The position numbers were made by a program, and so were the translations under genes. Under the pieces are notes generated by a model. That model ran no database searches. It had not been told where the DNA came from and saw only the letters and a list, made by a program, of their open reading frames with translations. From Sphagnum magellanicum (lineage: Eukaryota > Streptophyta > Sphagnopsida > Sphagnales > Sphagnaceae), in contig CM038918.1 in the NCBI GenBank assembly GCA_021904315.1, positions 682,001 through 746,000 on the forward strand: DNA of 64,000 nucleotides, given 5' to 3'. Shown piece after piece: positions 1-64,000 of the stretch (position 1 is the first letter of the stretch; the number at the start of each line of letters is the position of its first letter).

Positions 1-199
1 TAACCTATTGTTATATGTTACAAGTTGTGGACAGGTTTTCAATTATTTAAAAAAATTTGCATCCTACACATTCATTATGCATTCGCATTTATTTCATGAT
101 GGATAGAAGTGAGCAACCTTGTAAATGATTGTAAATGTTTTGAGTTCCATTTGTTTTATCCTAGGTAGTTAATTAAATTAAATATGATAATCTCCCTTT
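1..199. other. AT-rich flank, no gene seen
   Basis: I see no gene or recognisable element here. It lies outside the homology shared by the three copies of the PPR-pseudogene unit, which becomes recognisable between about 200 and 240. Confidence 0.4.
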
Positions 200-905
200 A
201 TGTACAGAGTAAACACTTATATTCTATACTTGTGTACGATACTTACCCACTTACATAGGTCATTGTGGACATATTAGGAGGACACAGGAAGGTTTACAAG
301 TTGTTACCAAGGCACTACCCAGGCCGGGTTCATCCACAAAAGTGTCATAACTTGTTTCCAATAGATAGCTCACCCGGGTCACATAATCCCCAAAAGTGAC
401 GAAGAATCACCAATAGGAATCACCAATAGGAATCTGGTGGAAGTGTATACGCCACTTTGACAAAGAATTATGTGTATGACAAGGGAAGGTACAAGCAACC
501 CAACATTGGAATCTTTGTTCCACTGGCCATAAAAGTACACACCTGCATTTGGAAGTCCCACACAACTTGGCATTGCGTGTGTCTCTTTTTCTTCCTTCTA
601 AAAATGGAATAATGGATACATTATAGTGTCTGTTAGAGGGGGTTTATGGGAGGTGGGCGATTTATTATATACTACTAGAATATATGAGGAGGGTATGTGC
701 TGTTGGCCTTATTATTAGGACCCAAAAACTATTGTAATGGACACACCCACTCTCTTAGAGGGGACATGCACAACTAATTACGACTCCATTGGACCTGACT
801 TTACTTATTACATTAGTTAATGGAGATGACAACAACAACTGCTCTTTTGTCTTATGAGGGAAGTTTCTCCAGAAACAAATTTGTGAATTCCATTGCTTGT
901 CCCAT

Positions 906-1053
906 GGGAATATGTTGTGCAAGGGGAGTCTAGAGACTTTCTTGGTATTTTTTGGGGAATATGTTGTGCAAGGGGAGTTGGAGACTTTCTTGGTATTTTT
1001 TGGGGAATATGCTGTGCAAGGGGAGTCGTAGACTCTCTTGGTATTTTTTGGGG
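906..1053 (+). repeat. 48/49-bp minisatellite, three units
   Basis: Three tandem units start at 906, 955 and 1003 and end at the next partial start at 1051, giving periods of 49, 48 and 48. Each opens with gggaatatg and ends with ttggtatttttt. The matching sites in copies B (about 39,180-39,230) and C (about 56,400-56,465) have a single unit, so the expansion is private to copy A. The repeat creates short overlapping reading frames on both strands, which I do not regard as genes. Confidence 0.85.
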
Positions 1054-2325
1054 AACATGGATGCAAACAACTTTATGATGTTGTTTGGAATATTTACGTG
1101 TGGGAATCTTGAAAACAAGTCTTTGATGTAATTGAGACTTTGTGATGACAATTGCAAGATCCAGCAAACTATGACTAGGTACATCAGACCCCTCAGCCCC
1201 AATTGCTGTTCAAATTAAGGCCACAAAATTTGCAACTTGTACCACAAAAATGCAAAAAAAAGTTGTGTGTGATATTTCATCATTGATATTATATTTCCCT
1301 TCTTGAACTATTGTGAAAACTCACATACTACAAATGTATAAGTTTTCCACCTATTGTCACCAGAGTTTATGGTGGTTGTACACATAAATTACATCGTCGT
1401 AATTTGAGAATTCCAGCCAACTTGAGAATCTTATAATCCACAATATACAGAAGGAGAGTGTGAATCAAAAAATGCAAGCATAGCATGGCTTGTGGAAATC
1501 CAAGAATCCATTCAGAACAAGTTCCTCAAGTTCTTTGACATTCAAAGCTATTTCAGTGCAACTACATAGACATTGAAGTGATTACTCAAAACATAGGGTA
1601 CTTAGCAACCATACAAACATGGAAGTTATTAATCCAAGAATAGGGTACACAGTGTGTATGTGCTACATAGACATGTGGGTGGAAAGAGCATCATAGAACT
1701 AATTTCAACTAAATGGAACTGAGAAGAAACATTCGTACCCAGTGGCTAACAGGGTGCTTCACCAATCTTAAAACTATATAGCTCAGTGAAGAACTACCTA
1801 TAGAACTATTGTGACAAGGGCAGTGACATGAACTATGGAAAAACAACAAATTTGGCACGTGACTATTATTACCATGTTCTCCTCATCAAGCACAAGAAAC
1901 CTACCTGGGTCCTGGACCTTCTGATTTGAGTCCAGATATTCAGTCCTTGGAAGAAACATACCATACACAAAGAGATTGAAGCAAAGGCACGTCTATGTAA
2001 TATTGATTGCACAAGTATTTTATGTGAACCAAAAAGTGTGAGCTCAAAAGTGTGGAAGTGTGATACCTGGAAATTCTCAAAAATATTTAGTGCCGCAACT
2101 TGTGGTGAACCCACTACTAATGGCCGACTTTCTTGCTATGGTGACACAAATGGAACCCATCTTCGGCCAGAGTGAACGACCACCCCTTGCAGGATGGATG
2201 GTGTGTGGACAGGGAACACTTTTTCGTTGTATTCCTGTCCCATAGCTAACCAGAGTGGTAAGCTCTGTACCAACCATTCCCATGCATTACCTGCCTGGTA
2301 GCCACCAAGTAGTAGTGTACCTACT

Positions 2326-2331
2326 TACATA
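2326..2331. other. Empty insertion site of the 310-bp element
   Basis: The hexamer tacata occurs once here, between the same flanks that in copies B and C are separated by a 309-310-bp insertion with this hexamer on both sides. It is the pre-insertion allele, and it identifies the element's target duplication. Confidence 0.75.
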
Positions 2332-2602
2332 GTAACCACTTACATTCCTGTTGTTCTTACTTATGATACTTACCCACTTATATAGGTGGTTACCCTAGGT
2401 AGTGCGAGGGGATGTAAGAGGGTTTACAGGATAGGTAGGTTATGAATGTGGAACCTTGGTAACTCAGTTGTGGTTCATCCATAATGGAGTAACAGGGAGA
2501 TTCCAATGGATGGTGCACTATGCTGGTGTGTGCTGGGTCTCACATAATTTCCTTTACACCATCCAGGAATATTGCATTTGGCAACTACTCAGCATCAATT
2601 AT

Positions 2603-4140
2603 CTATCCAGATGGTCTCTTGAATTCTGTACAGATTTCAATGGGTTGCAGCTGGTCTGAAGCATCTACTGCAAACATATGAACCTCATTATTCACTTCAG
2701 TCCAAGTGCAACCCAAGTGTTTTTTGCACCCTTTTCTTTCTCTGTCAAATATTGGCACTGAGACTATAGTGACTGCAACATACTCTTTGAGTGCACTGAG
2801 ACAACAAATTGTGACATAGTCTCTTGGACAACATACTTCTTTCTCTTTCAAACATTGGCAGTGAAAAATACTCCAAGACTATACCCCCACTGTCCATAGA
2901 ATCAAAGAGGCACAGGCATTCAATTTACTAGCCCAGCTTGCCACAAGCTGAGAAAAGACAAGTTCATACATGCAATTTGTAATTACAGCCACCCCTTAAC
3001 ACATCCCATTTAGATGCGCAAGAGCTTACTTACCACCAAAATATCCCTGGGAAGTCCTCCAAATATGCCTATTTTGTGCAATTATCTTTTGAGACACTCT
3101 CGAAACATCCAACCCATGCTGTCACATTTGACATTCATATTTACAAGTCTACTGCACAGAGACATCAGACTAGGATTTACTCTGAATGATCTGCAAGTAC
3201 CATACACTGACACACACTGTATTCACAATCCCCACAAATGTGACCAGGAAATTGACCAGGTCAGGCTGCACAACTTTCTGTTGCACAATGTCTCTGCCCT
3301 TGTCCACATTTTACATGAGATCATGGCAGTCCAAGAGACCATAATTGGAGTATATCTTAGTGAACATTACACAAGTATCCTTCGTTTTCTTGAATTTTCT
3401 CTACAAAGACAATGCTTGGACCTGCAACCGCTTCATATGATCTGTTCATGAACACATCAGCCATCTTTCAAGTGCCCTACAACACTGCCAGGTGCATTCT
3501 GTTCTCGCTCATATTTCACATATTATCCAGAATTCTAGCAGTTGAAGATTCGTGATTATTGGCCATGTTGTTGAACACTCTCCAAGTGTCCTCCATGCTC
3601 CTGTATGTGGTATACATGTCAATGAGCCTACTACCCACTAGAAAGTCCAACTCAAAACCACTTTGATTTAGTTGATTCATCAGCATGCTTGCTCTTGAAT
3701 TGCTAGTTTACAACTGCATTGAAATTTGAGCACTGGACAACATGTCAATCTTTCAGGAGTGATGTCTTCATATCGCATTTCTAGGGCAATTTCCATTCTT
3801 CTGGGATTAATTCCACATCCAACATACCTCACAAGCCTTGAAACCCTCAAAAGAATGTGCTATTTTGTAATCACCATGTGCCATTGCTGCTATCTCTGCT
3901 TCCATTCATGGGAGTTGTAACAGTAGCAAAGCCAAAGTTCCACCTTTTGTGTCTTCTCATGCTTGTTACCCTGCATTTCCCTTCCACCCAGTAATGAACT
4001 TGACCTGATTTGCCATTTGCCGTATACTCCTCACAGTGTGTGCATACCAAGGCTATTACAACAACCAAGAAAGTTGTATTGTCTTCTTGCAGACAAGGAG
4101 ATTGGCAAAGCAATTCATTTACCTGTTCCAAACTGTGATT
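2603..4140 (-). pseudogene. Decayed PLS-class PPR gene with E motif, copy A
   Basis: On the minus strand, broken frames give recognisable pieces of a plant organellar RNA-editing/processing PPR protein. Near 2,610-2,740 lies an E-type C-terminus (GCTWTEVNNEVHMFAVD followed by IEICTEFKR), typical of the segment after the last PPR in E and DYW proteins. Upstream on that strand, about 3,100-3,450, are PPR-like pieces matching the better-preserved ones in copies B and C (HVKCGQ, LVTFVGIV, RLVNMYVK). An 86-residue open frame at 3,871-4,131 is conserved in all three copies, but it looks like shifted PPR sequence. Frames change repeatedly, stops interrupt them and no DYW domain follows, so this is a pseudogene. 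The PPR/E class is inferred from motifs read by eye. Confidence 0.7.
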
Positions 4141-5270
4141 TCACATTGCAAAGGATCCACAAAATAACCCCTACCATTTTTCTCTCTCTGTGGTGTGACC
4201 AATGAAAAGAACTGCTGAAAACAGACTATAATGAAAAAAGGACTTTCATGAAATCATTAGACAGTCAGTGTTCATGTCTGAGCCCCACTCAGAAACTTTT
4301 CACTCGATTAGATCATGCATTACACATATGATTTTCCCTCTGGACAGAGTTTCAGGTTTCAAAACTCTTTGTCAATTGCAGCAATGGCCTTATCCTGTTC
4401 ATGTCAGAATTTGAATCTTAAATTTCTGACTGAAAACTGTTGGGTTGCAGTTCACTTCTAGAAATGACAACCACAGTCTTCAAATTCTAATTTGGTTTAG
4501 CAGACCATATGAAACAAACCATGTTTCACATCCACCATGTTTAAACACAATGGGATGATGCTACTGAGACATACAGTTGTTGATACTCCCCAATGTTTTT
4601 CTCATTTGTATTTATAATTTTACTGCCACTTGAGATTGACTTACATGTTTTATGTCCATTGATAATCTGAATTATGTTATGCTCTCAAGATTTTTGAGCA
4701 AGGTGGCCTTGCTCCTCAAGATGCTAATGAGAAAATTGTTTGCATAAACAAACATCTTGGATAGTGCAACCAAAACTGGGAGCATATCAATATCATTAAC
4801 AATTTCAGATACTCACATCCAACCTTTAGAGACTTCCATGACCATAATTCAACATACAGTGTTATTCTTGCATCCTGAGCTTCATTTGCCAAAAGAGACA
4901 CAAACCTTGAGTTCTTCATCTTGATGCCATATAGCTACCTCACACTGCCCATTGCAAGATTGAACAATAAGACCATTCTCAGACAAAAGCAACTCAGCTA
5001 ATTGGTTTGATCCCATGGACAACACAGTAATGTATTTCTATATACCTATCGTATCTTCCTTACAGCACTTGCGGTGTTGGAATTACCACACCTAACAGAT
5101 CATTCCTGTTGTACCTAAATAATCACTCCTATTAAGTATCTTGGCTTTAAACTTTGGTGGACTACTGATTTATTTCTCATCTGATAGGTTAGCAATAGTT
5201 CATTAGCAGTGGAGATATAAGCCTTTGTGTTTTTCACCTATTAGTATAAATAGGCTGGTAGTTGATCAAT

Positions 5271-5770
5271 TTGTGAGTATCTGTACCCCCTCTTTCCTCT
5301 TGTTCTCTTCACTTATTTATGATCCTTTTGTTTGGTAGATTTTCTCAAGGTACCAAAGGGGGATAGCAGACTACATAGTTAGTAAGAGCCTGTCTAATTC
5401 TATTCGCGTAGTTGAGATGGAGGAAGCTTTGTATGTACATCTGGGATGGAAGTTGTGTCTGAAGCATTATTTTTTAGTTTAAAGCTTAAACTTGGAGGGC
5501 AAAGTTGTCATTGCATGATTCATTACCTCTATCAATAAAGTATTCTCTTGATGGTATATGTCATAGTGACACTACTACTTAAGTTATTTTGAGCTTTTGT
5601 CCCACTAAAGAGTAATTGAGCATTCTCATTATCACTTATAGTATAAGTCTAGAAGACTGCTTTTCTGAACAAAATAAACTTGATTTGCGAAAGTAGAGCT
5701 CAAAGTAAATTTGTACAAACATCCACCTCCTGCAACATGCCACATGTTTCCATGTTCCCATGCTTCTCAA
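5271..5770. other. Spacer between PPR unit and broken lipase/GTPase gene
   Basis: About 500 bp with no gene seen. The equivalent spacer after the intact gene is about 2.6 kb and carries extra repeats, so the two loci differ here by insertion or deletion. Confidence 0.5.
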
Positions 5771-8700
5771 TCAATTACAGAAGTTACTAGCATTAACGGA
5801 GCCCAAGGTGCTTTGTATGCACCTACAACAATTGGTGTTCGCATTTTTCTTAACCTCGCCATAAAAGTCTTCAAAACCAAAAATGCCTTGCTTCTTCAAT
5901 TCTTTGAATCTCCCATGCAGCTGTGAGTCAGGGTTGAGACAGAGATAGTGAATCTTATCTTCATGACAACCAAGTGCATTGGAGATTTTCGTTCTTTGTG
6001 TCTTGAAGTATTCTCTGATTGTACACCCATTCATGTAGGTGTTCGGCTCAATTACATCCACCTTGTTGAATGCAACTATGAAATCTGTATTGAGTGCAGC
6101 CACCATTTTCTTGTACATATCCTTTTGGTCCTGTTTTAGGTCACCCTGCATATGGATTGATCCCAACATTTAGTACAAAGAGAAAACATAAGATTTGGCC
6201 CCAAAATGATGAGGAGATAATATTGTTGTCTGACAGCAAATTTTTAAACTTGGGTATTTATTGCCTAGATGTTTGTTTCAGGACATATTTGCAAAAGGCT
6301 AATTCTAGCACCTTTCATGTTAAAAAAAATTCTACTATGAACTTACCTGGATGGTGAGCAATTTAATTGACGTGTACATGGACCTCTAGGTGATCTTGTC
6401 AAGAAGTGTAATACCCAAGATAGTGGGCACATGATTTACTTGTGTTGGAAAAGTTTTCCCACATAAGTGTCATAATTTTAAAATCTAGAAGCATGACACC
6501 ACCGAAAAGATTATGGTTATATCTCTGGTCATCAAGGGTTCACATTGTTGTCAAAATTGTTTGGCATGTGAGTGAAAATAAGTTATTCCACTATTTCTAC
6601 ATTATTATTTGAATCACTAACAAGAAATGCACCTGCCCAAGATGCCAGATGACATTTTTGGACAATGCACATGTACATGTGTCGTTTTAAAGCTGTAGAA
6701 AATTATGAAGTCTATCTATGAAGAAGAATGCCAAGATGAACATCGGCTTATGTCAAAGCAGCATTCTTTCCATATATAAATATGTAGATACCAAAAATCA
6801 TCTTCAAGTCAAACGTAACTTGATCCATATTTGCACTAAAATAGAGTGTCAATTTATGTTTGTGCATTCCCCACAGCCCCTCTACAGCTGGAACAAGACT
6901 AGCAAAGGAGTAAGCTGTTTTACACAATATATTTTGTGTCTAGAAGTGGAATGGTGTAGAGGTGTAAGAGTATGGACCTTGAATTGAAGTAGTAACACAA
7001 CAAAACTTGGTAGTGCTGAGAAATGCTGCCAATAGTCGCCATAGTCCTCAATTGAATTGCCACCTGGAAAGTCCACTAGCCAAAGATTGTTCTCCGCCTG
7101 ATACAGTTGAGGTTCTGTGGTGTGATCATTCGTCCATACCCACCTCAGGTGATGACCCAGGAGACTTATTCCTGACCAATGCTCTCTGCAAATTAACCCA
7201 CCCAAAACATGAACCCATGCTATAGATTGGTGGTTTTCGTTAATAGTAGAAATTGTAATACAAACCACAAACGACCTAAAATAGACACTGGAAAATCCAA
7301 CTCAAGAATTAACAAAAGTCTGAACAAAGAAACCATATGTGCGAAACAAATCTAGGAAGACCAAGTTTGGAAGTAAAGTGATTACACTCTTAATATGTTG
7401 CAAACACATGCACAATGGTGGTGCACATGAACACACTGCTGCTGTTATGAGAACAATTCAGAAGATAGCTATGGTCAAATAACCTTGGGTTGGTGGTCAG
7501 TTTGTCAAAGAAGGGGGGGATATTTACTGACCCTAATGAAGGTACTTTTCCCAATATCCTCAGCTCCTAGTATACCTACAAAGCATTTTCCTGCAACTGT
7601 ATCTTGGTAGATGGATCTTGATTCCATCACTATTTTAATCCTTTTAAAAACCTGAATATGGACTCAGGTGTTGCGTCTTGAAATTCATTGGACTTGAGCT
7701 GAATTGCTCTGGGGTGTGTGGAATGCGCTGTTTCAACCCATGTCGTGAATCGAGCAGGGGCTTTGTCCACTGAAAATGGAAGCAAGTTTGTCAGATAAGA
7801 TATGAAACAAAGTTGGATTTCAACTTTACAAAGAGGGGTGCAATACATCATGTTGTTAAGAGCTCTCTTGCAAGTTATGTAGACAAAATTATGCTGGTTT
7901 ACTTAGACTAGCATTGAAATGCCCCCACCCAAGCACCTTTGAAGCACACAACATTTTCAAGATTGTGTGAGATTTTCATACTTACCAAGCAACTGAAGTT
8001 TCTTCTCCTTTGAAACAGCTTCTGTACTGTTGTCTTTGTTGGTAGTAGAACATTGCCATTGCAACACCTCTTTGATTGCTAAATCCAATACTGCATCGGT
8101 AGAGTGATCAGCTTGTGATAACCTTTTACTGTTCTATACACCACATATGCTACCCCACCAAGTAAAGTAGCAACACCAATCCCAATTAGAATCCATCCAA
8201 CAATGGGTAGAGCCACTGCAGCTGCTGCAGTCCCTGCAGCAAAGTGAGCCGCACCCATTGCTGCAAAACCTGTGCTGAATGGATGCACTGATAATTCGAC
8301 ACATTTGTTCAAAGTAAATGATGGCTTGTAGTCAATCTGGAGGCTGGAAATTTTACACTAGTTAGACATAAACAAGTTGGAGAGAAGTGCACATGCATGA
8401 TCATTATCGCAAATTCAACATACTTCAACTTTGAAAGGTCATCTCATAAGGTAGATACAGTGGTACATGATGCTCCGATGTTTACATCCGAAAACCCACC
8501 TAGATTACTATTCAACAAGTTGTAATTGCAAGTTATTCATGCTCTTGGTTCTACATATATAACATTTCAATGAACAGAATTTTGAAATTCTTGCATCATG
8601 GGCATTGCACTAAAATTCAAAAAACTTACCTACTTTGCATGAATTTCTTCACTTCATTGCCCATGTTGACAGCTTCTTTTATGTGTCCTGAAACATCACC

Positions 8701-10550
8701 CTCACTGCATCCTATTTCTTTCAAGTGCGAGGACAATTTTATCTTTGGCACCTGCTCATTTACACCTGCCATATCCCACAACTCCATAGTATGTCAACTT
8801 AATGGAGATGCACTACATTTGTGGAATGATGATGCCACTATCCTAAATTAACTCTTCCTTTTGTACCATTCAGATATGCAATGAAGAAGCAGAGATGAAA
8901 ATTGTTAGCATTCCTTGACTTTCAAAGTCAGCCATGAAGTGGTAAAAGAAAGGACTGATCTAATATAAATACACAATCTACTGCCTTGCAAGAAGATCCT
9001 TAGGCAAAAAGGAAAAAGCTTCAAACTTCACCGACATTGTACAATGTTGTCCAAACGATCTTGGTGCTTTTCCCATGAATCACCTCCAATGACAGGTAGT
9101 GCTTTTGCCATAATTACCCAGGTTTGTACAATCTTTGGAAATAAATTCTCAGCTGAATCAGGAGTAGTCGTTGCCTCTCCATTCTTCAAACAAGAGACAG
9201 ATCAAGAGTAAATCTCCATATCTAAAAAGCTTCCAAAAGTCAGGTGTAAAGCACAAGAACAAATTTTTAAGGTAACTAGGGTGCACAAGGGGCTGCATCT
9301 CAGCTACATGCCACAATGCGTTCAGTTAATTTTTTAGGAGCCAGTCTGTGCTGGTTACAGAAGCTTACTTCAGAAATGGGCACTGGTATTCGCCCAAACC
9401 ATGTCCAGATCATCGCGTTGCTTGGCCCTTGACCGAAAGGGTCTCTAACCCAAAGCTCACTGTCCGATTGATAGATGATCTCACATTTTGTTCCATTCAA
9501 CGTCACAGGTTTACGAGGAAACGAGAGATTTCTCCCTTGAAGGATCACATAACGCCCGCCAGCATCTATGGCCCTGAACTTCTTATCTTCGACCTACATT
9601 AGCGTCCAGAATAAGATCAAGATTTTTTGTGCATCTCTCGCTGAACAAAGGAATATCTTGGAAAACATAATATTATCAGTCACTCTTGGGAGTCGCACGC
9701 GATTCTGGAATCCTACATATCACGCGCGTGCTTCCGGAAACATATCGCTACCTTTTCGGTATGAACTTCTGCACTGGACATTACTATAAACTTGGCCTCT
9801 TGCTAGAGTATCTTGAATGGAAACAGAAGAAGAATCAACCTGATGAGAAAAAACCATGGTCACAGTTGCATACAAGATTTTGAATTGTACGCATTTTTTT
9901 CCGGATAATTGGTGTCAATAGGCGTTACCAAGTTGGCACTTGCAATTCACATGTTCGAGATGAAGGCCAGATTAAGCACTTTCACTTACTTCTGGCTCTG
10001 GTCGAATGATGGTAGGGAATGGGCGTGACTCGGAAGATTTGGTGAAGCTTGGGTTGTCGATCAAATTAGCATTGACCAGTGCCGTATCGTAGCTTGTTGC
10101 CGTGTGGTACTTCAAGTTTCCACACGAGAACTCCAATTGTTGGAGCCACGCCCGAACGATGTTTCCACCTGCAGGTAACACACTCGGGGTTTCTGCTACG
10201 GCAGTAAAAGCTTCTGTAGGTCCCGGACCCAGAAATGCGTACTGGCCGATTGGATGAAACTTGGGGGGATTAGTCTCTTTTCTGTCGTTGGAGATCAAAT
10301 GATCGACGAGATTTTTCCACGAATTCGCATCAGGGCTATTAAACAACTCTGTACCTTGTGCCCTCAATCCTGCCGCCACAGTGCCTCGGAGGTTGTGGAG
10401 AAGGCGCGAGACGGGGTCTGCTTCATCGACAAAGTTGATGAAGCGCTCTTTGAAATTCGATTTTGTATTGACCTCTTCGGCGACCTTTTCATCGCACACG
10501 TGAGGTGCTCCAAACGCAATTGATAATGTGGAATTGGGATCGTCTTTAAT
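5771..10550 (-). pseudogene. 5'-truncated, frameshifted copy of the lipase-like/GTPase gene
   Basis: Eight exons homologous to exons 2-9 of the gene at 43,579-49,411 lie in order on the minus strand with matching splice sites: 9990-10550, 9369-9593, about 9043-9183, 8630-8781, 7986-8343, 7532-7769, 6978-7185 and 5771-6145. Exon 1, with the nucleophile elbow of the lipase fold, is absent. Breaks seen directly: a 1-base loss in exon 6 near 8,105, a 1-base loss in an A-run of exon 7 near 7,645 (stop follows at once), and a 2-base loss in exon 8 near 7,130. In exon 9 the usual stop is read out of frame, so the reading runs on to 5,771. Exon 2 is about 10 codons longer than in the intact copy, and exon 6 lacks 11 codons of the Ala/Gly-rich segment. 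The P-loop, DFPGG and NKVD motifs are still visible. Confidence 0.88.
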
Positions 10551-10655
10551 CTACAAATCACGTAAACGGCGATGAACAGAGAGGCAGCGTACAAAAAGAC
10601 AAGAAATGCACATTTGCTGCCCACAACCCGATCCATTCACAATAAGGAGATTTTT

Positions 10656-10996
10656 CCATAAGGTTCTTGTGATCACAGCAATTTTCTGTTATATTTTGCC
10701 AGCCAGTTATGCTCTCAATCATCTCACAGCAGGTAGACCAAATGCTTGACCAATTGCAAGAGCCATGCGCCAGACTGTGATTCACTATGTAAAGTTACAT
10801 ATGTCTCTGTTTATGAGAACATGTGTTCACAGAGTTTCTAACATGATTGACTACATAATTTCAAAGCACTTGCAGATCTCCAATGGAAAGCTACTCTTCC
10901 TACAGCAAGAAATAAGGCCATATGTCAGTGGCTTTCCATTAGCTTCCTGTGATCACAGTTTCACACAGTGTGCTATGATCACAACAGTCTAGTGGG
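10656..10996 (-). mobile_element. MITE-like element at the truncated 5' edge of the pseudogene
   Basis: This block matches 44,249-44,588 inside intron 1 of the intact gene. The ends are imperfect inverted repeats of about 19 bp (ccactagactgttgtgatc at the high end, gatcacaagaaccttatgg at the low end, both read on the minus strand) and it holds several gtgatcac palindromes. Homology to the intact locus ceases at or within a few bases of its outer end, so the breakpoint that removed exon 1 coincides with the element. Confidence 0.65.
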
Positions 10997-11129
10997 AAGC
11001 TAAGTGCCAAATGCCTATTTAAACAGGCCTATTTAAATTGAAAAGAATGAATAAAAATCAATTTAAACAATTGTAACAGAATCAAGCAGGATAAGAATCA
11101 GTAAGCATCCAAGAAAAAAATTACAAATA

Positions 11130-12225
11130 GATTAATGAATCTTCAAATTATAACATGTTGCCTCTAATATAAAAAGTTTGACGAAAACAAAATACCTAAT
11201 GTTTTTGAGAGTATATTTGGTGGAATTTCTAGCCACCCCTAACACCTCCTTCACCCAATTGAGTTTACCAATATCCTCACCCATGAGATCAAGGCAATGT
11301 GTAGCACATGGACTCCACACAATGTGTGAAAACTCCTCTATAATCATTGAATCCATGAGTTTGCAATTGCTTGCATTGTCAATCACCACTTGGACAACAT
11401 TAACTAGTCCTACATCCATAATGGCTTGTCTAATGTGGCCATGGATGTAGTCAGTTATGATTGGTGCTCCAAGCAACTGTACAAATGTATCAATTGATTT
11501 CAAAAATATTGTTCCTCTACAAGGAAAAACAAGTATGTTGATGACATTTCGTTGTTTCATATCACTCCAACCATCAATTATGATGAACACCCATACTTAG
11601 TCCAAGAAGCTTGAATAGGCTCCAAATTTCATTTCATAGCAACCACTTTAGGTTGTAAACTTTGCACACAAATGGCATCTTCTCATGGTTCGTCAAAGAC
11701 GTCATTCATGAAAGCCACTGCACGAATCATCAATCTCCATGTAGGTGTGTCAACAATTTGAAACATCCGATTGCATTTGTAGATGCATCGTTGTGTCTCT
11801 TGTTTTGCCTTTTGCCTTAAAGCTGTTTGCCAAGCTATGCCAAGTTGTTGTTAACCTACCCTTCTTTGATGTGGTCCTGAAGCATTAGATGCAACATTGG
11901 ACACTTGTCCTATGTCTAATGCTTGTTGAACATTTTGTGTAGGGGTGTGTGAAGGGATGGGATGTTGACTACTACCTTCCCTTTTAGAACTTAGAACAAC
12001 AGAAAACATCCTCATCACTCCAACAAGCACTTGAACACATTTGACAATTTGTTTACTTTGGTCACCTATTAAATGGGCCTTAATTCTTGTTCCAAAACCG
12101 TTGTATTCATTTTGGCAATATTTGCATTTCTAATGTTTAGTCCCTATGCTACCTTCATAGCCATGAAAGTCAACAACATGATCCCACTCTAACCCTCTTT
12201 TACGTCCCTTTTTTACTGTAAATGA
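11130..12225 (-). pseudogene. hAT-family transposase relic (BED finger plus DUF659)
   Basis: Read on the minus strand, the segment near 12,080-12,140 gives CKYCQNEYNGFGTRIKAHL, a BED-type zinc finger. Further on, 11,132-11,590 is open and holds DUF659 hallmarks of plant hAT-like transposases: DGWSD, the phrase VVQVVIDNASNCK, and CATHCLDLM followed by EDIGKLNWVKEV. In the family this region belongs to the DDE catalytic core of cut-and-paste transposases. The N-terminal part has in-frame stops, frames shift, and the C-terminal hAT dimerisation domain is missing: no homology is visible below about 11,130. No terminal inverted repeats or target duplication were found. It is a dead fragment beside the truncated lipase/GTPase copy. 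Confidence 0.8.
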
Positions 12226-13654
12226 AAAACAAACACATGTCAAGATAAACATAATGATTTTAAGGTTTAAAAACTTATATTTTTAGGGTTCAGGTCAATG
12301 CCAAAGACAAATAGATTGATTTTATAACTTAACTTTAGCTTTTAGGATTTAGGATATTAACTTTTTAGGGCTTGGATCAATAGCAAAAATACATAAATTG
12401 ATTTTGGGTTTAATTAGTTTTGTAGGGTTAGGTTATTAGGGTTTTAATGTTTAGGTCAACGAAGGGTTTTTAGGGTTTTAGGGTCAAATTAAAATTTAGT
12501 TTAATTTAGGGTTTTCTTTGTTTAGGTTTTTGAAAATTTTCAAATTCAAAGAAAACAAAGAAAAAGAAGTTTAATTTAGAGTTTTCTTTGTTTTCTTTGA
12601 TGAAAAAAATGAAATTACTTTGTGAAAGTTAAGTTCTATTTGAATGAAAATATTGAATGACATTACATGTAATTTGAATTCAATTGAATTCAAATACATT
12701 GAATGGAAATTGAATTGAATTGAATTTCAATTCACTTAAAATTCAATCCCAATTTAATTGGATCGAATTCAACAATTGGATAAGATTCAATTGAATTCAA
12801 AATAAATGGGATGCAAATTAGTGGAGAAGGTATTGAAAATTTGCTCATGAATATGGTCTTGGGAATTTTTTTTAAAAAATTTCCCAAATAAAGGTGCATA
12901 GAAAGCTATTTTTAAAATTCAATTGAAAAAAGGGGATGCATATTGGTGAAGAAAACATGGAATATCTACTAAAAAAATTGGATTAAGATTCAATTGAAAT
13001 TAAAAAATCAAAGAAAACAAAGAAAAAGAAGTTATCTTTTTAAAGGTTTTTGAAAATTTTCAAATTCAAGCAACCAGTGTGCTGGGTTAAAACTTCAGAC
13101 GAAAGTAATTTCAGGTTCTGGGTATTTGAAAAAAATTCAAAAGGACTGGCTAACCCAGAAACCTCAAAGAACCAACTAAGAACCAAAGGTTCAGGGTAGA
13201 TTCTTTGACTGTTTCTTTGAATTTTTTAAATCTGTAGTTTGGGGTTAAAATCAATTGTTTGATTTGCTAAAAATCACTGGTCCAAGTTCCATATACCCAA
13301 CCCTTACCCACCGGATCTTTCTTGGAAAAAGTTAGACCCACCCAACATGGCTGTAAACCTTGCTGAAAAAACACCCTTCTCAAACTACTAACTACTGCAG
13401 GAATACCCACAATGAGCCTCCAGTTTAAGGCGCAAGGACCGAAGGTACAATGTTAAACCTGAAACTACCACATGCTACAAATTTATTAATTTAGTTCCTG
13501 TGCAGGCTAAAGCCCAAGGCTGGGGGGTAACTACTACTACCACCTAGTACCTACCCGCTGGGTATCAAGAGGAAAAAAGAAAAAAAGTGGGGTTTTTAAA
13601 ATGCTGATAAGAACATTAGGCCTCCTTTTTAGTAATTCCCACCTTACTCATAAC
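12226..13654. other. Gene-free AT-rich DNA with telomere-like and AATTGAATTC-rich stretches
   Basis: Between about 12,340 and 12,530 there are scattered ttaggg/tttaggg words, degenerate rather than a clean array. Between 12,660 and 12,800 gaattcaattgaattc-type words recur, giving many short palindromes. A segment of about 45 bp at 12,528-12,575 (gaaaattttcaaattcaaagaaaac and an A-rich tail) is repeated in rearranged order at 13,005-13,070. From 13,075 on is a copy of a dispersed motif (see 21,255). No gene seen. Confidence 0.5.
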
Positions 13655-14350
13655 ATGGATGAAGGCACATCCCAAGCCAACAAAATGTTTGTAAGGGATG
13701 AAGATGATCTCACCACACATGAGAAGGCATCAGTGGAGGCCCAAGCTACCTTATAAGCTGTTCATCAAAAACCAAATATGGATTTCATGGAGGATCTAAA
13801 AAAGCTTGACATGAGATAAGTTGGAAGTTGATTTTGGCAGAATTTTGATGAAGCAATTGCAGAATCATGTACAGATGAAAAGATCCATTCACAATTGCTA
13901 GAATTGTGCAAACATCAATCCTTAAATAAAGGGATCACACCGAACATGTTAACAAATGAACTACAAGTCGTACATGGGCAACTAAGCATGGTGGCTTATA
14001 ACATGGAATTTATGGAGTATTGGTTTCAATTGGAGGCTCATCCAAATTGGCACAAATGGGATATGCTTGATGAATCACTTTTTCACAAGCAAGTTTTTGA
14101 GATTAAGCTAGGTGACTTGCAAAAACTTGTTCATGAGTCGATCTTGGCACCCTCCTTCTTTGGCGATGTGTTAAAAGCTATGTATGATCAGATGATTGCA
14201 TGGTGAGACAAAAAGTCTAAGGATGATTGTGCTACAATGGAAGCAAGAACATTAGAAGTTCATCAACAAGTCCATGAAGCATGGATGGCATATCAATTGT
14301 GTTCCTTTCATGTGCATGTCCTTGGGGAGTATAGAGCAACATTATTGTGA
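13655..14350 (+). pseudogene. Unrecognised 231-codon reading frame broken by in-frame stops
   Basis: From an ATG at 13,655 to a TGA at 14,348-14,350 one frame is kept for 231 codons with no frameshift, and it reads like real protein (acidic, with stretches such as FMEDLKKLDM, FWQNFDEAIAES and KLGDLQKLVHESILAP). It is interrupted by four stops: a TAA after about 35 codons, a TAA and a TGA shortly after, and a TGA after MIAW at 14,204-14,206. Each stop is one transition from a sensible codon (CAA or CGA to TAA/TGA, TGG to TGA), as expected from decay of methylated repeat DNA. The residue pattern does not match a family I know. A gene from a transposable element is the most likely source, but that is a guess. 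Confidence 0.5.
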
Positions 14351-17300
14351 CACCCTAGTGTAACAATTGAGGTACAACTTGGGTGTAATTAATCCTATGT
14401 GACTATGTCATGTATCAGTTACCATTCAGTGACTTCTATACATTTCAATCAAGAGTTTTGGTTTGATTTCATATAATACACATGTCACAATTTTCATTTT
14501 GTTGGTGCAAGTAATTATGGGAGAAGAGCTTATTGCATTGTGAAAGTTCTTTCACTATCAAAAGTCCCTAAATGTTTTGATGCCAAGTTTTGACATGATT
14601 TATGTTGTTGGAAATGTGGGGTCAACAATAGTAGAGGTGGGGACAATGGACCATGGTGGACCCACTGAACGTGTTTTGTCAACCACTTGGTTTGATTATT
14701 TTGACAACAATTTAGTTAATTCCAACCACAAATTCAGAACATTCTATCATGATATGATATGCAAGGATCGAAAGAATTTATGTGGCTCATGTAGAATTCC
14801 TTTTAGGATGTCATCATCAAAATGGTTGTTTTGATGTCTACAGTTTTGCATGGATCTTTTTGCAAAAGGAGAAGATGGTGGTGCATTGCATCTAAAAACA
14901 ATGACAAAATCAGCATTAACTCCAAAGTGACAAGGAAAGTTGGAATTCCTTGGTTGGATCATGTTCCAATTAATGTTGTATGGGGTTTGTGTCACAAGGC
15001 CATTCATTCGAGCAACAATGGCCTTTGCATTGGGAAGATCCCTATGTTTCTAATTGATGCTCCGATTGATATGTGGACAATAGAGTTTGAAGTTTACAAG
15101 TCATGCATTTCATCATCAATTGCACCATTGTTGGTAGAAGAGGAGGAAGCCCAAAAAAATGCATTATGTTTAATCCAATTGTAGGATTGCCCAAACATGG
15201 CATTGGGAATTCTAAACCTACCTACTCTTGGGCCCCAATTTTTGGAAGAGGTTAAGAATGTGCAGAGGGGGCTAATATTCAAAAGTTTATTTTCTAATTG
15301 TTTACTAGTAGGGGAGGCACTATGATGTGGGTTCATGAAATGTTTAGAAAGTATGCAACATTCAACTAACATTCCCAACATTATGAAAAAACAAATTATG
15401 AAAATAATGGACGAGTTTGTAGAAGAGCCTAAATTAATAGATCTAGTGTTTGGGGTAGACATTAGTGTGGATGTGAATGACTTTTAAACTCATGTGACTT
15501 TGTAGGAGCCACACAAGCTGTTGAGTTGATGTTTATTCGTTTTTGTTTTACATATACACAAATTGCAAAGGAAATAATGGCACCTATTTGAGAACTATCA
15601 TGTGAATTTTTGAAAATGATCAATGTGTTCCCTCTGTACAATTCAGTAATTGGGCGTATTGAAAACGGGCACCCATTATTTGACTGTTGAAAAACAGAGC
15701 GAACTGAGTCACTGTTGGTGCTGGTGAATGCCTGGTTTCAAGGCAGGACACCCCAGACCTCAGGCTCCATCGTCGATGCCAGGGCATAGTGCCCGCAAGG
15801 CCTTCTGACACACAGAACATCACATTTGGTAGGCATTCAATTTTCCAAAAGGCCCTGCAATCAGTGGAGGAAAGAATATGCTGGGGTAAGGTGACTTCCA
15901 ATTATATTACAGAATCTGGAGGAAGTCTTTCGATATTAGGTAAACAATATCTCACTGGTAAAAAAATTGTCTTTTGCAATTTGTCTCATCCAATTATATA
16001 TGTCATATGTAATTAAAAAATAATTATATGCAACATTTTTTGGTTGTATATGACATGTTTACTTGCGAAAAACAAGTTGCAAAAAACAGTTTTGTTTCTA
16101 ATGTTTAGCGACACTGCAACCCACTCCACCACTACTGGAAGCACACTACAAGTAGTGTCCATCCCTGGACACTGGTTACGGGATATAATTGATGTTTGGA
16201 CACGCAAGGACTTGTCTTGTTAACTTACCATTTTGGGGTAGGTTAAAAGCTGGAAAAAAGAAGGCAGGAAACTACCTGGTATAAGCTGAATATTCTGTCA
16301 GACATTCCCTGCTTTTTAGGAAAAACATCATGAAAATTCAAAAATAACATATGAAATTTTAAATATCTAGAAAACAATTTAAACAAAATTGGATGAAACC
16401 AATTAATAGTCATAAAAATACATTCAAAACTTTCTGATTGGCAAATGGTACTAATATTTACAAAGGTTGCATGAACATATGGTACTGATACTTTTGTTCA
16501 AGGAAATAAAATGCCAAAAATAAGCATATTCAATAGTTGGAACATCCCCAACATTGTTCAGAATGTAATTTTTTTGGGTTTAATATGATTATTAAGAAGC
16601 CTCACTTGAAAATGTTGAAGCATTGAATACTGACGTGGGTGTTAGTTCACCTTGGTCAGTTGATGACACATTCACATGACAAACTTTGTGGTTTTGTAAC
16701 TTGATGTAATTAAATTATTATCTATGTAATTATTTAACAAGTAAGTTTGGTGATTTATTTGTTGATAGGGTTTCATAATTTAATTATGATTTGGTCATGG
16801 TGCTTGGCTTCCATATAGTAATTCAAGTGAAAAGTCTTTGGCACATTAATGTGCATTGACTCACACATGATAACTTATGTGAAAAAAATCTTTGCCACTT
16901 AATTTTGCATGTGAAATCACATGAGGAGCCATGAAAAGCTATGTGATGTGTAAACTTTATAAATTTTTTTGTTTAGTTTTCTTTTGGTTAGTATATAACT
17001 GGGTGTTTATGATATTTAGAAACACCTTGAGTTGATAGAAAATAAGTTGTTATATGAATGAAAAATTTCACAAAATAGAATTGTGAAAAAAATTCAGATT
17101 TTTATTTTGAAAGGTTTTGATATAATTTATGTGAAATCCATGGTAAGAAAATGATGTGACATATTAATTATACATACATAATAGAAATGTGAAAAAACAT
17201 TTATGCAAACAAGAACATAAATTTCCATAGTTATATAATAAACATACATAGTTTCGATCCTAAACCCACTTGTGAGTTATAATTTCATCCATTTTTTTAC

Positions 17301-18321
17301 AACATTTAAATGGTGTTTATTGTAATTTGACACTTATGTGCCAAACTTTTTTGTTTCATTCATTTTTATATAACCTATAAATGGTGTTTATTGTAAATTG
17401 ACATGTGTGTAATATGTGTAATGTTCAAATGTCAAAAAGGTTTATTACCAAATCAACTAAAACCATACAACTTTGTTGTTATCATCCAAGGTTGTGATAG
17501 ATGAATATGGGGTACAAAGCTCAAGATGTAAAAATTGTGTGATGAATTATAAGGTACAACCTAGGATGATAAATGAGGTGTTGGATTTTTGTTGTTTTCA
17601 ATATGTTCACATCAACTTCCTAATGTGTTCCTCAACATGTTCCCAATAGCTCATCACTTTATTCCAAATCTTTCACCCTAAGTTCTACTCTTGCAATCTA
17701 CATAGCCAGTCCAAAGGAAGAGATTACAATAAATTTATTTCAAGACTGTCAAAAGATTTATTTATTTTTTGTGATGGGCCAATCAAAGATGCCCATAACA
17801 AAAGAAAAATAAATGAAACTTCCTGGTCCCCTCAACTAATTAATATTAGTCAATAATGCAACCAAAAATATGTTGGGTGCATTATGGTGACCTTGGTGAC
17901 ACACCCAACATAATGGGCAAGGGTGAGACCATTCCATGACATTAAGGTCTCCAATAGAACAGTTTCAGCAATTCTTTAAGAAATTCAACAAAGAAATTGG
18001 TTAGTATTATGCGTGTATGATTGTCACTGGAAGATTCTGTCATATAATGTGATCAAGAAAATGACATAATCTGTCACCCCAGACATTAATGTGTACATAG
18101 TGTGCTATCCAGTATGCTGTATACATAATATGGCATGTTATGGATACCAAAGGTGTCTGACATTCATCTTGTATCAAATAAAAATTTCTGGGAAAATTTT
18201 AGACAGTCGAAGGGCAGACAGGTTAAATAATTTGTCAGGGTACATTTTCTACAGCTGGCCGCCGTAGTAAAGACCTTTCCCAGTTGAACATTTTCCATTC
18301 ATTCCCCCTCTACAGAAACTA
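14351..18321. other. Gene-free stretch, no element recognised
   Basis: The longest frame (14,822-15,184, +) overlaps antisense frames of equal length and has no motif. 14,577-15,480 may be a decayed continuation of the element to its left, because short plausible pieces appear in several frames, but I cannot name it. 15,640-15,900 is locally richer in G and C without a supported gene. 16,800-17,440 contains repeated words (aatggtgtttattgtaatttgacac) related to the hairpin repeat at 24,018. Confidence 0.4.
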
Positions 18322-18693
18322 GTAGTGGCATACCCTGTTTGCACTAAATTAATTATTTTCAGGCCACTGTGAAAAAATAATATAAATCCGTCCTGCGGTG
18401 CGAAAATGCGAAATATAAATAAATTATTGCGGATCATTCAGTGCAAAACCCAGGAAAATAGGTACCTATAACGAAAACCGTGACATCTGCAGCTCGCGCG
18501 CTTAAGGGTAGCTTCCTCGCTGCTTTTTAGCCGGTGGGCAGGTCAACCCACCAGCTAAAAAGCAGCGAGGAAGCTACCCTTAACCAAGGGCTGTGTGTAA
18601 ATCTTGAAAATCGGAATTTGTCCACTGCGAAAGGAAAAAACAACCGAAAATAATTATTCGCGACCTCGGGTCGCGAACAGGGTATGCCACTAC
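18322..18693. mobile_element. 372-bp foldback/MITE element
   Basis: The ends are a 13-bp perfect inverted repeat (gtagtggcatacc at 18,322-18,334, ggtatgccactac at 18,681-18,693). The pairing continues with interruptions: ctgtttgc against gcgaacag, and aattattttc against gaaaataatt. At its centre is a long hairpin (listed separately). It encodes nothing convincing. The outer flanks do not show an unambiguous target duplication, so the superfamily is open. It is more GC-rich than its surroundings, consistent with a recent or foreign insert. Confidence 0.65.
18502..18583. repeat. 37-bp near-perfect hairpin with 8-base loop
   Basis: Arm 18,502-18,538 pairs with 18,547-18,583 with a single mismatch, and the loop is 18,539-18,546. 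The stem begins ttaagggtagcttcctcgct and would be very stable as RNA or extruded DNA. It lies in the middle of the 372-bp foldback element. The arm length alone would allow small-RNA processing, but nothing here shows transcription. Confidence 0.9.
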
Positions 18694-20127
18694 GGTAGTA
18701 TGATAATTGCTTGTGGTAGTTGGACCTGACACTTGATACTATCGCTTGTATTATTACTTGTATGCAAGGATTTATGAGGACAGGAGGAGCAGTGTTTTTT
18801 TTCCAATTTTGTGATGTTGTAAGGGAGGTCCCATTTGAGTGGGTTCTCTTGACGGAGGGTCGCACAAGGGTGGTAGTCCAGGGCATCCCCAACCAATGGC
18901 AAACACACGAGTATGGGAACCTCCACATTCGCAAAGATCTCTTCTCTTTCTTTCCTCCATCATTTCCTTCTTGTTTTCTTGAATTTTCCTGATTTGTCTC
19001 CTTCCTCCTTGTGTTTTTGAATTTTCCTGATCTGTCCCATCAAAAATTGTTCCATGAGAACATGGGAACATAGAAATATAGCACGATCTCCCCCACTGCA
19101 TAACTCCCTGGTGATCTTCTGCTGGGGGAGATCCCTCAAAATACAAAGAGAAATTAAAAAAGAGGTTTTTATGTAACCAAAGTGACCATCATCCAAAAAA
19201 GACATACAGCCTTGACAAGAACGACGTTCATAGGCAGACTTAGTCAAATTTTACTATCAATGAGAACTGAAAATAAAACATGTAAGCACCCTTTCATATT
19301 CGTGGCTACCTGCTCCAACCTTATATAATATAGGGTAATGCCCTGAGCTGTGTGCATTACCAGAATAGGAAAGGTGTCCTTAGGAAGGGCTATTAATCTA
19401 GGCCAAAATAGTGGCAGTCAATTTTAGGAATATAATTTCCATGCAACCAATGACAAGCGCATGGAATGAAGGGACCTCCCTTTTCTTTCCTTGGGGGGGG
19501 GGGCCGGGGGTTGCCCAAGCAAAGAGTTCCCAAGTTCTCACATGTTTCCCAAAAAGTTCCAAATAACACCTCACTTTTATCCCATATGCTTTGGCAAATG
19601 TTGTCCTCCTTTCACCTATATAGCTGGGCCAAAGGTGGGGAACTCTATACTTCGAAATAGAACCTTCTATTTTGGAGAGCCTCCATAGTTTCATTCATTT
19701 TGAGTGATGGGCCAGTCAAATGGCTAATTGCAAGAGAATAAAAATCAACTTGGGAGACACCTTATCTTATTATAGGAGAGGTGAAATATATATGTGCAAG
19801 GCAAAGCTGAGGTGGGCCCAATTCCAGTAATGGCCAAGGGTGTTACAAAGCATAAAAATCGTGTGCCTTAATTTTAAGTAATTCCAGTGATTTTTTCTTG
19901 TGATATGTGGATGTATAATGGGAAAAAACATGGCTATATTTGAAAAATGGAATGACTGCAAGAGCGAACATTGTGTTTTAGAAAAAGCCCACCCCTTGGT
20001 GAGGAAAAATTATTAGATTTAACATTCCCTCAAACTACACTACAAAAATCTTCCTGGCTCTTTATGATAATGAAATTCCTCTGAGTCTAGTCCATCATTT
20101 GCTCTTTCTTTAGCTCCTTGAGTACTG
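18694..20127. other. Gene-free stretch
   Basis: Several overlapping frames of 60-135 codons occur on both strands between 18,700 and 19,700, none with recognisable motifs and none dominant. A G-run (11 G, CC, then 5 G) sits at 19,493-19,510. Nothing else is supported. Confidence 0.35.
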
Positions 20128-20323
20128 GAGTACATTGGCAGGTTCGACATATGTCTGTCAAATAATTATTTAATTTTGAAATATTCATTTCAACAAATAA
20201 AATATTATTTAAGCTTCTATATTTTCCTTAAAACATTTGCGTTATTTGAGAATTTTTATTTCTAAAAATTTCAACATTTCTGAGAATAATACAATTAGTG
20301 TCAAAGCTGCCAAGGTAGTAAGG
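20128..20323 (-). mobile_element. MITE of the taccttggc family, unpaired copy
   Basis: About 196 bp, homologous end to end (same orientation) to 55,991-56,188 and inverted to 39,452-39,650. The right end reads gccaaggtagtaagg; the left end (gtacattggcagg) is more diverged. Shared internal words include gacatatgtctgt, catttcaacaaat and ataatacaattagtgtc. It has no coding capacity. It lies outside the palindrome, so the family has been mobile in this genome. Confidence 0.7.
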
Positions 20324-23300
20324 TATTTTGTTGGATTCCAAATCACATGAAAGAGGTGCAAATATAAATAGGTTAAAGTGAACTAGAAAATGAAAGCAAA
20401 ATAATGGTGGGTATCAGCACTATTCAAACAGATCTAACCATTGAAAATTGAAAAGATTATATTATCCGACAGGCAATAGCTAAAGACCTCACAGCGCACC
20501 CCAAGCTACTTCTCCACCAATCCAAACATGAAGCCCTTGAATCTACATGTCACAAGTTCCAAAAATCCCTATTTCTATGTTATTTTGTGAGTAAAAATTA
20601 TATTTGCCTTGGTTGCAGCCTCCTTATTGGTGTCTTCCCAACAAAGGATGTAAAATTTGGACTTGTCACTTAGGGGTACTATCAAGATTCTTGTACAAAT
20701 TGGCATCATTCTTTGTATGGCAGAGTCACAAGTTTGAACCATTGTGAGGGTGAAAGGTGTGACAATTGAGAACTTGTGAAGTGTCAAAGGGGGTCCCTTA
20801 CTTTGCATACAACATTAATTTCTTTTAAAAAAAGACATTAACCCCCTCTGCCAACTTATAGAGTGGATTACACTATATGAACCCATGCCCAAGCATGTTC
20901 ATGGGATTAAGCCCACTTCAAATGCAAAAGGATTTGTTTCAAAACATGTAATGTACCAAGTTTTACAACAAAATAAAATTGAGATGTGTATAGGCCTCAA
21001 GTTTAACAACTAGGTAACTAAAATAAAAATTTAGGTATAAAATTCAGCTTATTTGTCAACTTTTCAAAAAAACAAAAATCAACTTGCCTACCTAAAGAAC
21101 CTGACTTTTTTGTGATTTCAACTTCAGTTTCTGGATTTAGGAAAAGGTTAATTCCATGGTTCGATTCTTGTGCTATTTCAATCAAAATCATGCTAGCTCA
21201 TTCTAAGAGTAAAAAAAGCTTGAGCCCCAGATTTAACACTGCAAACTAGGTACCCTCACAACACTAGTCCTAACCAGTGTTGTGGTTCTTTGAATTTTCA
21301 AAGAACCACTAGTTTAAATATTCCAAAATCAAAGACTGTCAATTTTGGTTCTTGGGAAAAATTCAGAATCAAATAACTGCCAGTCATGGTTATTCCAACC
21401 TTCAGTTTCTGTGAAAGAACTCGTGAAGAATTTAAGTTTGTTCAGTTACAGATTCTTTAAGTTTCTTTAATTGTTGTGGAAAACCCCAGTTATATATCAA
21501 TTTCGATTGTTGTTTTGATGTTTGATAATTGGTGGGCATCTTTATGCTGGGAGAAATGATTTTTTTATTGCAGATACTGAAGGCTACACAGACAAGGTAC
21601 GACTTCTAAGTGAAAGAAGCTAAGTCCATGAAAACTTATACAAAGCCTTCATGCAATCGAGTCAACATGCCAGCTCTGGTAGGTAAGTGGATAAGTCAGT
21701 CCACACACCTGGATGCTTCTTCAAATTATTTTAAAGTTACATATATGATTACATGGGTTCTATTGCAAGTGTTGACTACTTTATGCCTCTCACAAGTGGT
21801 GTACAATTTTGAAATCTGTCCCAAAGAATGATGATCAAAGGATGGCAAGGTTGGTTGGAGTTGAAGGATTATGTTGAATGGTTGTGAAGTGTATGACATT
21901 GTCTAGATCAATGTTTCCCTAGTTGAAGTCCTAACCAAATTGTCATCAATGTTCTTGGTTGTTTTCAAAAACATCATTGTCCCAACACAAATCTTGCATG
22001 AATGACCTTGCATGGACATTTTCCTCATGTACTTCTTTTGGCTACACATAAATTGCATTGTTTAGTGCTTGTAAATCCCACACATGCATTGGTGTATTGA
22101 CATTCCTTTCCCTTAGGAAAGCTTTGACAACATGTAACATCATTTCTTAGTAGGAAGTGTTATGACATGTACCTGTATGATAGTTTGCAATCCTCTCTAT
22201 AATCGCCATTAAGACAATTCCACTTGTTTTTACACGTCTTGCCATTGCATGCAATTTTTGATCTTATAATTACTTGCAGTTCTTCGAAAATTTTGGTCCA
22301 TCTTTGCATTGCAAGAATCATTTTTTTTTTTGGATTAATGATTTGCTTCAAAACGTTATGTTTTTTTTGTTTTCATTCGATCAACGCAAGGATTTCATCT
22401 GAACTCTAATTTCAATTGCACTAGCATGAGGTACTTGAAATCTACAAATTTGATTGACTTGAAAATTTATCATTAGAAAAATAAATTTAATTACAAATTG
22501 TTTGAAAATCCATGGAAACACATTTAAATTAAACTTTTGAAATTGGGACTATCATCCTATAATGGGCCCTATCCAAAACATGGGGCCATGTTTCAAACTT
22601 GAAAATGGATAGTTCTAAAAAAAATACCTGCACTTTGGGGCAACTAATTCCTTTTATTATGAATGCACCCTTAACACAAATAATTATTGTTAATGTTAAT
22701 GATGAGACATTAATAGCGACCTCAACTATCTATCCATGGATTACAACATGTTTGAACAAAATTAGTTAATTATTGATTTAACAATGACCATAACTTAAGG
22801 TCTAAAAGTAGCTTTAGTCATAGCATAGTAGTTTTGACTCTTGACAAGGAAGTTGATTTGGCAAGGTTGGAGATTGGAAAGATGTGGGTTTTCATTCTTC
22901 AATTTCAAAACAAAATTGTGCATCTTGTTGGTTGCTTTATTATATGATTGAAATCTTTGACAAACAAAGTCTACTATTCTTATGTAAAGATCTCTTAAAA
23001 ATTTTAATGTATTTCAACAGCACATTATAACACATAACATTTCCATTGGCACCAAATTAGGTTATGACTTCAAACCAAGATTTACAATTTTGGTCTTGTG
23101 CTTAGTAGAATTTGCTTATTACTAAAGGATTTTTTTGATAGATCTTTTATGTTGGGTAAGGCTTTTAATTACTCAAGGGCATTATCAAAATTAAGCTTGC
23201 AAAATCAAGCAAACCCATCCTTGGGTGGTACCATTAAGAACGTCACACCTTGATTTTTTTAGACTCATCGAACTTTGAAAAATCACACTTAAATGAATAT

Positions 23301-24017
23301 TTTCATAAACTTTTTAATAAGTACATTGATTAGGTTCCATAGATTTTGAAATTTCAATAATATCAAGAATATTTTGTATTTTGATGTTGTTAATTGTTGC
23401 ATTTATAAAAAGTTTTAAGAATGCAATCTTGTTTCATTTCTTTGAACTTTTTGGTTAAAAACACAAATTTGAAATATGATTTGATATTTTTTTTGAGAAG
23501 TTTTAAAATAATTTTGAAGTCATTCTATTTTCAAATTTTTATTAGGTAATCAATTGAATAAATATAATTTAGTTGTGAATTTCCAAAGTTAAAACTATCG
23601 ATTTTTGAATGGACAATTTGAATTAAGAATATGAAATTCTAAAAAAAATCATTTTTTTAATTTCAAAATAAACTTCAAACCATATATTAGTGCATGCAAT
23701 GGATAAACATTAAAAAAAAAACTTATACTTATGAAAATGTTTAATGTATTGGGCCCAAGAAAATGATTTGACCACTTCTGATTCCTTAACCATTCTTTGA
23801 GGTGGTTTCTAGTGGTACCACCCAAGGATGGGTTCACCCAATTCCTTATTTCAATTATATTCAAAATGCCTTCGAGCAAAGGCTTTACCCTATAATTCAT
23901 CATACATAAAATTTTAACATCATGAGTTGTGGACCCTTGACTCATTTGTCACAAATTAACATGGATGAAAACAAAAAAAATAAATTATATGGCTTTTAAC
24001 TAATGTGGCAATAATCT
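20324..24017. other. Gene-free AT-rich stretch with one dispersed repeat
   Basis: Between about 21,255 and 21,470 is a copy of a dispersed sequence built on gttctttgaattttcaaagaaccac; relatives occur near 13,080-13,215, 24,935-25,260 and 36,660-36,900. Scattered short frames (for example 21,610-21,831, 23,649-23,945) show no motif. I see no gene. Confidence 0.4.
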
Positions 24018-24141
24018 TTTGACACTTGATTGTTGTAATGGCACACATTACACAAGTGTCAAATTAGTTGCGATAAGCCTTTGACACTTAAATGTTGTAA
24101 GAACATGCATTACACAAGTGTCAAATTATCGTAAACACAAT
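24018..24141. repeat. 62-bp tandem repeat, each unit an imperfect hairpin
   Basis: Two units start at 24,018 and 24,080. Each begins with tttgacactt and ends its core with acaagtgtcaaa, so every unit can fold on itself, and the pair can also fold as a larger stem. Related words recur at 17,310-17,440. This looks like a tandemly duplicated short MITE or solo hairpin. Confidence 0.7.
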
Positions 24142-26682
24142 GTATAAAATATATGGAAATGGATCAAACCACAAAGTTTACCACACATATGTGTCATGAT
24201 TCATGAACCATAGCTTTGTAAAATGAAACTTTTCAACATGAATGTGTCATTTAGGTGAACATTGTTTTGTTGGTTTGTTGGGCTTAAAAGTGTTCAATTA
24301 TATCTTCATGGATACAAATTGTGCAATCTTTTTTAGTTAAGTTTCTATCTCTTCATGTATATGTGCAATTTTTTGAATTGCCTATTTCAATCCATGTCTA
24401 ATATTTTTTAAACTATCCTCAATAAGGAGGTTTTTGTAAACATTTATTGGTTCCTAATATCCCTCATTTCTTTCATTTCATGTATGAAGATGACTCTATT
24501 AGTGGTGGCACATAATTTAAACCATTTTGCTAGTTTAACTGCACTAATAATGGCTTTCTTTCAAAAAAATTGGATTCATATTCATAAGTTTTTAGTTAAA
24601 AGTTACAAGAAGTTGCATTTGCATTCATCTTTTGTTTGCATTTGCTTCTTGTTTTCCTTTGTCTTTTCCAATGTTGGGCAAATCAATCATTTTACCTTGA
24701 TATACCCATAGGTACATCATAGGGTAAACATACCCTACGTAGGTGGTAACCATTTTTTTGGTTACGCTTTAGTTTCCTTGCTCAGCTGGTAAAAATATTA
24801 GGATAAATGTTTGTCATTTACTTTTATCCTTATGTGGGTTGATAATTTCGCAAGGATTATACATTACCTTTACTTTTGTGAGAAATTTTTGAAGCATATA
24901 TACCTTTGCTTAAATGATATATCATATATTAAAATGGATATACCAACCCAACACCACTCTTTTCCAATGTTGTGTGGTTCTTTGAATATTCCAAAATTAG
25001 AGAACCACTTGTTCTAATTCTTTGGAAAGTTTTTTAATTCAAAGAACCATTAGTTCCACTTATTTCAGAAACCTTAAAGAACTAGCACTAATCATGAAAA
25101 CACTGGCAAAGAATCAATAGTTCTTTGACATTTTCATATTTTTGAAAACCACAATTATATGCCAAAGTTAATTCTTTGAATAATTTATGAGCTAGTGAGT
25201 AAATGGGCATATACCTAGGTTGATGTCTAACAAGTATATGTCCATCCTTTTAAGAACCACCCAACATTGATCTTTGTCTTTTTTTTTTTGTATTTTGTTG
25301 AACTTTTCATTTTTTCCTTCCCTTTCTTTTTATGATTCTTTGAATTACATACTATTACCATCATGGTTAAGATTGGTTGGTAGTTGGTACTGCCATTGAG
25401 TACCAGAAACTTATTATGTTTATTGAATCGTGTGACAAGGACCATGAATTTGCTTTGATGTACACCACCTTAAAAGCAACTTGGACCTTATGGTGACAAA
25501 TAAGTGATCTGCAAGACCACTATCCATAAAAAGGAGTGTTAAGTATCTCATCGCATTTCCTTCTTATGTAGTTTTCATGTTATGTTAAGTAATATAAATA
25601 ATAAATAATAAATAAAATAATATGAACTAAAATATAATTAAACTTAAAAAATAATGCAAATATCATGTCATGCCCCTCCTATAGTTTACATCTTTATTTT
25701 ATTAAATTATGACAAATTTCTTGGAACAATTAGTTTTTTTTTGTGTGCAAAATTTTGCTCAAATGTGAAGTCCAACTATAGGTTATAAATTGTATAAAAG
25801 AAAAAAGGAAAGACATTTAAATATTTGTCAAAAACCTAAAGCTTTGATTTAGGGTTTGTTGTATTTGCACAAGATGATCATTGTTCATTGTCACCTTTTG
25901 TGATTTCCAAATCTATAGATGAGTTTGACACCCTCCATCATGACCAAACACCTCCTTCAAGCTTTGTAATGGCCATGATTAACATAGTTTCTATAAATTC
26001 CCGTTTTCTTTCACAATTTTTCTCTTCCCTCATTGTTTTTGTAGTCGCAAGGATTTCACATTTAGGTTGAGGATCATCACTTAGATGTTCATCTTCATCA
26101 AATCTTAGTTGTTGTCCATTGCATTCATAACAAGTTTGCAATGGGGTGGTGGTTAGCAACAAATCTTGAAGCATTGTAAAGATGGGTAAATCTTCAAATA
26201 CTCGGTTAGGTTTCATTGATCATTTTTTATTTTAGTTGGGAGGTTGAAATTGAACTAACCTGTCAAAGGATTAAGAGACAAAATACTCCTCATTGAAATG
26301 CCCATGGGACACTTCATTAAAAGCTAACATTGACTATCCTTCTGGATATCCTCCTCATCAACTTTTTTTTTTTCTAGTGAATTTAAAAATAGTGAATTTT
26401 TTAAAAAAAAATTTGACATTTTTTATTCTCTTGTTTTCATTAAAAAATAAATCTAAAAACTGCATGTGTTCTTTCTAATGTACCTAGAGATCACCTGCAA
26501 TTACATTATTGTACAACCCACCATTATTTTTCCCCCATTATACCCACCACCTACCAAGGTTTTTTAATCGTCATCTCAAGTTTTGTAGTCGATTCAATAG
26601 CATGATATGAATCCATAGATTGAAATTTTCGGGTTGAAATCCTCATAGTGCCAAGTCCCCATTATTTGACAATTACATGGTT
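24142..26682. other. Gene-free AT-rich stretch
   Basis: Contains another dispersed gttctttgaat repeat copy (about 24,935-25,260) and an AAT/AAAT microsatellite-like run at 25,590-25,625. The frame 25,938-26,216 (-) has no recognisable motif. No gene supported. The palindrome's left arm may begin somewhere in here, but its partner lies beyond the right end of the window. Confidence 0.4.
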
Positions 26683-26769
26683 AAAGAACAATCCTTACAT
26701 AATGCAAAATCAAATGATCTAGCGTATGCCACGTCGACATTTAAGTAGAATGCCACCTTCTAATTCCAT

Positions 26770-27990
26770 TTTGAGAAAACAATTAAGCGCTCGCCAAATG
26801 GTCCATTTCACAACCATTTTAGGAATACGACTTGGTAGCCACCAGATCACCAACCCTAAACCTTCGTGAGAAATTGATCTAGTGGTTGCTAGATCGTAAT
26901 CTTGAAACATCTTGAGAAAATGACTTGGCAGCTACAAGATTGTCATCTTGAAACAACTTGACAAAACAATCTGGCAGGTGCCAAGTTGTCATTTCAAAGT
27001 AGCTTGACAAAATGACTTAGTGGCCGCCAAATTGTCATTTTGAAGCAGCTCAAGAAAACAATATAGCAACTTGAGAAAATAATCTGGTAGTCACCAAAAT
27101 TGTCATCTTGAAGTAGTTCAAGAAAACAATGTGATGATTGCCACATTGTCATCTTGAAGCAACTTGAGAAAACGAGGTGGGGGCCGCTAGATCGTCATCT
27201 CGAAGTAGTTCGAGAAAACGACCTAGCGGCCACTAGATCGTCATCACAAAGCAGCTCGAGAAAACAAATCAACGACTGCCAGATTGTCATCACAAAGTAG
27301 CTTGAGAAAATGACATGGCGGTTGTTAGATCGTCATCATGAAACAACTAAAAAAAACAATGTTGCAGCTGTTAGATCATCATTTCGAAGTACTTTGCAGC
27401 CACTAGATCATCATCTCGAAGCAACTTGAGAAAATGACGTGATAGTTGCCAAATTGTCATCTTGAAGTAGCTCGAAAAAACGACCTAGTGGCTATTAGAT
27501 TGTCATTTTGAAATAGCTCGGGCAAACAACTTGGCGGCCCTTAAATTGTCATCTCAAAAGTAATTCTAAAAAACAACTTAACAATTGCCAGATCATCATC
27601 TCAAAAGAAGCTAGAGAAAACAACCTAGCGGCTACCAATTTCTCATTTCGAAATAGTCGTGAGAAAATGATCTGATGACAATTAGATCGTAATCTCGAAA
27701 ATAGTTCGAAAAAATGACCTAGCACTCGCTAGATTGTCATCTCAAAAACATTTCGAAAAAATAATCTAACAACTACCAAATCGTCATATTGAAACCATCG
27801 AAAGGAAATGATTTGGTAGCCATTAGATCATCCTTTCATTATGATCACAAAAAAAGGACTTGGTGGTTGCTAGATCATCCTCTCCCTATGATCTCGAAAA
27901 ACGACCTAGTAATTGTTAATTGTCCTCTTGCTACCATCGCAAGAAAATGACCTGGCGGCCACCTAATCGTTCCTCTTAGGATAATTGAAA
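26770..27990 (+). repeat. 46-47-bp degenerate minisatellite, roughly two dozen units
   Basis: Units follow the pattern gagaaaacgacctagcggcc, a short variable part, then agatcgtcatctcgaagcagct; for example starts near 27,210, 27,257 and 27,303. Units differ at many positions, mostly C/T and G/A, so the array is old. It has no sustained frame. The matching inverted array is 62,590-63,900. Confidence 0.85.
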
Positions 27991-27999
27991 GGATAGAGA

Positions 28000-30900
28000 C
28001 TTGGTGACCACCATATTATAAATCCTAGGACTATTGGAGTTTATCTCCAAATGATCAAGGATGACAATGACAGGCTAAATGGGTGAACCTTTATTGAAAA
28101 AGACTTCTAAGACATTATCAATAGCTAGATTACAATGCCTTCTTACATACATTCTTTGGTGTATTAGATATTTTAAGGAATGATAAAAGTCATTAAAGAA
28201 AAATACTCCAATTGATTATTTTTCATTGGATCAAAATATCCAGTACCTTGTAGCTGTTTAGAATATTGTCGAATGATAAATAATAGCATCCAAATTGACT
28301 TATTTTTCATGTTTATGAGTTTGGATCAATAAAAAATGACTACACAATTTTGGATTTGATAAAATGCCGCTTATATCACTTACTATCCATCTTTCACAGT
28401 GGGCTGCTGGGTGCTGGTTCACTGTGGCTCTTATAGAGCTCAAATTGCGAGTATAGGTGAAGCTACAATAAAAAAACTTGTACCTGAGTTCAAGAATTGT
28501 GTTTCAAGGTTCAAGTTTCAAATTAATTCTAACAAAAGGCTAGTTCCACGGTTTAGTTCTTGTGCTGATTCCATCTATTATGTATTTGTTCATGACTAAG
28601 TCACCAAGACCTGAACCTCTCAAGTTTAACACTGCAAATTAGACAACCCACAAACACTAATAGCAGGTTGTTCAAATTTCAATTCAATTCTAACAGAAGG
28701 CTAGTTCCATGGTTCAGTTTTTGTGCTGAGTCCATAAAAAAGAACAAGTCACGAAAACCTGAACCTCTCAAGCTTAATATTGCAAATTACACAACCTTTG
28801 AACACTAATAGCAGAAGCTGTCATTACTCTGCTAGCTCGTTAACAACTGTTAGGTCTTATTCGCCCTTTTGATCTTCATAGCCTCGACCATGGGCTCAAT
28901 ACAAGCTGGAATGGGCCAAACCCTGGCCAGTCTCGCTAGTGCATAGAACTATGGAGATGAGCTTTCAGTTCTGACAGTTGGAGTGAATTAAGTGTCATGT
29001 GGCAGCATAATTGATTGCTGTCCAGATGATCAGTTGGTCAGCTTGATGATATTATGCCAGTGCAAGTACATCCACAAATCCCAATCACATCCACGCCTTC
29101 CAGCTTTCATTCAGAAGAAATCAGTCAGTTTTGTAGCAACATGTTGAGGCTTAGCTTGCTTGTCCTTGTATACTTCTTCTCTATGCTCTTTTCCCCTTTC
29201 ATTCATTTGGACCTTACTGTTCATTGCCTGCTCTTTTGGCTTTGCCTACCAAGGCAAGGATATTGTGTTTAGATTCATTAATGTGTATAGTAGCTTAAGG
29301 TATTTTTTTGCCCCTAGGTAATAATAGGTCTTATTTTATATGAGGATTTTTGAAAGATGATATTTTGGCTTGTATTGAAACTTGAGCGTTGTTACAGAGT
29401 TACAAAATCTTGAAGGATTTTGGCTTCTTTTAAGGATTTTTTCTGAAGATTTTATGTTTGCATGGTGAAATATTTGAGTTTCCATAATTCTTCTTCTTTT
29501 GCCTTAAGATACTTCATAATGTGAATGGCAAGGCCACAATTGTGACACACCCCTTGTTTTATGTCCTTGGATACCAGTGTTGGACACAATTGGTCGGCTC
29601 TATTGTCTGGTTTTGCACCAAATCTATAACCTCGTTCTCATCAAGTTGCCTTTCTGCAACTGAATACAACAATCTCACTGAACACAAAAGAAAAGCCAAC
29701 AGGGGATAAAGGCTATGTAGGGCCAAATGTTACAAACACACCAAAATAGGAGGGAGAGTTAAACCCAAAGGCCTAATGCCCATTTTACACAAGGACCCAA
29801 TTCAAAATGGAGTAGTCCTAGCGGCCAAAAAATCAGAGTTGGGTCTGTTGGTTTTACACTAGGGCCTGAGCCAAAGAACCCAATAAATGACATGGCTATG
29901 GCCTCCGTGACCTTAATTACTTTGGTGCCAAATTCTTCAGCAGTGTTATCAGTGTTTTTCACTTCTGAGAAACATTTAATCATTTTTTTCAACAAATGAT
30001 CAAATGGGTTTTTTTGGGTACATTGTGTTTTTTCTATTTGACTAAATTTTGCAAATATTTTGGAATAAATTACCAATTTTTTTATAATCACCAGATTGAA
30101 AAAATAAACCATGGGCTATGCCATGAAAGGATAACAAGAATTGCATTGATGATTTGTTCATATTTTTGCCAATCTTAGCTGTCTAATTGAAGCAATATCT
30201 TAAAACTTGAGTTTTTATGAAAGATTCAAAAGAAAAAAAAATTGGATTTAATTAATGTTAGGCCAATTGGGGCATGTAAAGGCTTGGAACCTCTCTCCCA
30301 ATGTGCAGCTTCTCGCATATCTCTAGTTTGAGGAATGGAAACCTTTCTTCATTGTCATTTGGAAAAAAGAAAAATAATGATTGTGACCAGCCCACTCAAA
30401 GTAATAGTCCAATTAAACTTACATGTATCAACAATGGCCTCCAACCCTACAAAGAAAAAAAATCAACTATGACATTATGTCAATATAAGCAAGTTCATGG
30501 GAGCGTGATTATCATGTACTACCTTTCATTGCTTAAGTATATTTTTTATAATTTCAAGGTGAATGTATGAATGAGTTGCCCAATATTGGTGTTATAATGC
30601 AATTTTTTACAAGTTGATTTTGTTCTAAATCATTCAAGGGTGGATCAAAATCAATGTTTTATCAAATGGCCATTAAGTTTAAATTATCAATTAAAATATG
30701 AAGACATATATGTGATCATGTTGATAATTAATAGCACTAAAATAAATGGGTGAACTTTTGAAGTTGCAATATATTATGAACTAGTCTTTTAGTTGTGGGT
30801 TTATTTATGGACTTAAAAAAAAAAATCATTTAAAAATATTTTATTAGGTACTGAATATTCCTTGTAACAAATCATGAAAGAACTAAAAGTAAAATCATGT

Positions 30901-31030
30901 CAAAAAATATTTTGAAAAATCTAGTTATGAAATTTTTCATGGTCAAAATTGATGCATCATTTTGAAAGTCCATATTATTTTGGAAAATTTATTTTATTTT
31001 GAATTTGTGCACACATGTAAAAAATAGTGA
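28000..31030. other. Palindrome-arm DNA without a supported gene
   Basis: Short frames that recur in the other arm (29,054-29,272 and 30,301-30,570, +) owe their conservation to the duplication and show no motif. 28,395-28,800 holds two diverged copies of a segment with aactgaaccatgg-type words (in reverse on this strand) and cacccagcagccc next to gctggttcactgtggctc, a motif repeated at 37,740 and 38,075. No gene seen. Confidence 0.45.
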
Positions 31031-31337
31031 TACTATAATACCTTGATAGGTTTAACAGGAACTTGTCAAATAATTTATATATTTTGGGAATTGTAATTTA
31101 GTACTTTCATCTTGATTTTAAAATTTTGATAGGTACAAACTAAATATAATAAAACTACTTTCACTATCAAAAGTTTTCAATTGTCTTCTTGGTTGGATTA
31201 TCCTCATGAACTTGTACTATGATGGAAAGGGCAACCATAAATTTTGAATTATACAACATAATAAGCTGATTTTGGAAAAATCTAAACAATATTAAAAATA
31301 ATTTAATTTGTGCCAAATCCACCAAGGTACTATGGTA
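31031..31337 (+). mobile_element. ~305-bp MITE with taccttg/caaggta ends
   Basis: The ends resemble inverted repeats (actataataccttgataggttt and aaatccaccaaggtactatggta), related at the tips to the 199-bp MITEs at 39,452 and 55,991 but with a different interior. The palindrome partner is 59,290-59,596. It is non-coding. Confidence 0.55.
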
Positions 31338-32255
31338 TCTAATTGGGCCAAAACATAAATGGAAAAAACAAATCTTGAAATTGGTGGGTTGTCATTACCT
31401 AACTACTTTACCTAAGGTCAATTTCATCATTAAATAATTTATAAAATAATGGAATGAAATTTTCATGAAAATATGAAATTGAAGTGTTGAAAATCATCAT
31501 AATTATGGCAAGCTACTATTTGAATAATTTCATTCCTCATATGACAACGTCGTAATAGATAATGAAATAATAATTTCATATTTATAAAAATGAACTAATT
31601 TTTTGAAATAAACTAATTATTTATTTTTTCCATGTGGAAATTGACCTTGGGCTATATTATTTAATTACACTATGGCTTGAAAAAAAAGGAAATGAACTTA
31701 TGAAAATATATTCATTTGCCATTTTTAGTCCATTCATTCATGCATTCACCTTTGAAACTCTTTCATCATAATGATTTTGATTTATTATGGATTTCAAAAA
31801 TTGTTTCAGATGTATTGGAATCAATATTTTTTTTGTGAATGTTTTTGACAAAATGTGAATTTTTTTTGGGGCTATGACCCCTATAATGGCATTTAAAAAA
31901 AAATTGAATCAAATTACCAAAAAAACAAAGGTTTTGGACTAGGTTTGCAATATTAAAAAAACATGTTCTTGTAAGTCACCAAATACTAATAGCATTATAC
32001 TTTTTTTTCCTTTCCTATTTGCTACCATTTAATGTTAAATCCTTTTTGGGATGTTAGCTAATCATGATGCAACATCAAAAAATTGAAAAAACTAATCATA
32101 AATTATAACTATTGCAAAAAAAAATCATTATCATATTAATTATATTCTTAATTGTTTCATAAAGCTTGTCACACATGCCTAATATACTACCAATATATAC
32201 TTTGGAAAATGATGTGGCAATTTGATTATATCAAAATGTATTTTCTCATGGATGT

Positions 32256-35200
32256 ATCAACATGACTTAATAAAGTAGTACATAATTAATGCAAATATGT
32301 AAAATTACTAAAACATATCTCATGCATGCTCAAAATATTTCTTGGAAAACTAGTATGTTGATAATGTTGTCACACTACCCGACCTTATGGTCAAATTTGC
32401 TGTACATTAATTTAAAAACTGAGATGTTGAATTTTTTCAAAAATTTGAAGGCAACATTATGAGAGTTAAGGAAATTTCAAGACAACAAATTTATCTAATT
32501 TGCTGAAAATTCCAAATTGGCAAATGTGAAAACATAATAATTGTTGTATCCATGTCTCTATAAGTTGGAGCACAAAGAACTTGTATCACACAAAAAAATT
32601 GAAAATTTTTATATAAAAAGTGACTTGATTGAAAATAAAACATAGTGCGAAATTTGCAAAATTACAATCATGAAATAGCACAAAACTTCAAGGCACAGCA
32701 CACTTGGCCATTTTTTTTTATGCAATCTCATCCTTGATGGAAAGTTCCTCTAACTCTTGGTCTTCCACATCCTTGTTTGACATGTCACGATCATCATTAA
32801 ATTTTTAAAAAAAAGTCTTCTTTTTGAATTGTCTCTTGCACAAGTTGTCAAAATATTTAGATTCAATATGTGCTAAAAGCTATAAAAAAAAAAGTCTAAC
32901 TTGAGATGTTGAAAGCCCCCTTGCCGCAAAATTGATTCCATTCAACACTTCATTATCTAATCTAAACACAAAATAAGGTACATTCTCCTTTGTATCCCTT
33001 TTCCTTTCATGATGAATATGGCCATCAACATCATTGGTCCATAATGTTAAATTCTTGAAATGCAACAATTCTTGTCATTTGGTGACAAATGCCATGAAAA
33101 AGGCCAATGACATAATGATGTGGTGCATATTCTCATCCATGTTAAGATTTTAGGGTCAAGACAAAGCTTATTGAAATTCCCAAGAGGAGGAGAACAAGAA
33201 AGGGAGGAAGAAACAAGGAATAAATACATAAAAGAGGGTTCTTTTAACAAGCTAATGAACTTTACTGTACTTTTGGTTTTGGGCCCTCGGTATCCATTTT
33301 AGAATGGCATCAAGTTGGCCCAAGAATTCAAGTCAAAAAGCATACAATTGTTTTGGGCTTGGGCTTTAGTGTACACCATAAAGGGTATCCCAATCTCAAT
33401 TGCACCAATGGATTAAAAGGTTATATCAATTGGGGAAACCTAAGGGATGTGAGATGCTTGGTGCCAATTGGAATCCACAATCATGACAAAAAAAAAAACT
33501 AATAAAAATGCTCCATAAAATAATTACAATGGTTCCTCCCATGTTGAATGGAAAAAGGAAAATGAAAAAGACAAAGGTTCAAAAGTGTATAAGCCTTTGA
33601 ACAAAGAATAACAATTTATGATATTTGAATCAATGTTGAAACCCAATAATTGTTGAAAAGGAGGTTTGTGATGGGTTTGTGGCATTCCAATTAAACAAAG
33701 TTCTAACATTGTTATTGCCTTCAACTTGCCTCACACTAACTATCACACATTGCAATTATGCACCTTCTAATGTGTGACTTGTGGTTAAGTCATTGTTCAA
33801 GCCCAAAGTGGCATCATTCCTTGCAACCGTTGATTACTCATTTTATACTAGCTACTAGTTTTTTTTGGTCAAGTTTTACGATTTAGTCATTCAAGCAAAC
33901 AAACTTTGTCTTCATTCATTTTGTTTGGTGTTTCTAGATACTTTTAAATCATTTTAATATTACTTCCTTAGTTTCAATTTTCAGAAAAGGATATTATTGT
34001 GGTGTGCTATATATGTAGCAATGAGATTTAGCCAGGATGAACCTGGGTTGAACCCATTTCTCAAGGAGGGGCCCAATTGAGTCTTGCAATGTACCCTCAA
34101 AGAGACATGACCCATTCTTTTAGTGGGCTATTTTCATCAATCAAGATGGATATCATCCATCACACAAGTTCTGTGGACCCATCATATAAGAACTGATTCA
34201 GTCCATGTAGATGGTGAAATTATTAGAGGAGTGTCATTTGAATCTGATCTCTGTTCTTTAATGTGGGTTTGTTCTTAATCAATGGTAATTGAATTTTGAA
34301 TCAGTCATAAATTGTGCTTTTAAAAGGGAGTTAATTTCCCACTATCCAGCTTTTATGAGAGGCGAATTATTTGGGATTTGATAATTAGTATTTACAACTA
34401 AATTTGGTATTTAGGCACATTTTTGTATTGAAAACTCATTTTGCTTCTTCAATGGCTGACTTGATATCACTTAAATTGCTCTTGTATTCTTATTGTATAC
34501 ATATTGTAATTTGTATGATGTGCTTCACATAGGAACCATGAAAGACTTTGAGTCTATTTGGAGTATTGTGCAGTCATTTTTTAAAATGTATATTAGACAC
34601 AGGTTGAAAATGAAAATTTCACATTTAATGGAATTCAATATTTGAAAACTTTAGAGACAAAAGAAGTTTAATTTATTAAATATTTATTTTATTTCAAAAA
34701 AATTGTCATCTGCCTCCCTCGTCTGCCCACAACCATATGCACCTTTAGTTCTCCAAACTATGAACAAGAGAGATGCCTCCTGCAACATCCCTTCTCATGG
34801 TTATTTTTTAAAAAAAGAAAATAATAAATAGTATTAGTAAATAGTAAGTAATAAGTAAGAGTGATAGGTAAAAAATTTAGTAGTAATAAATAGTAAATAA
34901 GAAATAAGAAATAATAGTAAATAAAAAGTAAGAATAAAAATTTAAAACATTAAACTTACCGTTTATGAAAGCAAAAAATGAAAAGTTAAATTTTTTAAAA
35001 TTAAACTTATTGTTTATGGAGGCAGCTGCCATATTAGGGTTAGGGGTTAGAGCACTAATCGTAACCCTAATGTGATGGCCATCACCCTTTGGGGTTAGGG
35101 TTGAAATTTAATTAGAAAAAAGTCCAAACTCCCTCTTTAGTCCTATTTGCTCCTACTTGTCATTACAAATCCAAATCTTTGCTCTCTTCTATTCTCAGGC

Positions 35201-37321
35201 ACTCTTGTTTTTTTTAGATTTAAAAAATCTTATTAATTGATTTATATTTTTTGTTATTCTTAGTTCTAATTTTGATTTTTGCTTTGTTTTGTAAGGTTTG
35301 TAGTTTGTAATTTTTAAGTTGTGTGTTTTTTTTTTTTCCTTGCTTGTTCTCTCCCCCTCTTTGCTTTTGCAAGTAGTCTTTGGAGCTACAATCAGTAAGC
35401 AAAAGCTAGCAAGTAAGGTAAGTCTTTTTTTTTTATTATTTTCATTTTTTATTTGATCATTTCTGAAGTTTTTAATTTTTAGTTTCAATTTCTCAATTTT
35501 TTGTACAATGCGATAGGGGTAAACTGACCCATCACCAAACACAAGCTAGTAAATGAACACTTGTTTAAATTTTCCTTATTTCTGTTTCATTTTTAATGAT
35601 TTAAAATGTTATGAGAGTGCTACCTCAAGTTCTATAAATCATCTTTGGAGTGTAAATGAAAAAAAATAAAGAAAAAATAACAAGAAGAAAAATAATTTTC
35701 AATTTATAAAATGCTTTTTTCTTATATTTCGACCCTTATTACTTTCAAAGTTCATAACAATATCATTTTTTTTGTTCACTTTAAATGATTTAAAGTTTAA
35801 ATCCTATAGGAACACCACCTTAAGTTCTACAAATCATCTTAGAACTCTAATAGCAACAAAGCAATATGCAAAGAAATTTTTGGGTGTTGAGGAACTTTGG
35901 GGGGCAATAACTTTCTCATTTTAAATCCGTTTTCAATGATTTTTAGTGCCTTGGATGCATCAACAGGAGGTTTTCAAGTTCTGTTTGCACATTAAAGACA
36001 AATGAACGCTTCCCTGAGCGCTATTTGAATCCGGAAAACACTGAGTGCTTAAATGTATCATGACTTGCTTTTCTACTGCTACAATTTATTTTTGTTCAGG
36101 AAAGGGAAAGAAGACAAGAAATTGTCTCTAAAACTTGTAAGTTCTATTCTTTAATTTTTTTTTTTATAAATAGAATTAATCCTTTGAGTTATCTTCCTTT
36201 TTTCTACATTTTTTAAAAAACATTCTTTGTATTTGATTTGTAATTTTGTAGATAGTTTGTTTTATTAATATGTTTAAACTTATTTTTAACATTTCATTTA
36301 TTTTATTTGTAGGTTAGCTTTGATTGTTGGAAAGAAATTGGTGTTTGTTTAAGGGGGCAATAATAATTTTTATTTAGTTTTTATTTTTTGCATTAGGCTT
36401 AGAAATGAGTTATTGTCGTTATCTTTGTAAATGCTTTCTCTTTTTGAAAAAATGCTTTTTCTTCTTGAAATTGTAAAAGAGACGTTGGAAGAATTTGAAG
36501 AGGAGTTTGAAAGGGAAAAAATTATAGATATGAACTCTTTATATTGAAGCAATTTTTTTTTGGTCATTTATTAATTTACTTAGTTCATCATTTCTTATGA
36601 TTATAAGAAAAGAAACACAAAAGAAACCCCCAAAAAAATTAAAATATAAAATATAAGAAACCTTGATTTATGAGAACCGATTTGTGAGATCCAGCTTTGA
36701 AAATAGACAGTTCAAAATTTTGTAAGACCTGTTGGCCCTGAAAATCACCCAACCAGAATTTTTTCTAAATTCTGAAAACCGATGTAATTCTCAAAATGGA
36801 AATTCTTTTAAAAAAAGAAGAACCGAGGTAGTTCTCAGAACCTACCCAAAAAACCGCACCCAACGGTTCTCACAAAAAGTGAGAACCACCCAACACTGGA
36901 ATATAGCATGCTACCTAGTATACCATACAAGAAGCTGTTTACACTAGACAGCTTGGGCCATGGCCTATAGAACCTCATGGTACCCTACTTTTTGGATGAG
37001 ACCATGAGAAAACCCATGGGATGTGGCTCAAGGGCCTTTGTTCACAGTGTAAACTCAATTTGGACCAAAAGAATTGATCACATGATTTTTTTCAATAAAA
37101 AATTATTTTGTTTAATTTTTTTTTGGAAATGTGGTTGCCTTAATTTTTTATTCATCTAGTATTTTTTAATTTTTTTTTCCTCTCTTCCGTTCTAAGTTTT
37201 CTCTTTGATTTTCTTTTTTTTCATTCTTTTTTTTGTGTTTGATTTTTTTCCCCTCTGTGCACCTTTCATAAACAACCACTCATCAAGGATGAGAGAGAAA
37301 AAAAGAATATTTGTTATGATA
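32256..37321. other. 5.07-kb segment present only in the left palindrome arm
   Basis: In the right arm the sequence equivalent to 32,255 joins directly to the equivalent of 37,322 (at about 58,378/58,379), with the junction inside short tat/gtat-like microhomology. Neither clear terminal inverted repeats, long terminal repeats nor a target duplication are seen at the two edges, so a microhomology deletion from the right arm fits as well as an insertion here. The segment is very AT-rich, includes simple (TAAA/AGTA)-type runs at 34,800-34,960 and a dispersed repeat copy at 36,660-36,900, and has no supported gene. Frames such as 35,195-35,542 (-) are low-complexity Lys/Asn-rich shadows. Confidence 0.75.
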
Positions 37322-37927
37322 TCTATGCATTGGTGTTTGTATATGTTCATTCAACAAGTGATAAACATTAATGGGCAACAATTTTATAACTAGCCACCAA
37401 AAATTGCCTTCAATTTTATCTTTCAAAAAAATAATAAACATGAATCAAATTCATGAATCAACAATTAAGATTATTTTGAAACCCATGGGCCCTCGCTATT
37501 TTCATTAGGCCCATCTCTTTGAAGCAGGCCTGAAAATATATCCCAAAGGCTGAACCAACAATATCCACAACTATCCAGGATTTGAACAACTTTTTTCATC
37601 CAAAGTCCTTTGCTTGAGCTTGGGCCCTAATCCTAGTGTAAACCCAAACTGACCACCCTTCATAGTTTGAACCAATGAAGGATTTTTAATTTGTAGGGTG
37701 AAATTAGGGGGTTAGATGTAATTTAAAGGCTCATTTAATGAGCCAGAGTGAATCAGCATGCACCCAGAGAACATAGTGTGGGTGATCGATCACTCATAAA
37801 TGCTCTGGCCACAAATAGCCAGCACAGCTCTGCTGTCCCTGGCCCAATAGCCAGGGCATCCTTCCACAACGCCCACAGACCTTTTTTTCATAAAATTATA
37901 AAATTTTCATCAAATGGAAGGTCTGTA

Positions 37928-38052
37928 ATTACTGGAGTAGTTGATTGAAATGTTATTTAACTCAACATTGTGGTCAAATTACTGGAGTAGTTGCTTGAAA
38001 CCTTATTTAACTCAACATTGCGGTGAAAATTCCTGGAGTAGTTGCTTGAAAC
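37928..38052 (+). repeat. 50-bp VNTR, three units in the left arm
   Basis: Unit starts at 37,928, 37,978 and 38,028 (attactggagtagttg, then ttatttaactcaacattg). The right-arm partner 57,601-57,770 has four units, so copy number changed after the arms formed. Confidence 0.85.
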
Positions 38053-39451
38053 ATCATTTTATGGTTCATTTAAGGAGCCAGAGTGAACCAGCACCCACCA
38101 GTGCACCATGCAGGGTGGATCATGTGTGTATAGAAAACAATGTTTTTGTTCTATTCTTGTTCCACACCTAACCCTGGTAGTTATCCATGTACTGACGATG
38201 CATCCAGATGCATTTACTTACTTAGTCGGAGGAGGCCAGGGTGAACCTGTATGCAGGTTGGTACATCATGTTTGTAAGTGAGGCCTCCTAATGACCATAT
38301 TAAGCCCTTCAATTGTTAGATTTGAATTCAAAAACCCTAATTTAGTATAAGCATGGGATATTTGTAACTTTTAGAAATAATTTAAATGGAACTTGAAATT
38401 TTTACCATGGTATCACAACGTGGGTGTTGGTTCATTCAAAGTGCCTCACCTAATACCTATTTACTTACATAGTAACCACTTACATTCCTTACTTACTTAC
38501 TTATGATATTTAACCACTTATGTAGGTCATTGCATAGGTACTAGGAGGAGGAAACAGAAGGGTTTAGAGGTTAAAGTTACCAAGGTTCTACATAGTTGAG
38601 GTTCATCTGCTCAACAGAGTCATAACTTGTTTCCAATAGATGGTGCACTGGTGAATGCTGTGATCACATAATTCCCAAAAGTCACCTATAATCACCAATA
38701 GGAATCTGATGGAAGATGTGCATACACACATACATACATTGCCACTTTGACAAAGAATTTTGTGTTTCCCACACAAAGAGACAAACAAGGGAAGGTACAA
38801 GTAACCCAACATTGGAATTTTTGTTCCACCTGCATTTGAAAGTCTCAAGTTGGCTTTGCCTCTGTGTCATTATTTCCTTCTAAAAATGGAATAATGGATA
38901 CATTATAGTGTCTGTTGGCAGAGGGTGTTTGGGAGGTTGGGGATTTATTATATACTACGAAGAATATATGAGTAGGCTATGTGCCATTGGACTTATTATT
39001 ATTACAAACCCAAAAACCATTGTAATGGAGACACCCACTCTCTTAAAGGGACATATGCAACCATCTACAACTCCATTGGACCTGTCTTGACTTATTACAT
39101 TATGTAGTTGAGATGACAACAACAACAACTGCTGTTTTGTCCTAAACAATTTGTCAATTCCATGGCTCATGTCTTGTGGGGAATATGTTGTGCAAGTGGT
39201 CTGAGACTTTCTTGGTATTTTTTGGGGAGCATAGATGCAAACAACTTTAGGGATATTGTTTGGAATATTTACATGTTAGGAATCTTCAGAACAACTCTTG
39301 GATGTAATTGAGAGCTTTGTGGTGACAAGATCCATCAAACTACAACTAAGGTACATAAAACCACTCAGCCCTGATCTGTGTTGTAAATTAAAGGCTGCGT
39401 AATTTGTACCTTGTATGAAAAAATGCGAAAGAAACTTGTGTGTGATATATA

Positions 39452-39650
39452 CCCTACTACCTTGGCCAATTCGACACTAATTATATTATTTTCAGGAATG
39501 TTGAAATTTTCAAAAATTATTTCTTCGAAATCAAAAAATATTGTGAAGGATAATAGTGAAAATTTAGGGATATGCCATTTGTTGAAATGATTTTTTCAAA
39601 ATTAATTAGCTATTCAACAGACATATGTTGAAATGGCCAAGGTACTATGG
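39452..39650 (+). mobile_element. 199-bp MITE with ccctactaccttggcc / ggccaaggtactatgg ends
   Basis: The inverted ends are about 16 bp with few mismatches. Copy A has no element here: its flank reads straight through gtgtgatatttcatc. Comparison of empty and filled sites suggests a short TA-type target duplication, as in Stowaway/mariner-like MITEs, but the edge is ambiguous by a few bases. The element is also present in copy C (55,991-56,188). Confidence 0.75.
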
Positions 39651-40446
39651 TATTTCATGATTGGTCCTGTTTTCCCTTTTTTGAACCATTTTGAAAATTC
39701 ACATACTACAAGTATGAAAATTGGCCAAGTACATATGGTGAGAGAACTGTACAAAAAGATGCAAAAAACTTGCATGACATTTCATCATTTGTATTGTTTT
39801 CCCCTTCTTGAACTATTGTGAAAACTCACATACTATGAATAAATATATTCCCCACCTATTGAGAGAGTTTGCGGTCATTGCACACATAAATTACATAACC
39901 ATTATTTGAGAATTCCACCCAATTTGAGAATCTTATAACCCACCATTTACAGAAGGACAATGTGTATCGAAAAATGCATGCATACCATGGCTTGTGAAAA
40001 TCCATTCAGATCAAGTTCCTCAAGTCCTTTGACATTCACAGCTATTTCAGTGCAACTAAATAAACATTGAAGTGATTTCTCAAAACATAGTTGTTGTTGT
40101 ACTAACTTGGTGCTGAGTTGGAATTATGCTACTTGCATCAGAACATAAATGTTGTATTTTTTGGTTCTGCAACAAAACATAATTATTGTGTTCTTTTTTG
40201 GTTCTGCAGCAGGACATGAGCTTGTGTTCTTCTTTGCAGAACAACTGTGGAACTGTGCACAATTGTGCATGGCGCCACATTGGCATGCCTAAAGTTTGAT
40301 GGGGGAGCCAGCACCCCTTGAAGGATGGATAGTGTGAGACGTTTTCATTGTATTCCTGTCCCATATCTAACGGAAGTGATAAGCTCTGTACCAACCATCC
40401 ACATGAATCTACCTACCTGGTAGCCACCAAGTAGCTTACCTACATA

Positions 40447-40756
40447 CGCAAAGCACTGCCTGGATTTTTCCTTTGTATTTTCAGTTCCATTACCTGCCTG
40501 AAGAAACCTGTTTTCAGCAAGAAGGATCTTCTGCGGTGGAAGGTACCAGCCAGGCTATACTGGGATCTTCTGACCAGCGGAACGTACCAGCCAGCCTGTC
40601 ACTATTTCTCAAAAGTGAAAAAACCCAGCTCTCCTTTACGAAGGAAAAGGACCTAGGTATAGGCGCTTTTGTGATTTTCGATCTGTACCCTCGGCCTACC
40701 GGCCTTGGGCACAGATCTCAAATCACGAAAGGGCCTGTACTCAGGCCCTTCTCCTA
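40447..40756 (+). mobile_element. 310-bp GC-rich insertion with 6-bp target duplication
   Basis: Bounded by tacata (40,441-40,446) and tatata (40,757-40,762); the copy-C insertion has tacata on both sides and copy A has the single empty site. It is markedly GC-richer than its surroundings. The 3' half folds: gtgattttcgatctgt (40,671-40,686) pairs with acagatctcaaatcac (40,711-40,726) around a ggcctaccggcc palindrome, followed by agggcctgtactcaggccct. No tail of A, no RNA polymerase III boxes and no terminal inverted repeat could be identified, so its class is undetermined. The open frame across it is coincidental. Confidence 0.75.
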
Positions 40757-41034
40757 TATATAGTAACCACTTACATTTCCTACCTACTTACCTATGATAC
40801 TTACCCACTTACATAGTAGGTACTTAGTTAGTGTGAGGGGGAAGTAGGAGGGTTTATAGGATAGGTCATGTAGGTGGAACCTTGATATTTAACTCAGTTG
40901 TGGTTCATCCACAACCGAGTGATAGTGGGTCTCCAATGGATGGTGCGCTAGGCTAGTGTGTACTGGGTCTCACATAATTTGCTTTACATCATGCAGGAAA
41001 AACATTGCATTTGACAACCACTTACCATCAATTA

Positions 41035-42600
41035 TCTATCCAGATGATCTATTGAAGTCCGGATAGATTTCAATGGTTTGCAGCTGCTCTGGATCATCTA
41101 CTGCAAACATATGGACCTTTTTTTATTCACTTCGATCCAAGTGCAACTAAGGCTTTTCTTTGCAGCCTTTTCTTTCTCTGTCAAACCCTAAACCTTAAAC
41201 CCTAAACACTGAGACTATAGTCACTGCAGCATACTCTTGAGTGAACTGAGACAACAAATTGAGGTATAGTCTCTTGCAACGTACTGCTTTCTTTTTCAAA
41301 CATTGGCAGTGAGAAATACTCCAAGACTATTATACCTCCAATGTCCATGGAATCAAAGAGGCACAGACATTGCTTCATTAGCCCAGATTGCTACAAGCTG
41401 AGAGAAGGCAAACTTACATGCCATTTGTAATTACAGCCACGCCTTGGCACATCCATTTAAGATGTGCAAGAGCTTCCTTACCACCAAAATATCCCTGGGA
41501 AGTCCTCCAAATGTGCCACATTTCGTGCAATCATCTTTTGAAGCACTTTTGAAACATCCGAACCATGCTGTCAGATTTGACATACATGTTTACAAGTCTA
41601 CTGCACAGAGACATCGGACTAGTATTTACTCTGACTGATCTGCAAGTGCTGATAAACTGACACACTCTGTATTCACAATCCCCACAAATGTCACCAGGAA
41701 ATTGACCAGGTCTGGCTCCACAACTTTCTGTTGCACAAATTGTCTCTGCTCTTGTCCACATTTCACATGAGATCGTGACAGTCCAAGAGACCACAATTTG
41801 AGTAGGTCTTGGTGAACATCACACAAGTATCCTACATTTTTTTGAATTTTCTCGACAAAGAAAATGATTGCACCTGCAACTGCTTCATATGATCTGTTCA
41901 TGAACACATGGGCTGTCTTTCAAGTGCCTACGACACTGCCAGGCGCATTCTGTTCTTGCTCATAATTCACATATCATCTGGAATTCTAGCAGTTGAGGAA
42001 TTGTGATTATTGGCCATGTTGTTGAACACTCTCCAAGTCTCCTTCAGGCTCCTGTATGTGGTATAGTGCATGTTGATGAGCCTAATACCCACTAGGAAGT
42101 CCAACTCAAAACCACTTTGATTTAGTTTGTTCATCAGCATGCTTGCTCTTGAACTGCTAGTTTACAACTGCATTGACATTTCAGCAACCAAAAACATGTG
42201 AATCTTTCAGGAGTCATGTCTTCATATTGCATTTGTAGGACAATTTCCATTCTTCTGGGATTAATTTCACATCCAACATGATACCTCCCAAGCCTTGAAA
42301 CCCTCAAATGACTGTGCCATTTCATAGTTCCCAATTGCCATTGCTACTGTCTCTGCTTCCAGTCATGAGAGTTGTGTCAGTAGCAAAGCCAAAGTTCCAA
42401 CTTCTGTGTCTTCTCAGGCTTGTTACCATGCATTTCCCTTGCACCCAGTAATGAACTTGACCTGATTTGCCATTTGCCATGTACTCCTCACACTGTGTGC
42501 ACACCAAGGCAATTAAAACAACCAAGAAAATTGTATCGCCTCCTTGCACACAAGGAGATTGCCAAAGCAATTCATTTACCTGCTCCAAACTGTGATTTCA
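41035..42600 (-). pseudogene. Decayed PLS-class PPR gene with E motif, copy B
   Basis: Same gene remnant as 2,603-4,140. On the minus strand, 41,531-41,907 shows two overlapping frames that join by frameshift into PPR-like sequence: HVKCGQEQRQF, then LVTFVGIVNTECVSLSAL, then SLCSRLVNMYVKSDSM. The E-motif part (about 41,040-41,160) is more damaged than in copy A, and a telomere-repeat patch interrupts the region just upstream. There is no intact frame. Confidence 0.7.
41186..41206 (+). repeat. Three telomere-type heptamers (CCCTAAA)
   Basis: cccta aa, cctta aa, cccta aa in direct succession (middle unit variant), replacing about six bases that read ttggc-like in copies A and C at the same position. 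This is the Arabidopsis-type plant telomere repeat inserted as a short interstitial patch in copy B only. Confidence 0.85.
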
Positions 42601-42603
42601 CAC

Positions 42604-43200
42604 ATAGTTCATAAAATATGATGTATGAACATATAATAACATTATTCTCAAAATCATTCAATGTTACATAGTGTATTTAAGAAATAGAATACATTTAAAT
42701 ATGGTATATTAAAAAAATACATGTTAATTATTATATTATAATATGATTAATTTGAGAATATAAATATTTAAAGAAATGAATAAATTATTATCAATTATAA
42801 ATAACTGTTATATTATATTCATTTTATTCACAAACATTTTTAATAATATATTATATAATAAATAAATATTTTCATATATTAAATATAAGTGATCTTATAT
42901 GATAAAACTATTGGATCAAAAAAATTATGTATAATATGTTATGTATTTTATATCTTATATACATATGATATATCATAAAATATTTATTATATTTTTCTAT
43001 GTTCAAAACTATCGAATTTTTATTTTGTTTTGTTATTAAAAAAATTGAACATATTATTAAATAAAGGCATAAAAAAAATCTGACTTACTTTTCAGAATAA
43101 AATAAAATTTTATTTAAATAATACATAATTTGAAAAGCCTAGTCAAGAAGAGATATAGGTTTTCCCAAAAATTATAAGTATAGTTGAGAAGACATAAGTT
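42604..43200. other. Extremely AT-rich segment at the inner edge of the left arm
   Basis: From the arm boundary to about 43,080 the sequence is almost only A and T (ata/tat-rich, many short palindromes such as ttatataataaa). It separates the palindrome arm from the gene's promoter region and marks where copy B's homology to A and C stops. No gene. Confidence 0.6.
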
Positions 43201-43508
43201 TTGCCATTGCAAAATGAGTGAGGTAGGTGGGTAATTGGTTGAGCAGGGGTAATACGAGGTGAAAAAAATTGACTGTTGGAGGATGAGGATTTTTTTTTTT
43301 CACTCGACCTTTCTAACTGCGGGAGGTTCAGTAACTGGTACGAACACTAGTTCATCTCAAACGGAACTGGTGCAGTCACGGGGGCTGGGTCACTCCAGCC
43401 GTGGCGCATGGGTAGTGGATGGGTCGTTCGGTCCCCATGGATGTATCAATGTTCCTCATGACTCCTTGGCAAACCACCTTCGACGTACCTTCTCATCTTG
43501 ATATGGAC

Positions 43509-43515
43509 TATAAAT
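43509..43515 (+). promoter_or_regulatory. Putative TATA box of the lipase-like/GTPase gene
   Basis: tataaat, 64 bp upstream of the chosen ATG at 43,579. A pyrimidine-rich stretch (ttcttcttctctgctttttcttctcc) lies between, as is common for plant leaders, so initiation near 43,540 is plausible. It is predicted from position and sequence only. Confidence 0.5.
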
Positions 43516-43578
43516 TCATTGCAAGCTGTAATTGAATTCTTCATATTTCTTCTTCTCTGCTTTTTCTTCTCCACAACA

Positions 43579-46500
43579 ATGGCGACGACTCCACTCGTTA
43601 TGCTCTCCGCTCCAGGCACACACTACAAATTCCGCAAGGAAGACCTATCTCGAGCTATATTCTGTGCACAGGTCGTTTCCCACGAGGATGACGCCGGAGC
43701 CAAAAAATTTCTTGAACAGAGCCAGCAGACGCATCCGGGCATTCAGTTTGAAGAAATCCAAATGTCACTCGACTACGGAGATAAAGACCAGAAGTTCCTC
43801 GTTGCTAACGCGAACGATGCTACCTTCATTGCATTCCGAGGAACGAAAACACTCAAAGACGTGACCGACACATTCCAAATTGATGAATATTGTAAGGGAC
43901 ATTTCCACAAAGGGTTTTTAAAGCGCTCCGACGTCTTCAATGTCGGTAGGGGACCTTACCTACCCCTGCTTGAACTGCTTTCCAAGCCCGAAAGGCGCAT
44001 CATCTTGTGCGGGCACGCTGTTGGCGGGGCCGTGTCGCACATGATTCTGCTACGTTTCCTACTGCATTATGGGGAAAAGGATCGTGTAAGTCTGCACTAA
44101 TCTTTTGAACTTGCCATTGTACATGTAGGTGAACTCGTGAGTGAAGCTTCTCTGAATTGCATCTAGTGGTGACTAGGAAATTAAGTCTGATTGATGATGT
44201 TTACTCCTATCTGATGAACCGCTATTGCAGTGTTAGCCCGTCTCTCCCCATTAGACTGTTGTGATCGGAGCACACTGTGTGTAACCGTGATCACAGGAAG
44301 CTAATGGAGAGCCACTGACATATGGCCTTGTTTCTTGCTGTAGGAAAAGTGGTTTTCCATTGGAGGTCTACAAGTGCTTTGAAATTATGTAGTTAATCAT
44401 GTTAGAAACCCTCTGAACACATGTTCTCATAAAAAGAGACATATGTAACTTTACATGGTCAATCACAGTCTAGCTCATAGCTCTTGCAATTGGTCAAGCA
44501 ATTGGTCTACCTGCTGTGAGATGATTGAGAGCACAACTGTCTGGAAAAAATATAATAGAAAATTGCTGTGATCACAACAACCCAATGGAAAATTGTCCTC
44601 ACTGTGAATGGATCGGGGCGTGGGCAGCAAATGTGCATTTCTTATCTTTTTGTACGCTACCTCTCTGCTCATCGCCGTTTACGTGATTTGCAGATTAAAG
44701 ACGATCCCAATTCCATTATCTCAATTGCATTTGGAGCACCTCACGTGTGCGATGAAAAGGTCGCCGAAGAGGTCAATAAATCGAATTTCAACGAGCGCTT
44801 CATCAACTTTGTCCATGAAGCAGACCCCGTCCCGCGCCTTCTCCACAACCTCCGAGGCACTGTGGCGGCAGGATTGAGGGCACAAGGTACAGAGTTGTTT
44901 AGTAGCCCTGATGCGAAGTCGTGGAAAAATCTCGTCGATCAATTGACCTCCAACAACACAAAAGAAACAAATCCCCCCAAGTTTCGCCCCATCGGCCAGT
45001 ACGCATTTCTCGACCTCGGGCATTCACTGCGTGTATCACCTGCAGATTCAAATGTCGTTCAGAAGCAGCTTGACCGATTACAGTTCACGAAGGAAAACTT
45101 GAAGTATCATGAGGCAACAAGGTACGAAACTGCAATGGTCAACGCTAAAGTGATCGACAACCCAAGCTCCACCGAATCTCGCGACTCACGCCCATTATCA
45201 ACCATCATTCGACCAGAGCCAGAAGTAAGTGAAAATGCTTCATCTGGCCTTCATGTTGAGCATGTGAATTGCAAGTGCCAACTTGGTAGCGCCTATGAAC
45301 ATAAATTATCCTGAAAAAACGCGTAAATTAAAATTCAAAATCTTGTATGCAACTGTGAGCATATTTTTTCTCATCAGGTTGTTTCTTCTTCTGTTTCCAT
45401 TCAAGATACTCTAGCAAGAGGCCAAGTTTATAGTAATGTCCGGTGCAAAAGTTCATACCGAAAAGGTAGTGATATGTTTCCGGAAGGATGCACGTGACAT
45501 GTAGCATTCCAGAATCGCGTGCCACTCCCAAGAGTGACTGATAATATTTTTTTTCCAAGATTTTCCTTTGTTCAGCGAGACATGCACAACTAATTTGATC
45601 TTAGTCTTGACTCTAATGTAGGTGGAAGACAAGAAGTTCAGGGCCATAGATGCTGGCGGGCGTTATGTGATCCTTCGAGGGAGAAATCTCTCGTTCCTTC
45701 GTAAAACTGTGACGTTGAACGGAACAAAATGTGAGATCATCCATCAATCGAACAGTGAACTTTGGGTTAAAGACCCTTTCGGTCAAGGAACGAGCAACGC
45801 GATGATCTGGACATGGTTTGGGCAAATACCAGTGCACATTTCTGAAGTAAGCTTCTGTAACCCGCACAGACTGGCTCCTGAAATTTAACTGAAAGCATTG
45901 TGGCATGTAGCTGAGTCTCAACCCCTTGTGCACCCTAGTTACCTTAAAAATTTGTTCTTGTGCTTTATAAGTGACTTTTGGAAGCTTTTTAGATATGGAG
46001 ATTTACTCTTGATCTGCCTCTTGTTTGAAGAATGGAGAGGCAACGACTACTCCTGATTCAGCTGAGAATTTATTTCCAAAGATTGTACAAAGCTGGGTAC
46101 TTATGGCAAAAGTACTACCTGTCATTGGAGGTGATTCATGGGGAAAGCACCAAGCTCGTTTGGACAACATCGTACAATGTCGGTGAAGTTTGAAGCTTTT
46201 TCCTTTTTGCCTAAGGATCTTCTTGCAAGGCTGTAGATTGCGTATTTATATTAGATGAGTCCTTTCTTTTACCACTTCATGGCTGACTTTGAAAGTCAAG
46301 GAATGCTAACAATTTTCATCTCCGGTTCTTCATTGCATATCTGAATGGTACAAAAGGAAGAGTTAATTTAGGATAGTGGCATCATCATTCCACTAACCTA
46401 GTGCATCTCCATTAAGTTGACATACTGTTGAGTTGTGGAATATGGCAGTTGTAAATGAGCAGGTGCCAAAGACAAAATTGTCCTCGCACTTGCAAGAAAT

Positions 46501-49411
46501 AGGACGCGGTGAGGGTGATATTTCAGGACACATAAAAGAAGCTGTCAATATGGGCAATGAAGTGAAGAAATTCATGCAAAGTAGGTAAGTTTTTTGAATT
46601 TTAGTGCAATGCCCATGATGCCAGAATTTCAAAATTCTGTCCATTGGAATGTTATATATGTAGAACCAAGCGAATGAATAACTTGCAATTACAACTTGTT
46701 GAATAGTAATCTAGGTGGGTTTTTGGATGTAAACATCGGAGCATCATGTACCACTGTATCTACCTTATGAGATGAACTTTCAAAGTTGAAGTATGTTGAA
46801 TTTGCAATAGTGATCATGCATGTGCTCTTCTCTCCAACTCGTTTACGTCTAACTAGTGTAAAATTTCCAGCCTCCAGATTGACTACAAGCCATCCTTTAC
46901 TTTGGACAAATGTGTCAAATTATCAGCGCATCCAGTCACCACAGGTTTCGCAGCAATGCGTGCGGCTCACTTTGCAGGGACGTCGATGACTGCAGGGACT
47001 GCATTGGCTGCAGGGACTACAGCGGCTGCAGCAGCTCTACCCATTGTTGGATGGATTCTAATTGGATTCGGTCTTGCTACTTTCCTTGGTGGGGCAGCAT
47101 ATGCGGTGTATAGAACAGTAAAAGGTTATCACAAGCTGATCAACTCTACCGATGCAGTATTGGACTTAGCAATCAAAGAGGTGTTGCAATGGCAATGTTC
47201 TACCGCCCACGAAGACAACAGTACAGAAGCTGTTTCAAAGGAGAAGAAACTTCAGTTGCTTGGTAAGTATGAAAATCTCATACAATCTTGAAAATGTTGT
47301 GTTCTTCAAAGGTGCATGGGTGGGGGCATTTCAATACTAGTCTAAGTAAACGAGCATAATTTTGTCTACATAGCTTGCAAGAGAGCTCTTAACAACATGA
47401 TGTATTGCACCCCTCTTTGTAAAGTTGAAATCCAACTTTGTTTCATATCTTGTCTGACAAACTTGCTTCCATTTTCAGTGGACAAAGCCCCTGCTCAATT
47501 CAAGACATGGGTTGAAACAGCGCATTCCACACACTACAGCGCAATTCAGCTCAAGTCTGATGAATTTCAAGAAGCAACACCTGAGTCCATGTTCAGGTTT
47601 TTAAAAAGGATTAAAATAGTGATGGAATCAAGATCCATCTACCAAGATACAGTTGCAGGAAAATGTTTTGTGGGTATACTTGGAGCTGAGGATATTGGGA
47701 AAAGTACCTTCATTAGGGTCAGTAAATATCCCCCCTTCTTTGACAAACTGACCACCAACCCAAGGTTATTTGACCATAGCTATCGTCTGAATTGTTCTCA
47801 TAACAGCAGCAGTCTGCACCATTGTGCATGTGTTTGCAACATATTAAGAGTGTAATCACTTTACTTCCAAACTTGGTCTTCCTAGATTTGTTTCGCACAT
47901 ATGGTTTCTTTGTTGAGACTTTTGTTAATACTTGCAAGAGTTGGATTTTCCAGTGTCTCTTTTAGGTCGTTTGTGGTTTGTATTACAATTTCTACTATTA
48001 ACTAAAATCACCAATCTATAGCATGGTATTATGTTTTGGTTGGGTTAATTTGCAGAGAGCATTGGTCAGGAATAAGTCTCCCGGGCCATTACCTCAGGTG
48101 GGTATGGGTATGAATGATCACACCAAAATACCTCAACTTTTCCAGGCAGAAAACAATCTTTGGCTAGTGGATTTTCCGGGTGGCAATTCAATTGAGGACT
48201 ACGGCGACTATTGGCAGCATTTCTCAGCACTACCAAGTTTTGTTGTGTTACTACTTCCATTCGAGGTCCATACTACACCTCCACACCATTCCACTTCTAG
48301 ACGCAAAATATATTATGTATAACAGCTTACTCCTTTGCTAGTCTTATTCCAGCTGCAGAGGGGCTGTGGGGAATGCACAAAGATAAATTGACACTCTGTT
48401 TTAGTGCAAATATGGATCAAGTTAGGTTTGACTTGAAGGTGATTTTTGGTCTCTATATACTTACATATGGAAAGAATGCTGCATTGACATAAGTCAATGT
48501 TCATCTTGGCAATCTTCTTAACAAATAGACTTCATAATTTTCTGCACCTTTAAACTATGAATCCAAAAATGTCACATGGCATCTTCGGCAGGTGCATTTC
48601 TTGTCACTGATTCATATAACAATGTAGAATTAGTGGAATAACTTATTCTTACTCACATGCCAAACCCTTTTGACAACAATGTGAACCTATGATGACCAGA
48701 GATATTAACCAAAATCTTCTTGGTGGTATCACGCTTCTAGTTTTTAAAAGTATGACACTTACATGGGAAAACTTTTCCACAAAAGGAAGTCATGTTCCCA
48801 CTATATTGCATATTGCACTTATTGACAAGATCACCTAGAGATCCGTGTACATGTCAATTAAATTGCTCACAATCTGGGTAACTTCATAGTAGATTTTTTT
48901 TTAATGTGATAGGTGCTAGAATTAGCCTTTTGCAAATATGTCCTGAAAGAAACATTTAGACACACAATTACAAGTCAAAAAAATTGCTGTAAGACAAGAA
49001 TATTATCTCCTCATCATTTTGGGGCCAAATCTTATGTTTTCTCTTTTGTACTAAATGTTGGATTCAATCCATATGCAGGGTGACCTAAAACAGGACCAAG
49101 CGGCTATGTACAAGAAAATGATGGATGCACTCAATACAGATTTCATAGTCGCATTCAACAAGGTGGATTCAATAAGGCCAGACGCCTATAAGAAAGGGCT
49201 TACAATCAGAGAATACTTCGAGGCACAAAGAGAGAAAACCTCCAAGGCACTGGGTTGTCATGAAGATAAGATTCATTATCTATGTCTCGATCCTGACCCA
49301 GAGCTGCCTAAGAGATTCCAAGAATTGAAGGAGCATGGCGTTCTCGATTTTGAAGACTTTTATGGCAAGGTTTTGAACAATGCAGAGAAATGGCAAAACC
49401 CATCATTGTAG
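43579..49411 (+). CDS. Lipase-like/P-loop GTPase fusion protein, intact, nine exons
   Basis: Exons chained by in-phase GT..AG sites: 43579-44085, 44694-45224, 45622-45846, 46031-46171, 46433-46584, 46871-47262, 47479-47717, 48056-48265, 49079-49411. They sum to 2,730 nt, about 909 residues. The exon 4/5 junction is the least certain; a stronger-looking donor at 46,183 breaks the frame. Residues 1-346 resemble class-3 lipases (FRGTKTLKD, HKGF, elbow GHAVGG at 145-150, AFGAPHV, HEADPVPRLL, YHEATRY). The nucleophile position 147 is Ala (GCT), so catalysis by the usual triad is unlikely, as in non-catalytic members of the EDS1/SAG101 type. Residues 347-421 are a beta-rich, IPT-like segment (weak call). 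Residues 544-599 are Ala/Gly-rich and hydrophobic, a likely membrane or packing segment. Residues 718-726 form the P-loop (GAEDIGKST), 768-772 are DFPGG (G3) and 826-829 are NKVD (G4). A role in membrane-associated GTP-dependent signalling or defence is only inferred. The start is the first ATG after a TATA-like box. Confidence 0.82.
44249..44588 (+). mobile_element. MITE-like element in intron 1
   Basis: Ends are imperfect inverted repeats (ccattagactgttgtgatc and gatcacaacaacccaatgg), with internal gtgatcac palindromes. It matches 10,656-10,996 next to the pseudogene, so it was in the intron before the gene was duplicated. Confidence 0.65.
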
Positions 49412-49572
49412 GTGCATACAAAGCACCATGGGCTCTCTCTGCAAAAGTTTGTTTTGGTTAGTCTGAGAAAGAGTCAAAGCATCAATTGCAGAACCTGATA
49501 GCAGTTTGTGAGTTTTTTGTCAATGCATCTCTAATATGTCTCTAAGTATGCAAAATTTGAACACTTCGATTC

Positions 49573-49578
49573 AATAAA
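49573..49578 (+). promoter_or_regulatory. Putative polyadenylation signal
   Basis: aataaa 162 bp after the stop codon in AT-rich DNA; a second aataaa lies at about 49,660. It is a position-based prediction. Confidence 0.4.
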
Positions 49579-49599
49579 TCTTAGTTTATGTTCTTTACT

Positions 49600-51079
49600 G
49601 CGAGTTCTTCAAATTTTCAATTTCAATTTGCATTATTACACAAGAAGTTTCCTCCCATTCAATAAATTTCAGTTTGTCACAACCTTGTGCCACCAACTTT
49701 GCATAACCCATAATGACATATTATGAGAGGTTCAAAGAAATACATTGCTAGTCCACTGAGTCAACTCAAGTTGAGTTACTTTTGCCATAGCACACTAGGC
49801 CAGCAAGCATATAAGGAGAAGCAAAGAATAAATTTATTTGCTGGCTACTGAGAAAACTAAATGATTGAAGGAAAAGAGATGACACTCACCTGATAGGAAA
49901 CATGAAACAAGAAACTCAGTATCAGTGTGTGTATGAGTAGGTTTTTACTACTCAAGGTAACAATGGGCAGTGTGAGGTAGTAACATGGCATCAAGACGAA
50001 GAACTCAAGGTGTGTGTATATACAAAGTTTGGATCTAATCGGATGTTGAATTGTTATCATGGTTTACATCTATCATGGCTGGATGTGTGCGTGTTTGACA
50101 TTGTTAGGGAACCTGGGGTGCTCAGAGTAGTAGTGCAACATTTATATCCTCCGGTTAAACTATCCAAAGATGTTTGATATGCAAAAGAATTTCTCATTAG
50201 GGTCTTGAGGTCATCTCGCTCAGAAATCTTGAGAGGGTGACATTATTGATGATCAATTGACATATAGCATCTAAGATCTCAAATGGTAATGAATGCAAAT
50301 GAGCAAAACATTCGAGAATATCAATAGCATGTCTCTCAGTAGCATTCTATTGTCGTTAAAAAGTGGTGAGTGTGGAACATGGTCTGGTTCATATGATCTG
50401 CCAAACCAAACTAGGATTTGAAGATTGTGGTTCTCATTTCTAGGTGAGGAACCCAAGATCTTTCAGTAAGAAAAGATCCACATTGTCACATGACAGGAGA
50501 AGGCAATTGCTGCAGTTGATGAAGAGATCTGAAACCTGAAATTCAGTCCAGATGAAACCAGATATGCATCTTCATGATCAAATCAAGTGCAATGTTTCCT
50601 AGTGTGGCAATCTATGTGTACAGATAAGTGTGTACCTTTTGAGTCCATCAAGTTGTTGGTAATTTCAGCATGCATCATTGGTTGTTTGCTTGATATAGTT
50701 ATCAAAGATGGAGGGAGATCTGTAAGCATTGTCTATTTTTTTGTGCTTCAGCAACCATCTGGATGGCAAGTCGACAAATTTCATCTTTTTAGTGTAGTTT
50801 TTATGAAAAGCATGGGGTTTGAGTCTTAGGATGCACGCAGTGTATGACTAGTGTTTAGATGGGGTGGAGTGTCTGGGTTCATTATGTCCTACAATTTTAA
50901 CCATATTTGACTATGGTTAACATAGGTTGTAACTTGTAACAAGGGATATTTGTAGCTCTTGTTATTGTATTGCGCAACAACATAGTGAGCATGTCATGTG
51001 ATGATGTTCCTGTAGAAGGCCAAGGTGTCTCAAGCCCACCATCCTTAGAACTCCCCTATTTGCATTGAAGACCCTACGC
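49600..51079. other. Intergenic DNA with a diverged partial duplicate of copy C
   Basis: About 49,950-50,615 repeats in direct orientation, heavily diverged, the segment at about 52,325-52,990 (shared words: gggcagtgtgaggtagt, gaagaactcaagg, gatcaaatcaagtg). This second copy is absent after the pseudogene near 5,270-5,770. No gene recognised. Confidence 0.6.
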
Positions 51080-51790
51080 CTTTGATTTAATCACAGTGCA
51101 ATCAACCCTTAGTGCCAACTTTCCTTCAAACCAACTTTGTTACTTCCTTCCAAAGAGACAATATTAGGCCCCACAATTCAACAACTCCCTTGGTGATAAG
51201 CTGGGATAAGGCCTGAACAATTTTTGAAGGTACCTACCTATAGATTGGTCATCTACAATAAGTTGAAAATTATAATGGGAGTGCTAACACCATCAACCAT
51301 TCTGCTAACTTTGCTTCAAACCAACTTTTTTCTTTTGCTTCCAAAGTGACAATATTGAGCCCCACAATTCAAACAACTCCCTTCAACTCACTGAAGTCAA
51401 CCATAGGGTATTGCACATGATCACCATGCACTTCAAAATTTCAAAATAAGATGATTATATTCATGGTACAATATGTGGAGCTATAGATTGGTCCATTAGA
51501 CTGAGTTAAAAATTCTAATGTGACTATCAATGCCATCGCCCCTTTGTTCTAGCTCTATTTTAAACCAACTTTGTTCCAACCCACAATTCAACAACTCAAT
51601 GAAATCAACTATAGGGCATCCCACCTTGTCACTGGACACTTGACAACCTTCAAAATAAAAATGTTGATTTCATTCTCTCAAAAATGTGTGGAGCTGCAGA
51701 TTGGTCATTGAGGGTGTCTCACTTTATCACACTTGACGATTCAGAAACAAAATTGTTGAATTAATGGCACCAACAATTTGTGGAGGTACA
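51080..51790 (+). repeat. Tandem repeat, ~190-240-bp units, three to four copies
   Basis: Recurring landmarks: caaaccaacttt near 51,125, 51,315 and 51,553; ccacaattcaa(c)aactc near 51,170, 51,363 and 51,582; tgtggagct(a/g)(t/c)agattggtc near 51,475 and 51,690. Units are diverged and differ in length. No coding frame is shared by the units. Confidence 0.7.
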
Positions 51791-53134
51791 TAATATGATT
51801 GTGCTTGGCAATACCCCATTTTGGGGGATGCCAAATAATATGCCAGACTCAGAGATCAGGACCTCATTTCCCCTAATTTTGAGTTTTCCTCCAACTTTGC
51901 AGCCTGCTAATTTTGAAATTATCAAAATCATCATCAATATTAACCAAAACGTTTGGACAGAAAAGCTTCTTAAAATTTGTCTCATTACATTTCTGCTACA
52001 TCAAATTGATCAACTACCAACCTATGTATACTAATATGGTGAAAAACACAAAGGCTTATATCTCCACTGCTATTGAACTAATGCTAACCTATCAGATGAG
52101 CAATAAATCAGCAGTTCACCAAAGTTCGAAGCAAAGATACTTAATAGGAATGATTATTTAGGTACAACAGGAGTGATCTGTTAGGTGTGGTAATTCCAAC
52201 ACCACAAGTGCTGTAAGGAAGATATGATAGGTATATGCAAATACATTACTGTGTTGTCCACAGGATCAGACCAATTAGTTGAGTTTCTTTTGTCTGAGAA
52301 TGGTCTTATTGTTCAATCTTGCAGTGGGCAGTGTGAGGTAGTTATATGGCATCGCGAAGAAGAACTCAAGGTTTGTGTCTCTTATGGAAAATGGAGCTCA
52401 GGATGAGATCAAGATCCAAGAGTAACATTATATGTTGAACCGTGGTCATGAAAGTCTCTAAAGTCAGAATGTGAGTGTCTGAAATTGTTAACAATATTCA
52501 TGTGCTCCCATTTTTGGTTGCACTATCCAAGATGTTTGTTTATGCAAACAATTTTCTCGTTAGCATCTTGAGGAGCAAGGCCACCTTGCTCAAAAATCTT
52601 GAGAGAGTTACACAATTGAGATTATGAATGGACATAAAACATGCAAGTCACTCTCAAGTGACAATAAAATTATAAATACAAATGAGAAAAACATTGGGGA
52701 GTATCAACAACTGTATGTCTCAGTAGCATCATCCCATTGTCTTTAAATGTGGTGGATGTGAAACATGGTTTGTTTCATATGGCTCTGCTAAACCAAATTA
52801 GAATTTGAACGTTGTAGTTGTCATTTCTAGGTATGAACTGCAACCCAACAGCTTTCAGTCAGGAAAGATTCATATTGTGACATGAATAGGATAAGGCCAT
52901 TGCCGCAATTGACAAAGAGATTTGAAACCTGAAACTCAGTCCACAGGGAAAATGATATGTGCAATGCATGATCAAATCAAGTGTAATGTTTCTGAGTGTG
53001 GCTCAGACATGAACACTGTCTGATGATTTCATGAAAGTCCTTTTTACAATATAGTTTGCTGTCAGCACTTCTTTTGATTGGCCACACCACAGAGAGAGAA
53101 AAGTGGTAGGAGTCATTTTGTGGATCCTTTGCAA

Positions 53135-54625
53135 TGTGAAATCACAGTTTGGAGCAGCTAAATGAATTGCTCTGGCAATCTCCTTGTGTGCAAGAAGGCG
53201 ATACAATTTTCTTGGTTGTTTTAATTGCCTTGGTGTGCACACAGTGTGAGGAGTACATGGCAAATGGCAAATCAGGTCAAGTTCATTACTGGGTGCAAGG
53301 GAAATGCATGGTAACAAGCATGAGAAGACACAAAAGGTGGAACTTTGGCTTTGCTACTGTTAGAACTCCCATGACTGGAAGCAGAGACAGCAGCAATGGC
53401 ACATGGTGATTACAAAATAGCACATTCTTTTGAGGGTTTCAAGGCTTGGGAGGTATCATGTTGGATGTGGAATTAATCCCAGAAGAATGGAAATTGTCCT
53501 ACAAATGCAATATGAAGACATGACTCCAGAAAGATTCACATGTTTTTCGGTTGCTCAAATGTCAATGCAGTTGTAAACTAGCAGTTCAAGAGCAAGCATG
53601 CTGATGAACCAACTAAATCAAAGTGGTTTTGAGTTGGACTTCCTAGTGTGTATTAGGCTCATCAACATGTACTATACCACATATAGGAGCATGAAGGAGA
53701 CTTGGAGAGTGTTCAACTACATGGCCAATAATCACAATTCCTCAACTGCTAGAATTCCAGATGATATGTGAATTATGAGCAAGAACAGAATGCGCCTGGC
53801 AGTGTTGTAGGGCACTTGAAAGACAGCCCATGTGTTCATGAACAGATCATATGAAGCAGTTGCAGGTCCAATCACTTTCTTTGTAGAGAAAATTCAAAAA
53901 AATGTAGGATACTTGTGTGATGTTCACCAAGACCTACTCAAATTGTGGTCTCTTGGACTGCCACCATCTCATGTGAGATGTGGACAAGAGCAGAGACAAT
54001 TTGTGCAACAGAAAGTTGGGCAGCCAGACCTGGTCAATTTCCTGGTGACATTTGTGGGGATTGTGAATACAGAGTGTGTCAGTTTATCAGCACTTGCAGA
54101 TCAGTCAGTGTAAATACTAGTCTGATGTCTCTGTGCAGTAGACTTGTAAACATGTATGTCAAATGTGACAGCATGGTTTGGATGTTTCAAAAGTGCTTCA
54201 AAAGATGATTGCACGAAATGTGGCACATTTGGAGGACTTCCCAGGGATATTTTGGGATGTATGTTTGCCTTCTCTCAGCTTGTAGCAATCTGGGCTGATG
54301 AAGTAATGCCTGTGCCTCTTTGATTCCATGGACATTGGAGGTATAATAGTCTCGGAGTATTTCTCACTGCCAATGTTTGAGAAAGAAAGCAGTACGTTGC
54401 AAGAGACTATCCTCAATTTGTTGTCTCAGTTCACTCAAGAGTATGTTGCAGTAACTATAGTCTCAGTGCCAAGGTTTGACAGAGAAAGAAAAGGGTGCAA
54501 AGAAAAGCCTTGGTGGCACTTGGACTGAAGTGAATAAAAAAAGGTCCATATGTTTGCAGTAGATGATCCAGAGCAGCTGCAAACCATTGAAATCTATGCA
54601 GACTTCAAGAGATCATCTGGATAGA
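53135..54625 (+). pseudogene. Decayed PLS-class PPR gene with E motif, copy C
   Basis: This is the best-preserved copy. In order on the plus strand: about 53,600-53,735 gives a PPR (SGFELDFLVCIRLINMY, then SMKETWRVFN); 53,832-54,113 gives HVRCGQEQRQF and LVTFVGIVNTECVSLSAL; a shifted frame at 54,110-54,208 gives SLCSRLVNMYVKCDSM; about 54,480-54,625 is the E-type end (VHMFAVDDPEQLQ, then IEIYADFKRSSG, then stop). Known plant PPR proteins of this class bind organellar transcripts. This one cannot make a protein because the frame shifts at least twice and stops intervene. No DYW deaminase domain is seen downstream. Confidence 0.75.
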
Positions 54626-54882
54626 TAATTGATAGTAAGTGGTTGTCAAATGCAATATTTTTCCTGTGAGACCCAGTACACACTAGCCTAGCGCACCATC
54701 CATTGGAGACCCACTATCACTCGGTTATGGATGAACCACAACTGAGTTAAATATCAAGGTTCCACCTACATGACCTATCCTATAAACCCTCCTACTTCCC
54801 CCTCACACTAACTAAGTACCTACTACGTAAGTGGGTAAGTATCATAGGTAAGTAGGTAGGAAATGTAAGTGGTTACTATGTA

Positions 54883-55191
54883 TAGGAGAAGGGCCTGAGT
54901 ACAGGCCCTTTCGTGATTTGAGATCTGTGCCCAAGGCCGGTAGGCCGAGGGAACAGATCGAAAATCACAAAAGCGCCTATACCTAGGTCCTTTTCCTTCG
55001 TAAAGGAGAGCTGGGTTTGTTCACTTTTGAGAAATAGTGACAGGCTGGCTGGTACGTTCCGCTGGTCAGAAGATCCCAGTATAGCCTGGCTGGTACTTCC
55101 ACCGCAGAAGATCCTTCTTGCTGAAAACATGTTTCTTCAGGCAGGTAATGGAACTGAAAATACAAAGGAAAAATGTAGGCAGTGCTTTGCG
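54883..55191 (-). mobile_element. 309-bp insertion, copy-C allele of the 310-bp element
   Basis: Flanked by a perfect 6-bp duplication (tatgta at 54,877-54,882 and 55,192-55,197, which is tacata on the other strand). Same element and same site as 40,447-40,756. Confidence 0.78.
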
Positions 55192-55990
55192 TATGTAGGT
55201 AAGCTACTTGGTGGCTACCAGGTAGGTAGATCCATGTGCATGGTTGGTAAAGAGCTTACCACTTCCGTTAGATATGGGACAGGAATACAATGAAAAAGTC
55301 TCACACTATCCATCCTTCAAGGGGTGCTGGCTCCCCCATCAAACTATAGGCATGTCAATGTGGCGCCATGCACAATTCTGCACAGTTCCGCAGTTGTTCT
55401 GCAAAAGAAGAACTCAAGCTCATGTCCTGCTGCAGAACCCAAAAAAAAAACACAAAAATTATGTTTTGTTGTAGAACCAAAAAATACAACATTTATGTTC
55501 TGCTGCAAGTAGCATAATTCCAACTCAGCACCAAGTTAGTACAACAACAACTATGTTTTGAGAAATCACTTCAATGTTTATTTAGTTGCACTGGAATAGC
55601 TGTGAATGTCAAAGGACTTGAGGAACTTGATCTGAATGGATTTTCACAAGCCATGGTATGCATGCATTTTTCGATTCACATTCTCCTTCTGTAAATGGTG
55701 GGTTATAAGATTCTCAAATTGGGTGGAATTCTGAAATAATGGTTATGTAAGTTATGCGTGCAATGACCGCAAACTCTCTCAATAGGTGGGGAATATATTT
55801 ATTCATAGTATATGAGTTTTCACAATAGTTCAAGAAGGGGAAAACAATACCAATGATGAAATATCATGCAAGTTTTTTGCATCTTTTTGTACAATTCTCT
55901 CACCATATATACTTGGCCAATTTTCATACTTATAATATGTGAATTTTCACAATGGTTCAAAAAGGAGAAAACAAGACGAATCATGAAATA

Positions 55991-56188
55991 CCATAGTACC
56001 TTGGCCATTTCAACATATGTGTGTTGAATAGCTAATTAATTTTGAAAAATCATTTCAACAAATGGAATATCCTTAAATTTTCACTATTATCCTTAACAAT
56101 ATTTTTTGATTTCAAAGAAATAATTTTTGAAAATTTCAATATTCCTGAAAATAATATAATTAGTGTTGAATTGGCCAAGGTAGTAGGA
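55991..56188 (-). mobile_element. ~198-bp MITE, copy-C allele
   Basis: Inverted counterpart of 39,452-39,650: begins ccatagtaccttggcc and ends ttggccaaggtagtagg. Confidence 0.75.
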
Positions 56189-57600
56189 TATATATATCAC
56201 ACACAAGTTTCTTTTGCATCTTTTTGTACAAGTTACAAATTACACAGCCTTTAATCTACAACACCAATCAGGGCTGAGTGGTTTTATGTACCTTAGTTGT
56301 AGTTTGATGGATCTTGTCACCACAAAGTTCTCAATTACATCCAAGAGTTGTTCTGAAGATTCACAACATGTAAATATTCCAAACAATATCCCTAAAGTTG
56401 TTTGCATCTATGCTCCCCAAAAAATACCTAGAAAGTCTCAGACCACTTGCACAACATATTCCCCACAAGACACGAGCCATGGAATTGACAAAATTTTTAG
56501 GACAAAAGAGCAGTTGTTGTTGTTGTCATCTCAACTACATAATGTAATAAGTCAAGACAGGTCCAATGGAGTTGTAGATGGTTGCATATGTCCCTTTAAG
56601 AGAGTGGGTGTCTCCATTACAATAGCTTTTGGGTTCGTAATAATAATAAGTCCAATGGCACATAGCCTACTCATATATTCTTAGTAGTATATAATAAATC
56701 CCCAACCTCCCAAACACCCTCTGCCAACAGACACTATAATGTATCCATTATTCCATTTTTAGAAGGAAATAATGACACAGAGGCAAAGCCAACTTGAGAC
56801 TTTCAAATGCAGGTGGAACAAAAATTCCAATGTTGGGTTGCTTGTATCTTCCCTTGTTTGTCTCTTTGTGTGGGAAACACAAAATTCTTTGTCAAAGTGG
56901 CAATGTATGTATGTGTGTATGCACATCTTACACTTCCATCAGATTCCTATTGGTGATTTAAGGTCACTTTTGGGAATTATGTGATCACAGCATTCACCAG
57001 TGCACCATCTATTGGAGACAAGTTATGACTCTGTTGAGCAGATGAACCTCAACTATGTAGAACCTTGGTAACTTTAACCTCTAAACCCTTCTGTTCCCTC
57101 CTCCTAGTACCTATGCAATGACCTACATAAGTGGTTAAATATCATAAGCAAGTAAGTAAGGAATGTAAGTGGTTACTATGAAAATAAGTAAGTATTAGGT
57201 GAGGCACTTTGGATGAACTGACACCCACATTGATACCATGGTAAAAATTTCAAGATCCATCTAAATTGTTTCTAAAATTTACAAATATCCCATGCTTATA
57301 CTAAATTAGGGTTTTTCAATTCAAAGCTAACATTTGAAGGGCTTAATATGGTCATTAGGAGGCGTCACTTACAAACATGATGTACCAACCTGCATACAGG
57401 TTCACCCTGGCCTCCTCCGACTAAGTAAGTAAATGCATCTGGATGCATTGTCAGTACATGGATAACTACCAGGGTTAGGTGTGCAACAAGAATAGAACAA
57501 AAACATTGTTTTCTATACACACATCATCCACCCTGCATGGTGCACTGGTGGGTGCTGGTTCACTCTGGCTCCTTAAATGAACCATAAAATGATGTTTCAA

Positions 57601-57770
57601 GCAACTACTCCAGTAATTTTCACCGCAATGTTGAGTTAAATAACGTTTCAAGCAACTACTCCAGTAATTTCACCCCAATGTTGAGTTAAATAACGTTTCA
57701 AGCAACTACTCCAGTAATTTCACCCCAATGTTGAGTTAAATAAGGTTTCAATCAACTACTCCAGTAATTA
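57601..57770 (-). repeat. 50-bp VNTR, four units in the right arm
   Basis: Units start at 57,601, 57,652, 57,702 and 57,752 (gcaactactccagtaatt then caatgttgagttaaataa). The left-arm partner has three. Confidence 0.85.
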
Positions 57771-58378
57771 CAGACCTTCCATTTGATGAAAAATTTATAA
57801 TTTTATAAAAAAAAGGTATGTGGGTGTTGTGGAAGGATGCCCTGGCTATTGGGCCAGGGACAGCAGAGCTGTGCTGGCTATTTGTGGCCAGAGCATTTAT
57901 GAGTGATCACCCCACACTATGTTCTCTGGTCGCATGCTGGTTCACTCTGGCTCATTAAATGAGCCTTTAAATAACATCTAACCCCCTAATTTCACCCTAC
58001 AAATTAAAAATCCTTCATTGGTTCAAACTATGAAGGGTGGTCAGTTTGGGTTTACACTAGGGTAGTTTAAGGCCCAAGCTCAAGCAAAGGACTTTGGATG
58101 AAAAAAGTTGTTCAAATCCTACATGGATAGTTGTGGGTAATGTTGCTTCGGCCTTTGGGATATATTTGCAGGCCTGCTTCAAAGAGATGGGCCTTATGAA
58201 AATAGCAAGGGCCCATGGGTTTCAAAATAATCTTAATTGTTGATTTATGATATTTGATTAATGTTTATTATTTTTTTGAAGGATAAAATTGAAGGCAATT
58301 TTTGGTGGCTCCTTATAAAATTGTTGCCTTTTAATGTTTATCACTTGTTGAATGAACATATACAAACACCAATGCATA

Positions 58379-61300
58379 CATCCATGAGAAAAAACATTTT
58401 GATATAATCAAATTGCCATATCATTTTCCAAAGTATATATTGGTAGTACATTAGACATGTGTGACAAACTTTATCAAACAATTAAGAATATAATTAATAT
58501 GATAATGATTTTTTTTTGCAATACTTATAATTTATGAATAGTTTTTTCAATTTTTTGATGTTGCATCATGATTAGCTAACATCCCAAAAAGGATTCAACA
58601 TTAAATGGTAGCAAATAGGAGAGGAAAAAAAAGAATAATCCTATTAGTATGATGACTTGCAAGAACATGTTTTTTAAATATGGCAAACCTAGTCCAAAAC
58701 CTTTTTTTTTTGGGTAATTTGATTCAATTTCTTTTTAAAATACCATTATAGGGGTCATAGCTCCAAAAACAATTTCACATTTTGGCAAAAAAATTCACAA
58801 AAAATTATTGATTCCAATACATCTGAAACAATTTTTGAAACCCATAATAAATCAAAATCATTATGGTGAAAAAGTTTCAAAGGTGAATGCACGAATGAAT
58901 GGAGTAAAAATGGCAAATGAATATATTTTCATAAGTTCATTCCTTGTTTTTCAAGCCATAGGGTAACTAAATAATATAGCCCAAGGTCAATTTCCACATG
59001 GAAAAAATAATTAATTAGTTTCTTTCAAAAAATTAGTTCATTTTTATAAATATGAAATTATTATTTCATTATCTATTACGACATTGTCATGTGAAGAATG
59101 AAATTATTCAAATTGTAGCTTGTCATAATTATGATGATTTTCAACACTTCAGTTTCATATTTTCACTAAAATTCATTCCATTATTTTATAGATTATTTAA
59201 TGATGAAATCGACCTTAGGTAAAGTAATTAGGTAATAACAACCCACCAATTTCAAGATTTTTTTTCCATTTATGTTTGGGCCCAATTAGGTACCATAGTA
59301 CCCTGGCAGATTTGGCACAAGTTAAATTATTTTTAATTATTTTTAAATTTTTCAAAAAAAATTTATTATGTTGAATAATTCAAAATTTATGGTTGCCCTC
59401 TCCTTATAGTACAAGTTCATGAGGATAATCCAACCAAGAAGACAATTGAAAACTTTTGGTAGTGAAAGTAGGTTTATTATATTTAGTTTGTACCTATCAC
59501 AATTTTAAAATCAAGATTAAGGTACTAAATTACAATTCCCAAAATATATAAATTATTTGACAAGTTATTGCTAAACCTACCAAGGTATTATAGTATCACT
59601 ATTTTGTACATGGGTGCACAAATTCAAAATAAAATACGTTTTTCAAAATAATATGGACTTTCAAAATGATGCATCAATTTTGATCATGAAAAAATTCATA
59701 ACTAGATTTTTCAAAATATTTTTTGACATGATTTTACTTTTAGTTCTTTCATGATTTGTTACAAGGAATATTGAGTACTTAATAAAAATTTGTAAATGAT
59801 TTTTTTTAAAAAGTCCATAAATAAACCCACAACTAAGAAACTAGTTCATAATATGTTACAACTTCAAAAGTTCACCCATTTACTTTAACGCTATTAATTA
59901 TCAACATGATCACATATATGTTTTCACATTTAAATTGATAATTTAAACTTAATGACCATTTGATAAAATATTGATTTTGATCCACCCCTTGAATGATTTA
60001 GAACAAAATCAACTTGTAAAAGATTGCATTATAACACCAATATTGGGCAACCCATTCATACATTCACCTTGAAATTATCAAAAATATACTTAAGCAATGA
60101 AAGGTAGTACATGATAATCACATTCCGATGAACTTGCTTATATTGACATAATGTCATAGTTGAATTTTTTTCTTTGTAGGGTTGGAAGCCATTGTTGATA
60201 CATGTAAGTTTAATTGGACTATTACTTTGAGTGGGTTGGTAACAATCATTATTTTTATTTTTTCCAAATGACAATGAAGAAAGGTTTCCATTCCTCAAAC
60301 AAGAGAGATGCAAGAAGCTACATTGTGAGAGAGGTTCCAAGCCTTTACATGTCCCAATTGGCCTAACATTAATTAAATCCATTCTTTTTTCTTTTGAATC
60401 TTTCATAAAAACTCAAGTTTTAAGATATTGCTTCAATTAGATAGCTAAGATCGGCAAAAATACGATCAAATCATCAATGCAATTCTTGTTATCTTTCATG
60501 GCATAGCCCATGGTTTATTTTTTCAATTTGGTGATTATAAAAAAATTGGTAATTTATTCCAAAATATTCTCAAATTTTAGTCAAATAGAAGAAACACAAT
60601 TTACCAAAAAATTCCCATTTTTTCATTTGTTGAAAAAATGATTAAATGTTTCTCAGAAGTGAAAAACACTGATAACACTGCTGAAGAATTTGGCACCAAA
60701 GTAATTAAGATCATGGAGGCCATAGCCATGTCATTTACTGGGTTCTTTGGCTCAGGCCCCAGTGTAAAACCAACAGACCCAACTCTGATTTTTGGCCACT
60801 AGGAATACTCCATTTTGAATTGGGTCCTTGTTTTAATTGGGCATTAGATCTTTGGGTCTAACTCTCCCTCCCATTTTGGTGTGTTTTGTAACATTTGGTC
60901 CTATATAGCCTTTCTCCCCTGTTGGCTTTTCTTTTGTGTTCAGTGAGATTGTTGTATTCAGTTGCAGAAAGGCAACTTGATGAGAACTAGGTTATAGATT
61001 TGGTGCAAAACCAGACAATAGAGCCAACCAATTGTGTCCAGCACTGGTATCCAATGACATAAAACAAGGGGTGTGTCACACTTGTGGCCTTGCCATTCAC
61101 ATTATAAAGTATCTTAAGGCAAAAGAAGAATTATGGAAACTCAAATATTTTACCATGCAAACATAAAATCTTGAGAAAAAATCCTTAAAGAAGCCAAAAT
61201 CCTTCAAGATATTGTAACTCTGTAACAACTCTCAAGTTTCAATACAAGCCAAAATATCATCTTTCAAAAATCCTCATATAAAATAAGACCTATTATTACC

Positions 61301-62589
61301 TAGGGGCGAAAAAATACCTTAAGCTACTATACACATTAATGAATCTAAACCCAATATCCTTGCCTTGGTAGGCAAAGCCAAAAGAGCAGGCAATGAACAG
61401 TAAGGTCCAAATGAATGAAAGGGGAAAAGAGCATAGAGAAGTTGTATACAAGGACAAGCAAGCTAAGCCTCAACATGTTGCTACAAAACTGACTGATTTC
61501 TTCTGAATGAAAGCTGGAAGGCGTGGATGTGATTGGGATTTGTGGATGTACTTGCACTGGCTTAATATCATCAAGCTGACCAACTGATCATCTGGACAGC
61601 AATCAATTATGCTGCCACATGACACTTAATTCACTCCAACTGTCAGAACTGAAAGCTCATCTCCATAGTTCTATGTACTAGCGAGACTGGCCAGGGTTTG
61701 GCCCATTCCAGCTTGTATTGAGCCCACGGTCGAGGCTATGAAGATCAAAAGGGAGAAGAAGACCTAACAATTGTTAACGAGTTAGCAGAGTAATGACAGC
61801 TTCTGCTATTAGTGTTCAAAGGTTGTGTAATTTGCAATATTAAGCTTGAGAGGTTCAGGTTTTTGTGACTTGTTCTTTTTTATGGAATCAGCACAAAAAC
61901 TGAACCATGGAACTAGCCTTATGTTAGAATTGAATTGAAATTTGAACAACCTGCTATTAGTGTTTGTGGGTTGTCTAATTTGCAGTGTTAAACTTGAGAG
62001 GTTCAGGTCTTGGTGACTTAGTCATGAACAAATACATAATAGATGGAATCAGCACAAGAACTAAACTGTGGAAACAGCCTTTTTGTTAGAATTAATTTGA
62101 AACTTGAACCTTGAAACACAATTCTTGAACTCAGGTACAAGTTTTCTTATTGTAGCTTCACCTATACTCGCAATTTGAGCTCTATAAGAGCCACAGTGAA
62201 CCAGCACCCAGCAGCCCACTGTGAAAGATGGATGGTAAGTGATATAAGCGGCATTTTATCAAATCCAAATTGTGTATTAATTTTTTATTGATCCAAACTC
62301 ATAAACATGAAAAATAAGTCAATTTGGATGCTATCATTTATCATTCGACAATATTCTAAACAGCCTACAAGTTACTAGATATTTTGATCCAACGAAAAAT
62401 AATCAATTGGAGTATTTTTCTTTAATGACTTTTATCATTCCTTAAAATATCTAATACATCAAAGAATGTATGTAAGAAGGCATTGTAATCTAGCTATTGA
62501 TAATGTCCTATAAGTCTTTTTCAATAAAGGTTCACCCATTTAGCCTGTCATTGTCATCCTTGATCATTTGGAGATAAACTCCAATAGTC
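58379..62589. other. Right-arm DNA without a supported gene
   Basis: Inverted counterpart of about 28,000-32,255. Frames such as 60,056-60,406 (-) are duplicates of meaningless left-arm frames. It contains the MITE listed at 59,290. Confidence 0.45.
59290..59596 (-). mobile_element. ~305-bp MITE, right-arm allele
   Basis: Inverted counterpart of 31,031-31,337, with ends taccatagtaccctggcaga and ctaccaaggtattatagta. Confidence 0.55.
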
Positions 62590-63900
62590 CTAGGATTTAT
62601 AATATGGCGGTCGCCAAGTCTTTATCCTTTCAATTGTCCTGAGAGGAACGATTAGGTGGCTGCCAGGTCATCTTCTTGCGATGGTAGCAAGAGGACAATC
62701 TAACAATTACTAGGTCATTTTTCAAGATCATAGGGAGAGGGCGATCTAGCAATCACCAAGTCCTTTTTTTGTGATCATAATGAAAGGATGATCTAGTGAC
62801 TGCCAAATCATTTCCTTTCGATGGTTTCAATATGACGATTTGGCAATTGTTAGATTATTTCCTTGAGATGTTTTTGAGATGACAATCTAGCGAGTGCTAG
62901 GTCATTTTTTTGAACTATTTTTGAGATTACAATCTAATTATCGTCAGATCACTTTCTCACGACTGTTTTGAAATGACAAATTGGTAGCCGTTAGGTTGTT
63001 TTCTCCAGCTTCTTTTGAGATGATGATCTGGCAGTTGTTAAGTCGTTTTTTTTGAATTACTTTTGAGATGACAATTTAGGGGCCGCCAAGTCGTTTTCCC
63101 GAGCTACTTCAAAATGACAATCTAGTAGTCGCTAGGTCATTTTTTCGAGCTACTTCGAGATGACAATTTGGCGGTTATCACGTCATTTTCTCAAGTTGTT
63201 TCAAAATGATGATCTAGCGGCTTGCAAAGTCGTTTTTTCAAACTGCTTCGAAATGGACGACCCTGGTGGCCACAAGTCGTTTTCTCAAACTACTCTCAAG
63301 ATGATGATCTAATGGCCACCATGTTGCTTTCTCCAATTGTTTCATGATGACGATCTAACAACCGCCATGTCGTTTTCTCAAGCTACTTTGTGATGACGAT
63401 TGGCGGTCTTTGGGTTGTTTTCTCGGCTACTTCGTGATGACGATCTGGTGGCCACCTGGTCGTTTTTTCGAACTACTTCGAAAATGACGATCTAGTGGCC
63501 CCCCACCTTGTTTTCTCAAGTTGCTTCAAAATGACAATGTGGCAGTTGCCACATTGTTTTTCGAGCTACTTCAAGATGATGATTTGGTGGCCCCCACATC
63601 ATTTTCTCAAGTTGCTACATTGTTTTTCTTGAGTTGCTTCCAAAATGACAATCTAGTGGCCATTAAGTCGTTTTGTTGAGCTACTTTGAAATGACAACTT
63701 GGCTACCGTTAGATTGTTTTCTCAAATTGTGTTTCAAAATGACAATCTTGTAACTGCAAAGTCATTTTCTCAAGATGTTTAGAGATTACGATCTAGCAAC
63801 CACTAGATCATTTTCTCACGAAGGGTTAGGGTTGGTGATTTGGCAACTACCAAGTTGTATTCCTAAAATGGTTGTGAAATGGACCATTTGGTGAACACTT
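62590..63900 (-). repeat. 46-47-bp minisatellite, right-arm array
   Basis: Inverted counterpart of 26,770-27,990, with units of the type gacgatctagtggcc ... tcgttttctcgagctacttc. Individual units differ between arms, so the arrays have drifted since duplication. Confidence 0.85.
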
Positions 63901-64000
63901 AATTGTTTTCTCGAAATGGAATTAGAAGGTGGCATTCTACTTAAATATCGATGTGGCATACGTAGACCATTTGATTTTGCATTATCTAAGGATTGTCCTT

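Follow-up and report, generated by a model that had tools for sequence, protein, structure and literature searches.

The giant inverted repeat in this window, a 64,000-nucleotide stretch of Sphagnum magellanicum contig CM038918.1 (C12; C12:682,001-746,000), very probably marks the breakpoint of a young conservative inversion within a direct tandem array. The two arms are array units that had diverged before they came to face one another, and the gene between them is another member of the array. The event is of a known type and its history is unusually complete.

One assembly and one genotype were analysed; the genome searched comprised 438,994,042 bases in 31 contigs, of which C12 accounts for 21.0 Mb. 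Positions up to 81,017 are window coordinates and all higher ones are coordinates on C12. Our assembly would correspond to S. divinum, formerly within S. magellanicum, for which the genome paper (PMC9946827) describes a haploid genotype, a 439 Mb genome of 20 chromosomes, PacBio CLR reads from DNA sheared to 20 kb, MECAT assembly with ARROW polishing, and contigs ordered by S. angustifolium genes.

Results

The inverted repeat extends beyond the window

The first-pass annotation had described a giant imperfect palindrome, and minus-strand self-BLAST of the window confirmed it, with ends within ~1 bp of those proposed. Positions 26,669-42,602 pair with 64,014-53,135 at ~94-96% identity, falling to 87% in the outer VNTR-rich part. 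The individual alignments join 26,684-27,396 to 64,000-63,286 (87.2%), 27,391-32,257 to 63,230-58,376 (94.6%), 37,324-38,059 to 58,378-57,638 (94.0%), 37,927-41,423 to 57,719-54,253 (95.0%) and 41,484-42,602 to 54,255-53,135 (96.0%). Matches that are kilobases long at ~95% identity are not due to chance. Inside the window the sole large difference between the arms is, as had been claimed, a single 5.07-kb segment present on the left (Table 1).

When 50 kb of flank on each side was included, the repeat was seen to continue past the right end of the window to 81,017. Positions 13,044-26,505 pair piecewise with 81,017-64,006, and the match is broken at 67,349-77,348 by exactly 10,000 N, most likely a scaffold gap. 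The outer pieces pair 23,133-26,505 with 67,348-64,006, 15,630-18,321 with 80,327-77,583, and 13,044-13,610 with 81,017-80,450. The first bases after the N run match left-arm positions 18,914-18,696 (94%), hence the right arm resumes there.

The arms had been said to carry no functional gene. This agrees with our scan of 30 ORFs against Pfam, in which none of the 18 longer arm ORFs covered reached a curated cut-off; a tRNA scan gave no lead. The telomere-repeat patch of the first-pass annotation exists if it refers to the two CCCTAAA words at 41,186-41,206, which are tiny and are missing in the right arm and in a related unit at ~914 kb. Five single TTTAGGG words occur at 12,282-12,511, outside the arms.

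Table 1. Features of the window, in window coordinates.
Feature	Position	Strand	Remarks
Proposed inverted segment, in-window part	1..42603	.	C12:628,732-724,603, 95,872 bp; remainder lies left of the window
Unit A	540..10999	-	Decayed copy of the same gene, with inner arm; pieces of 44,244-56,815 match at 80-93%
Left arm	26669..42602	+	By self-BLAST; homology to the right arm starts further out, at 13,044
Segment missing from right arm	32258..37323	+	5,066 bp; part of the ancestral unit, lost in the B/C lineage
Right breakpoint (palindrome junction)	42602..42604	.	Arm ...TTTCACA, then C (1-nt filler), then ATAGTTC...
Spacer	42604..53134	+	10,531 bp; start of near-identical block B; gene plus its 3' flank
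Gene B	43579..49411	+	Lipase_3, weak TIG-like exon, hydrophobic stretch, P-loop GTPase-like part
Patch differing from copy C	44709..45021	+	8 substitutions, 5 indel events; no resulting stop
Right arm	53135..64000	-	Goes on to 67,348, then N run, then pieces in 77,349-81,017
Apparent poorly polished contig tail, start	60789..64000	.	Runs to 67,348; single-base indels increase toward the N run

The arms are members of an array and are not sisters

The inner arm (37,400-42,602) has at least eight further copies on C12, at ~461, 493, 531, 567, 684, 735, 828 and 914 kb, a lower bound as 40 of 5,227 candidates were scored. Counting the query, at least nine arm loci are known; the seven outside C12:628.7-724.6 kb all lie on the minus strand and the two inside on the plus strand. 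A search with 641 bp of spacer-gene exon sequence found 11 full-length copies, all on C12 (all 16 candidates scored; six more matches were short or partial). Ten are on the plus strand, and the lone minus-strand copy, at 692.0 kb, falls within the same interval. All 11 gene copies come to lie on the plus strand once this interval is flipped back. Unit A likewise has the orientation expected of an inverted segment; it has no match to exon 1 and carries two stops in exon 2.

An origin of the arms as transposon cargo was considered and rejected, the long matches of two arm pieces being confined to C12 (40 candidates scored for each). Exceptions to this confinement are a dispersed repeat of 310 bp at ~40.45-40.76 kb and, within the 5.07-kb piece, scattered matches of ~70-90%.

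A maximum-likelihood tree of 5.2 kb of inner arm was built from the left arm and four other arm units: the right arm, the units at C12:493-500 kb (u493) and ~914 kb (u914), and the copy at C12:817,779-842,560 (C). Unit A served as outgroup; the tree does not extend to the copies at 461, 531 and 567 kb. The topology was ((left arm, u493)100, ((right arm, C)100, u914)98). Among the units compared, the closest relative of the left arm is therefore u493 and not the right arm. Differences amount to 188 of 5,093 sites between left and right arm, 163 of 5,162 between left arm and u493, none of 5,166 between right arm and C, and 58 of 5,114 (1.13%) between right arm and u914. The left arm is only slightly nearer u493 (3.16%) than the right arm (3.69%).

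Geometry alone would allow a fold-back (hairpin) inverted duplication, in which both arms arise from one event and then diverge in place. Arms of that origin would be each other's closest relatives, and the inner-arm tree places them apart. Two-state sites uniting the left arm with u493 number 95, against 14 shared by the left arm with the right arm and C; five join the left arm to u914 and 19 separate the right arm and C. The identity of the right arm with C, the reciprocal left breakpoint described below and the direct arrangement of the other gene copies also contradict a fold-back, which we reject as the least probable of all the alternatives.

The 5.07-kb difference fits the same relationships. 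Whole copies of the piece at ~95% identity lie at least at C12:498,267-503,295 and 918,631-923,637 (40 candidates scored) and, as far as fetched, the piece is joined to the arm in both u914 and u493; C lacks it too. Since it is present in the left arm, u493 and u914, the difference is a deletion in the lineage of the right arm. The alignments flanking the piece overlap by 3 bp, which is possibly microhomology.

The units of the array are themselves mosaics, as the 3' flank of gene F is nearer to B/C (97.2%) than to u493 (92.3%).

Two reciprocal junctions 95.9 kb apart

To the left of 817,779, copy C continues into upstream sequence that is shared with three other places and with gene copy E; position 42,603 is therefore a new junction. 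A partner breakpoint was predicted, before the sequence was fetched, at C12 ~628,737, where a gene 3' flank ending at the equivalent of 53,134 should lie on the left. The reciprocal junction was found at C12:628,731/628,732, 95.9 kb away. On its left, C12:625,010-628,731 matches 49,433-53,133 at 97.2%, and the matches of copy C, u914, u493 and unit A stop at the same base as 628,731. On its right, the sequence from C12:628,732 onward matches that from 817,778 read backwards at 99.75%.

The ancestral adjacency reads ...CCTTTGCA A TGTGAAATCACAG... and the left junction ...CCTTTGCA/TTTTATTAAATTTC...; the right junction is given in Table 1. Both are without homology, with one base lost and one filler base. 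The ancestral adjacency of upstream sequence and gene is unbroken in C, D and E, and that of 3' flank and arm in the right-arm unit, u493, u914 and A. The two junctions are thus reciprocal combinations of two ancestral adjacencies, as a conservative inversion produces. A caveat is that the right breakpoint sits close to a contig end, with poor polishing over the final 6.5 kb.

An inversion also predicts that the interval is reversed relative to the array outside it. Repeat pairs of at least 500 bp and at least 80% identity were collected from 284 kb (C12:622-858, 884-922 and 490-500 kb), a part of the array; direct pairs whose members start within 1.5 kb of each other were excluded, and the pairs overlap and are hence not independent. 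Among pairs with one member inside and one outside the interval, 79 are inverted and cover 167,882 bp, as against 11 direct pairs covering 12,116 bp. Where both members lie outside, 64 direct pairs account for 167,860 bp and 8 inverted ones for 5,765 bp; where both lie inside, the figures are 8 direct pairs (9,530 bp) and 5 inverted pairs (5,886 bp). Of these 175 pairs, 24 depart from the expected orientation, all of low identity (at most 91.9%). No repeat pair crosses a breakpoint in this set.

The upstream block and the B block are both near-identical to parts of C12:792.7-842.6 kb, so that separate insertion of each by template switching, with no inversion, might be envisaged. This would need two independent insertions with complementary ends, and it would be a coincidence that most repeats across the 95.9 kb are oriented accordingly, whereas one inversion explains all of it; we consider such copying highly improbable. 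A plain tandem duplication starting at 724,604 was also rejected, the copy at 817,779 being continuous with the upstream sequence of other copies.

A 94.1-kb tandem duplication

The block 42,604-67,348 (block B) matches C12:817,779-842,560 at 99.63%, with 17 mismatches and 61 gap openings; it starts at the palindrome junction and stops at the N run. There is no difference over 42,604-44,708, and one substitution at 51,163. The patch listed in Table 1 sits in an otherwise almost identical 18 kb, and the 641-bp stretch containing it matches no other assembled copy above 97%. Gene conversion by a missing copy and polishing error are both possible origins. From 60,789 to 67,348 the density of differences climbs, chiefly through single-base indels, giving this part the look of a poorly polished contig tail. 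Over the whole block 51 of 61 indel events are single-base, and 37 of these 51 lie in runs of three or more.

The near-identity resumes beyond the gap. The start of the contig to the right of the N run (C12:759,356-763,920) matches 853,435-858,000 at 99.67%, and C12:789,909-792,852 matches 884,001-886,944 at 100%. Between C12:858 and 884 kb the identity of the duplicates was judged solely from equal gene-piece scores. The offset is 94,079-94,092 bp. On this basis the N run would represent ~10.87 kb, like C12:842,561-853,427. Furthermore, C12:796,292-817,778 matches the inverted 650,225-628,732 at 99.89% (15 mismatches in 21,495).

Comparison in 250-bp windows revealed a hybrid repeat at the centre, with a switch at ~C12:792.6-792.85 kb. 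To the left, identity is 100% with 884-886.9 kb and 95-100% with ~654-656 kb; to the right, it is 99.6-100% with ~647-654 kb and ~92-100% with 887-895 kb. A central hybrid in which each side is identical to one flanking repeat is what tandem duplication by non-allelic homologous recombination (NAHR) leaves. Substitutions between the duplicates number 15 in 21,495 (~0.07%) in the upstream part, 9 in 18,194 across gene and arm, where the patch accounts for 8, and 0 in 2,842 at the far end. More than two copies of the 94-kb unit may have been collapsed into two in the assembly.

Block B could itself be suspected of being an assembly artefact, in which a second, redundant or chimeric, version of C12:817,779-842,560 was joined to the left arm as the contig end. 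It begins exactly at the junction and ends exactly at the 10,000-N run, and its differences from C, mostly 1-base indels, grow toward that run. Several observations argue otherwise: (i) the reciprocal junction lies 95.9 kb away with no N between and with matching cut points, which independent chimeras would not give; (ii) both junctions lie in non-homologous DNA, hence repeat-induced mis-joining is no explanation; (iii) the 18.2 kb beside the junction are well polished over about one read length, which would fit several reads anchored in the left arm crossing it; (iv) the 641-bp stretch with the patch has no assembled match above 97% to have been copied from; (v) beyond the N run, the contig contains just the later portion of the first 94-kb copy, so that an earlier portion must exist, and block B supplies it. 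We therefore judge an artefact very unlikely. A mis-join of the arms from two haplotypes, raised as a caveat in the first-pass annotation, is also unlikely. A haploid source, if the assembly is indeed S. divinum, removes its simplest form, the arms have different closest paralogues, and the junctions fit almost base for base.

The gene in the spacer

The spacer had been described as holding the only intact gene. Gene B can be read by eye as eight exon pieces without a stop, which are open in C too; in B they are open partly by construction, because the reading was made from B. Intactness is thus likely, not proven, with splice sites, as well as exons in the 45.3-46.9 kb stretch, only partly worked out.

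The Lipase_3 domain is a clear Pfam match (2.9e-11) and the TIG-like exon is sub-threshold. The P-loop GTPase-like part had no significant Pfam match; its motifs GAEDIGKST, DFPG and NKVD were recognised by eye. P-loop, DxxG and NKxD are the usual motif names for such proteins, and GHSxGG is the corresponding lipase motif; the catalytic serine of class 3 lipases sits in GxSxG. This serine is missing in all four copies whose exon 1 was examined, which have GHAVGG (B, C and D) or GHGVGG (E), and none of the four has the make-up of an active class 3 lipase. By sequence, the nearest solved chains are class 3 lipases (best E 0.00045) and then EDS1 (0.006). The gene products are probably membrane-linked lipase-like/GTPase proteins. 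No lipase-GTPase fusion was found in our literature search.

Discussion

We propose that the palindrome arose in two steps from an old direct array on C12, whose units consist of a gene on the plus strand followed by an arm on the minus strand. Unequal homologous recombination between ~97%-similar direct repeats flanking one unit would have produced the 94.1-kb tandem duplication, which has left near-identical copies and a readable hybrid. This moss is described as having a high recombination rate (PMC9946827). Two breaks would then have occurred, one between a gene 3' flank and its arm and the other just upstream of gene B, and the 95,872-bp piece between them would have been re-joined flipped, probably by end joining, leaving the reciprocal junctions. 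The flip would set an arm already 3.7% different opposite the B-unit arm, with gene B enclosed, and so give rise to the palindrome. This account requires no function for the palindrome, and none is shown; silencing through hairpin transcripts or small RNAs, as envisaged in the first-pass annotation, would be a hypothetical effect.

By parsimony, the duplication would precede the inversion, because the second copy keeps upstream sequence and gene twin joined and the near-identical halves of the first copy sit at the two ends of the inversion. The palindrome is younger than a duplication that shows ~0.07% divergence. The first-pass annotation took the substitutions as a sign that the palindrome had survived long enough to collect them. 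Instead, the arms diverged earlier as separate units of a direct array, and the reciprocal breakpoint 95.9 kb away indicates that a later inversion turned them face to face; the 3.7% arm divergence therefore predates the palindrome. At a moss substitution rate of ~9e-9 per site per year (our literature search gave no usable figure) the duplicates would be of the order of 40,000 years old and the arms ~2 million. Only the order of events is firm, because cross-mapped polishing and gene conversion would both lower the apparent age of the duplicates.

Arm divergence can therefore far predate a palindrome whose arms stem from an existing array, and dating is then misled: a survey relying on arm identity to estimate the age of inverted repeats would label the present palindrome old. 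We suggest, tentatively, that duplication and inversion may be young enough to be still polymorphic in S. divinum and perhaps private to the sequenced clone. If this is true, the pseudo-lipase/GTPase array would be a fast-evolving cluster that varies in copy number and orientation between plants, a behaviour comparable to that of plant immune-receptor clusters. The locus offers a readable two-step rearrangement, unequal crossover followed by end-joined inversion, in a gene family of unusual make-up. No such locus was named in the titles and abstract openings covered by our literature search, which is not proof of absence in print.

Both the gene and the rearrangements have known counterparts. 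Gene B resembles the EDS1 and class 3 lipase family by its Lipase_3 match and its weak match to EDS1, and differs in having no serine in GHxxGG and in the P-loop GTPase-like part that follows. Mammalian Y chromosome palindromes are similar in having long arms around a shorter spacer, and their arms are kept nearly identical through arm-to-arm gene conversion. In contrast, the present arms differ by ~4-5% and each is nearer to another array unit. Unequal crossing over (NAHR) between direct low-copy repeats is a known source of tandem duplications. The 94.1-kb tandem copies with their central hybrid repeat are the same in kind and stand out just for having hardly diverged. Inversions within tandem gene clusters or segmental duplications, formed by end joining, are likewise known. 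They share with the present case the reciprocal, near base-perfect junctions, the flipped segment and the flanking copies face to face; here the breakpoints are without homology although the region is repeat-rich, and the by-product resembles a giant palindrome with a central gene.

The spacer gene family and its surroundings

The second exon of the spacer gene (gene B) was found by genome search in 11 copies, all on chromosome C12, and the search recovered no match of similar length elsewhere. From sequence, the family is predicted to combine a Lipase_3 domain without its serine with a hydrophobic segment and a region resembling P-loop GTPases. Gene B and its twin C are almost identical across 18 kb outside one patch of about 300 bp (window 44,709-45,021), where they differ by 8 substitutions and 5 indel events. 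None of these changes introduces a stop codon, and the stretch containing the patch is at most 97% identical to every other assembled copy in the genome search.

The region 5' of gene B (window 42,604-43,400) has relatives across many chromosomes at about 72-94% identity, the longer matches at 74-82%, and is probably a piece of a dispersed mobile element. A second copy of the region upstream of the gene, starting at C12:814,416, is split from a truncated 5' gene fragment (ending at 804,077) by an intervening block, whose other copy lies within the inverted segment.

Features and their coordinates
Feature	Coordinates	Size or score	Remark
Intervening block	C12:804,078-814,415	~10.3 kb	Outside window
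Dispersed short repeat	window 40,447-40,760	~310 bp	Inside arms
DUF659 fragment	window 11,135-11,596	1.5e-32	Beside unit A
Gene B family	window 43,579-49,411; copies within C12:453-904 kb		Predicted Lipase_3, hydrophobic stretch, P-loop GTPase-like part

Dispersed and transposase-like sequences

The short repeat within the arms has at least 31 copies at 86-90% identity across many chromosomes (genome search). The fragment beside unit A, a decayed copy of gene B and the inner arm, is a piece of DUF659, a domain associated with hAT-type transposases.
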